A stretch of 64,000 nt of DNA, from positions 25,335,426 to 25,399,425 of the forward strand of contig CP141136.1 in NCBI GenBank assembly GCA_035236585.1, written 5' to 3'. Each line of letters starts with the position of its first letter. Positions within the stretch are counted from its first letter, which is position 1. The notes under the pieces were generated by a model, which saw nothing but the letters and a program-made list of their open reading frames with translations, had not been told where the DNA came from and did not search any database. The translations under genes were made by a program, and so were the position numbers. This document shows, piece by piece, positions 1 to 64,000 of the stretch. The DNA is from Warburgia ugandensis. Lineage: Eukaryota; Streptophyta; Magnoliopsida; Canellales; Canellaceae.

Positions 1-827
1 GCCAGTTTAACAACATCGGTTTATAGCTGTAGTTCGTATAGCTATGAATCTTTAAGTGCTCATACTCCTCTAATCATATATATAAGATAGTCTCCTCAGA
101 TGACCACACTCCCCTACTCATGTGTAAATTGCTCCATACTTCTATGAGATCATATCATCTTATTTCTCATATTCCATTTTGAATAGCATGGGATAGTCTC
201 ATTTTTTTCTTCTTATCTTCCATTTAGTGATTTATTCATCATCAACGTCTCCTTCTAAAGGTTGACTGTATGTTATTAATAAGAGTCCCAAAAGATTACA
301 TTCTTTCTATTATATCTGACTTTTCTTCTTATCTTCTTTGCTTTATATTTTTCCCTAAGATACTTCAATAGCTGATATGGTATCATGTGTCTTCCAATTA
401 TATCAATGATAAAAGCCCAACCCTTGATTATCTTCAAATTTCAACTTGTCTGTCGTTTTCCATATGTGACTTGATTCCTCAACCAAAGTTTACATTCAAA
501 ATAAAACCATGAAAGCCAATTGAGTAGCATCCTCCATCAATGACACTATCATATACTAAAAGTAAAATATCCTAACTATATACCCAGTTTCATAATTATT
601 GAATCCATCAATGCTTTTCTTGTAGAAGAATTTATCCAAACTCATGTCAAATGTTAATGGTCAATTCATCATCATAGGTCGAATGTTCTCATCCAGAGGC
701 CTATCTCACTATTCACATACAATTGTCATTAGGATTTCCAACAATATTTGTATTCATGTCAAAAGTCTCTTATCTATAACAGAGTCCACTTATTGGATCA
801 TGGTTGAATCCCTTACCATCACCCTCT

Positions 828-1028
828 CTACCTTTCCCTTGCATGATGATTTTCTTCAGGATCTTCCAAACCAAAGTTAAATACTTGATCCAGTAAAGTC
901 AACCCTTTAGGAAATTCCTTCAATTGATTTTGTACTTGGTACATGCATATAACAACTAACTTTTTGTTCAAAGGCAAGTCAGATATTACCTTATAGTGTG
1001 CTGACTTCCTCAACTTTTCTTCTTTCAT
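828..1028 (-). pseudogene. Integrase core remnant of A0
   Basis: This 66-codon open stretch resembles the start of the Ty3/gypsy integrase catalytic core. It has KSAHY near residue 8, matching the family's DRLTKSAHF block. Further on come LNKKL, EFPKGLTLLDQV and PEEN, in the place of the usual GVPxSIxSDRDxxF...LQE block, with the D of LLDQV at the position of the second catalytic aspartate. It is a fragment, with no intact zinc-binding domain and no catalytic glutamate in frame. The same segment is frameshifted in A1 near 8590-8760. Confidence 0.6.
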
Positions 1029-1861
1029 TTCTTATATATATATTGTGCAATCTTTTATCAAGGCTTTATCATCAACCATTCAGTCTTAATCGTCAGGAGG
1101 TATCATCATAAGTAGTGATTCTCTCAATTCCTCAAAATTTATCTTTCAAGTGTCCCTTATACTTAGCTTATAACAATAATTCTCATTCAATAACTATTGT
1201 ATCAAGTTGCGCTGAAGCTGTTAAATCAACAAGTTTGAAAAACACTCAGGTACTCATGGAACATTTTCTTAGACATAGAAAGAGAATTTATTTGATTACC
1301 TGTTGATCTCTTTCCAGATATATCGGTTATAAGCTCAAGGGTCTCTAAAGCGATCGGTGCTTATCTGCCTTTCTTTTCAATCCATGTCAACAGCATCTTT
1401 CAGACCCAAAGTGACCTCTATACCTTGTCATGGTATCTATTAAGGTTTGAAAATCTTTCGTATTGGTTTAGATCGCTTCTTATTTTTGCTTCTGTCTTAG
1501 TTGCTTCTGTATTTATTGTACTCGTAGATCCTTCATGACGTAGTCTAATCACTTGACCTCAAACTCTCAAATGACTAAGTCTAGCAAGTAACTTCTTTAA
1601 GGGAAAACTCATGTATAAGTACTTATAACATTCTGCTTAGTATATAACTTAGACTATTGTCTAATAGATGCTAACATATTTGATTAAATAGGGTGGGATA
1701 CCTTTATTCAGTCAACATTACTTCAAAGGTAATGACTAAATAATGGCCTAAAGATACTTGCTCTTCCAATCTTCCTCTATGATATCAAGACATCAAATTA
1801 ATCCTTGATGATATCCTAATTGCTGAAAAACAAATGGACAAATCGCTATCCTGGCTTGTTT

Positions 1862-1955
1862 TCTTTTTCAATATAATTTTATTTAATAATATAGTGGCAA
1901 GGTAGGATATCATCAACTTTTCCTTTTTATGGACTACATCCACTGGTGTTCCTCA
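1862..1955 (-). pseudogene. Reverse transcriptase N-terminal remnant of A0
   Basis: The minus strand reads VVHKKEK, then about ten residues, then LLNKIILKK. This fits the RT block in which VKKKDGS is followed by CxDYRxLNKVTIKN. The DYR part is lost, so it cannot be functional. The equivalent segments at 9569-9660 and 29838-29945 carry the same degenerate version, so the decay pre-dates the spread of this family or was inherited by it. Confidence 0.55.
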
Positions 1956-2869
1956 TAAGCTTCTAGTAACTCTATCGAATACATTTCCCTATTATATTCG
2001 TCTTAGTCACATAATATGTCAATTGTACTCATCTTCTGATCTGCTCCATTATACTCAGATTGTCATTATAAGATAGCACTTTACTCTTCATACGATTCCA
2101 ATCAAGTCATCCAAAATTGAGCTAAGTCCTTCAAGATCCATACCTTTGTGATCTAGTACGAGTCACAGTTATCTCCTAGTATCATCTTGTATTCTCATCC
2201 TTCATTCTCATCATAATCTTATTCACATATGCTAGTTTCCTTGTGTATACAACTGCACAATCAATACTTAACTCCTAAATACATTAGACTGGTGTTTTGG
2301 ATAGGATTTGAACCATCCAATACTTAAGCATTGGCTAGATCCATCTCCTTTGCACCTATTTATTTATGGTGTATTTCTTTGGGAGCTTCTATTATTTTTT
2401 ATTTTTATCACTTTTACCACGTATTTTTAGACTACTTTTTCATAATTATTCTAGTCATATATGACTTTTGGACATGCAGAACTGGCTGTGAAAGGAAAAA
2501 ACTGAGCTCTGATAATAATTGAGATGACTTGAGTTTCCCCACGCATTTTTTAAATACAATATCTAATTCCTAAGGCGGGATGCATTCTTATTTGAAAACA
2601 TTTTTAGAAAAATAATGTAATGCAACCGAAAAATCTTTTGTTTTAAACTCATTTTGAAAACCCCGAGTGTCATTTGCTTTCACAACAAACAAAGTAGTTT
2701 TGAAAATTACTGTAATCATAAATGTCTTCCCAGGTCTATCTAGTCACAGCTCACAGCCCAATTGTAATAAGTACAGATACATGTCCAAAGAGGTAGAGAG
2801 TTTACTTACATTCATACTTATCTCTTCTTCATTTACTTGATATTGACACTAACATGTCCTGGAGTTTCT

Positions 2870-5800
2870 TCTAGTCCTGTTTGGACTAAATCTGTAAAAA
2901 TAATATATTTGAGTAAGTATTACTCATACTCAGTAGGTGATCTGATACTACTATTTTGAAAACACAGTAAGCAACATGTATAATTCAAGGTGTTTTGTCA
3001 TGCAAAACATTAGTGATTCCTTTTTATGTAAACATGCATATTTGTGCATAAAACATAAGCTCATTGATGCAAACTCAACCATTGACTCTTTTACCGAAAT
3101 CTAGTATTCAACAATATAAATATGACCAAAATCATAAAATAGAAATCAATAGATTCATGTAAGAAGATCTCGTCAAACATATCAAATCACGAGTCAAATA
3201 TAATAATTATGAAACTCTTCAAATAGTCATCTTTCAAAGCAGATGCTGGCATCACTATAAGTATCATGCATATGGTCTCTCGGCGAATCACATCTCGCCA
3301 ACTGGTCACGAGTACTCGTATACGACCATCTCAATGCTATATGCATATCAATCACATTGAAATCATAAGGTCACTATGCTCATGATCAGCACACAGCTGA
3401 AATCGTGATTCTCTGGTAACTAGAGACTAACCCACCATAGTCTCCACGGCAATTAGGGCATCCCTGAAAAGGGTGCCGTGAACAACTCCAGTGGCTGTCC
3501 CTGTTTACCATAGCAGTCAGGGAAGGGACAAGCCTTTTTGGCAGCTATACCATCCACCTTTTTGGTAGCAAAGGCTAGGAGGCCAACCCCATACATAACA
3601 ACCTCTCAGCATAGTGCCCACTAGGCTCAACAACCTAAAAAGCATATATATATGTATAAGAATCCAAATCTCAGTCATCGTAAATCATGCAATTTTATGC
3701 AATGATTTTCAGAATATGCAATCAGACCGAAAAACATAAAAATAATGTCCTCTTTGGGTCCCTCACAACTACTTGACCCTCACAACTGCCTAACCAGTGT
3801 CTTTTGACAACTCTCAAGGTTATGCATCATATGATGGCATTATGAGATGCTTTATATGGTATTGCATGATGATACTGTTTTCCCAACAAAATTCCCAATC
3901 TCAATCATAATAAATCATGCAATTTATGCTAAGAGTTTCAAAGCATGTGAGCAATGCATATATTCTAAATATCAATTAGAACAAATCGTACAATTTAAGC
4001 AACGAGTTCCAAAAGTGGATGCAATGCTTATGTAAAAACTATTTACCAAATATATAGGCAATTGCATGCAAGATCATAAAGAAAATCTGCATACTTATTA
4101 TGCGAATATCATATCTCAAAAGCTTACTAAACACGGGATTAAATAAATCAATTAGATTTTGTAAATGCATTTGAAAACTTAGTAGTATCAGACTACCTAC
4201 CTCGATGTCTCTAGAATCGCGTCCTTCACTACTCGACCCTGGATCACTTTTGTGAAACCCTGGATATTAATGGATAACAGGGATTCAAATATCATTTTCT
4301 ATCTACTAATTTGAATTATAGCTTAATGGTTAGATCTGCCTTTTAAGTCATTCCTTAGGGTGTCTCCAAGCTAGATCTTATGTATAGTACTAATCATCTA
4401 ATGATTAGATTGCCTTTAATCTCTTTCATGTCATCAAGATCGTGTAATTGAACGGTCAGATCTCCTAGTCAGACCTCCAGGTCACATATCATGATGCCTA
4501 GAACAGGTCTGTACTTAATTTGGACAGTCAGATCTATATGTTCAAGGTGGATGTATGTAACTTAGTGGATCTAGCCATATTGGTCTACTAATAGACCCAA
4601 CAAATCAATCTAAGAAGTTTGATCATCTTTGATTCGGTAGATCTATGTGATCTCTATAGTGTTTAGGCTATGGTCATAGTAAAAAGGCCTATAACCCCAA
4701 CTTTTATAGTGTCATTAGGTCCGCGTCATCAATACAGACACAACGGTTCTTTCGGATCATCAATTGGAGTCCTACAGCCCATGTAATTGCATTTCTAATT
4801 TTGTGTGGTGCTAGTTTGTAAAAATAGTATATTAGGGTGAGTATTTCTCATACTCAGTAGCTGATCTAATATGACTATTTTGAAAACACGATAGGCAACG
4901 TGCATAAGTCAAGGCGCATTGTCATGTAAAACATCAATTATTCTTTTTTAAGTGAACACGCATGCTTATAAAACGTAAGCTTAGTGATGCAAATTCAACT
5001 ATGGAATCCTTTACCAAAATCTAGTATTCCACGATATAATGATGACCTAAAACATAGAGTAAAATTCAATAAATCCATGTACGAAGACATTGACAAACAC
5101 ATCAAGCCAATGAGTTAAATACAATAATCATGCAAAATCTTAAAATAGTCATCATTCAAAGCAGATGCTGGCATCACTATAAGTATCATGCACATGGGTC
5201 TCTCGACGGACACATCACGTCGACTGGTCACAAGTACTTGTTTACAACTATCTCAATGCTATATGCATATCGATAAAACTGAAATCATAGGGCCAACTAT
5301 GCTCACGATCAGCACACAGCTAGAATTGTGTCTTCGGTATTTAGAGACCACCCACCATAGCCCTCCATGGCGACTATGGATATGTCCCCAAAAGGGTGCC
5401 GTGAACACCTCCAGTGGTCGTCCCTATTTACCACAGTAATCAAGGAAGGGACAATGCCATTTTGGTAGCGATACCATCCAGCTGTGGTGGTAGAGGCCAT
5501 GAGGCCAACCTCGTACAACCTCTCAGCATAGTGCCCACCCGGCTCATCTACCCAAAAAATATAAAAATAATGTGTTCTTTGGGTGCCTCACACTGCTTGG
5601 CCCTCACAACTGCCTAACTAGCGTCTTTTGGGCACTCTAGCGTGTTTTGGAAATCCTCAAGGTTATGTATCATATGATGGCATTATGAGATGCTTTATAT
5701 GATATGGTAATCCTCAATCAACGAAATCATGTAATTTATGGATTTATTTTCAATCATGCAGGCAGTGCATAAAATCAATTCATGCTACTATAGCATTCAA

Positions 5801-6528
5801 AGCCATAAAACATGTAGACAATTCCGCACACTTGTATAAAAACATCACATCTCAAAAAACATGCTAAAAACAATAATAAAGGCAAATCGGAGTTTAAGAT
5901 GCATTTAAAAACTTAGTAGTATTAGACTACCTACCTCGATGTCTCTGGAGTTGCGTCCCTCACTACTCGACCCTAAATCACTTTTGTGAAACCCTAGATA
6001 TTAATGGATAACAAGGATTCAAATATCATTTTTTATCCACTAATTAGAATTATAGCTTAATGGTTAGATTTTCCTTTTAGGTCATTGCTTAGTGCGTCTC
6101 CAGACTAGATCTTATGTATAATACTCACATCTAATGATTGATTACCTTTAATCTCTTTCATGTCATCAAGATCGTGTAATTGAACGGTCAGATCCCCTAG
6201 AACCTCCAGGTCGCCTGTCTTAATGCCTAGAACAGGTCTGTACTTAATTTGGACAGTCAGATCTATAAATTCAAGGTGGATGTGTGTAACTTAGACTGGA
6301 TCTAGGCACATTGGTCTCCTAATAGACCTAATAAATCAATCTATGAAGTTTGATCATCTTTGATCTTGTAGATCTATGTGATTTCTATAGTGTTTAGGCT
6401 ATATTCATCCTAAATAGGCCTCTAACCCTAACTTTTATAGTCTCATTAGGTCTACATCATCAATACGAATGCAACGGTTCTTTTGGATCGTCAATTGGAG
6501 TCCTATAGCCATGTAATTGCAATTTTAG
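2870..6528. repeat. Direct tandem duplication inside LTR-1
   Basis: Block 1 (about 2870-4801) and block 2 (about 4802-6528) both begin with a segment containing GAGTATTNCTCATACTCAGTA. Both end with a segment containing AACGGTTCTTT and GGAGTCCTA. They are clearly homologous but diverged. Block 1 carries about 300 bp around 3640-3960 that block 2 lacks. Block 2 looks closer to LTR-2 than to block 1. Confidence 0.8.
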
Positions 6529-6920
6529 TGTTGCGGCACCACGCCTCACGGTTCCCGGGATGCCTGTGAGTCTCTATTGAGTCGGGACTTCGACCGCAAG
6601 TGCGAGGCCCGCCCCAGGGAGAGCGTCGCTCATGTGCATCACGCGATGCATCCCTATGCCAACCTGTTTCGATGGGTTTCGAAGGAAACCCGTCTTTTCT
6701 TGGTTTTCTTCAGCGTTTTCCATAGCTGGGAAAGCCCAAATCCGGCATGAGTCTGGACTGGGAAAAGGTGAAACTAGAGAAGGGATGGGGGCTTACCTGG
6801 GTGGTCTGGAGTGATGCCCATTGCCGGATATTTTATGCTTTCCAGATCTACTGGAACCTTAGAAAGAAGCAGCAGGAGAAAAGAGGGAAAACGGGATGAT
6901 CAGGGAAAAGGGGAAGAGGG

Positions 6921-6930
6921 CTTTTTATAG
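6921..6930 (-). promoter_or_regulatory. LTR-1 TATA box
   Basis: The minus strand reads CTATAAAAAG within GGCTATAAAAAGCCC. The same element sits at the matching place in LTR-2, LTR-3 and LTR-4, so it is probably the core promoter of family A. No transcription is implied for this copy. Confidence 0.65.
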
Positions 6931-8589
6931 CCTGTGATGGCGATGTTGCCCTATGGCGGTGCCACCATTTCTTCCGATGCCGCCTTGCAGAGGCTGTGTT
7001 GGAAGTCGGTGGCTGGAGGAGGGAGACGACCTAGGGTGTCGTTATCAAAATGACCCCCTGTGTTTTCAGCTCGTTTTGTTTTAAATACATTTTATAAAAA
7101 TGTCCCTTATCTTTAAAAGGTCATAACTTAGTCATACGAACTCCGTTTTTAGCGTTCTTTGAGGCATTGAATTCCATTTTTAGCGTAGAGTCTAACAATG
7201 CTAATTTTTCTCACAAATTCCTTTGTTTCTTATTTTAATTAAAATAAAACATTTAATATAGTTATTCTATATAAATTTCCAAATTAATCAATTTCTCTCT
7301 CAATTTAGCAAAAGTGATTTAAAAATAGCGTCAAATGTTCGAGTCATTACATCATTACCTCCTTCAAAGAATTTTGTCCTTGAAATTCCAAAATTTATTA
7401 CCTTCAAGTCAGCTGTTTTCGTGATAGACATATTCTTCCTGAGGACTCCCTTAGAACTTGAACTAAGAAAATTTACTTTGCTTCATTCCATACTTATTTT
7501 GTCTAATAGTCCATTATTCCGTCATCCAATACTCCCCAATTGGGTTAATAATTAGAGTAATGATATCCTTAAAATTCTGTTCATGTTATCTTGCAACCAA
7601 TCCTAGGCACATTCTCAATTTATCATCTTTATAATTCCTTCTACAAGGCCTTACATATAAAATGTCAGTATATCTTGTCTGTTTACTTTAAGTATATAAG
7701 GGCCTCTTTAGCCACGTATTATGACACATAGTCCCATACTTGCTAGTTTAACAATACTGGTTTATAGTTGTAGTTCGTATAGCTATGAATCCTTAGGTGC
7801 TCATACTCCTCTAATCATATATATAGGATAGTCTCCTCATATGACCACACTCCCCCACTCATGTATAAATTACTCCATACTTCTTTGAGATCATATCATC
7901 TTATTTCTCATATTCCATTTCGAATAGCATGGGATAGTCTCATTTTTTTTTCTTCTTCTTATCTTCCATTTAGTGATCTTATTTATCATCAACGTCTCCT
8001 TCTAAAGGTTGGCTGTATGTTATTAGTAGAGTCCCAAAAAGTTACATTATTTCTATTATATCTAACTTTGCTTCTCATCTTCTTTGCTTTATACTTTTCC
8101 CCAAGATACTTCAATAGCTTATATGGTATCATGTGTCTTCCAATTATATCAATGATAAAGGCCCAACCCTTGATTATCTTCAAATTTCAACTAGTCTATC
8201 GTTTTCCATATGTGACTTAATCCCTCAGCCAAAGTTTACATTCAAAATAAAACCATGAAAGCTAATCGAGTAGCATCCTCCATCAATGACACTATCATAT
8301 ACTGAAAGTAAAATATCCTAACTATATACCTAGTTTCATAATTATTGAATCCATCAAATGCTTCTCTCCTTGAAGAATTTATCCAAACTCATGTCAAATG
8401 TTAATGGTCGATTCATCATCATAGGTCGAATGTTCTCGTCCAGAGGCCTATCTCACTATTCACATACAATTATGAGTAGAATTTCCAACAATATTTGTAT
8501 TCAAGTCAAAAGTCTCTTATCTATAACAGAGTCCAGTTACTGGGTCATGGTTGAATCCCTTACCATCACCCTCTCTACCTTTCCCTTGC

Positions 8590-8760
8590 TTGATGATTTT
8601 CTTCAGGATCTTCCAAACCAAAGTTCTATACTTGATCCAGTAAAGTCAACCCTTCACGAAATTCCTTCAATTGATTTTTCTACTTGGTCCATGCATATAA
8701 CAACTAACTTTTTGTTCAAAGGCGAGTCAGATATTACCTTATAGAGTGCTGACTTCCTCA
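8590..8760 (-). pseudogene. Integrase core remnant of A1 (frameshifted)
   Basis: This aligns with the 828-1028 segment. The minus strand keeps a KSALYKVISD block and PLNKKL, then runs out of frame before the LDQV-like block. It is a non-functional relic and supports the minus orientation of A1. Confidence 0.5.
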
Positions 8761-9568
8761 ACTTTTCTTCTTTCCTTTCCTATATCGATATATTGTGCAA
8801 TCTTTTATAGAGGCTTTATCGTCAACCATTCATCATAAGTAGTGATTCTCTCAATTCCTCAAATTTTATCTTTCAAGTGCTCCTCATACTTAGCTTATAA
8901 CAATAATTCTCATTCAATAGCTATCATAGCAATTGTGTCGAAGCTGTTAAATCAACAAGTTTGAAAAACACTCAAGTAAGCATGGAACATTTTTTTTAGA
9001 TATAGAAAGAGAATTTATTTGATTATCTGTCAATCTCTTTCCAGATATATAAATTATAAGCTCAAAGGTATCTAAAGTGATCGGTGCTTAACTACCTTTC
9101 TTTTTAGTCTAAGTTCAGCAACATCTTTTAGACCCAAAGTGAGCTCTACAGCTTATTTATCAAGGTCTGGGAAAGTTTTGTCATTGGTTTAGATCGCTTC
9201 TTATTTTTGCTTCTGTCTCAGTTGTCACTGTATTCATCGTACTCTTAGCTCTTTCATGACGTAGTTTAATTAACTGACCTCAGACCCTCAATGACTTAGT
9301 CTAACAAGTAACTTCTTTTAGGGAAAACTTATGTCTAAGTACTTATAACATCCCTCTTAGTACATAACTTAGACTACTGTCTCATAGATACTAACATATT
9401 TGATTAACTAGGGTGTGATACCTTTATTTAGTCAATATTACTCCAAAGGTAATGTCCTTAAGATATTTGCTCTTCCAATCTTCCTCTCTGGTATCAAGAC
9501 ATCAAATTGATACTTGATGATACCCTAGTTGCTGAAAAAACAAATGGACAAGTCACTGTCCTGACTTA

Positions 9569-9660
9569 ATTCCTTTTTCAATATAACTTTATTTAAGCAT
9601 ATAGTGGCAAGGTAGGGTATCATCAACTTTTCCTTTTTATGGACTACATCCACTGGTGTT
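9569..9660 (-). pseudogene. Reverse transcriptase remnant of A1
   Basis: The minus strand reads TPVDVVHKKEK, later LNKVILKK, matching the gypsy RT blocks APVLFVKKKDG and LNKVTIKN. Weakly similar sequence continues to about 9150, but with stops and no YxDD motif. It is a relic of the fingers/palm part of RT. Confidence 0.55.
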
Positions 9661-10011
9661 CCTCATAAGCTAATGGATCTGATAAGATTCTAATTTCAAT
9701 AATTGATATAAACATCAAACCACCTGTAGAATTTAATTTCTAGTTAATCACAATTCTTCCTTGGAAATTTCTGCAGCATAATGTCCTTAAACTCGATACT
9801 CTGCTCAAAGTCTTAAATTCCATCTACTTTACCTCTATTATATTCTTTCACAATAAAATCCCCAACTCAACTATTATTATTCCTTCGAATTTGATTGGTT
9901 TATCTTCCCATATGATTCAAGATAGAAGATTTGTATGTATCTATTATATCCTCAATAAAGTCATGACCTTCTTCTTTTGAATATTCAGTATTCACCAAAT
10001 ACTTATAGTTA

Positions 10012-10013
<2 letters not shown>

Positions 10014-10101
<88 letters not shown>
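10014..10101. repeat. (CT)n microsatellite, about 44 units
   Basis: This is an uninterrupted CT/AG dinucleotide run inside the A1 internal region. The matching place in A2 (30284-30305) has only a short interrupted pyrimidine stretch, so the run expanded in this copy. Confidence 0.95.
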
Positions 10102-10103
<2 letters not shown>

Positions 10104-10932
10104 TTCTTCTTATTTAGTCAAAATCCTCCTTTTATCCCCTTAGATCAACGTTTCCATTTTCTTTGTTGTATATAATTAATTCTAGATTTACTCCTTTACT
10201 CAACATATATGATAAACTGAATGCTTCTAAGAAATGCTAAACTATACTAATATCATTGAAACCCTTGATCAGTCTATATTCTAAATAAATCCATGCAGTG
10301 TTTTAATAATTTCCTTGACGCTCTGTCCATGCATTACCTCGCTCATAGGTTCATGTTATGATCAATCTATTATCACAAATCCGTCATCTCTGTTAAATTA
10401 TCATCAAACATCCCCATTAGATTATCATCAAAATCTTCTAATGACTCTATTATGGTCAAATCCTTTGTCACTCTTCTCAAATTCCTTCTTTTACATCCCC
10501 TATCATACTCATGTTGTATCCCTTTTGATAATGTACTCATATTCTGATATTCTTTATGATGGTAAGATAACCATCTAGGTTCATTGATTTTCTCACCTTT
10601 AATTGATCGATTACAGGTCAGAGTCATTTGCTAATAAGTTCACTAACATCTTTATTCATCATTCTCATCTTATATGAGTTTCCCTGTTTGCACCACTACA
10701 CAACAATCCTTATTTCCTATGGTTTTGATAAGATTTAAGCCATCCAATACCTAAGTATTTGCTAGATCCATCTCCTTTTTCACCTATTTATTTATGGTGA
10801 AATGCTTTGTGAATTAATATCATTTATCACTCTAGTCATCTCTACTACTTCTATTTAGACCACTTCTTCTTAATTATCTTGGTTGTCTATGTCCTTGGAC
10901 ATGCTGGGCTGGCTATGAAAGAATAAAATCTG

Positions 10933-10944
10933 GCTCTGATACCA
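10933..10944 (-). promoter_or_regulatory. Primer-binding site of A1 (initiator tRNA-Met)
   Basis: The minus strand reads TGGTATCAGAGC, the standard complement of the 3' end of plant initiator tRNA-Met. It lies two bases from the LTR edge at 10947 and fixes this LTR as the 5' LTR and the element as minus strand. Confidence 0.9.
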
Positions 10945-12962
10945 ACTGTGACAACCTGGGTTTTCACATGCATTTTTAAATGCAAACCTAATTCCTAATG
11001 CGGGATCGATCCCTATTTGAAAACACTTTTAGAAAAACAATGCAATGCAGTGAAAAATCTTTTATTTTAAACTCATTTCTGAAAACCCCGAGTGTCATTT
11101 GCTTTCGAGATGAATAAAGTAGTTTTGAAAATTACTAAAATCATAAATGTCTTCCCAGGTCTATCCAGTCACAGCTCACAACCCAACTATAATAAGTACA
11201 GATACATGTCCAAAAGGTAGAGTGTTTACTTACATTCATGCTTGTCTTCTCTTCATTCACTTGATCATAACACTAACATTTTCTGATACTTCTTCTAATT
11301 CTGTGCGGAGATAGTTTGTAAAAATAGTATATTAGGGTGAGTATTTCTTACACTCAGTAGCTGATCTGATACTACTATTTTGAAAACACGATAGGCAACA
11401 TGCATAAGTCAAGGCGCGTTGTCATGTAAAACATCAGTGATTCCTTTTTAAGTGAACATGCATGCTTATAAAACGTAATCTTAGTGATGCAAATTCAACT
11501 ATGAAATCCTTTACTGAAATCTAGTATTCCATGATATAATGATGACCTAAAACATAGAGTAAAATTCAATAAATCCATGTAAGAAGACATCGACAAACAC
11601 ATCAAGCCAACGAGTCAAATACAATAATCATGAAAAATCCTAAAATAGTCATCATTCAAAGTAGATGCTGGCATTACTATAAGTATCATGCACATGGGTC
11701 TCTCGGCGGACACATCACGCCGACTGGTCACGAGTACTCGTTTATGACCATCTCAATGCTATATGCATATCGATAAAACTAAAATCATAAGGCCAACTAT
11801 GCTCACCATCAGCACACAGCTAGAATTGTGTGTCTCCGGTATCTAGAGACCACCCACCATAGCCCTCCACGACGACTATGGATATGTCCCCGAAAGGGTG
11901 CCGTGAACACCTCCAGTGGTCGTCCATGTTTACCACAATAGTCAAGGAAGGGACAATGCCATTTTGGCAGCGATACCATCCACCTGTGGTGGTAGAGGCT
12001 GGGAGGCCAATTGCATACAACCTTTTAGCATAGTGCCCATCAGGCTCATCCACCCAAAAAATATAAAAATAATGTCCTCTTTGGGTCCCTCACATTGCCT
12101 GGCCCTCACAACTGCCTAACCAGCATCTTTTGAGCACTTTAGTGTCTTTTGGCAACCCTCAAGGTTATTCATCATATGATGGAATTATGAGATGCTTTAT
12201 ATGATATGGCAATCCTCAATCATTGAAATAATGTAATTTATGCATTTATTTTCAATCATGCGGGCAGTGCATAAAATCAGTTCATGCTACTATTGCATTC
12301 AAAACCATAAAACATAAAGACAATTTCGCACGCTTGTATAAAAACATCACATTTCAAAAAGCATGCTAAAAACAGAAATAAAGGCAAATTAGAGTTTAAG
12401 ATGCATTTAAAAACTTAGTAGTATCAGATTACCTACCTCGATGTCTTTGGAGTAGCGTCCTTCACTACTCGACCTTGGATCACCTTTGTGAAACCCTGGA
12501 TATTAATGGATAGCAAAGATTCAAATATCATTTTCTATCCACTAATTAGAATTATAGCTTAATGGTTAGATCTTTCTTTTAGGTCATTGCTTAATGCGTC
12601 TCCAGACTAGATCTTATATATAGTACTCACATCTAATGATTAGATTGCCTTTAATCTCTTTCATGTCATCAAGATCGGTCAGATCTCCTGGTCAGATCTC
12701 CTAGGTCGCCTGTCCTGATGCCTAGAACAGGTCTGTACTTAATTTGAATAGTCAGATCTATAAGTTCAAGGTGGATGTGTGTAACCTAGACTGGATATAG
12801 GGACATTGGTCTCCTAATAGACCCAATAAATCAATCTATGAAGTTTGATCATCTTTAATCCTGTAGATCTATGCGATTTCTATAGTGTTTAGGCTATAGT
12901 CATACTAAATAGACCTCTTACACTAACTTTTATAGTCTCATTAGGTTTGCGTCATCAATATG

Positions 12963-15900
12963 TGTGACGACTTGGGTTTTATAAAGAGATTTTCTTAATA
13001 TTTTTGATAAATCTTCTCAGGATCGATCCTTATAAAAAAAATTCTTTTCAATTCTATATATAATAATAAATTGAAATTACTTCTTCTAACCCAAGTACGT
13101 CAAATAAATCTCCACAATATATTCAAAATAACAGTTCATCTTTTTCAGCCAGTCAAGACCTACTAGTCACAGCCCAAACGCTACTAAGTTAAATCACAAT
13201 ATAAAGTTCAAATATTTAATTTATTACAAATTGACTAAAGTCTTCAAATAAATTAAAACTATTTCTAGCTCCTCATACTTTGAAACTCCGAGTTTACTCA
13301 ATCTCCTTCTCGTCAATTTCAAGCTTTTCCTTTTGCTCTTCACCTGTAGGGTGGTTTGGTGAGTAATATGAATTACCCAGTAGAAAATCTAAACCTAGCC
13401 AAAAACTCTGAAAATCTTGCTATGCAAGTTTTTTTTTTTTTTTTTAAACGCATGCATGTACTATCAAGCATGTCATTGTCACATCGTAAGCTCTCAATTC
13501 ATATCAACTAGTTATGTAATAATCATAATATCATATTGGATAATACAAGTAATATCCATGTATATAAAGATCTGAGTTAAATTCAATCCATATTTATTGA
13601 ATGATTAATTCATAAGTAAATCCAATTAATAATAAATAAATAAATATATATATCTAGATGGAACTTAGCATCATGTCACAAGCATCGGCATATCCAAACA
13701 AAATATAAGGTTGACTATACGCGCAGCAAAAACCAAAGTTTCAAACTGCGTTCATTAGTGGGTACCACACTAACTACACCGACTACATGGGATAGTCGGA
13801 TCAATCCAATATAAGGGTAGTCCTCCCATGTAACATACCCTTGCCAAACATACCTATTATAGGCTGGTACCTGTTTGGAAGTTAGTGGCCAACTGCCTCC
13901 TTAGTATAGCAACCATGGGATTTGATATAACATCCCTGAGCCAGGATCAACTCTTAAGAGTCTCCTAATTTCTTAGCAAGGTATAGTTGTGCAAGAGTGC
14001 AAAATCATACAGAACTCATACTAATAATAAATGCATATATACTATCCTTGCTAAATTCAAGCATGTTTATAACCCTTAGGGTCAAATTGCAAAAATTCTG
14101 ATAAACTAATCATAAATGCTAAAAATATTGCCATTTATATTAGGATGTGAGCATACACAATTCTCTTGGTAACAAATTCAAAATATCAAAATGAGTCCAT
14201 CTAAAACATTAGAAATTTCAAAAATTCACTCACCCATAAAACATAATCTACTATGTCAAATATATCTATTGACTCCTAATGCATCGTCAATCTATACATT
14301 GTTAGATACTTGTTTCATATGGAATATTTAATATACCCAACCTTAAGTTCGGTTGGTTGGTTTCATGGCATGATCTCTTATTTAGAACAATTCTAAGTCA
14401 TATGCATGACTATTATTATGCCGCATGATATCATGTCCTTGTCTTTATTTGAATGTTCAATGCATTGTGTTTGTTTCTAACTAGACTGATAATTGTTATA
14501 CAACTGATCAGTGCTAGGCTACTTGGTGTTTTGCACCATACAATAACAGATTGTAAGATGTGAAGTGCTCTAATCTAATCACATGAATAATGCTAGTTTG
14601 AATCTAGTACGCCACACCTTACAGATTACGAGAAAATGTTGCAGCTATTTTATGCTAATAAACTGGGTCTTTATAGATGACTAGATACATGGCGAGATTA
14701 TCAAGGCTAGAGCAGATCGTTAAGTGCTTGATGGGGCACTTCATAATAATGCCTCATACTACACCCATGCAGATCATCAATTTCATGTTGTGGTTGTTTG
14801 TGCTTATGTATTTTACATTTGATATTATATTAGTTGTACAAAGAGTACAAGGCATAGTTAAATATTCCTATGTAAAACTATGGGTCAATGCTTAATATCC
14901 AGCACGCATGAACTCAGTTCAACACTCAATGTGCAAATATTGTCCAAAATATTACATGCATGAATTCAACTTAAATTATGGAATGTTTGTCAAATCCAAG
15001 ATGACATGTGTTCCTATTATTAAATAAATGTTTACAAGTGATCATCATTCTATATTTATGTGTTAGACTATTACTCAGATTTCACTATTTATATGTGTAT
15101 TTAATAATCAATGCTTAGCACGTGATGTACCTAAATCTTCTTCTCCTCCAAACCTGCCATGTGCTTAATTCAATAGAGTGCGCATGATCCTTAATCTAAA
15201 CTTTATCCACTTGCCTATAATTTATGGCGTGATACGCCTAAACAAGATTTAAAATCTAATGTGTTCAACTTCTATCCAACGCCCATGTTCTTTAGTATCA
15301 CTTGGTGTATAGTGCAGTTTGTATAATTCAACACACCACACTCCAAGGATGGCTTGGTGCATCTCACATAAATCAGAGTTATATATTACTAAATCATCAA
15401 ATGCTTACTAGAAGATCTACTGCAAGATGTGGTAATACCTAAACTAATGCATAGTTCAAGTCCAAAAACAGTCTAACACTTAATATTCTAAATTAAACTA
15501 ATGCATAGTTTAAGTCCAATTACGGTCTAACACTTAATATTCTAAAGCATGTTTGCATATCCAAATTGCCGAGTATTAGAACCCAATCTAGAACTCTATG
15601 CGCTTAGGTACTACTTTGTGCTTAGTATAGTTTGATACTGTATGCTTGATCCCAGCCATATCTTTTATAGGCATGCAATTGATTGGTGGCAGGCTGCTTC
15701 AAGTTATACACTTTGCGCATGTGCCCATGAAATTACATCTTATTATTCCAGCAACACACATATGATGCAACTGTCATGATCATAGCTTTATTCACCTGAG
15801 TTTAAATTTAATGAACTTTTATGCTGGTCGAAACGCCATATGTATGCAGAATTTTATCAATTAGATTTTTTTCATGCAATTAACAAATCCCAAGTGAAAT

Positions 15901-16565
15901 ATGACTCAAAAAGAGTATTACGCGTCAATTCTCAATACTGAAATAAAAACCCAAAGAAGAAGAAGCCATATTTCTATCTCAACCGTCCATCTCTATTTTA
16001 TATTTTATACATTCACAAATCATGTGTGAACTTTGTATCAAAATACTCAACAATTATCACATGCTTATCATTTATCAATCCATCAAACATATTCAACTTC
16101 ATATCTTAGGAAATTTTAATATTATTGCATAACAAAACAAAGTGTGATTTCCTTCAACGCAAAATCCTCTGCTTTTATTCGATTTGAAGCAAATTTCAGA
16201 TCTCTGCTTTTCCTCTTGATCTTCTTTTCCTTCTCTCTCTTTTTTTTTTTTTTTCTTTCTTTCCTTTTTTCTTTTCTTTTTGTCTCACGCACTCCCCTTC
16301 TTCCTCTCCCACTATTTCATATTCCTAAACTTTTCTTTCCATTTTCTTTGTTTCTTTTATAGAAGCTTTCTTTGTAACGGTTTTCCCAATTTATTACATA
16401 TTTGTAACTTTTGAATTTTTTTAATGGTGTATTTACACCCTTTTTCTATAACTATCAAATTATCATGTTTAGCCATTTGTAACGGTTTTCTCCACATGGC
16501 AAAAAAATTCGTAATAACCATAAAAAACGTAATTTCTTTATTTCTTAAAAATGCAAGCCATTACA
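12963..16565 (-). mobile_element. Solo LTR of another family inside LTR-2
   Basis: On the plus strand it runs TGTGACGACTTGGG...CATTACA (3603 bp). It is flanked by ATATG (12958-12962) and ATACG (16566-16570), a 5-bp target duplication with one difference at a CpG. LTR-1 and other family A LTRs read straight through this site (for example 6463-6475). Its ends resemble those of family A but its body does not. No internal region, primer site or pol is present. The short open frames inside (for example 14677-14895) match nothing recognised. Confidence 0.85.
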
Positions 16566-17081
16566 ATACGAATGCAACGGTTCTTTTAGATAGTCAATCG
16601 GAGTCCTACAGCCCCTGTCATTGCAATTTTAATGTTGCAACGTCACGGACATACCAGATTCATCCACGTGGGCCTCGCACGTCATGGTTCCCGGGACGTC
16701 TGTGCATCCTGGTCAAGCTAGGACTCTGCTTGTATGCAACGCAAGAGCAGGGGACCGCCCCAGGGAGCGCGTCCCCCATGTGCGACACACGGTGCGTTCT
16801 CGTGACCAATCTGCTTCGATGGGTTTCGGAGGAAACTCATCTCCTCTAGTTTTCTTAGGTGTTTTCCTAGGTGGGAAAGCCCAGATTTGGTGTGGATCTA
16901 GATCGGGAAAAAAAGGGAAATCAGAGAGGAAAGAGTGGGGGGGCTTACTTGGGTGGTCTGGAGCGATGCCCATTGCCGAAGGTGTGGTTTCTCCAAGCGA
17001 AAACCCTAGCTGCTAAAAACCTTACTTGAACAGCCAGAGAAGGTGGAAGAGAAATGGTGATTGGAGTGGGAGGGAAGAGGG

Positions 17082-17091
17082 CTTTTTATAG
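17082..17091 (-). promoter_or_regulatory. LTR-2 TATA box
   Basis: CTATAAAAAG on the minus strand, at the same place as in LTR-1, LTR-3 and LTR-4. Confidence 0.65.
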
Positions 17092-17480
17092 AGGATGAAG
17101 GCGGTGCTGCCCAATGGCAGTGCCGCCATTTCTTCTGGCTTGCAAGGCGAGGCTGGAAGTCAGTGGTTGAAGGTAGGGGACGACCTAGGGGGTGTCGTTA
17201 GTAAAACGGCTCCCTGTGTTTTCGAGTCTTAGTTGTTTTACAGTTAAATTACATATATGCCCTCCATCTTTCAACGATTATAACTTTTTTGTACGAACTC
17301 TATTTTCAGTGTTCTTTGAGGCGTTGAATTCCATTTCGAGCGTAGAATCTAATGACATAAAGATTTCTTATAAATTCTCTTATTTCATATTTTAAATAAA
17401 ATAGGACATTTAGTATAGTTAATTCCATATATTAATTTTCAAATTTAGTAAAAAGAACATAAAATGTTTGGATCATTACA

Positions 17481-17685
17481 TCATTACCCCCTTTAAAGAA
17501 TTTCGTCGTCGAAATTCCACAAATTCTTACCTTCAAGTCATCTGTCTCTTAGATAACTTCTTGATGAACGTATCTTTCCTTAGGACTTCCTTAGTACTTG
17601 AACTAAGAAAATTACTTTGCTCCAACCCCATAAGTCACTTCGTTAATTCCTCAATTAAGTTAGTAAGTAGAGGAATTGTATCCTA
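17481..17685 (-). mobile_element. Stub of a further family A internal region
   Basis: The first 205 bp inside LTR-2 match the 3' end of the A internal region (compare 7352-7560 and 27610-27815). The polypurine tract (TTTAAAGGGGG on the minus strand) and the terminal codons NFDDEIL-stop are better kept here than in A1. The stub is cut by the family B LTR fragment at about 17685. Confidence 0.75.
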
Positions 17686-17693
17686 GTTCACCC

Positions 17694-17739
<46 letters not shown>

Positions 17740-19200
17740 CCATATGAGCATATAAAATAACAATATGGGCTACTATGTTGCAGTGGCAACCACATAGGAT
17801 CTAAACCACAGCTGCTCCCTGTCAACACCTAAACGGGAGACTTTCTCCGCCCCTATGGGGAGGAACGGACCCGTAGGGGGGACTACCCATGATATCACCA
17901 CCTACGTAACTAGCCCTGTACCACTCAAGGGCGGTGTCTAATTATTATTATCAAAAGTCAGAGGATGGGTGGCCAACCCTACAACCCTCCTAGTATAGTA
18001 ACCACTGGGTAGAAGCACCCGTCATAAAGCAGTAAAACATGTTATAAATCATAAAAATCTCCTAAGTGAAATAAACCTCAATAGGCTGAATCAAAATACA
18101 TGATAAAGCATAAATCATCACATGTGAAAACAGGGATGATCGTATAATCAAATGTCATGTGATTAAAGTAAATTAATAAACAAATTTAATAAACATAATA
18201 GGGCGTAAAACACCCGCCTCAAGAATTTTAGTAGAGAAGTCATGAAATCAAGAAAAATTCTTGAAACGTAATCACCTACCTCGATAAATGTGGTACTCCA
18301 ATCAGGCACGTGGGCAATGTCACGATGTGCGCTCTGACGTACTTGTCACATCATAAGTCATCTATCACTTGGCATTCCCACATCTAAAAATAAACAAATC
18401 TAAGTGATAACTTCATTGATCTGGTCATTAATCCTGTGTCAACGACCTAGATCGTCTAGTTAACCCTCTATCGGGTCAATCCTATACTAGATGTAGGTTT
18501 TTCTAATATCTAGATAAACATTTATAGTCTTTGATCATCAATTGATGTCATGATCTACTTAATATATGCCCCTTATCCAATAAAGGGTCAGTCCCTACGT
18601 CTCGTGAGATTTGGAGATGATCCGACCGTTGGATCGCTCCATAACATTCATAATTGACATCTAGTCATCAATTCTCACTATTCTTATAATAATCCTTCTA
18701 ATTTTAGTGTTTTATTTATTTATTTAAACATGTCTCCATAATTATACCTCGGTCTGGCAGTCAGAACCAACCCCAAGGTACTTGATCAAACCACGGTCAA
18801 GATTACTTTTCTTGATGATTTAATAAGATATGTTTTTCTAATCTCCTAAATCATCTCACATTCGGTGTATGCAATCAGGTTCTAAGGCCTGCTCATCTAT
18901 TGATCGACTTGATCAAGGTCATCTAATGTTCTTTGGTAATTTAACTATTTAAAAAGTATTCAAATCTAGATTTTTAAGTCAAATTTAGGTCCGCGGCGTC
19001 AAGATGATCACAACGCCCCTTTCGGATTATGATTTAGACCTCTGTAGCTCCACAAATCACATTTTTTTTTTGTGTAAATGTACGACTAAGAAAGTTCAAA
19101 ATAAATATATTGGATCTTAAATTGGACCGCACGTGATGTGCGTGCAGAGTGCACGATCCGCTTGCGCCTGTACCGCTCACTCGTCTCCGCGTGTCATTGC
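17686..19200 (-). mobile_element. Family B LTR fragment left of the duplicated WIP block
   Basis: It matches 63205-64000 and, with gaps, 41541-42157, both inside family B 5' LTRs. It lacks the first part of the LTR and stops abruptly at 19200, where WIP-block sequence begins. In B1 the corresponding LTR continues for another 0.9 kb to its CATTACA-like end at 43074. This fragment keeps about 870 bp (roughly 18000-18880) that is deleted from the B1 LTR. Confidence 0.75.
17695..17740. repeat. (ACAT)n-(AT)n microsatellite
   Basis: About seven ACAT units run into an AT run near the left edge of the B LTR fragment. The matching sequence in the other B LTRs is only CCCTACATATAAATA, so the array grew locally. 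Confidence 0.9.
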
Positions 19201-19269
19201 CTGGAGCGGAATTGTACTTTAGTGTCCCGTAGTTTGGATGAAACCACTTTGTGTGGAAGGCTGAAAGCA

Positions 19270-20225
19270 ACAAAATACAGATAGCAGTGATCTACGCATT
19301 TGGACGAATGCTTGCCTTCAATGTTGAACACATCACTAAAGACTATCTCTTGTTGGACAATTGGCAAGCATTGGATTTGTCGGTGTTTGATCTGACCCGT
19401 TCAACTCATAGCTGCAGGACTTCAAGATAATTAGTTGGATGATTATAATATCATAAAAATCATAATTTTTGGAATAAATTTAGAGTATTTATATATAAAA
19501 ATTTAAAAAAAAATTTTACTATAAAAAATGCGAATTTTTAAGTGCTAGAATTAAGATAAATAAGTCAGATCATTCAAAGGCTAACTCTTTTAAATAGAAT
19601 ACGGACTGGTTAGTGCCAGAATTAAGATAAACCGGTCAGATCATTTAAGGGTGAGCTCTTCCTAGATAGAACATGGGCTATGTTTTAATCTACAGCAACA
19701 ACAGATACTGCTATTAGTGCGAGTTCTAGTTTACTTTTAGCTACTAATTTGAAAAGTTCAATAATTATGATTAAAATAATTTTTAACCAACAGAATTAAT
19801 AGTTAAAAGCATTTTGAGAGAAATGGATGAAAAGTTTAATAATAATAATTAAAATACTTTTCAACTGAGAAAATGAATAATTAGAAGTATTAAAGGAAAA
19901 TTTTGGCAGTTAAAGTGAATAAGATGAATAAAGGCAAAGCATAGACGAAGAGACTCAGAGTCAGAGTCAGAGTCAGTCCCACCCTTGCTTCCCTTTTATT
20001 CATTATCCTTTTTAAGCTGATCTCAACATTCGTCTAACATTAGGGAGTTACACACATTCTGAGTGTCTCTCAGAGCTTGTGTGATAAAAATCTAGCATAA
20101 ACAGAAAATTATTGGAAATAATCATGCCAAAAACTTATCATAAGCATATGTTATTAATCAATCTATAACTGTACAAAATTTTCTTTTTGAGGGATGTTGC
20201 ATCCCTGGTTTCATTTGGGTTTCCC
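19270..20225. other. Non-coding stretch 3' of WIP-b1
   Basis: AT-rich sequence with no gene seen. It holds a short (AGAGTC)n run near 19955-19976. The part next to the stop codon (about 20085-20225, with the phrase ATCTAGCATAAAC) recurs beside WIP-c1 at 23077-23225, so it is probably 3'-UTR/flank shared by the tandem WIP genes. Confidence 0.6.
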
Positions 20226-20513
20226 TCAGTTGGGTCTCCAACAGCTCAAATACATGACTTTCCTCAGCGACTCTTCTGACTGCTTTAGTGTCTCCTCTCC
20301 ATTTCTTCTCTTTGAACACACCAAAGTAGACGCTGAAGAGGAATCAAGGGAGCGAGAGACTCTCTTTGATTGCACATAAGACCCAATACTCTTCTTTGCT
20401 TGTTGATGCAAGCTTCTCAGAGGGTAATTCCATCTGGCGAAGCCTTGATCCTTCATTGCCTCAACCGCTGCAACACTGGTTGCAAAAATCCACGCTTTGC
20501 TTGTTGAACTCAT
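20226..20513 (-). CDS. WIP-b1: small wound-induced family protein (DUF3774)
   Basis: This is a single-exon frame of 95 codons. The N-terminus [30 protein letters not shown], the basic centre ([15 protein letters not shown]) and the terminal block SEESLRKVMYLSCWRPN are the hallmarks of the plant wound-induced protein family (DUF3774, PF12609), whose members are about 80-100 residues. The start is the ATG of the conserved MSSTSKAW. Family members are induced by wounding or stress; their molecular activity is poorly defined. The last block has WRPN where WGPN is usual. A hydrophobic N-terminal segment (residues 8-19) is short for a membrane anchor. A TATA box lies about 123 bp upstream. The product is identical to WIP-b2, which favours both being functional or recently homogenised. 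Confidence 0.92.
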   Translation of the reverse strand: MSSTSKAWIFATSVAAVEAMKDQGFARWNYPLRSLHQQAKKSIGSYVQSKRVSRSLDSSSASTLVCSKRRNGEETLKQSEESLRKVMYLSCWRPN

Positions 20514-20635
20514 CTCTGCACTAATGGGTTTTTCTTCTAACTGTTGACAATTGAAAAGAAGGGGATTTTAGAGTGATGTTTGGCGAGAATTGGTTTCTGT
20601 GTGTTTGTTGATGGATGGAAGTAGAGCTGAAGAGA

Positions 20636-20643
20636 CTTATATA
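20636..20643 (-). promoter_or_regulatory. WIP-b1 TATA box
   Basis: TATATAAG on the minus strand, about 123-130 bp upstream of the ATG, leaving room for a leader of roughly 90-100 bp. A TTGAC core (W-box-like, 20543-20547, plus strand) lies in the leader; a 5-bp match is weak evidence. Confidence 0.65.
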
Positions 20644-20649
20644 CAGAGG

Positions 20650-23225
20650 AAAGGCACAAAACTGAAGGCGTTTCTCTGTAAGAACCAATGGTTTTGAGAA
20701 ACCGGGTTCGTGTTGCTATCTTATGGACAGGCAGGATTTTGGCTTTCTTTATTAAAGGTCAGCTGGTCTTGTCAGTGGTAAATGAGGGGGTAAAATGTCT
20801 TTATCTTAGGAAGTTAGAAAATGGACCATCGAATGGGACCTAATCATGCTTGAATTTGGAAAGTTAGAAGATGGGTGAGCACTAATAGGCTCCTTTTTAT
20901 TTCTTAACAAACCAGTTTGGTAGTTGTCACATAAAGAGCATGGGCTAAAATGGCTAGATCAATGAGAAAGGTGGTTCCCCTGGTCAGTTTTTCAGTTGTT
21001 ATATTCCAACTCAAGATCTGAGCATATACGATACAACTGCACGAGTTTTGAGCACCACCACCACAGTTAAGCGGCTGAGAAATGCTATTTGGACCAAGTT
21101 CAGAGACTAAGTTGGTGACCTCTATGCTTCACCACTGGACGATCTAATCCATTCATCTTCTTTATTCTGCCCAATTTAGCTAGCTGTGAAAATTCATATC
21201 CATTTAATACTTTTAGTTATTAGTTCTCCTAGTAAAAAAGTACTTTAATAATGACCATTAAACTTTTTAACAGAAGGAATTAGAGAAAATTAATAGCTAA
21301 AACCCATTAATGTATGTAAATTTTTGCAGGTAGCCCTTACCTTGTCTAGTAGAGGATGATGAAGATAAATGGATTAGATCATCTAAAAGTAAGTTTTGAT
21401 TGGGGGATCAGCTGGTCAGGGACTGTCCTGAAGCTCAGATTGAATAACATATCAGAGTCTAGCAAGTCTTGAGGTGAAGTCCGTCCGGTTTGGACGAGGA
21501 GAAGAAGAAAAACGAAGAGAAAAAGGAGTGGATGACAGGCCCACAATGTCATGTACTTGATTTGTAGGGGACCTAACTGAGAATAGAATGTTCATTAATT
21601 TTCTTGTGTTTTTCATTGGTACAATATGTTATCCTTCAACTTGAGAATATAAAAATTCATGTACGAGCTGTTACACATTGAATGTGCCTGTCTGTTAGGT
21701 CTAGTAGAGGCTAAATAATAGTGGATCCCGAATTATATGAAATCAGAACCGTCGATCACTAGGTCTTGCTCTAGATGAGGCCTCCTGTATCTGCGTCGTT
21801 TGATGTTCAAATCCATCTATTTTGATGATGGATGTAAAAGTTGGTCCTTATTTTCAGCCTCTTCATTTACGGAAAAAGGTTATTGGCTAGCAATCTTCAA
21901 ATAGAGTTGAGCATTGTCTCATGGCTCATCCATTAGTAATACTCAGGCAATGAATGGTTCCCATCATTAAATAAGTGGGATCCCACTTGTATGGTCAGTC
22001 ACCCATGCTTAAACTACAAGTCTTGCTTATTGCCATTTACCCTCAATAATCATGACTGGTCGAGGGTCTACAAGATCATCCTTTTCTAACATATAATAAT
22101 AGGTTCTACACACAATTAAACCATAGTTAAGGGAGTTTTCTAGGGGCTTAAGTAAGCCCTTCCACTTTGGATTAAAAAGATTAGTCAAGCAGCTCATCAG
22201 TTTGCTTATATACACATATTTCTTCAGAAATCTATTCATGCTCTTGATTCTACTTTTTTTTCCTTCCACCCCATCTCTGAGCTCTTCGACGAAATTTATT
22301 CATGTTCTTGATTCTACCCATTTTTTTTTTCACTGCTGGCCCAATTCATTGTTGTCATTCCGTAAAAAGGCTGTTCCGTTGAAGCAAAAGCTAAGTTTGA
22401 ATGCACAGGCCACAAAAACCCGGTCCAAGACACCGACTGAGCCAGTGATTTGGTTGGCAGACCAGCAAGCCACCTAATGGAACATACTCAAACAATCCGC
22501 ACTGTTTTAAGATCAGTAGTGATCAACAACAAGGAAAATCAGATGAACGGCTGCGATCAAACAAAACCGGGACCATTATGATAAAGTGGGGCCCAGGAAC
22601 CCACCATTGTGTGCTTTCCGCAGGACAATCTGAAGATCACAAGGTTGTCATCTTTAAATAAACGGTTGGACAAACACTTGTAACTTGTGTATAGTCTTTC
22701 CTTGGACAATTCTAGCCATCGATGTTTGTGGGATTCCGTTGATGATTCTAAACATTTGGACTCAAGCACTTAGCCGTGTTGGTTTCAAGTGTCCTCTCGG
22801 CGACCTTTTCAAGTCCACCATTTGTCTAATAAACAACTAAACCTTCAAAAATGATTCTTGCCAACAGTTGACCAAAATTGGATTATCTTAAGAGATTACA
22901 TTATATTGTAAGTGTCCCTCTCAACTGCCCCAATCCAATGGTTGGACACATAGATGGAGTTGAACTTTGGTTCAGATATGACTCGTTTTGTATCGGGTTA
23001 AGATCAATGGTTTAGATCATATCTCCTCCAATCTTCGTCGGCTATTAGCATTCGTCATGTAAGAGCTCGTGCCGTGAAGATCTAGCATAAACTGAAAAAT
23101 TAAGGCAAAGAAAACTGGGAAAAATTATGCCAATAAGTCTACTACAAGTATGTCTCATTAAACAACCTATAACTATATACAAAATTTTCTTTCAAATTGC
23201 ATCCCTGATTCCATTTGGGTTTCCC
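20650..23225. other. Intergenic region between WIP-b1 and the WIP-c1 fragment
   Basis: About 2.6 kb holding the WIP-b1 upstream region and the 3' side of WIP-c1. No coding frame, LTR edge or RNA gene was recognised. The short open frames (22027-22269, 22202-22477, 22557-22769) have no family features and mostly lie in sequence that is equally conserved out of frame in copy 2. Confidence 0.55.
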
Positions 23226-23322
23226 TCAGTTGGGTCCCCAGCAGCTCAAATACATGACTTTCCTCAGCGACTCTTCCTACTGCTTTAGTTTCTCCTCGCC
23301 ATTTCTTCTCTTTGAACACACC
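23226..23322 (-). pseudogene. WIP-c1: C-terminal fragment of a DUF3774 gene
   Basis: The minus strand reads [14 protein letters not shown], a stop, then EESLRKVMYLSCWGPN and the terminal stop. This is the last third of a WIP protein, with the canonical WGPN ending. A stop replaces the serine of QSEES. The 5' part is missing because family B LTR sequence begins directly at 23323. Copy 2 (48872-48969) is cut at the same point but lacks the premature stop. Confidence 0.85.
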
Positions 23323-23885
23323 ATATTTTAATTTCGACGTTACAAACGATAAAACTCAATGGAAATAACCCAAAAATGGAGAGGGAAAAAGAGAACGAGG
23401 GTCTACCTCATTCAGGTTGGCCGAAGGGGAAGAATCCGTCGCACATGCGTAAGGTGGGTGAGCTGCATTTGCCGGCGTTAGGCGTCCTTGTTGATGCACG
23501 GAAACGGAGAGGAGAGTTATGGTGGGGAGAAAATCGAGACCAGCATTAATTGGAGGGAGGCGCATTTAAAGCCCCACGTAATGGTTGTAAATTCGTGGAT
23601 TGCAGCGCCCAGTCCGTGGGCCCCACGCAAATTTACATTTCTACCCCTCATGCTTAATTTATTTAAATACAGAAATTAAAATAATTAATCATTCTTCCTC
23701 CGATCTTCCATTTTTGCGTTCTTAGTGGTGTTGGATTTCATTTCTCGAGCACATTACAATTATTGAGGTTTTAACTCAAGATTCTATTTCCAAATTCTAA
23801 TTTTCTCAATTTCTTAAAAAAATTTAATTTCCCATAATTCTGCAAAATTAAATATTTCTTGAATTTAAAGATAGCGGATATTACA
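23323..23885 (-). mobile_element. B1 3' LTR, truncated
   Basis: This 563-bp piece matches the right-hand end of the B1 5' LTR (from about 42566 to 43074) and ends ATATTACA like it. The rest of the LTR is missing and the junction is with the WIP-c1 coding sequence. The same truncated junction at 48970 shows that it pre-dates the duplication. Confidence 0.8.
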
Positions 23886-24266
23886 TAATACCTATATTAT
23901 AGAAAATTTCATCCTCAAAATTCTTTCCATGTCATTCCTCAACAATTTTAGAAACATCCCCATATCATAAGACCCATATATAGTATCATCATTTCAGAGT
24001 AAAATGTCAATAAACAATTTTATGTCATATTATTTCCTCAGATAACAGCTCATACATATAAACCAATATATGTTTCAAACCATTCTGAATCATATACTTA
24101 TATTGTGTTTAGAACACATCATAACCACATATAATGTAATTTACATAAATTATACTCTCATCTAAGAGTTAATCATTACATCTTTAGCATAAGTAAATCA
24201 CCATGTCAACAAAATTGAAGTGTCACAACTCACGTATAGGCAATTCTATATCAAATCCATTCTAAC
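23886..24266 (-). mobile_element. B1 internal region, 3' end segment
   Basis: Just inside the LTR the minus strand reads NFEDEIF (about 23905-23927), the decayed end of Ty3/gypsy pol. The segment continues as in B2 (49534-49908) until it is broken at 24262-24266 (CTAAC) by an inserted family A LTR. It resumes at 35277. Confidence 0.75.
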
Positions 24267-24868
24267 TATAATGACTCAAACATTTTATGCTATTTTGGCA
24301 TCAGTTTTACTAAATTGATAGAAATTGATTAAATTGTATATAGAATTAACTATATTAAATATTATATTTTAATTAAAATATGAAACCAAGAAATTTGTGA
24401 GAAAAATCAATATCATTAGATTTTACACTCAAAATGGAATCCAACATATTAAAGAATACTGAAAACGGAGCTCCTATGACCAAGTTATGGACGTTTAAAG
24501 ATCAAGGGCAGTCTTGTAATTTGAACTTAAAAACGAGAAAGATTGAAAAACGCAGGGGGTTGTTTTACTAACGACACCCCCAGGTCATCTACCTTCTCCG
24601 ACTCTGAGCTTCCAAAGATTGCCTCTATAAGGCAGTGCTTGAAGAAATGACAACACCGTCATTCGGTAGCACTGCCTTCGAAGGCTATAAAGCCCTCTTT
24701 CCTCTTTCCTCTTTCCTCTTTCCTCTTTCCTCTTCCCTCTCCTCCCCGACCATTCCTTTCTTCTCCTCCTTCTCTTCCTCTTCCGGCTGCAACACAGAGT
24801 TTCGACGACATCATAACAGGAAAACTCTTATTCCACTTCTCCCATATTTTTCGGCACCAGCCCCAATA
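24267..24868 (+). mobile_element. Plus-strand family A LTR, left piece (host of element A2)
   Basis: It starts TATAATGACTC, one change from the family A start TGTAATGACTC, and follows that LTR for about 600 bp, including the TATA motif CTATAAAGCC at 24685-24694. At about 24868 it meets minus-strand family A LTR sequence. Its other end is at 34289-35276. The flanks CTAAC (24262-24266) and CTAGC (35277-35281) look like a 5-bp target duplication with one change, and B2 has the empty site CCAAC at 49909-49913. Confidence 0.75.
24694..24744. repeat. (CTCTTTC)n short tandem repeat
   Basis: About six copies of a 7-bp pyrimidine unit directly downstream of the LTR TATA motif. Confidence 0.9.
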
Positions 24869-27609
24869 TTTGGGTGAGTATTTCTCATATCCAATAGGTG
24901 ATCTGAAACTACTATTTTGAAAACATGATAGGCAACATGCACGAGTCCAAGAGCTTTTCATGTAAAACATTAGTGATTTCTTTTTATGTAAACATGCCGA
25001 TTTATGCATAAAACATACGCCCATAGATGCAATTTCAATCATGGAATCCTTTACCGAAATCTAGTATTCAATGATATAAATATGACCAGAATCATAAAAT
25101 AGAAATCAATAGATTCATGAAGATCTCGACAAACACATCAAACCAGTGAGTCAAATGTAATAATCATGAAACTCTTAAAATAGTCATCATGTAAGCAGAT
25201 GCTGATATTACTATAAGTATCATGCTCATGGTTTCTCGGTTTTGTTCCCACCACAGGCTGACTCCTTCGACGATCTGCCCACTTGAAACTCAAGCTGATG
25301 AGTCAGTAATCATACCAAATCAACTGGTCACAAGTACTCATTTATGCATCTCAATACTATATGCATATCAATACAACCGAAATCATAGAGCTAACTATGC
25401 TCACAACCAGAACACCTCTGAATCGTGTGTCTCCGGTATCTAGAGACCAGTCCACCATAGCCTCCACGGCAACTATGGATATGTCCTCGAAAGGGTGCCG
25501 TGAACACCTCCAGTGGTCGTCTCTGTTTACCACAGCAGTCAAGGAAGGGACAATGCCATTTTTGGCAGTGATACCATTCACCTTTTTGGTGGTAGAGGCC
25601 GGGAGGCCAACCTCGTACATACACAACCTCTCAACATAGTGCCCACTAGGCTTAATAGCCCCAAAAAGCATATATAGATAAATCCAAATCTCAATCATCA
25701 AAATCATGCAATTTATGCATTGATTTGCAAACCATGCGAGCGATGCATAAAATCAGTTCATGCTGGTATTGCATTTAATGTCATAATTCATAAAGACAGT
25801 TCTGCAAGCTTGTATAAGAACATCACATCTCGAAAAGCATACTAAATACGGTGATAGAGTCAAGTGCTTCAAGGACATAAATCATGAAGACAAGTTCGCA
25901 TACTCGCATAAGAACATCATATCTTAAAATCATGCTAAAAATGGTAATAAAGGCAAGTTAGAGTTTAAGATGCATTTAAAAACTTCGTAGTATCAAACTA
26001 CCTACCTCGATGTCTCTGGAGTCGCGTCCTTTACTATTCGACCCTAGATCACTTTTATGAAACCTTGGATATTAATGGATAACAAGGATTCAAATATCAT
26101 TTTCTATCCACTAATTCGAATTATAGCTTAATGGCTAGATCTGCCTTTTAGGTAATTGCTTAGGGTGTCTCTAGGCTAGATCTTATGTATCATGCTAACA
26201 TATAATGATTAGATTGCCTTTAATCTCTTTCATGTCATCAAGATCGTGTAATTGAATGGTCAGATCTCTTAGTCAAACCTCCTAGGTCGCCTGTCCTGAT
26301 GCTTAGAATAGGTCTGTACTTAATTTGGATAGTCAAACCTATAAGTTCAAGGTGGATGTATGTAACTTAGAGTGGAACTAGGCCTATTGGTCTCCTAATA
26401 GACCCAACAAATCAATTTATGAAGTTTGATCATCTTTGATCTTGTAGATCTATGTAATCTCTATAGTGTTTAGGCTGCAGTCATACTAAATAGGCCTCTA
26501 ACTCTAAATTTTATAGTCTCATTAGGTCCATGTCATCAATACGGATGCAACGGTTCTTTCGGATCATCAATCGGAGTCCTACAGCCCCTGTAATTGCATT
26601 TTTAATGTCGCAATGTCACACGCGAACCAGATTCGTCCACGTGGGCCCCACACGTCATGGTTCTCAGGACGCTCGTATGTTTCAGTTAAGCCGGGACTCT
26701 GTCCACACACGACGTTCTAGCGGGGACTGCCCCAGGGAGCGAGTCCTGCATGTGTGTCACGCGGTGCGTCCCCGTGACATTCTGTTTTGATAGGTTTCAA
26801 AGGAAACCCGTCTTCTCTGGTTTTTGACGACGTTTTCCCCAGTCGAGAAAGCCTAGATTCGGCATGGATCTGGACTGGGAAAAGGGGAAACTAGAGAGGA
26901 AAGAGTGGGGGGCTTACCTGGGTGGTTTGGACAATGCCCATCGTTGGAGATGGCGCCCTTTTTCCAGTGGTGCAGCTCCCTTTTTCATTTGCCTAAATCC
27001 CAGATTGCCAAAAAACACGTGGAAGGGGAAAACCCATTTTTCAGTGATTCCAGGTGAAAAATGGGGAAGAGAAGAGAGGGGAATGGGTCCTTACCTGATC
27101 AGCTTGAGATGGCTCCCATCGCCGGTGATGCGGCCTATTCTACTCCTAAAACCTTAGTTGCTGGGTTTTTGGGTGAAGGCAAATGGAGAAACGGATGACT
27201 GAGGAGGAGGGAAGAGGGCTTTTTATAGCATTGCGAAGGCTGTGCTGTGCACCGCCTAGTTAGAGGAAGAAGACAATGACGCGGGGGGGGGGGGTGTTGT
27301 TATCAAAACGACCCCCTGCATTTTCAGTTCCTCTTGTTTTAAATTCATTTTACAAAATGCCCATCATCTTTAAAAGGTCATAACTTAGTCATACGAACTC
27401 TGTTTTCAGTGTTCTTTGAGGCGTTGGATTCCATTTTGAGCGTAGAATCTAATGGTGCTAATTTTTCTCCCAAATTCCTGCATTTTATATTTTAATTAAA
27501 ATAAAACATTTAATATAGTTAATTCTATATAAATTTTCAAATTAATCAATTTCTCTCTCAATTTAGTAAATTTGATGCAAAAGTAGCGGCAAATGTTCGA
27601 GTCATCACA
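24869..27609 (-). mobile_element. A2 3' LTR (LTR-3, truncated at its left end)
   Basis: Family A LTR of 2741 bp ending CATCACA. It lacks about 400 bp that LTR-4 has at 31221-31620, so the junction with the plus-strand LTR at about 24868 is a deletion or rearrangement point. It carries a G-box at 26638-26643 and a TATA box at 27219-27228. A G-run (27282-27293) lies between the TATA box and the left part of the U3-like region. Confidence 0.8.
27219..27228 (-). promoter_or_regulatory. LTR-3 TATA box
   Basis: CTATAAAAAG on the minus strand, in the shared family A position. Confidence 0.6.
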
Positions 27610-28849
27610 TCATTACCCCCTTCAAAGAATTTCGTCCGCGAAATTCCACAAATTGTTACCTTTAAGTCATCTGTCTTCTTGATGGACATATTTTTCTTGA
27701 GGACTCCCTTAGAACTTCGAACTAAGAAAATTCCTTTGCTTCATTTCATTCTTCTTTTGTCTAATAGTCTATTATTCTGTCATCCAATACTCCAATTGGG
27801 TTAATAATTAGAGTAATGTTGTCCTTAAAACTCTGTTCATACTATCTTGTAACCAATCCTAGGCACATTCTCAATTTATCATCTTTATAATTCCTTCTAC
27901 AAGGCCTCACATATAAAACGTCAGTATATCTTATCTGTTTACTTTAAGTATATAAGGGCCGCTTTTGGTGCTTACTCTGATACATATTCCCATACTTGCC
28001 AGTTTAACAATACCGGTTTATAACAATAGTTTGTATAGCTACGAATCCTTAGGTGCTCATACTCCTCTAATCATATATAGGATAGTCTCATCAGATGACC
28101 ATACTCCCCTACTCATCTATAAATTACTCCATACTTCTCTGAGATCATATCATCTTATTTCTCATATTCCATTTTGAATAGCATGGGATAGTCTCATTTT
28201 TTTTTCTTCTTCTTATCTTCCATTTAGTGATCTTATTCATCATCAACGTCTCCTTCTAAAGGTTGGCTATATGTTCTTAGTAAGAGTCCCAAAAAGGTAC
28301 ATTCTTTCTATTATATCTAACTTTACTTCTTATCTTCTTTGCTTTATATTTTTTCCCAAGATACTTCAATAGCTAATATGGTATCATGTGTCCTCCAATT
28401 ATATCAATGATAAAAGCCAAACCCTTGATTAACTTCGAATTTCAACTGTCTGTCGTTTTCCATATGTGACTTGATTCCTCAACCAAAGTTTACATTCAAA
28501 ATAAAACCATGAAAGCCAATCGAGTAGCATCTTCCATCAATGACACTATCATGTACTGAAAGTAAAATGTCCTAACTATATACTCAGTTTCATAATTATT
28601 GAATCCATCAAATGCTTTTCTCCTTGAAGAATTTATCCGAACTCATTTCAAATGTTAATGGTCGATTCATCATCATAGGTCGAATGTTCTCGTCCAAAGG
28701 CCTATCTCACTATCCACATAAAATTGTCATTAGGATTTCCAACAATATTCATACTCATGTGAAAAGTCTCTTATCCATAGCAGAGTACCCTTGCTAGGTC
28801 ATGATTGAATCCTTTGCCATTATCCTCTTTATCCTTTCCTTGCTTGATG

Positions 28850-29010
28850 ATTTTCTTTGTAACCTTTCAGACCAAAAGTTCTATACTCGATCTAGTAAAG
28901 TTAGTCCTTAGGAAATTCATTCAATTGATTTTTGTACTTGGTACGTGCATATAACAACTAACTTTTTGTTCAAAGGAAATTTAATGTTAGATATTACCTT
29001 ATAGTGTGCT
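28850..29010 (-). pseudogene. Integrase remnant of A2
   Basis: Position and sequence match the integrase relics at 828-1028 and 8590-8760, with further small indels. It is kept as a separate entry because it shows the same element anatomy. Confidence 0.4.
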
Positions 29011-29837
29011 GACTTCCTAGCTTTTCTTTTTTCATTTCCTCTTTCGATATATTGTGCAATCTTTCATCAAGGCTTTATCGTCAACCATTTATCATAAGTA
29101 CAGATTCTCTCAATTCCTCAAAATTTATCTTTCAAGTGCCTCCTCATGCTTAGCTTATAACAATAATTATCATTCAATAGCTATCATATCAATTGTCCTA
29201 AAATTTGTTAAATCAACAAGTTTGAAAAACACTCAGGTAAGCATGGAACATTTTCTTAGATATAAAAAGAGAATTTATTTGATTATTTGTCGATCTCTTT
29301 CCAGATATATAGGTTATAAGCTCAAAGGTCTCTAAAGTGATCGGTGCTTAACTGCCTTTCTTTTCAGTCCAAGTCAGTAGCATCTTTCAGACCCAAAGTG
29401 ACCTCTACAGCTTATCTATCAAGGTCTGGGAAAGTTTTGTCATTGGTTTAAATCATTTCTCCTTGTTGCTTTTGTCTCATTGCTACTGTATTCATTGTAC
29501 TCATAGCTCTTCCATGACGTAGTTTAATTAATTGACCTCAGACCCTCAAATGACTTAGTCTAACAAGTAACTTTTTTTGGGGAAAACTCATGTCTAAGTA
29601 CTTATAACATCCCTCTTAGTACATAACTTAGACTACTATCTCATAGATACTAACATATCTGATTAATTAGGGTAGGATACCTTTATTCAGTCAGCATTAC
29701 TCCAAAGGTAATGATTAAATAATGGATTTAAGATACTTGCTCTTCCAATCTTCCTCTATAATATCAAGACATCAAATTGATCCTTGATGATACCCTAATT
29801 GCTGAAAAACAAATGGACAAGTCGTTGTCCTAGCTTG

Positions 29838-29945
29838 TTTCCTTTTTCAATATAACTTTATTTAATCATATAGTGGCAAGGTAGGATATCATCAACTTTT
29901 CCTTTTTATGGGCTACATCCACTAGTGTTCCTCATAAGCTAATGG
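29838..29945 (-). pseudogene. Reverse transcriptase remnant of A2
   Basis: It carries the same block as A1 (the minus-strand equivalent of VHKKEK ... LNKV), flanked by the same non-functional sequence. No catalytic YxDD box was found downstream. Confidence 0.5.
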
Positions 29946-31206
29946 ATCCGATAAGATTCTAATTGCAACAATTGATATAGACATCAAACCACTTGTAGAA
30001 TTTAATTTCTAGTTGATCACCATTCTTCTTCAAAAATTTCTTGCAGCATAATGTCCTTAAATTCGATACTCTACTCAAAGTCTTAAATCCCGTATGCTTT
30101 ATCTCTATTATACTATTTTACAATAAAATCACCAACTCAACTATTATTATTCCTTCAAATTTGATTGGTTTATCTTTCCATATGATTCAAGATGAAAGAT
30201 TTGTATGTATCTAATCTTTCCTTAATAAAGTCATGATCTTCTTCCATTGAATATTCAATATTGATCGAATACTTATAGTTGCATCTCTATCTCTCTTTCT
30301 CTTTTCTTCTTATTTGGTCAAACCCTCCTTTCGTCCACTAAAATCAATGTCTCCATTTGATTTGTTACATCTAATCAATACTACATCCATTCTTTTGACC
30401 AATAGTTATGATAAACTAAGGACTTTCAAGAAATGGTAAACTTTTCTAATATCATAAGAATCCTTAATTGTCTGTATTCTCAATAAAATTTTACAATGTC
30501 TTAACAAATTTATTAACATCTTATGCCTACCATGCTTCCCTTATATGTTCATGTCATAATCATTTGATTATCACAGATCTATCATCCCCATCAAATTTAG
30601 CACCAAAATCTTCTAATAACTCTGTTATAATCAAATTCTTTATCGTTCTTATCAGATTCAGTCTTTTACATCTACTGTCATATTCAAGTTATATTCCTCT
30701 TAATATAATAAGTCAATCATTGTGCTTATCTTCTGATCTGCTCCATTATACTCAAGTTGTCATTATAAGATAGCAGTTCTCTTTTCGCAAGGTTCTAATT
30801 AAGTCATCCAGACTTGAGCCAAGTTCTTGAGGATTCCTACTTCTTGGGGATTCTCACTTTGATTGATCTACTACAAGTCAAAGCTATCTACTAAAGACTC
30901 TACTAGCACTACTTTGTATCTCCATTCCTTATTCTCATCATAGTCTTATTCTCATACACTACTTTGTTTGCACCATTGTATGACAATCATTAATCCCTTT
31001 TGTAAGGATTTGAGCCATCAAATACCTAAGTATTCACTAGATCTGTCTCCTTTGCACCTAGTTATGTGGTGTCTTTTCTTTGTCATATACTATTATTTCT
31101 TATTTTTTTCACTCTTACTACGTATATTTAGACTACTTTCTCTTAATTATTCTGGTCGTATATGACCTTTGGACATGCAGGGCTGGCTGTGAAAAGATAA
31201 AACTAA

Positions 31207-31218
31207 GCTCTAATACCA
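31207..31218 (-). promoter_or_regulatory. Primer-binding site of A2
   Basis: The minus strand reads TGGTATTAGAGC, one C-to-T change from the initiator tRNA-Met complement, directly beside the LTR that starts at 31221. Confidence 0.85.
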
Positions 31219-31220
31219 AC

Positions 31221-34200
31221 TGTAATGACCCGGGTTTTCCCATGCATTTTTAAATGCAATATCTAATTCTTAAAGCGGGGATGCATCCCTATTTGAAAAC
31301 AATTTTATAAAAACAATGTAATGCAATGAAAAAAATCTTTTGTTTTAAATTTATTTTGAAAAACCCGAGTGTCATTTGCTTCCACAACAAACAAAGTAGT
31401 TTTGAAAATGAATTGTAATCATAAATGTCTTTCCATGTCTATCCAATCACAGCACACAACCCAACTGTAGTAAGTACAGATACATGTCCAAAAGGTAGAG
31501 TGTTTACTTACATTCATGCTTGTCCCTTCTTCATTTGCTTGATCGTAGTACTAACATTTCTTGATGCTTCTTCTACTCTTGAGTGGAGCTAATCTGAAAT
31601 ATATATATATATATATTTGGGTAAGTATTTCTCATACCTAGTAGGTGATCTGATACTACTATTTTGAAAACACGACAGGCAACATGCACGAGTCCAAGAG
31701 CTTCTCATGTAAAACATCAGTGATTTTTTTTTGTGTGTAAATGTGTTGATTTATGCATAAAACATAAGCCCATCGATGCAATTTCAATCATGAAATCCTT
31801 TACGAAAATCTAGCATTCAACGATATAAATATGACCAAAATCATAAAATAGAACTCAATAGATCCATGAAGATTTCGGCAAACACATCAAACCATTAAGT
31901 CAAATGTAATAATCATGAAACTCTTAAAATAGTCATCATGTAAGCAGATGTTGATATTACTATAAGTATCATGCTCATGGCCTTTCAATTTTGTTCCCAT
32001 CGGCATCTTTCGACGATCTGCCCACTTGGAACTCAAGCTGATGAGTCGGTAACGATATTAAACTGACTGGTCACGAGTACTCGTTTGCGACCATCTCAAT
32101 GTTATATGCATATCAATACAACCGAAATCATATCGCCAACTATACTCACAACCAGAACACCTCTGAATTGTGTGTCTCCGATATCTAGAGACTAGTCCAC
32201 CATAGCCTCCACGGCGACTATGGATGTGTCCCCAAAAGGGTGCCGTGAACACTGCCAGTGGTCGTCCCTGTTTACCACAGCAGTCAGGGAAGGGACAATG
32301 CCATTTTTGGCAGCGATACCATTCACCTTTTTGGTGGTAGAGGCCGGGAGGCCAACCTCGTACATACACAATCTCTCAACATAGTGCCCACTAAGCTTAA
32401 TAGCCCCAAAAGCATATATAGATAAATCCAAATCTCAATCATCAAAATCATGCAATTTATGCATTGATTTGCAAACCATGCGAGCGATGCATAAAATCAG
32501 TTCATGCTGGTATTGCATTTAAAGCCATAATTCATAAAGACAGTTATGCATGCTCGTATAAGAACATCAAATCTCGAAAAGCATACTAAATATGGTGATA
32601 GAGTCAAGTGTTTCAAGGACATAAATCATGAAGACAAGTCCGCATACTCGCATAAGAACATCATATCTTAAAATCATGCTAAAAATGGTAATAAAGGTAA
32701 GTCAGAGTTTAAGATGCATTTAAAAACTTCGTAGTATCAAACTATCTACCTCGATGTCTCTAGAGTCGCGTCCTTCACTACTCGACCCTAGATCACTTTT
32801 GTGAAACCCTGGATATTAATGGATAACAAGGATTCAAATATCACTTTCTTTTCACTAATTAGAATTATAACTTAATGGCTAGATCTGCCTTTTAGGTCAT
32901 TGCTTAGGGTGTCTCCAGGCTAAATCTTATGTATCGTACCAACATCTAATGATTAGATTGGCTTTAATCTCTTTCATGTCATTAAGATCATGTAATGGAA
33001 CGGTCAGATCTCCTAGTCAGACCTCTCAGGTCACCTGTCCTGATGTCTAAAACAGGTCGGTACTTAATTTGGACAGTCAGACCTATAAGTTCAAGGTGGA
33101 TGTACGTAACTTAGAGTGGAACTTGGCCTATTGGTCTCCTAATAGACCCAACAAATCAGTTTATGAAGTTTGGTCATCTTTGATCCTGTAGATCTATGCA
33201 ATCTCTATAGTGTTTAGGCTATAGTCATACCAAATAGGCCTCTAACACTAACTTTTATAGTCTCATTAGGTCCATTTCATCAATACGGATGCAACGGTTC
33301 TTTCGGATCATCAATCGGAGTCCTACAGCCCCTGTAATTGCATTTTTAGTGTCGCAACATCACAGGCGAACCAGATTTGTCCACGTGGGCCCGGCGCATC
33401 ACAGTTCTCGGGATGCCCGTGAGTTTTGGTAGAGCCGGGACTCCTCCTGCACGTGATGCTTGCACAGGGACCACCCCAGGGAGCGCATCCCGCATGTGCG
33501 TCCCCGTGACATTCTGTTTCGATGGGTTTCAAAGGAAACTCGTCTTCTCTAGTTTTCTACTGTGTTTTCCCTTGCTGGGAAAGCCCAGATCCGGCGTGGA
33601 TCTGGACCAAGAAAAGGGGAAACTAGAGAGGAAAGAGTTGGGGGCCTACCTGGGTGGTATGGAGCGATGCCCATCGTAGGAGATGGCACCCTCTTTCCGG
33701 TGGTGCGGCTCCCATTTTCATCTGCTTAAATCCCAAATCACTAGAAAACACATGGAAGGGGGGAAAACCCATTTTTCGATGATTCCAGGGGGAAACTGGG
33801 GAAGAGAAGAGAGGGGAATGGGTCCTCACCTGATCAGCCTGAGATGGCTCCCATCGCTGATGATGCGGCCTATTCTATGCCTAAAACCCTAGCTACCAGG
33901 TTTTTGGGTGAAGGCAGCCAGAGAAAGGGATGGCTGAGGAGGAGGGAAGAGGGCTTTTTATAGCCCTGCGAAGCACCGCCTGGCTGGAGGAAGAAGACGA
34001 TGACGCGGGGGGGGGGGTGGGTGTCGTTATCAAAACGACCCCTGCATTTCCAATCGCTCCTGTTTTAAATACATTTTACAAAAATGCCCCTCATTTTTAA
34101 AAGGTCATAACTTGGTCATACGAACTCCGTTTTCGGTATTCTTCAAGGCGTTGGATTCCATTTTGAGCGTTTAATTAAAATAGAACATTTAATATAGTTA

Positions 34201-34288
34201 TTTCTATATAAATTTTCAAATTAATCAATTTCTCTTTGAATTTAGTAAAAGTGATATAAAAATAGTGTCAAATGTTCAAGTCATTATA
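31221..34288 (-). mobile_element. A2 5' LTR (LTR-4, complete, 3.07 kb)
   Basis: It starts TGTAATGACCCGGG and ends CATTATA on the plus strand and is the most complete family A LTR attached to an internal region. It has a G-box at 33382-33387, a TATA box at 33954-33963 and a G-run near 34007-34016. It ends directly against the plus-strand LTR piece at 34289. Confidence 0.85.
33954..33963 (-). promoter_or_regulatory. LTR-4 TATA box
   Basis: CTATAAAAAG on the minus strand, with GAGGG beside it as in the other family A LTRs. Confidence 0.6.
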
Positions 34289-35276
34289 GCAGATCACCGA
34301 ATGAGGCAACCTGCGATGGGAATAAAACCTAGAGTCCTAAGTGGGCAGATCGCCAAAAGACGCAGCTTGCGGAGGAGCATAATTGGCCCTATGATTTCAG
34401 TGTTATCATTATGCATATAGGATGGAGATGGACGTAAGCGAGTACTCTTGACCAGTCGGTTTGATATGATTACCAACCCATAGGCTTGAGTTCCAAGTGG
34501 GCAGATCGTTGAATGAGGCAACCTGCGGTAGGAACAAAACCAAAAGGCCATGTGCATAATATTTATAGTGATGCCAGCATCTGCTTTGAATGACGACTAT
34601 TTTATGAGTTTCATGATTATTATATTTGATTCGTTAGTCTTGATGTATTTGCCGAGATCTTCTTACATGGATACTATCGATTTCTACTTCATGATGTTCG
34701 TCATGTTTATATTGTTCAATACTAGATTTCGATAAAGGATTCCATGATTGAAATTGCATAAATGAGCTTACGTTTTATGCATAAATATGCATGTTTATAC
34801 AAAAAGGAATCATTGATGTTTTACATGAAAAGCTCTTTGCATTATGCATGTTTCCTCTAGTGTTTTCAAAATAATAGTATCAAATCACCCTCTTTGGGTA
34901 TGAGGAATACTTACCCAAATATATTATTTTTCAAATTAGCTCCACACAAGAGTAGAAGAAGCATCAGGAAATCTTAGCACTATGATCAAGCAAATGAAGA
35001 AGGGATAACCATGAATGTAAGTAAACACTCTACCTTTTGGACATGTATCTGTACGTATTACAGTTGGGCTATGAGTTGTGACTAGATAGACCTGGGAAGA
35101 TATTTATGATTTCAGTAATTTGCAAAATTTTCTTGGGTTTTCAAAATGAATTTAAAATGAAAGATTGTTTGCTGCATTGCATAGTTTTTCTAAAAGTGTT
35201 TTCAAATAAGGACCGATTCCGCCTTAGGAATTAGTTTTGCATTTAAAAATGCATGTGAAAACTTAGAGTCGTCTCA
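34289..35276 (+). mobile_element. Plus-strand family A LTR, right piece
   Basis: This is the reverse complement of the first kilobase of the minus-strand LTRs, ending ...GAGTCGTCTCA. With 24267-24868 it accounts for about 1.6 kb of a 3-kb LTR. The middle was lost around the A2 insertion. The first part (34289-34560) is rearranged and holds a short repeated phrase (GGCAGATCG, CCTGCG) present twice. Confidence 0.7.
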
Positions 35277-35936
35277 CTAGCGCATAGTACCTCATCATTA
35301 GGCAGTATACATCACATCAACTCTTGAATAGGCAATACATGCCAATCAAAATCAAGGCATATCTGCTCATCAAGAGGCAATCATATGTTAATCAAAATTA
35401 GTGCATACCCATTTCGATGTCTGTAATCATGTGCCAATCAAAATCGAGACATGCCCATTTCCCGATAACAGGCAATCACATGCTAATAAAAAATACAATC
35501 CATAGCACAATCATATTGTGAGTACCTAGAAACCTACCGGTGCCTCACATACCCGCCCTCATCGGCCGCCCTCATTGGCTACGCATAAGTATAAGCCAAG
35601 ATTTCAAGATGATTACACATAAGAAAATGCTCTGATACTAAACATACTTTACTGTCACACCTCTCACTTGCATGAGAAATTAGGCTCATGGCATAAAATC
35701 CTAAAACCTTCTTAAGAAGATTGTGTATCTTCACAAACCCTCTATATGCTCAATTTATAGCCATTCTCTGTCATCCACAATCACAAAACCAGGAGAACTT
35801 GGTACATCAGATGAGTATTATATTGCCTTCAAGGCAAGGTTAATGCAAATCTCAGTGATGCTCCCTCTTACTCAGAGGGAGATCAATAGTTATTCGGTAT
35901 ATCAAAAGTACCTTTCTTCTCACTGTAATCAACTGT

Positions 35937-36042
35937 CCTCCAACAATTGAATCCATCCCAAGGATGATATCATAATCCCTCAAATCGAGGACGATTAAGT
36001 CAGTATCTATCCTCTCACTCGCCATCATTTCTATTGGGACGA
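35937..36042 (-). pseudogene. Aspartic protease C-terminal remnant of B1
   Basis: An open stretch on the minus strand contains SERIDTDLIVLDLRDYDIIL followed by GMDSIVGG. This fits the conserved end of the Ty3/gypsy retropepsin domain (ADLxVLxLxDFDVILGMDWL). The catalytic DSG part is deleted in this copy. The match is strong because both the LxDYDIIL core and GMD are kept. Confidence 0.7.
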
Positions 36043-37214
36043 TCTACAAGGAATATCTTAACTCTCCACAGTCAAAACATTTAAAGGGTTGCCCTTTGTG
36101 ATGGCGGCTATTGATGCCATTACCACTGCTGCAGTGGTCCACTAACTCTAGGACATAGTTGTCCAGGTGTCTGTCCTTACCCCTAGTACACATTATGTCT
36201 CGCCTCATTCACTTCGTATGTTTTTCTTTCTAGTTGATTTATTACAAAATCATTTCTATTCAAGAATTATTCTCACAATTTAGTCATCATTTTCTCTAGG
36301 TAATATGCACTTCAAATCATAATTAAAACCCCAAAAACAACTTATAAGTATTCACTCCCCACTAATGCCTAATATTAATATTTTTGTAAGCGCAAGAACT
36401 CATTAGTTTTTATGTCACCTTATTCTCATAACAATATTCATTCTCCACATTAACTTCAATAAATATCTCTCTCACTTGATTCACATCATTACTATTATGA
36501 TTATCTCCTTCAAGCGTTATGTGTCTCCAATCGTAATTGAAAATCCTCAAAATGATTTATAAACATTTATTTTTCATTAATGACTAGCTTTCAACACCTC
36601 TTTATACACTAAACTCACCAATTTTGGTCTCAAAATTAGATATTTCATCCATAGGAACACTAGGATCTTATTTCATCAATTTTCAATGATTTTCCCCATA
36701 TTACAATTTATTCATCACTTAAATTTGCTTCAAGTTTAAATCAATACCATACTTCTTTCAACGTTCTCGAATTCTCATTAGTTGTAATCATTTCTGATCC
36801 TCCATCATTCTTATCATACTATTGTTATTACAAAAATTATTAGTCTTTTTCCAATAGTTTACTCACACCGTTCAAGTTAGAACTTGAACTCTCAAAAGCG
36901 AATCATATAAATATGTCTGCTATTATATAATAAGGTTCTCACTAAGAGAAACTAATTTATAATCTTTATTTTGATTCATGATTCTAAGAATCGTACACTT
37001 CCCATAAAAGTGTACCTCATTGTGCTCATACAATGACTTAAAGTCTCAATTTCTCTAAGAAAGTCTGTCAATCTTCATGGGATTATCTATTTCACAATCA
37101 TCAACATCCCTCACATGAGTTATCTTTGTAATTCATATTTAGGAAACCACTTCACTACATGGATTGTATGTGACCTTTGAATTTGTTGGAATGGATGTGA
37201 TGGAGTAGACTTGG

Positions 37215-37226
37215 GCTCTGATACCA
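37215..37226 (-). promoter_or_regulatory. Primer-binding site of B1
   Basis: Exact TGGTATCAGAGC on the minus strand (initiator tRNA-Met), three bases from the LTR starting at 37230. Confidence 0.9.
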
Positions 37227-38212
37227 AATTGTGACACCTTGGGATTTAACAACAATATAATAACAATTTATAAAAACAGTCGGGATCCTTATTTTAAAAA
37301 CTTTAATTTTTAAAGTGACAAAAAAAACTTAAATAAAAGCATTTCTTTTAAAATTCGGGGAGTCATAGAACCACAAAACTACGGATTTAAGGGAGAAATG
37401 AAATACCATTTCTACAAAAAATCCAGTAGAGTCTCCTCTGTATTTTTAGACCATTGCACATGACCAATGCAATACAAAATAATCTGAAAAACATAATATA
37501 TGACATGACATATAGGAGACTCAGTCTCCACACCTATCCACACAATCAATTACTAATTTCAATAAAATATATACTCTAACAATGGATAAGAAAATCAAGT
37601 CATGACAAAAATTCCTATGGTCTCTCCATATAGCTGTCACATCCAATATGAATTCATATTCTTACCTCGAGGTCACATTGTAATTTTTAATTAAAGTACA
37701 GTCCATACTCAAAACCCAAAGTGAGGTCCTGAACAAACCTTGTCATCTCTAAACATCCACAATGCTTCATTGGGAAACTGCCATTACTTTTACATGCTTT
37801 ATTAGTACATCAACCTATTGTCACTCTCTGTATCTGAGTCATTGCAAGCTATGCTTGTGTAGGTGATTACGAGAAATAAAATATGCAATAAACACTTGCG
37901 AAGAGTACCGATATCATGTCAAGTATCAATAGAGTAAACCATTTATAAGGCAAATGAAATCATCAGGCATTCAAAATGTAAAGCTCAAGAATCTTATAAA
38001 TTTGAATGAAACAATCAAGATCAAAACATGCTTTTCGTCTAAGGCAATGTAATATCAAAGCAAAACATCATGACATGCAAGGCATGATCAAAACATGGAT
38101 GAGCATCCATCAAAAGCAATAAGAATTTGTGTCCACATTGAAATATATTGCATATTATGATAAAAGCAGTGCAGGTATAAAAGCAAGCCCTAAGAGTGTT
38201 CCACGACACTTG

Positions 38213-39302
38213 ATCACCTATAACAAGTAGAATTCTAGCAAAATCTAGTTTTTTTTAGGTGATTTTCTTGATTTTCTGTGGGGACGATGCTTTTAATTAG
38301 CCTAATCTAACGCTCCTCCTCTCTTTAGGAGTTGATTACTACTTACCAGTTAGGTTCTAACTAAAGCAGTTAATACAACCCTCGTATAAGGAGGTGTTTA
38401 GACCTCAACAAACGTCAATAGGAGGTGGGAGAAGAGCGAGGTTCTATTAGATAACCCCCAATAAACACAGTGATCAAAAGCCACTAGAGTGACAGTAAAT
38501 CATGTTCTATTAAGAGGGTCCTACGAGCATGTGATGGCCCTATAGGTCTCTTCTGATTGATTTTAAATTAATGTGAAAGGAAGGGTTGCGCGCTTGAGAT
38601 GATTATCCTAAATGGGCCAAGAGGTGGTGATGAAATCCACCTTTGATCTTATGGGGGTAGGGTGCCCTTACTAATTAATTTTCACACACCATGGCAATTC
38701 GATCAGCACATAAATCACCTTAAAGCATTAAATGTGCCCTAAGAATGCAATTAAAAGCAGTAAACCAATGCAAAATCCTAAAATGCAACAATTATAAAAG
38801 ATGCTTTCTATATGAGTTACACTACCAAACAATGCAAATTATTCTAAATACAAACCATAATCTAGGAAATAAATGAGTGAGGAAACTCACAGTGGGGTTT
38901 CTGATGAAGATCAAGTGTGGGCCACCTTATCCCACACTTGCCCTATATTATACAACCCTTTAAAATTTAAAATGAAAATTGCAATTTACAAGGATCCTCA
39001 CTACAAGATTCACTCAAAAGGAACAAGAAAGTCCTATTCTAGGAAAGCACGAAAATTTCCATTTTGGTGCAGAGCCACTTGCCAAATTCCTCCACTTTTC
39101 AATTTCCTAAAAAATAAAATTAGTACCAAATTCAGGAAACAAGGTGAGTATGCCCTAAAAACAATTGAAAAATGCACCCAAAATTTTCAAAAATGCTAAA
39201 AATGGAAATACCTAATTTTTTTTAAATTTTCTAATTTTTTGGATTTTTAATTAAATTTTATGAAAACTCCTTGCCAAGTCCCCGACAACGGCACCAAAAA
39301 CT
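38213..39302 (-). mobile_element. Element D leader fragment with tRNA-Asp primer site
   Basis: About 1.1 kb of untranslated leader/internal sequence of another retrotransposon, adjoining the LTR at 39303. No gag was recognised. The 38873-39199 open frame on the plus strand runs against the element and has no known features. The left edge at 38213 is a break: the other LTR is missing. Confidence 0.55.
39280..39299 (-). promoter_or_regulatory. Primer-binding site of element D (tRNA-Asp type)
   Basis: The minus strand reads TTTTGGTGCCGTTGTCGGGG, two transitions from TTTTGGCGCCGTTGCCGGGG. That is the tRNA-Asp-complementary sequence typical of plant Tat/Ogre/Athila-type gypsy elements. Both changes are C to T at CpG sites. 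Confidence 0.75.
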
Positions 39303-41466
39303 TGTCGATTATTTAACCACAAGTGCACGGGCTATTGTAGTGTAGCTAATGCAAGTACAGGTCGATCCCACGAGGACTTGATTTAAAAAGTAGAAATTTT
39401 AATAAAATTTAATTATGTAAAATTAAAAAGAAATCACTCAAAATTACTGAAATTATTGAAATGAGAATTAATGTTCAGATCTAATCAACTTCTCAAAAAT
39501 ACAAAATTTCCAATTCCAAAATAAAACAAATAAAATCAAATAACAAGAAAAAACTTCTTCCCTAGATTAATCTTTATCAAAATCTTTACTTTTGGTCTTC
39601 TAAAAGCTGATCCACCTTTACAGATATCTTCAACACATTCTTGATTAGCAATCCACCGGTCGGATTTGATAGATTCTTCAAAATCAAAGAGATCTAAGCT
39701 AAATTGTAATTTCAAGATTTAGATAGTTCAGATTGATTTATGAATTTCAAATCGAAGATCAGAAACATCACTTAGATCTAAGGATGTCCTAAGAATGATT
39801 CCACAAAATTAATTTGAAATCCATTGAGAAACAAAGGAGAAATTAAAGATTTGGTTTTGATTAAGGCTAACCTATTGATTAGGTTAAGCCTTAAATGATC
39901 TGGTAGAAATTAGGCAGTTCATGGATAAGAAAAATGCAGATAAAACAAAACCAGAATAACTGGGACACAGATGAAATTAACAAAAAGAACGAGAAATGCA
40001 ATTTCTTTTTAAGAGAGGGTCAAAGCAGAAATTTCGTGAAAATGCGGTTTTTAAGCAAGAACAGAGACGAAGGAAGAGAAATGAAGGAGGGAGAAGAGAT
40101 GGAAGAAAGGAAAGAGAGGAGAAGGGAAGAAGAGAGGAGGAAGGAGGAGAAGGAAAAAGAGTGGAAACTCGACTTGAGTTTCCCCTCTTGGATCATCTGA
40201 CGACGAGAAAGATGCCTGAGATGGAGGGATTGGCGTGCAATCTGGGCGGTGACTAGTGCGGTGCTGTAGGAAGAAGATGGAGTGCGATCTGGCCTGGGCT
40301 TTGCTCTATTCGATGAAGGAGATGACGCCTGGGCATTGATCACCAGCTTAGAATGGACTGGGCAGAAAAGGTGGGGTACGGGGCAGATGAGAAGAGAGAC
40401 AGAGGAGAGGAGAATAAGGTGGGTCTAGTCGGGTGGAAAGAGAAGTACGAAGGAGAAGGGAAAGGGAAAGGGTGGAGATAGAGAGGAACAGATGAGAGGA
40501 GCGTTGTGAGAGATGTGAAGTGGGAGAGAAAAGAATAGATGTGAGAATGGAGAGAGAAGAGTGTGAGAGGAAGGGTAGAATGTGGGAGAGAAGAGAGGGA
40601 GCAGGGAGAGAGTTTGGTGGTGAAGGAAAGCTGTGAGAGAGAGGAGAAGAGAAAAGAATGAGAAGGGAGAAGGAGAGGAGAGAATAGAATGGGAAAGAGA
40701 GATGGGGAGAGAAGAAGAAGGTGGTGAGAATGGAGGGAGGAATAGAATAGAGAAAGGGAAGAGGGGGAGAAAGACGTTAGGGAGAAGAGAGATGGAGTAC
40801 GTGAGAGTGAGGAAGGGAAAAAGAAAGAAGAAAAATAAGGAAGAAAAATAAGGAGGGAAAGAGAAAAGAAAGGAAAGAGGGAGTGGGAGTGGGAGTGGGA
40901 AAGGAAAGGAAAGAAAAATAATGGAAAAAGAAAAAAAGGAAAAGGAAAAGAGAGTGGAATAGGAAGGTAGGTAGAGAGGGAAGAATAGGAAAGAGAGAAG
41001 TATGGAAAGAGGGATTAAGGGAATGCTAAATTGGGTCCCCTCCTTGGACTTTGGAAACTCTTCCACAATTGTACATTGCCTTCTCCATGTTATTTCTCTT
41101 CTGTTCATGATTCCCAATTAAACTCCATTATTGTTTAGGAAACTATTTCATCCATCTTCATAGGTGATCTGGTCCATCCAATCCTCTTTAAGATGATCTG
41201 CCTTGCAGATTAACTTTTGATCTTAGTCATTCGTGCGTCCTTTGGTTGATCGCAAAAGAAAAGACTAAATTAGAATCATCTGAACCATACATTAGTCATT
41301 TAATGAGCTCTAATGATCATCTGATTGTTGATTTTGACAAATTAAGGTTTGGACGGTCAATTGAAGTTAAATTCAAAATCAAGTTAAGTTTTACAAATTT
41401 GAACGGTTAGATGATCTAATTGAACACGAAATTAGGGAAATTTTGACCAAAATTGAACACTTAACA
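39303..41466 (-). mobile_element. Element D 5' LTR (2.16 kb)
   Basis: On the plus strand it runs TGTCGATTATTTAACC...AACACTTAACA, with TG/CA ends. The left end carries the phrase CAAGTGCACGG and CGATCCCACGAGGA, widely shared near the LTR end of this element group. The right edge is where family B LTR sequence (compare 63126) resumes. Its centre is the purine-rich block listed separately. Confidence 0.65.
40075..41030. repeat. Purine-rich low-complexity block (about 1 kb)
   Basis: The plus strand is overwhelmingly G and A, as irregular AGAG/GGAA/GAGA runs. Long open frames on both strands here (for example 40425-41117, rich in S, F, P and L) are consequences of the composition, not genes. It lies inside the element D LTR. 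Confidence 0.9.
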
Positions 41467-43074
41467 CCAACCACGAGTCCCTCTCGTGCAGCCCGCATCG
41501 GCCCCAGAGTCACTCACGGCCTAGGCCTAGCTTATCCCAGTTCACCCTACATATAAATACCATATGAGCATATAGAATAACAATATGCGCTACTATGTTG
41601 CAGTGACAACCACACAGGATCTAAACTATTACCACTCCTCGTCGACACTTAAACGAGAGACTTACTCCGTCTCCATGGGGAGGAACGGACCGTGAGGAGA
41701 CTACCCATGATATCACCACGCACGTACCTAGCCTTATACTACTCAAGGTTGATGTCCAATCATCGTCGTTACAAAGTCAGAGGGTGGGTGGCCAACCTTA
41801 CAACCCTCTAACATAGTACCCACTAGGTTCTAAGGCATAATCATTCATTGATTGACATGATCCAGGTTATCTAATGTTATTTGGTGATTTAACTATTTAA
41901 AAGGTATTTAAATCTAGATTTTAAGTCAAATTTAGGTTCGCGTCATCGAGACGATCGTAACGCCTCTTTTGGATTGCGATTTGGACCTCTATAGCTCCAC
42001 AAATCACATTTTTTTGTAAATGTATGGCTCAAAAAGTTTAAAATAAATAAATAAATAAATAAAATGGATCTTAAATCGGGCCGCACGTGATGCGAGTGTA
42101 GAGCGCACGAGCCGCTTGACCTCGTGTGCCGCTCGCATGTCTCCATGTGTCATTGCCCGAGCCACCCCTACGTGCCTGCGTCGCCTGACATCGTTGTCGT
42201 CGTTGGAGATGATAGTTGAACTCCAGTTGCCGCCGACAACCCCTAGTAGTCCAAATGGTGAGATTTTTGCACCGTTTTGCTCCATTTTTTGCGTACATTC
42301 CATTTTTAAGCTCCCTTCAACAAATTCTATCATTTTCATGCTTTTTTAAATGATTTTTTCAAGTTTTTAAAAATCTCTCAATTATTGTTTTTAAAGTTTT
42401 TTGGCATCCCTAGCCTTCCAATCACCATAAAAATTCATGGGGTTATTCTTTGTTTCATCATGCCCAAGATGAATGGTTCAAATCATGCATCTAACGCCGT
42501 TTCATTGGTTTATTTGTATATCAACGGTAACACGTACATACTCCCTGAAAACGCCAATCCATGCCCTTTTTTGGCATTACAAATAGTAAAACTCAATGGA
42601 AATAAGCTAAAAATGGAGAGGAAAAAAAGAGAACGAGGGTCTATCTCGGTCGAGCCGGCTAAAGAGGAAGAATCCGTCGCACACGCGTAAGATGGAGTCT
42701 TGTTGCATTTATTCTGCAGATTGTAGTTGTCGAGAAATGGAGTAGAGAGTTATAGTGGGGAGAAAAACAAAGCGGCATTAATTGGAGAAAGGCGCATTTA
42801 AAACCTCCCATAATTGCTGTAAATTCGTGGATTCCAACGCCCATAATTAGTCATTCTTCCTCCGATCTCTGATTTTTGTGTTCTTCCAACGCCCATAATT
42901 AGTCATTCTTCCTCTGATCTCTGATTTTTTGTGTTCTTAGCAGTGTTGGATTCCATTTCTCGTATTTTTAACTTGAGATTCTCTCTCTAAATTTTAATTT
43001 TCTCAATTTTTTAATTTTTTATATAATTCTATAACATTAAATATTTCTTGATTTTAAAGATAGAGGATATTACA

Positions 43075-43787
43075 CGCTATGACCACAATTATTACTAATT
43101 GTTGAATAATTGACCAATATTTTCAAGATATGCAAAAATAAAAAATCAAACATAAAGTCACAGCAAATTATCATGATTTAGACGTTTGTCTACTCCATAA
43201 AATCAAAATCACCTTTTTTTTCACCAAAAAGGCAAAATACAAAACAATAGGTTTAAATCAGTCCCACAAATCTAAAATCTCATGTACGTCCTTCTCTACA
43301 AAACCCTTAAAGAAAAACCTTGAAAATACAAATAAAGAAAACCACTTCTCGAGTTTTCTCTCTCTCTACCTGCACGCCTACCTTCCTTGAAACCTCGTGA
43401 AATCAAAGGAAACATTCTTTTTGTAAATTTCCTTTGGCCGAGAACGATCCCTCTAAGAGAAACTCTCTCTGAAAGTAATCAACAAACGGGTGCCATCATC
43501 TAATGGCATTGAGTGAAACATCTAGATCAACAATTTTCATGAAGTTTTAGCCAGACGGATAAGATCTCATAAGACTAGATCAATTGCATCCGATGGGAGA
43601 AACACATCTTATTAGACAATCCATCTCCTTCTGATTAGCCCAATGCAGGATTTCTACACAAAGAAATGGCACAGATCTTACGAAAGTAAGCTTCGTTAAT
43701 TTGAATTACAACTATACAAAATAATTTTTCGGGGATCTTCCACCCCACAATCTTCTTTTTCGTACAAATTTTCGAATTGGGGCACCT
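43075..43787. other. Non-repetitive region 3' of WIP-a
   Basis: AT-rich sequence between the B1 LTR end and the WIP-a stop codon. No gene, RNA or transposon end was recognised. The start of this stretch is probably the original host DNA flanking the B1 5' LTR. Confidence 0.5.
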
Positions 43788-44074
43788 TCAATTGGGTCCC
43801 CAGCAGCTCAAATACATAGTCTTCCTCAGCGATTCCTCCGACTGCTTCAGTTTCTCCTCTCCGTTTCTTCTTTTCGAAGACACCAAACTAGATGCAGGAG
43901 AAGAATCAAAGAACTGGAGACTCTCTTTGCTTGCACATAAGACCCTATACTCTTCTTTGCTTGCTGATGTAAACATCTAAGAGGGTAATTCCATCTTGCA
44001 AAGCCTTGATCTTTCAATGCCTCCACCCCTCCGACGCTGGCTGCAACAATCCACGCTTTGCTTGTTGAACTCAT
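43788..44074 (-). pseudogene. WIP-a: DUF3774 gene with a 1-bp frameshift
   Basis: The N-terminal two thirds read [20 protein letters not shown] and continue to [12 protein letters not shown] in one frame. The C-terminal part [15 protein letters not shown] ... SEESLRKTMYLSCWGPN is in the next frame. Alignment with WIP-b places a single-base deletion at about 43905-43915, in the serine-rich linker. The frame as written ends at 43847 and lacks the conserved tail. Otherwise the gene is well kept, with the canonical WGPN ending and a TATA box upstream, so the break may be young. A sequencing or assembly error is the main alternative. Confidence 0.85.
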
Positions 44075-44826
44075 CTCTCTCCACGAAACTAGATTTTCTG
44101 TTGAACTGGGTGTTGATGGGAAAGGATTTTGGGTTGCTAGAAATGATGTCTGTGAATTACTGAATGCTGATGAATGAAAGAAGTGGTTTGGAAAGTTATA
44201 TATAGAAATGGAGGAAGACAGAAAAAACCAGAGGCGGGTTTCTGCGCAGGTGTTTGTTTCACAGAAACCGGCTGTTTTGTCCCACAGATACCAGCGGGCC
44301 CTTTGTTTTGTTTTATCTCCATGAAGCGGTTTTGTCTTGGCTTGGTCGCTGGAGAGATAAGGAGGCTACGAATTGGTGATCCAAGCCGTTGAAGTTCCAC
44401 ATCTTGGATACGTGACATCTAAGGCCAAGATTGAATTGTTTAAGACACTATTTTTTGTTACTTTTAGTCCCAATAATTTCGTTTGGATTATCCAGTGGAG
44501 AAGAATTTTTGTGCAGATGTCAAACCTTAAGAGGTAGCTAAAAGATGAGCGGTTTGGATCACCAAACTTGTAGACCTCGGATGTACTTAAAGTAGCTGAT
44601 CTCGACAAGCTTGGAGATGATTGGGCCCTCTCCTGATCCTTTTAAGAGTAGTACGCCAAATTGGAGTCGGTCACAATTTTGACAGGGACCCCACGAGCCA
44701 TTTGACATCCACAAAATGGATACAAACAGGGTTATTTTGGATGTTCGTGAAATTTCGAGGGTCTTCCAGGTAATTGCAGAATGGTTGAATTGCAGTGGAC
44801 TCTTTTCAGAGGAATCCACTGCAGGA
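44075..44826. other. WIP-a upstream region
   Basis: About 750 bp of unique sequence. The minus strand has the TATA-like motif CTATATATAAC at about 44195-44205, some 120-130 bp upstream of the ATG, the same spacing as in WIP-b. The open frame 44559-44996 (minus) runs across the duplication junction and has no recognisable domain. Confidence 0.55.
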
Positions 44827-45854
44827 TTCCTGGAGCGGAATTGTATTTTAGTGCCCCCTAGTTTTGATGAAACCACTTTACGTGGAAGGCTGAAAGCAAC
44901 AAAATACAGAGAGCAGTGATCTACGCATTTGGACGAATGCTTGCCTTCGATGTTGAACACATGACTAAAGACTATCTCTTGTTGGACAATTGGCAAGCAT
45001 TGGATTTGTCGGTGTTTGATCTGACCCGTTCAACTCGTAGCTGCAGGACTTCAAGATAATTAGTTGGATGATTATAATATCATAAAAATCATAATTTTTG
45101 GAATAAATTTAGAATATATATATATATTAAACATTTTTTTTACTGTAAAAAACACAAATTTTCGAGTTCTAGAATTAAGATAAATAAGTCAGATCATTCA
45201 AAGGCTAACTCTTCTAAATAGAATACGGACTGGTTAGTGCCAGAATTAAGATAAACCGGTCAGATCATTTAAGGGTGAGCTCTTCCTAGATAGAACATGG
45301 GCTATGTTTTAATCTACAGCAACAACAGATACTGCTATTAGTGCGAGTTCTAGTTTACTTTTAGCTACTAATTTGAAAAGTTCAATAATTATGATTAAAA
45401 TAATTTTTAACCAACAGAATTAATAGTTAAAAGCATTTTGAGAGAAATGGATGAAAAGTTTAATAATAATAATTAAAATACTTTTCAACTGAGAAAATGA
45501 ATAATTAGAAGTATTAAAGGAAAATTTTGGTAGTTAAAGTGAATAAGATGAATAAAGGCAAAGCATAGACGAAGAGACTCAGAGTCAGAGTCAGAGTCAG
45601 TCCCACCCTTAGCTTCCCTTTTATTCATTATCCTTTTTAAGTTGATCTCAACATTCGTCTAACATTAGGAAGGGAGTTACACACATTCTGAGTGTCTCTC
45701 AGAGCTTGTGTGATAAAAATCTAGCATAAACAGAAAATTATTGGAAATAATCATGCCAAAAACTTATCATAAGCATATGTTATTAATCAATCTATAACTG
45801 TACAAAATTTTCTTTTTGAGGGATGTTGCATCCCTGGTTTCATTTGGGTTTCCC

Positions 45855-46142
45855 TCAGTTGGGTCTCCAACAGCTCAAATACATGACTTTCCTCAGCGAC
45901 TCTTCTGACTGCTTTAGTGTCTCCTCTCCATTTCTTCTCTTTGAACACACCAAAGTAGACGCTGAAGAGGAATCAAGGGAGCGAGAGACTCTCTTTGATT
46001 GCACATAAGACCCAATACTCTTCTTTGCTTGTTGATGCAAGCTTCTCAGAGGGTAATTCCATCTGGCGAAGCCTTGATCCTTCATTGCCTCAACCGCTGC
46101 AACACTGGTTGCAAAAATCCACGCTTTGCTTGTTGAACTCAT
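45855..46142 (-). CDS. WIP-b2: small wound-induced family protein (DUF3774)
   Basis: A single-exon, 95-codon frame whose translation is identical to WIP-b1 at 20226-20513, with the same MSSTSKAW start and MYLSCWRPN end. It belongs to the plant wound-induced protein family; expected to be induced by wounding, with no enzymatic motif and no clear signal peptide. It lies 1.8 kb to the right of WIP-a on the same strand, so WIP-a is downstream of it in transcription. Promoter, 5' leader and 3' flank are also almost identical to those of WIP-b1, so transcripts of the two could not easily be told apart by short reads. Confidence 0.92.
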   Translation of the reverse strand: MSSTSKAWIFATSVAAVEAMKDQGFARWNYPLRSLHQQAKKSIGSYVQSKRVSRSLDSSSASTLVCSKRRNGEETLKQSEESLRKVMYLSCWRPN

Positions 46143-46264
46143 CTCTGCACTAATGGGTTTTTCTTCTAACTGTTGACAATTGAAAAGAAGGGGATTTTAG
46201 AGTGATGTTTGGCGAGAATTGGTTTCTGTGTGTTTGTTGACGGATGGAAGTAGAGCTGAAGAGA

Positions 46265-46272
46265 CTTATATA
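46265..46272 (-). promoter_or_regulatory. WIP-b2 TATA box
   Basis: TATATAAG on the minus strand about 123 bp upstream of the ATG, in the same context as at 20636-20643. Confidence 0.65.
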
Positions 46273-46279
46273 CAGAGGA

Positions 46280-48871
46280 AAGGCACAAAACTGAAGGCGT
46301 TTCTCTGTAAGAACCAATGGTTTTGAGAAACCGGGTTCGTGTTGCTATCTTATGGACAGGCAGGATTTTGGCCTTCTTTATTAAAGGTCAGCTGGTCTTG
46401 TCAGTGGTAAATGAGGGGTAAAATGTCTTTATCTTAGGAAGTTAGAAAATGGACCATCGAATGGGACCTAATCATGCTTGAATTTGGAAAGTTAGAAGAT
46501 GGGTGAGCACTAATAGGCTCCTTTTTATTTCTTAACAAACCAGTTTGGTAGTTGTCACATAAAGAGCATGGGCTAAAATGGCTAGATCAATGAGAAAGGT
46601 GGTTCCCCTGGTCAGTTTTTCAGTTGTTATATTCCAACTCAAGATCTGAGCATATACGATACAACTGCACGAGTTTTGAGCACCACCACCACAGTTAAGC
46701 GGCTGAGAAATGCTATTTGGACCAAGTTCAGAGACTAAGTTGGTGACCTCTATGCTTCACCACTGGACGATCTAATCCATTCGTCTTCTTTATTCTGCCC
46801 AATTTAGCTAGCTGTGAAAATTCATATCCATTTAATACTTTTAGTTATTAGTTCTCCTAGTAAAAAAGTACTTTAATAATGACCATTAAACTTTTTAACA
46901 GAAGGAATTAGAGAAAATTAATAGCTAAAACCCATTAATGTATGTAAAATTTTTGCAGGTAGCCCTTACCTTGTCTAGTAGAGGATGATGAAGATAAATG
47001 GATTAGATCATCTAAAAGTAAGTTTTGATTGGGGGATCAGCTGGTCAGGGACTGTCCTGAAGCTCAGATTGAATAACATATCAGAGTCTAGCAAGTCTTG
47101 AGGTGAAGTCCGTCCGGTTTGGACGAGGAGAAGAAGAAAAACGAAGAGAAAAAGGAGTGGATGACAGGCCCACAGTGTCATGCACTTGATTTGTAGGGGA
47201 CCTAACTGAGAATAGAATGTTCATTAATTTTCTTGTGTTTTTCATTGGTACAATATGTTATCCTTCAACTTGAGAATATAAAAATTCATGTACGAGCTGT
47301 TACACATTGAATGTGCCTGTCTGCTAGGTCTAGTAGAGGCTAAATAATAGTGGATCCCTAATTATATGAAATCAGAACCGTCGATCACTAGGTCTTGCTC
47401 TAGATGAGGCCTCCTGTATCTGCGTCGTTTGATGTTCAAATCCATCTATTTTGATGATGGATGTAAAAGTTGGTCCTTATTTTCAGCCTCTTCATTTACG
47501 GAAAAAGGTTATTGGCTAGCAATCTTCAAATAGAGTTGAGCATTGTCTCATGGCTCATCCATTAGTAATACTCAGGCAATGAATGGTTCCCATCATTAAA
47601 TAAGTGGGATCCCACTTGTATGGTCAGTCACCCATGCTTAAACTACAAGTCTTGCTTATTGCCATTTACCCTCAATAATCATGACTGGTCGAGGGTCTAC
47701 AAGATCATCCTTTTCTAACATATAATAATAGGTTCTACACACAATTAAACCATAGTTAAGGGAGTTTTCTAGGGGCTTAAGTAAGCCCTTCCACTTTGGA
47801 TTAAAAGATTAGTCAAGCAGCTCATCAGTTTGCTTATATACACATATTTCTTCAGAAATCTATTCATGCTCTTGATTCTACTTTTTTTCCTTCCACCCCA
47901 TCTCTGAGCTCTTCGACAGAAATTTATTCATGTTCTTGATTCTACCCATTTTTTTTTCACTGCTGGCCCAATTCATTGTTGTCATTTCGTAAAAAGGCTG
48001 TTCCGTTGAAGCAAAAGCTAAGTTTGAATGCACAGGCCACAAAAACCCGGTCCAAGACACCGACTGAGCCAGTGATTTGGTTGGCAGACCAGCAAGCCAC
48101 CTAATGGAACATACTCAAACAATCCGCACTGTTTTAAGATCAGTAGTGATCAACAACAAGGAAAATCAGATGAACGGCTGAAACCAAACAAAACCGGGAC
48201 CATTATGATAAAGTGGGGCCCAGGAACCCACCCTTGTGTGCTGCCCGCAGGACAATCTGAAGATCACAAGGTTGTCATCTTTAAATAAACGGTTGGACAA
48301 AAAATGGCAAACTTTCTGCCACTTGTAACTTGTGTATAGTCTTTCCTTGGACAATTCTAGCCATCGATGTTTGTGGGATTCCGTTAATGAATCTAAAGAT
48401 TTGGACTCAAGCACTTAGCCGTGTTGTTTTAAAGTGTCCATTAGCCGACCTGTTCAAGTCCACCATTTGTCTAATAAACAACTAAACCTTCAAAAATGAT
48501 TCTTGCCAACAGTTGACCAAAATTGGATTATCTTAAGAGATGACATTATATTGTAAGTGTCCCCCTCAACTGCCCCAATCCAATGGTTGGACACAGATGG
48601 AGTTGAACTTTGGTTCAGATATGACTCCTCGTTTCGTATCGGGTTAAGATTAATGGTTTAGATCATATCTCCTCCAATCTTCGTAGGCTATTCGCATTCG
48701 TCAAGTAACAGTTCGTGCCGTGAAGATCTAGCATAAACTGAAAAATTAAGGCAAAGAAAACTGGGAAAAATTATGCCATTAAGTGTACTACAAATATGTC
48801 TCATTAAACAGCCTATAACTATATACAAAATTTTCTTTCAAATTGCATCCCTGATTCCATTTGGGTTTCCC
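46280..48871. other. Intergenic region between WIP-b2 and the WIP-c2 fragment
   Basis: Copy 2 of the 20650-23225 region; nothing coding was recognised. Identity to copy 1 is very high up to about 48179 and visibly lower after it. Confidence 0.55.
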
Positions 48872-48969
48872 TCAGTTGGGTCCCCAGCAGCTCAAATACA
48901 TGACTTTCCTCAGCGACTCTTCCGACTGCTTTGGTTTCTCCTCTCCATTTCTTCTCTTTGAACACGCCA
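48872..48969 (-). pseudogene. WIP-c2: C-terminal fragment of a DUF3774 gene
   Basis: The minus strand keeps CSKRRNGEE and KQSEESLRKVMYLSCWGPN with the terminal stop and no internal stop. Family B LTR sequence replaces the first two thirds from 48970. It is not a gene by itself, since no ATG with the conserved N-terminus is present. Confidence 0.85.
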
Positions 48970-49533
48970 TATTTTAATTTCGGCATTTACAAACGGTAAA
49001 ACTCAATGAAAATAAGCCGAAAATAGAGAGGGGAAAAGAGAACGAGGTCTACCTCATTCAAGCCGGCCAAAGGGAAAGAATCCGTAGCAGACGCAGAAGG
49101 TAGGTGAGCTGCATTTGCTGGCGTCAGGCATCCTCGTTGATGCACGGAAAATGAAGAGGAGAGTTATGGTGGGCAGAAAAACGAGACCGTCATTAATTGG
49201 GGGGAGGCATATTTAAAGCCCCCCCATAATGGCTATAAATTGGTGGATTCTAGTGCCCAGTCCGTGGGCCATACATGAATTTACATTTTTACCCCTCATG
49301 CTTAATTTATTTAAATACAAAAATTAAAATAATTAGTTATTCTCCCTCCGATCTTTGATTTTTGTGTTCTTACTGACATTGGATTCCATTTTTCTAGCAC
49401 ATTACAATTATTGAGGTTTTAACTGGAGATTCTATCTCTAAATTCCAATTTTCTCAATTTCTTAATTTTTTTTAATTTTTCATAATTCTACAAAATTAAA
49501 TATTTCTTGAATTTAAAGATAGCGAATATTACA
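48970..49533 (-). mobile_element. B2 3' LTR, truncated
   Basis: 564 bp matching 23323-23885 and the right end of the B1 5' LTR, ending ATATTACA. The left junction with WIP-c is the same as in copy 1. Confidence 0.8.
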
Positions 49534-50954
49534 TCCTACCCACATTATAGAAAATTTAGTCATCGAATTTCTTTCTATGTCATTCCTCAACAATTTTACA
49601 AACATCCCATATCATAAGACCCACATATGATATTATCATTTCAGAGTCAAATGTCATTAAATAATTTCATGTCATGTTATCTTCTCAAATAGCAGCTCAT
49701 ATATATAAGCCAATGTATGTTTCAAACCATTCTGAATCCAATACTTATATTATGGTTAGAACACATTATAACCACATATAATGTAATTTACATAAATCAT
49801 ACTCTCATCTAAGAGTTAATCATTACATTTTTAACACAAGTAAATCACCATGTCAACAAAATTGAAGTGTTACAACTCACGTATAGGCAATTGTACGTCA
49901 AATGTATTCCAACGCATAGTACCTCATCATTAGGCAGTGTATGTCCATCAACCCACATCACATCAACTCTTGAATAGGCAATACATGCCAATCAAAATCA
50001 AGGCATCTCTGCTCATCAACAGGCAATCATATGTTAATCAAAATCAATCTATACCTGCTTAGTAATAGGCAATCATGTGCCAATTAAAATCAGAGCATGT
50101 CAGCTCAAAAACAAGCAATCACATGCCAATAAAAAATCCAATCCATAGCACAATCATCTTTGTAAGTACCTAGAAGCCTACCACTTAAAAGCTCGGCACC
50201 TAGAAACTTACCGATGCCTTGCGCACCTGCCCTTATCGGCCGCCCTCTTAGGCCACCCTTATCGGCTACTCACAAGTATAAACCAAGATTTCGAGCTGAT
50301 TACACATAAGAAAATGCTCTCATACTAAACATACTTTATTGTCACACCTCTCACCTGCATGAGAAATCAGGCTCATATGCGTAATATAAGTAGTATCCAT
50401 GTCACTGCTACGGGGGAGAATAACCCAATGTTAACAGTTCACCAAACTAAGGAAATTAGCAACCTTAGTCATTAGTTTAAATAGTCCCAAATTATCATAG
50501 TCCCCACAGAGCGTCTCTCTATCAGTAGAGGTATCGCGGTCAAGAAAATTCATCTTCTTTGACTATAATTCCTACTCACATGCATTTATAGCAAAAGATG
50601 AGTCTTTCAGATACTCAAAATAATACATAAGAACTTCTTGTGCTCTACAAAGTCATGATATATAGAAACCATTATTCACTACATAATCATAACTCATCTC
50701 AGCAACCTTTAGAAATTCAGCCTATCATATCCATACATACTATCAGTGTACTAATTTTATCAATTTATATGATCCAAAGCTTATAGCAATCATAACAAGT
50801 TCTAAAAATTGTCTTAAAGACATTTCAGTCACACTCCTCAACTAGTGATAACCAAACCTCAAATCAATATCCACCAATACTATGCACCACCCAAGGCTAA
50901 TCATATAAATCATCAATATATGATAAAGAATATCAATTCTCCATTGTGGAGCTA

Positions 50955-51120
50955 TCAAACAATCAACAATCCATACTTAGCAGTAAGAATCTATCTTTCT
51001 GCTCACAAAGAGGATTAATGCATCCCATGAAGACCCACTAGGTCTGATAATCTCTTGTCAAATAACTATCATAGCTGGAACCCTTCCAGCTCAAGCTGAG
51101 AACCATCCTATATGGCACTT
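50955..51120 (-). pseudogene. Reverse transcriptase N-terminal remnant of B2
   Basis: The minus strand reads VPYRMVLS near the start, matching the KAPYRMAP block at the RT entry. This is followed by WVFMGCINPLCEQKDRFLLL, which parallels SPWGxPxLFVKKKDGSLRLC. A stop precedes WVFMG and several catalytic-region residues are lost. It is a relic only. Confidence 0.6.
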
Positions 51121-51388
51121 TAGAAAATGACATTATATCTGATGTCAAATCAGTATAAAAATTAATCTCTCATGGCGTAAAATCCTAAAACCTCCTCAGG
51201 AAGATCATGAATCTTCACACATCCTCTACGCGCTCAATTTATAGCCATTCTCTATCATCCAAAATCACAAAACCAGGAGAACTCGGTACATCAAATGAGT
51301 ACTATATTGCCTTCAAGGCAAGGTTAACACAAATCTTAGTGATGCCCCTTCTTACTCAGGAGTGAGATCAATAGTTATTCGGTATATT

Positions 51389-53960
51389 TGTAATGACTCA
51401 AATTTTGAAGATATTTTGTAAAAGTGGTTTATTTTGAAAATTAATATATGTTTTAGATGTTTAATATAAATAAAAATATGAAACAAAGGAATTTGTGAGA
51501 AAAATTAGTATAATTAGATTCTACACTCAAAATGGAATCCAACGCTTTAAAGAATGCTGAAAACGAAGCTTGTATGACCAAGTTATGGACGTTTAAAGAT
51601 CAAGGGCATTTCTGAAATTTACCCTTAAAACAACAAAGGTCTAAAAACAAAGGGGATCGTTTTGATAATGACACCCCCTGTGTCATCCCCTTCCTCGGGC
51701 CAGGCAGTGCCCGCAGAAAATGGTGGCACCGCCATGGGGCGGTATCGCCTTCCCCTCCTATAAATTCCTCTACTCCCCCTCTTCCAAATCAAGCTTCCTC
51801 CACTCCAATCACTCCCAAAAACGAATTCGGCAACTAGGGTTTGCAGATCCATTTGAGGCCTCTTATCGGGTAACAATGAGAAGTTTTCTAGGTGTGATTC
51901 TCTCCCCACTCCACTCCACTCCACTCCTTTCTCTTCCCTCTTTCTTTTCCCCTAGATTCTGATCGGGTCTAACTCGTTTTCTGGCCAAAAATCATTTGAT
52001 TTCCAAAACAAACCAGACGGGCTAAAACCTGTCGAAGACATCGTCCCAAGGGCACGCGGGCATGACAAGCCCTTTGCGGTGACAATGGTATGCATGTCGT
52101 GTGAGGGCGGATGCCCAACTCTACCAGGTTGCACGGGGCTTCCTGGGAGCCAAGATGTTCTGCACCCGCGCTAAGGACGCGTCTGCACGACGCAATCTAG
52201 GACGCAAGCTACAGCGCATCACTCGGGCATGCGCACAAGTGCGAATGCAGTCTCGGTTCGACCGGGATGCGCATGCGTCCTGGGAACTGTGACGCACGGG
52301 GCCTACGCGGACAATCCTGGTTCGTCCATTGAGGTGTGATGCTAAAAATGCAATTAAGGAGGCTATATAACTCCGATTGACAATCCAAAAGAACTCGTTG
52401 CGTTTGTAAATTCGACGCGGACCTAATTATGCAATAACATTTAGGATCAAGAAACTATTTAGGGTGACTATAGCCTAAAAACCATAGAGATCTTATGAAT
52501 CCACGAGATCAACTATGATCAGACCTCATGAATTGATCTAATAAAGGCCTTAGGACATTCTTAGTCCAAGATCAAACCAAGAATTATGTAAATCAACTTC
52601 TAGAAAACCCAAATCAAATAGATCTAGCCGTTAACCGGTGAATCTAGGAATCATGATTGGATTTTATGTTTGAATAACATATAGGACCCCATAAAGGTGC
52701 CTTAGGACTCAGATTGAAGGAGGATACAAGCTAAGTAATGACACTCGAGGTAGGTAGTCTGATACTACTCAGTTTTTCAAATGCATCCCAAACTCTAAGT
52801 GATTTACCTACTTCTATTGCCATATTTAGTATGTGTTTTGAGACATGTTGTTCTTATACGCATATGCAGACTTGTCTTCATGATTCATGTCCTTGATGCA
52901 CTTGCATCTATCACTGCATTGAGTATGCTTTCCAGCCTCTACCACCAAAAAGGTGGATGGTATCAGTGCCAACAACAGCATTGTCCCTTCCCTGACTACT
53001 GTGGTAAATAGGGACGACCACTGGAGGTGTCATGGCACCCTTTCAGGGACATATCCATAGTCGCTATGGAGGCTATGGTGGACTGGTCTCTAGATATCGA
53101 AGACACACGATTCAGAGGTGTTCTAGTAATGAGCATAGTTGGCCCTATGATTTTAGTTGTATTGATATGCATATAGCATTAAGATGGTCGTAAACGAGTA
53201 CTCGTGACCAGTCAGCTTGAGACCATGTGCATGTTATTGTATGATGCTATCGTTTGCCTTGGATGAGGATTATTTTAAGTATTTCATAATCATTCTATTT
53301 GACTTGTTGATTTGACGTATTGTTGAGATCTCATGACTTGGACCTATTGACTTCTAATTGATTTTAATTTCCTGAATTTAGTCATATCTCTATTGTTGCA
53401 TATTGAAGTCTAGTAAAGGATTCCGTGGTTGGCATTATAAATATGCACATTTATTCAAAACAGGCATTACTGATGTTTTACATGCAAACTCTTTGGATTG
53501 TGTATGTTTACATGTTGTGTTTTCAAATTGGTAGTATCAGGTTACCTACTGAGTATGATGAAATACTCAACCCAATGCATTATTTCTTTAGATTAAACAA
53601 AGTACACTTAGAAGGAACATCAAAGAGCGTTAGGGCCACAATCAAGAGAGCATAGGTAAGGTTCATAGTAACCCTTTTTGTATTTAATGTAAACTTGGTT
53701 ATAAGTGCTTATTTGCGACTTGGGGTGTGATTAACAATCTTGGGATTAGTAGTTATTCATTTATATGTTTTGTCAAAAAAGTGCCATGGCCTTATGCATT
53801 ATTTGTTCACCATGATTTGTTAATGACGCTCGGGGTTTTTATACAAAAGTTTTAATTAAAAGAAAACTTTCACTGCATTCTTTGAGCAAAAATTGTTTTA
53901 AAACAAAGATTGATCTCGTTGTATTTATAAAATTGCATCATAAAAACCCGAGTCGTCACA
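51389..53960 (+). mobile_element. Solo LTR, plus strand, nested in B2
   Basis: Runs TGTAATGACTC...GAGTCGTCACA (2572 bp), related to family A LTRs but in the opposite orientation to B2. It has the shared GC-rich section (52020-52310) and a TATA-like CCTATAAATTCC near 51757-51768. It breaks the B sequence that is continuous in B1 at about 35898-35905. The expected 5-bp target duplication is imperfect (ATATT / GTATC). No internal region is present. Confidence 0.8.
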
Positions 53961-53965
53961 GTATC

Positions 53966-54290
53966 AAAAGTACCTTTCTTCTCATTGCAATCAACTGTCC
54001 TCCAACAATAGAATCCATCCCAAGGATGATATCATAATCCCTCAAATCGAGGACAATAAAGTCAATATCTATCCTCTCACTTACCATCATTTCCACCAGT
54101 ACTCGTTAGAGGTACTTACAAGTTTCAATAACTTGCCAACCAGTATCATAACCTCCAACCCAAAGATCTTTAAATACATATAAGGCACATTCATCAGGGT
54201 GCCAACACTCAAACTACAAGGGTGATTGGATCCTAAATCAAGGAGGATCTTGGTATATCTATCAACAATCAAGAAGGTACCTTCCTTAAC
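53966..54290 (-). pseudogene. Retropepsin (aspartic protease) remnant of B2
   Basis: Two blocks in different frames. At 54087-54272 the minus strand has ILLDLGSNHPCSL, in the place of the catalytic VLIDSGSTHSFIS; DSG is changed to DLG. At 53966-54085 it has DFIVLDLRDYDIILGMDSIV, matching the C-terminal ILGMDW block. The frameshift near 54085 and the lost active-site serine make it non-functional. Confidence 0.7.
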
Positions 54291-54901
54291 TTGGGTTGAG
54301 GTTAATGCTTACTTCAAGTAATGATAATGACAGTCAAAAGCATGGTTTGCATATAAATGTAAAAACATCATAACGAATCATCATTACAAATGTGGGGCCA
54401 TCTCTGCCCTATCACCAATGTTAGTCAGTTTGACTCATTGTCCACTAGGACAGTCTCTAAAGGAATATCTTAACTTTCCATAATCAAAACATTTAAAGGG
54501 TTGCCACTGTGATGGCTGCTACTGATGCCATTACCACTGCTGCAGTGGTCCACTAACTCTAGGACGTAGTTGTCCAGGTATCTCTCCTTACCACTAGTAC
54601 ACATTGTGTCTCTCTTCCGTATCCCAACACTGCCCGATCAAATGTCGTTGGCTTAATGGCCTCTGCAGTCATGTTAATGAAAGGTCTCTTACCCTTATTA
54701 GGCTGACTCGAACTACCCATGTTCGAGTTTCTGCGATCAGTCTTGCCCTAAAAGGATCCTTCTTTGCATAGAGGTAATGTCTGCTATCTCACAACTAGTG
54801 TAGAATACGACACAATCATCTGATTCATCAATACAACTGTCAACATATAACAATCTATCCATGGTCTCCTTCTTCTTGGTGAAGGAGTTAGGGAAAGTCT
54901 T

Positions 54902-57763
54902 TGTAATATCCTTAATTTTTAGTATAAAATAGGAAATTATTAAATAAATTAAAATAAAAATTTATAAATGGAAATTTTTTCTGAAAACATAAGAATTAGA
55001 AAGTTCTCGTCAATACGAGTCCAATGCCACCAAGAACGCGAAAAACGGAGCTCAAACGAGGGAGTTATGAGTAGTCGAAGTTGTAAGGGCATTTTGGTCT
55101 TTTGACAGAGACGTGTTACATAGGGGTCCAAATTGATAACGACACCCCTGTCTTCCACACATCTCTACCAGTCCGACGAAATCCCCGGAGAGACGTGGAA
55201 AGAGACACGTGGGGAAGAGTTTCTCTTCCCCTACGACTCTAAACCCTATATCTATTCTTCCTCAGGAGCCAAAACGCTCCACCTTGAGCATTTCTTTGAG
55301 TTTTTTAACTTAGAACCTTAACCCCGCAAGATTTGAGTTTTTCGACGAGTCAAACCCCGGCAATACGAGCAACCACGGCTAGGCATAAGGTAAGCCTTAA
55401 AACTCTGTTTTTCATATTTATTAAATAGAGAAAATAATTAGAAAACCATTTAAAAATTAGGAAAAAATCAGATTTTTTTGGGAACTCTGTGCACGCTACT
55501 GTTGGAGTGTGATTTCATGGATAAAACCTCTTCCGTTTGAAAATCTCACTGTCCAACTAGTGCACAAGAGACCCAAGAGCAAACCCGTTAAATTTGGGAG
55601 AGATCCAACGGTGGGTTTCTCTAGAAAACCCAAAAACCAGTACCTAGGGATGTTTTTAGGACCTTGAGAAAAATCGTTTAAAAAACATAGTTTTTGGAGA
55701 AATCAATGCAAAAGGATGATAAAAATGGAAACTAGACAAAATTTTGAATAAAATGGCTCAAAAACCAAGTGATTTGGACACTTGTAGGGTCACCGGAGAT
55801 GACCGGAAGCCGTTCGTCTTCTCAGGCGCCGGTTTTCGCGTCGCTGGTGTAAACTGGGCTGCCTGTGTAACCCAGTGTAAACTGGGTGCAAGTGTAACCC
55901 GGTATAAACCGGGGCCGCCAGTGTAACCCAGTGTACACTGGGCGCTGGTGTAACCCAGTGTAAAGCAGGCCTGCTGGTGTAAACCAGTGCACCCGCCCAA
56001 CACCCTATAAATTAATAAATATTAATTTATGAAGTATTTTCACTTAAAATTGATTTTTGGGAGCTAGAGGAGTCCAAATCATGATCCGAAAGATGCGTTG
56101 TGACTGTATTGATGACGCGGACCTAGTTTTACTTAAAAACTTATAAATGACCACTTTTTATTTAGAAATTTTTTTTAAATAGTGATGTGACATGTACAGG
56201 TGCACTTGAATATACCGGTTAAAGGGAGTTATTAGCAAGCTAGTGGTCTCACACTGAGGTAGGTGACGACAATTAATGCTTTGCCTTGATTTTTAAACTA
56301 TGTTTAAATATAGCATCATGTGTGATTGTGTTTTAAATTGCAATTATTATTTGCCATGGATTTCATGCGACTTTGAGTACAGTATGATTATTCCAAATTG
56401 AAATCTTTTATTGAATAAACTTATTTATAAGCATGATGTTAATTAGTTATGCTTAAATAGAGACTTATTTATTATTATATATATAGGAAGTGCATGGATT
56501 TACAGGGAAATAAGAACAGGGGCTTATTAGCTGGTCCTTTTATAGGCTAACCCTAGGATGAGGGGCATGTCTTGGGGAATTCGAGCTATGAGTGCTCTTG
56601 AATTTTAGCATCTACATATGATTTTCGTGTTTTATTTGATGACGGGTGCTCTCGCCCGATGGGCGTCATGCTAGGAGGGATAGGGCCGGCCACCCACCTT
56701 CTGAGATTGTGATGTGATGATATTGTGATGTGATAGACACCAGCCCATATATGGCATTCGGTAGGGGTTTAGTAACATGGATAGTTCACACTACCGGTCT
56801 GAGCCTTTCCATGGGAACAGACGCTAAGTCTCCCGTTATGGTGTCGACGGAGAGCGGCGGTGGTTGATACCCATTGAGGGTTGCCACTGCAGCATGATGG
56901 CCCATATTCTTATTATGTGTGCATGTATGATGAGCATGGTTATGGATGGTATGCCTGGGTGTGACGACACTCAGAGGTTGACTACGAGTACTCATAATCA
57001 GGGATGTTAGTGCGATGTGGTGGGACCCATTATCTTAGGGTGCCCTTATTATTATTGTATGCTCATTTACATTGATTTATGTCATGTTTTGACTCTGTGA
57101 GATGCATGTTTTAGCATATGGAATAAATTGGCATTTATTTGAACATGGCATTATGATATCACTATTTTCATAAATGTTAGACTTTTCATCAGAGCTGTTC
57201 ATTATTTCTTTTATTTATTACATTAATTGTCTATGTACCTACACAGGCGATAGCTTGCTGAGGCATTCCTTTGTTTTGCAATGCCTTAGATCTTGAGCGC
57301 GACACCAGGAAAGGAAAAGCTATTGAGAAATCGTGAGAACTGCTGAAGACTATTTTTCCTATAGTTTTAGACAGTGATGTGAGTCATTAAAACATGATTA
57401 TCATTTGGATTTAATTATGGACTGAATACTTTATGTTTTGGATTTGATTGAGGTGTTTGGACATATGCTGGACATTTATATGAGATGTTATGATGGATAG
57501 ACCTTGGGCCATGTTATTATTGTATTTTGAACATTCATTTGATTTAAAATAAAGGTGCCGATTTATTTAACATTGATTGATACGCGTATTGTTTTATTTA
57601 TATGTATGCTGTTTTGAGAAAGGAAAAATAACACTCGGAGTTTTAAGATATGTTTTAGCAAACGGTTAAATAAAACTTTTCTCATGAGATCCCAAATTCT
57701 CTTATTCAAAATGCCATTATTATTATTTTAAAAAAAAATGTCTTAAAAATCCAGGGTGTTACA
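54902..57763 (+). mobile_element. Solo LTR, plus strand, second insertion in B2
   Basis: Runs TGTAATATCC...GGTGTTACA (2862 bp), flanked by GTCTT (54897-54901) and GTCTC (57764-57768), a 5-bp target duplication with one change. B sequence is continuous across it. Its ends resemble family B LTR ends in reverse orientation, but the body is distinct and includes a palindromic minisatellite (55847-55992). Short frames within it (55744-55926, 55758-56003) are minisatellite read-through. Confidence 0.85.
55847..55992. repeat. Minisatellite of palindromic units (about 28 bp, 5 copies)
   Basis: Each unit is built on GTGTAACCCAGTGTAAACTGGG with a variable 6-8 bp spacer. Within units CCCAGTG and CACTGGG are inverted. 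The unit at 55927-55942 is a perfect 16-bp palindrome (CCCAGTGTACACTGGG). One unit has shifted both arms together (CCCGGTATAAACCGGGG). Confidence 0.9.
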
Positions 57764-57774
57764 GTCTCTTCAAC

Positions 57775-57900
57775 TGAGTATACTGGTTCAGTACTGTTGA
57801 ACCATCTAATTCTTCTCTTCAAGTGGCAAACTCCCTTAGTTTTCAAAAATACTAATTATCACAGGCCTTCCCAAGGGCCTTCTAGATAAAAGTCTCAGCG
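57775..57900 (-). pseudogene. gag-like remnant of B2
   Basis: The minus strand reads FIRRALGKACDN, then KLREFAT and DGSTVLNQYTQL. The spacing resembles the plant retrotransposon gag block F..FLxKYFPxxxRxxKxxEFxxLxQGxxSVxxYxxxF. Stops interrupt it. Position between the primer site and the protease fits gag. The match is short, so this is tentative. Confidence 0.45.
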
Positions 57901-59130
57901 ATACAGGAACACATCTTCTCAATTAACCATCCTTAAAATCCTTGTAATTCTATTTTCAGTGTCCTCACTTCCACTATTTCACTTTCTTGAACTAATGAAT
58001 TATTTCATGGTCATATCAATCAAAATCATTTACAACTCTATTTATTTCACACCCAAAGAATTTTACCTTTATAATACTTCCTTAATCATCAGAAACCACA
58101 CTATCATCTTTGTCAGTGTTGGATGTAAATCCATCATAATTATCATCTCGCCTCATTCACTTTGTATGTTTTTCTTTCTAGTTGATTTATTACAAAATCA
58201 TTTCTATTCAAGAATTATTCTCACAATTTAGTCATCATGTCCTCCAAGTAATATGCACTTCAAATCATAATTAAAACCTAAAAACAACTTGTAAGTATTC
58301 ACTCCCCACTAATGTCTGATATCAATATTTTTATAAGCGCAAGAACTCATTAGTTTTTATCTCACCTTATTCTCACAACAATATTCATTCTCCACATCAA
58401 CTTCAATAAATATCTCTCCCCACTTGATTCACATCATTACTACTAACTATTATCTCCTTCAAGTACTATGTGTCTCTAATCGTATTTGAAAATCCTCAGA
58501 ATGATTTATAGACATTTACTTTTCATTAATGACTAGCTTTCAACACCTCTTTATACACTAAACTCACTAGTTTTCGTCTCAAAATCAAATATTTCATCCA
58601 TATGAACACTAGGATCTTATTTCATTAATTTTCAATGATTTTACCCATACTACAATTTATTTGTCACTTAAATTTGCATCAAGTTTAAATTAATACCATA
58701 CTTCTTTCAACGTTCTCGCATTCTCATTAGTTGTAATCATTTTTGATCATCCATCATTCTTATCATACTATTGTTATTACAAAAATTGTTAGGCTTTCTT
58801 GAACTCTCAAAAGTGAATCATATAAATATATCTGCTATTATATAATAAGGTTCTCACTAAGAGAAACCAATTTATAATCTTTATTCTGATTCATGATTCT
58901 AAGAATCGTGCACTTCCCATAAAAGTGTACCTCCTTGTACTCATACAATGACTTAAAAGTCCCAATTTCTTTAAGAAAGTCTGTAAATCATCATGGCATT
59001 ATCTATTTTACAATCATCAACATCCCTCAAATGAGTTATCTTTGTAACTCATATTTAGGAAACCACCTCACTTAATGGATTGTATGTGACCTTTGAATTT
59101 GTTGGAATGGATGTGATGGAGTAGACACAG

Positions 59131-59142
59131 GCTTTGATGCCA
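59131..59142 (-). promoter_or_regulatory. Primer-binding site of B2
   Basis: The minus strand reads TGGCATCAAAGC, two changes from TGGTATCAGAGC, three bases from the LTR start at 59146. Confidence 0.8.
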
Positions 59143-59145
59143 AAC

Positions 59146-62100
59146 TGTGACACCCCGGGATTTAACAACAATATAATAATAATTTATAAAAATAGTCGGG
59201 ATCCCTGTTTTAAAAACTTTGATTTTTAAAGTAACAAAAAAAAAACTTAAATAAAAGCATTTCTTTCAAAATCTGGGGAGTCATACAACCACAAAACTAC
59301 AAATTTAATGGTGAAATGAAATACCATTTCTACCAAAAATACGACAGAGTCTCTTTTGTATTTTTGGATCATTGCACATGACCAGTGCAATACAAAATAA
59401 TCTGATAAACATAATATAAGACATGACATATAGGAGACTCAGTCTCCACACCCATCCACACAATCAACTACTATTTTCAAGAAAATATATACTCCAACAA
59501 TGGATAAGAAAATTAAGTCATGACAAAATCCCAGGGTCCCTCCATTATGACGACCTTTTAATGCAATATCTAATTCCTTGGGCGGGATGCATCCCAATTT
59601 GAAAACCATTTTATAAAAACAATGCAATGAAGCGGAAAAATCTTTTCTTTTAAACTCATTTTAAAAACCCTACGTGTCATTTGCTTTTATAACAGACAAA
59701 GTAGTTTTGAAAATTGTTGTAATCATAAAAGTCTTCCCAGGTCTATCCAGTCATAGCTCATAGCCCAATTGTAAATAAATACAGATACATGTCCAAAATT
59801 GTAGAGTATTTACTTACATTAATGCTTGTCTTCTCTTCATTCACTTGATCGTAGCACTATCATGTTTCTGATGCTTCTTCTACTTTTGTTTTGAGCTAAT
59901 TTGGAAAAATAATATATTAGGGTGAGTATTTCTCATACTCAGTAGGCGATTGATACTACTATTTTGAAAACATGGTAGGCAACATGCAGGATTCCAAGTG
60001 CTTTTCATGTAAAACATCAGTGATTCTTTTTGTGTAAGCATGCATAGTTATGCATAAAACATAAGCTTATTGATGCAATTTCAATCATGAGTCCTTTCTC
60101 ATAATATAATATGATCAAAATCATGAAATAGAAATCAATAGATCCAGATACGAAAATCTCATCAAATGCATCAAACCAGCGATTCAAATATAATAATCAT
60201 AAAACTCTTAAAATAGTCAACATCAAGCAGATGCTAGCATCATGCACAATTAGTCTCTCGGCATTCACGTCATGCCAACAGGTCACGAGTACTCGTATAC
60301 GACCACCTCAATACTATATGCATATCAATAACACTGAAATCATAGGGTCACTATGCTCATGACCAGCACACAGCTGACTCGTGTGGCTCCGGTATCTAGA
60401 GACCTACCCACCATAGCCTCCACGGGACTATGGTTGTCCCCGAAAGGGTGTTGTGAGCACTTCTAGTGGTCGTCCCTCTTTACCACAATAGTTAGGGAAG
60501 GGACAATGCCTTTTTGGCAGTGATACCATCCACCTTTTTGGTGGTAGAGGCAGAGAGCTCAACTCGTACATAACAACCTCTCAGCATAGTGCCCACCGTG
60601 GACTGCCTTATCCCTTAATCTGCCCACTAAAAAGTATATATATAGATAATTCCAAATCTCATATATCATAAAATCATGAAATTTAGGCATTTGTTTTCAA
60701 AACATGCAAGAAATGCATAAAGTCTGCTCATGCCAATAATCACATTCAAAGCCATAATTCCATGTGCTTGTACAAAAACATCATATCCCAAAAGCACGCT
60801 AAACATAGTGATAGGTTCAATTGCTTTAAGGCCATGAATCATGAAGATATATCCACGTACGCATATAAGAGCATCATATTTCAAAAAGCATGCTAAATAC
60901 AGTAATTAAAGCCAAGTAAAGCATTCAGCTTTGAAATGTATTTGAAAACTTAGTAGTATCAGACTACTTACCTCGATGTTTCATGGAGTCGCGTCCTTCA
61001 TTACTCAACCCGACCTTGGGTCTCCTTTATAAAATCCTATATAGCAAAGATTCCACATCATTTTCTTTCTATTTATAATTCACTATTTAGACCTCTAGAT
61101 TAATGGCTAGATCTGCCTTTTTTGTCAGACTGCCGGTCCTGATGCTTCAAATGGGTTTACATTTGACTTGGATAGTCATATCTATAATTCAAGGGTTATG
61201 AGATTTCTAGAGTTTTGGGATCTAATCATGTATAATAGTCCTCTGATCCTAATTTTTATAGTCTCATTAGGTCCGTGTCGTCATTACGGATACAATGGTA
61301 CTTTCGGATCATCAATCGAAGTCCTACAACTCTTGGAATTGCATTTTTAGCGTTGCACTATCATAGACGAACCAGATTCGTCCATGCGGCTCTGCGCGTC
61401 ACGGTTCCCAGGACGCCTGTGCGTCCCGATCGAATAGAGACTGCCTCACATGTGCACGCATGCCTAAGCTACGTGCTGCAGCACACATTCGAGAGAGTGT
61501 CGAGCGAGCACGTCCTCAGCGCCAGGCGCGTGTCTCGACTCCCGGAACACCCCATGCGTCCCAATCTAGCCAGGACTGCGCCCGCACGCTACACGAGCTC
61601 GACTGTCGCCCCCAAGGAGCTCGTTATGGGCGCACGTCATGCTCGTGCTCCCCTAAAACACGTCGTCTCGCCACGGGAGCGCGTTACGCCCGTGCGCACC
61701 TGGGACAAGGTGTCTTCAATGGGTTTTCAACCCATCTGGTTTTTCTCTGGAAATTCGGTGATTTCAGGCCAGAAAACTAACTAGATCTGGTCAGGATTTG
61801 TGGGAAAAGAAAGAGGGAGAAGAGAGGGAAATGGGCTTACTTGGGTAGCCGGAAATGGCGACCCTTTCTCCATGATGCGGCTCCCTTTGTTGCTGGAAAA
61901 CTCGAAGAAGGGAAAAACCCATAGTTCCGGTGCGACCATAGGAAGAAGGGGCGGGAAAGAGAGTGGAAAGGACGGCCAGCCCAAAGGAAGAACCTGGGCC
62001 GGTTCTGGAGATTGCGGAGAAGCTAGAGGAGGGTTTTTAGTTGAAAAAGTTGCAGGAACCCTAGGGCATGTAACGGCCAGAAAAGATGGGGAAAAAGATA

Positions 62101-64000
62101 ATCGGAGAGAGAGGGGAAGAGGGTTTTTGTAGCTCGCGAAGGCGGTGCCGTCATTGTTACCGCCCTACAGAGGCGGTGGTGGAAGCCTCTGGAATGTTGG
62201 CTAGAGGAGGAAGAAGATGGGGGTGCCGTTATGAAAACGGCCCCTACGTTTTTTTGCCTTTTTCGTTTTTATATATAAATTACAGAAATGCCCTTTATCT
62301 TTAAACGCCCGTAACTTCTTCATACAAACTCCGTTTTCGGTATTCTTTGAGGCGTTGAATTCCATTTTTTGAGTACAATCAAATGATACTAATTTTTATT
62401 ATAAATTCCTTTTTTTTACTATTTTAAATAAAATAAAACATTTAACATGGTTAATTTCATATAGAATGTCCAATTCATTTTTGTAATGGATGCAAAAATA
62501 GCGTAAAATGCTCGGGGCATTACATCCATACAACCATCACATCCAACATGAATTCATATTCTTACCTCTAGGTCACATTGCAATTTTAATTAAAGTATAG
62601 TTCATATTCAAAACCCAAAGTGAGGTCTTGAACAAACCATGTCATCTCTGAACATCTTCAATGCTTCATTGGGAAACTGCCATCACTTTTACCTACTCTA
62701 TCAATGCATCAACCTGTTGTTACTCTCTATATCTGAGGCATTGCAAGCTATGCTTGTATAGGTGATTACAAGAAATAAAACATGCAATAAACACTTGCGA
62801 AGTGTATCAATATCATGTCAAGTATCAATAGAGTAAATCATTTATAAGGCAAATAAAATCATCAGGCGTTCATAATGCAAAGCTCATGAATCTCATAAAT
62901 CTGAGCGAAATAATCAGGATCAAAATATGCTCTTCATCTGAGGCAATGCAATATCAAAGCAAAACATCATGGCATGCAAGGCATGATCAAAACATAGATG
63001 AGCATCTATCAAACACAATAAGAATCTATGTCCACATCGAAATATAATGCATATCATTATAAAACAGGGCACCGTACAAAAGCAAGCCCTAAGAGCATTC
63101 CACGACACTTGAACATTAGTAATGAGTACTCATACCAACCCTGGGTCCCTCCCGTGCAGCCCGCATCAGCCCCCGAAGTCACTCACGGCTTAGGCCCGGC
63201 TTACCCTGGTTCGCCCTACATATAAATATCATATGAGCATACAGAATAACAGTATGGCCTACTATGCTACAGTGGCAACCACACAGGATCTAAACCACAG
63301 CCGCTCCCTATCGACACCTAAACGGGAGACTTTCTCCTTCCCCATGGGAAGGAACGGACCCATATAGGGGACTACCCATGATACCACCACCTACGTACCT
63401 GGCCTTGTACCACTCAAGGGCGGGTGGCCAACCCTACAACCCTCCTAGCATAGTACCCACTGGATAGAAGCACTTGTCATAAAAGCAACAAAACATGCTA
63501 TAAATCATTGAAAACTCCCAAGTGAAATAAACCTTAATAGGCTGAATCAGAATACATGATAAAGCATAAATCATAACACGTGAAAACATGGATAATCATA
63601 TAATCAAATGTCATGTGATTAAAGTGAAATAATAAACATGTTTTAATAAACACGATAGGACGTAAACACCTGCCTCAAGAATTTTAATGGAGAACTCATG
63701 AAATCAAAGAAAATTCTTGAAACGTAATCACCTACCTCGATAAATGCAGTACTCTAATCAGAAGCGTAGACAATGTCAAGCCATGTGCTCTGATGTACCT
63801 GTCATATCATAAGTCATCTATCACTTGGTGTTCCCACATCTAAAAATAAACAAATCCAAGTGATAACTTCATTGATCTGGCCATTAATCTTGAATTAACA
63901 GCCCAAATTGTCTAGTTAGCCCTCTATCGGGTCAATCTTGTACTAGATGTAGGTTTTTCTAACATCTAGATGAATATTTGTAGTCTTTGATCATCAATTT
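59146..64000 (-). mobile_element. B2 5' LTR (runs off the window), interrupted by a solo LTR
   Basis: It starts TGTGACACCCCGGG and matches B1's LTR at 37230-38212 and the LTR fragment at 17686-18550. Family B sequence occupies 59146-59545 and 62530-64000. It has none of the element D insertion and keeps the segment deleted from B1's LTR. Its end is beyond the window. Confidence 0.8.
59546..62524 (-). mobile_element. Family A solo LTR in the B2 5' LTR
   Basis: On the plus strand it runs TATGACGACC...GGCATTACA (2979 bp), flanked by perfect 5-bp duplications TCCAT (59541-59545 and 62525-62529). B1 has the single TCCAT at 37625-37629. It defines the true ends and length of a family A LTR. The TATA position is mutated (CTACAAAAAC, about 62123-62132). 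The GC-rich section (61370-61700) is longer and more diverged than in the other copies. Confidence 0.9.

Follow-up and report, generated by a model that had tools for sequence, protein, structure and literature searches.

A seven-unit array of wound-induced protein genes and a retroelement in Warburgia ugandensis, with probable exchange between gene blocks

The two repeated blocks of wound-induced protein (WIP) genes in the window, that is, in the whole 64,000-base stretch of DNA that was analysed (C11:25335426-25399425; the genome comprises 1.12 Gb in 14 contigs), represent the third and fourth units (U3 and U4) of an array of seven. The best explanation for this array, and one that we consider likely, is exchange between the gene blocks themselves, including a step in which a superblock of three units was duplicated. 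An earlier note on the same DNA had described a two-copy duplication of 25.6 kb; seven units were found instead, and trees of segments of the old retroelement between the blocks (element B), together with shared insertions, indicated that U3 and U4 are not sisters.

Results

Unit map of the array

The unit map was obtained by tblastn and blastn over 229,425 contiguous bases of assembled sequence around the window, in which N was absent throughout. Coordinates are relative to the window, and negative values or values above 64000 lie outside it (Table 1). The top self-match of the window was a direct repeat between 19200-24266 and 44829-49913, with 95.5% identity over 5,098 columns; the repeat reported earlier at 19199-24261 and 44827-49908 was therefore real, and its ends were refined. 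Seven WIP blocks (U1-U7) were found head to tail over approximately 168 kb, with spacings from U1 to U7 of 25.1, 30.2, 23.9, 25.1, 30.2, and 29.8 kb. Element B was present in all six gaps between the seven blocks, and the array both begins and ends with a WIP block. None of the seven B pieces searched was found in the outer flanks, over 29,383 bases to the left of U1 and 32,382 bases to the right of U7. U1 has no LTR on its left; where U4, U6, and U7 have the LTR end, it joins a different flank. The locus thus has the head-to-tail units, the unique flanks, and the hybrid junction unit (U4) of a tandem array grown by unequal crossover, the breakpoint within the hybrid not being sharp. The earlier prediction that a WIP-a-like gene would follow beyond 64000 was borne out by sequence at 68243-69565 that is 94.3% identical to the U4 copy; it starts 4.2 kb past the window edge and contains an open a frame at 68499-68783.

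Table 1. Coordinates of array features, relative to the window
Feature	Position	Strand	Basis or remark
Unit starts, U1 to U7	-36041, -10962, 19201, 43075, 68192, 98409, 128211		Local deletions make these points not strictly homologous
WIP block of U3	19200..24266	+	95.5% to 44829-49913; seven-unit map
WIP block of U4 with 5' LTR remnant	43075..49908	+	Holds WIP-a, WIP-b, and WIP-c remnant
WIP-b of U3	20226..20513	-	95 aa, intact; PF12609 E 4.6e-30
WIP-b of U4	45855..46142	-	95 aa, intact; PF12609 E 4.6e-30
WIP-a of U4	43785..44074	-	Frameshifted; two tblastn pieces
WIP-c remnant of U3	23229..23327	-	Codons 63-95, one stop; tblastn
WIP-c remnant of U4	48875..48973	-	Codons 63-95; fusion to B LTR at ~48974-48978; tblastn
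5' LTR remnant, U3	23332..23885	+	71% to 42569-43074; LTR position 3162-3646
5' LTR remnant, U4	48978..49533	+	LTR match; LTR-end sequence at 49533
3' LTR part, B between U2 and U3	17731..19201	+	LTR positions 1179-2429 of the C11:40.69 Mb copy
Rest of B between U3 and U4	35281..43074	+	Interior remnants and 3' LTR; own insertions/deletions
B right of U4	49534..64000	+	Interior, 3' LTR from ~59174, nested insertions; LTR runs to ~68191
Nested A-type insertions in B	24267..35280	.	Site 49908/49909; junction sequences
Nested insertions common to U4 and U1	51388-53961, 59546-62524
Nested insertion, private to U4 among units compared	54901-57762		Site 54900
U3/U4 near-identical tract	19585..22577	.	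14 mismatches in 3,000 columns; U4 end of the rows 45408-48204

Element B and its LTRs

Element B is interspersed in the genome: a search with the initial 1.5 kb of its interior yielded 1,999 first-look candidates, and 36 of the 40 that were scored lay outside the array. Long direct terminal repeats were found in one genomic copy, at C11:40.69 Mb, in which repeats of approximately 3.65 kb (83% identity over 3,741 aligned columns) enclose an interior of approximately 3.5 kb and the LTR end, ...TTACA, is clear. Six stretches from other B copies contained four frames of at least 120 aa, the longest being 174 aa, and no Pfam match was obtained for the two of these four frames that were scanned.

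In the array copies, the 5' LTR is down to about its last 0.5 kb, which lies inside the repeated WIP block. The proposal that B with its 5' LTR follows each block thus held for B itself but not for a full 5' LTR. The LTR sequence farther to the right is that of the 3' LTR, and the B LTR fragment noted before the first block is present but also belongs to a 3' LTR. Three positions, 23885, 43074, and 49533, carry the LTR-end sequence, against 0.01 occurrences expected by chance; at 43074, the B copy lying between U3 and U4 has the end of its 3' LTR, against the WIP-a flank. The stretch 17728-18890 matches 63217-64360. In the U3 unit, B is interrupted after 24266 by other insertions and resumes at 35281.

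The A-type insertions at 24267-35280, 51388-53961, and 59546-62524 have inverted-repeat-like ends, TGT[A/G]A[C/T]GAC... and ...GTCGTCACA. In U6, the stretch 27185-27956 is present in at least six copies at 111635-117620, in steps of approximately 1.03 kb, within an A-type element. Elsewhere, a perfect TC dinucleotide run of 44 copies occupies 10014-10101 of the window.

WIP genes

The three window proteins all scored above the PF12609 cut-off of 27.3 bits (104.9, 58.3, and 104.9 bits), and the WIP genes were assigned by this Pfam match to DUF3774, wound-induced protein. WIP-b was found in all seven units and is doubled in U1 and U6; its coding sequence does not differ between U3 and U4 at any of 288 bases. 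WIP-a was found in six units, being missing from U3 and frameshifted in U4, where the first ~52 residues lie in one frame and the remainder in another; the 75-aa frame matched PF12609 with an E value of 1.6e-15. WIP-c is kept as codons 63-95 in U1, U3, U4, and U6, and in these units the junction with the LTR is alike, the LTR remnant adjoining codon 63. Open frames were present in 14 a or b copies across the array. The pN/pS ratio was 0.17 for a versus b (45 pairs), 0.79 among a copies (10 pairs), and 0.58 among b copies (36 pairs), which suggests that the older a/b divergence was constrained and the recent divergence little constrained.

Sister pairs and the three-unit superblock

U1 and U4 were paired in all eight of the B-linked segment trees that held both, with support of 100 in all but one, in which it was 99. 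U2 and U5 were paired with support of 99 in the sole segment containing both, and U3 and U6 were paired with support of 99, 80, and 97; in the LTR3 tree, U3 joined two U6 copies at 74. Comparison of the sequence to the left and right of 43 kb gave ordered matches offset by 76-87 kb, with lengths of 10.4, 8.5, 8.3, 7.8, and 6.6 kb and identities of 92.7-95%. The insertions at 51387, 59545, and 64360 were present in U1 and U4 and in none of the other units scored, and the deletion of 47265-48065 has an identical joint in U2 and U5. The insertion at 49908 was present in U3 and U6, with its right edge also in U2 and U5, and was not present in U1 or U4. Five insertion/deletion markers of this kind are mutually compatible.

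Distances over three B pieces were 0.047 for U1-U4, 0.066 for U5-U6, and 0.085-0.094 for the remaining four pairs. From these distances and the compatibility of the markers, it was deduced that the U1/U4 lineage probably split off first and that U2/U5 then separated from U3/U6, before the superblock step. A three-unit superblock appears to have been duplicated, giving the pairs U1-U4, U2-U5, and U3-U6, and it follows that the two blocks in the window are not sisters. Against a simple superblock, U2 is nearer to U1 (1.6%) than to its sister U5 (3.3%) at the left end of the WIP block, and the c tail groups U1 with U3 and U4 with U6. We read both of these as probable exchange after the superblock step.

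At 19200 in U3, the LTR position corresponding to 42157 is joined to 44829 through a 2-bp CC overlap. This joint had been taken, at 19199, as a junction of unequal exchange; instead, it is that of a deletion in U3 that removed WIP-a, since the sister unit U6 retains both the LTR end and WIP-a. The same retention implies that the loss in U3 came after the superblock step.

Hybrid structure of U4

The B copy to the left of U4 is the sister of the last B copy of the array, and the B copy to its right is the sister of the first. The left end of U4 (43422-44000) groups with U7 (support 82) and with U7 and U6 (support 100), apart from U1, U2, and U5. Informative sites, at which U4 agrees with either U1 or U7 but not with both, numbered 193. 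In 43050-43849, U4 agrees with U7 at 67 sites and with U1 at 13, and in 43850-46425 it agrees with U7 at 62 sites and with U1 at 51, with no sharp crossover point; the tree of 44000-44828 had supports of 24-52 only. U4 therefore looks like a hybrid with a U7/U6-like left end and a U1-like right side, which would place the crossover inside the WIP block rather than in the B LTR. One such crossover would turn an array of four blocks and three B copies into one of seven blocks and six B copies, as seen.

Near-identical tracts

At the edges of their near-identical tract, U3 and U4 diverge by 4-7% on the left and by 9-13% on the right. U1 has the tract too, at 0-1.2% from U3 from about 20896 onwards and with no differences in 21886-22971; past 22971, U1 and U3 differ by 2.4% and, further on, by 8-16%. 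Slow evolution fails to explain the tract because U6 is 2-8% different over it. Flanked by more divergent sequence, the near-identical tract thus appears to lift the overall identity of U3 and U4, in the pattern that gene conversion leaves. Their 95.5% identity might be read as a sign that the two units arose recently as a pair, but such an origin was rejected because the identity is a patchwork. A recent mobile-element insertion was also considered as the source of the upstream tract and was rejected because the tract is also in U6, where it is 2-8% diverged.

The longest concordant runs were 29 (U3/U4) and 58 (U3/U1) of 335 variable sites. In four of the six pairs (U3/U4, U3/U1, U4/U1, and U1/U6), none of 2,000 permutations reached the observed run, as compared to 1,607 of 2,000 for U3/U6 and 335 of 2,000 for U4/U6. 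The combination of a long concordant run, non-sister copies, and diverged flanks is that of interlocus gene conversion, and a double crossover fits equally. In the non-sister units U1 and U6, 2.7 kb containing both WIP-b copies are 98.6% identical (-33713 to -31034 and 100475 to 103158). The WIP-b double copy is common to these units, as would be expected had an exchange carried the duplication from one to the other.

Near-identical sequence was then counted over unit pairs in 250-bp windows with at most 2 mismatches, the 3' LTR end not being counted. Such windows made up 32 of 344 in the WIP segments (2 of 81 in a, 10 of 149 in b, and 20 of 114 upstream of c) and 0 of 137 in the five B segments. 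Eight of the 32 belonged to superblock sisters (six to U1/U4 and two to U2/U5) and 24 to other pairs. If B has a higher mutation rate than the gene blocks, as may be the case, near-identical windows would be scarcer in it for that reason too.

A paralogous locus

On C12, an unamplified locus (C12:65.125-65.145 Mb) shows collinearity with the sequences that flank the array; it carries a PHD-finger gene (86%), an a-like gene, a broken b-like gene, and an e-like gene (86%). Four B pieces gave no match in these 20 kb. The locus is presumably the whole-genome-duplication partner of the array, and it would fit a pre-amplification state of one a-b locus lacking B. Additional PF12609 matches on the plus strand were observed beside the array (C11:25.52-25.55 Mb) and beside the C12 counterpart (C12:65.18 Mb).

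Discussion

We propose that a single ancestral WIP locus, with a and b and with relatives to its right, would have been duplicated on C11 and that one B would have come between the two copies, its 5' LTR remnant becoming fused to a broken WIP-c. Misaligned WIP blocks could then have amplified the "WIP block + B" module by unequal crossover to four blocks and three B copies (U1, U2, U3, and U7). A larger unequal crossover of U1 with U7 inside the WIP block would have duplicated the three-unit superblock, yielding U1-U2-U3-U4 (the U7|U1 hybrid)-U5-U6-U7. Later events would have been the deletion of WIP-a from U3, a frameshift in the WIP-a of U4, and short exchanges, by gene conversion or double crossover, that kept WIP-b and its upstream sequence nearly identical between some units. 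We infer that the first duplication preceded B, and likewise how the early steps were ordered, where exactly the crossover fell, and any selection on copy number.

Unequal exchange, as the earlier note suggested, is supported, but its placement in misaligned B LTRs is disfavoured. On that account, a tandem duplication of 25.6 kb, joined at 19199 and 44827, would have resulted from exchange between B LTRs. It would accord with the presence of B between all neighbouring units and with the predicted gene to the right, and it could have operated in early steps once several B copies existed. However, the sisters are U1-U4 and U3-U6 rather than U3-U4, WIP blocks stand at both ends of the array, U1 has no LTR on its left, and U4 appears to be a hybrid within its gene block. 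Furthermore, near-identical windows are absent from the B segments counted, and the joint at 19200 is that of a deletion with a 2-bp overlap. We therefore regard exchange between B LTRs as unlikely.

Replication-based copying by template switching, without any crossover, could have built the whole array with the same present anatomy, and tandem segments offset by 76-87 kb could arise either way. The mixed identity of the left and right sides of U4, however, follows directly from a crossover between homologous blocks, and template switching is considered very unlikely. It is highly improbable that the array is an assembly artefact, with haplotypes placed side by side or a repeat misjoined, since the units are approximately 4-14% divergent beyond the converted tracts, have insertions and deletions of their own, and lie in 229 kb without N. 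Exchange between gene blocks is thus retained as the probable explanation. It is one locus, with independent markers, and these indicate that the genes rather than the LTRs were the substrate of unequal exchange. The case also illustrates that 95% identity between neighbouring blocks can reflect conversion and not recent duplication.

In satellite higher-order repeats, multi-unit blocks are duplicated together and homogenised by exchange. The WIP array resembles them in both respects but differs in having units of 24-30 kb, protein genes, and only seven copies. The process is already known in kind and is unusually legible at the WIP locus. The cited parts of a study of maize alpha-zein clusters describe tandem gene amplification over ~100-200 kb with transposable elements and broken copies, for which its authors propose unequal crossing over (PMC3121756). 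The array and these clusters are alike in that members of a plant gene family stand in tandem, interspersed with transposable elements and broken copies. The WIP array differs from the alpha-zein clusters in that the retroelement is repeated within the unit and in having a three-unit superblock, none being seen in the cited parts of PMC3121756.

The array also shows how copy number can rise in three-unit steps in a family linked to defence and, through its Pfam name, to wounding. Arabidopsis members of DUF3774 have been linked to low oxygen (At4g10270, hypoxia). Silencing of wheat Tae-WIP reportedly raises susceptibility to powdery mildew, according to the cited part of PMC10489981; Tae-WIP belongs to the same Pfam family as the WIP genes of the array, of which 14 a or b copies have open frames. 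The wound-responsive gene named in the cited part of PMC2890015 is At1g21610, which is not equated here with the DUF3774 family. No comparable array of this family appears in the cited parts of PMC10489981 or PMC2890015.

A recombination hotspot upstream of WIP-b (~20.9-23.0 kb), through which genes and promoters would stay identical while the retroelement spacers drift, is put forward as a rather doubtful possibility. If it is true, a stress-gene array would evolve like a satellite higher-order repeat, with exchange steered to the gene.
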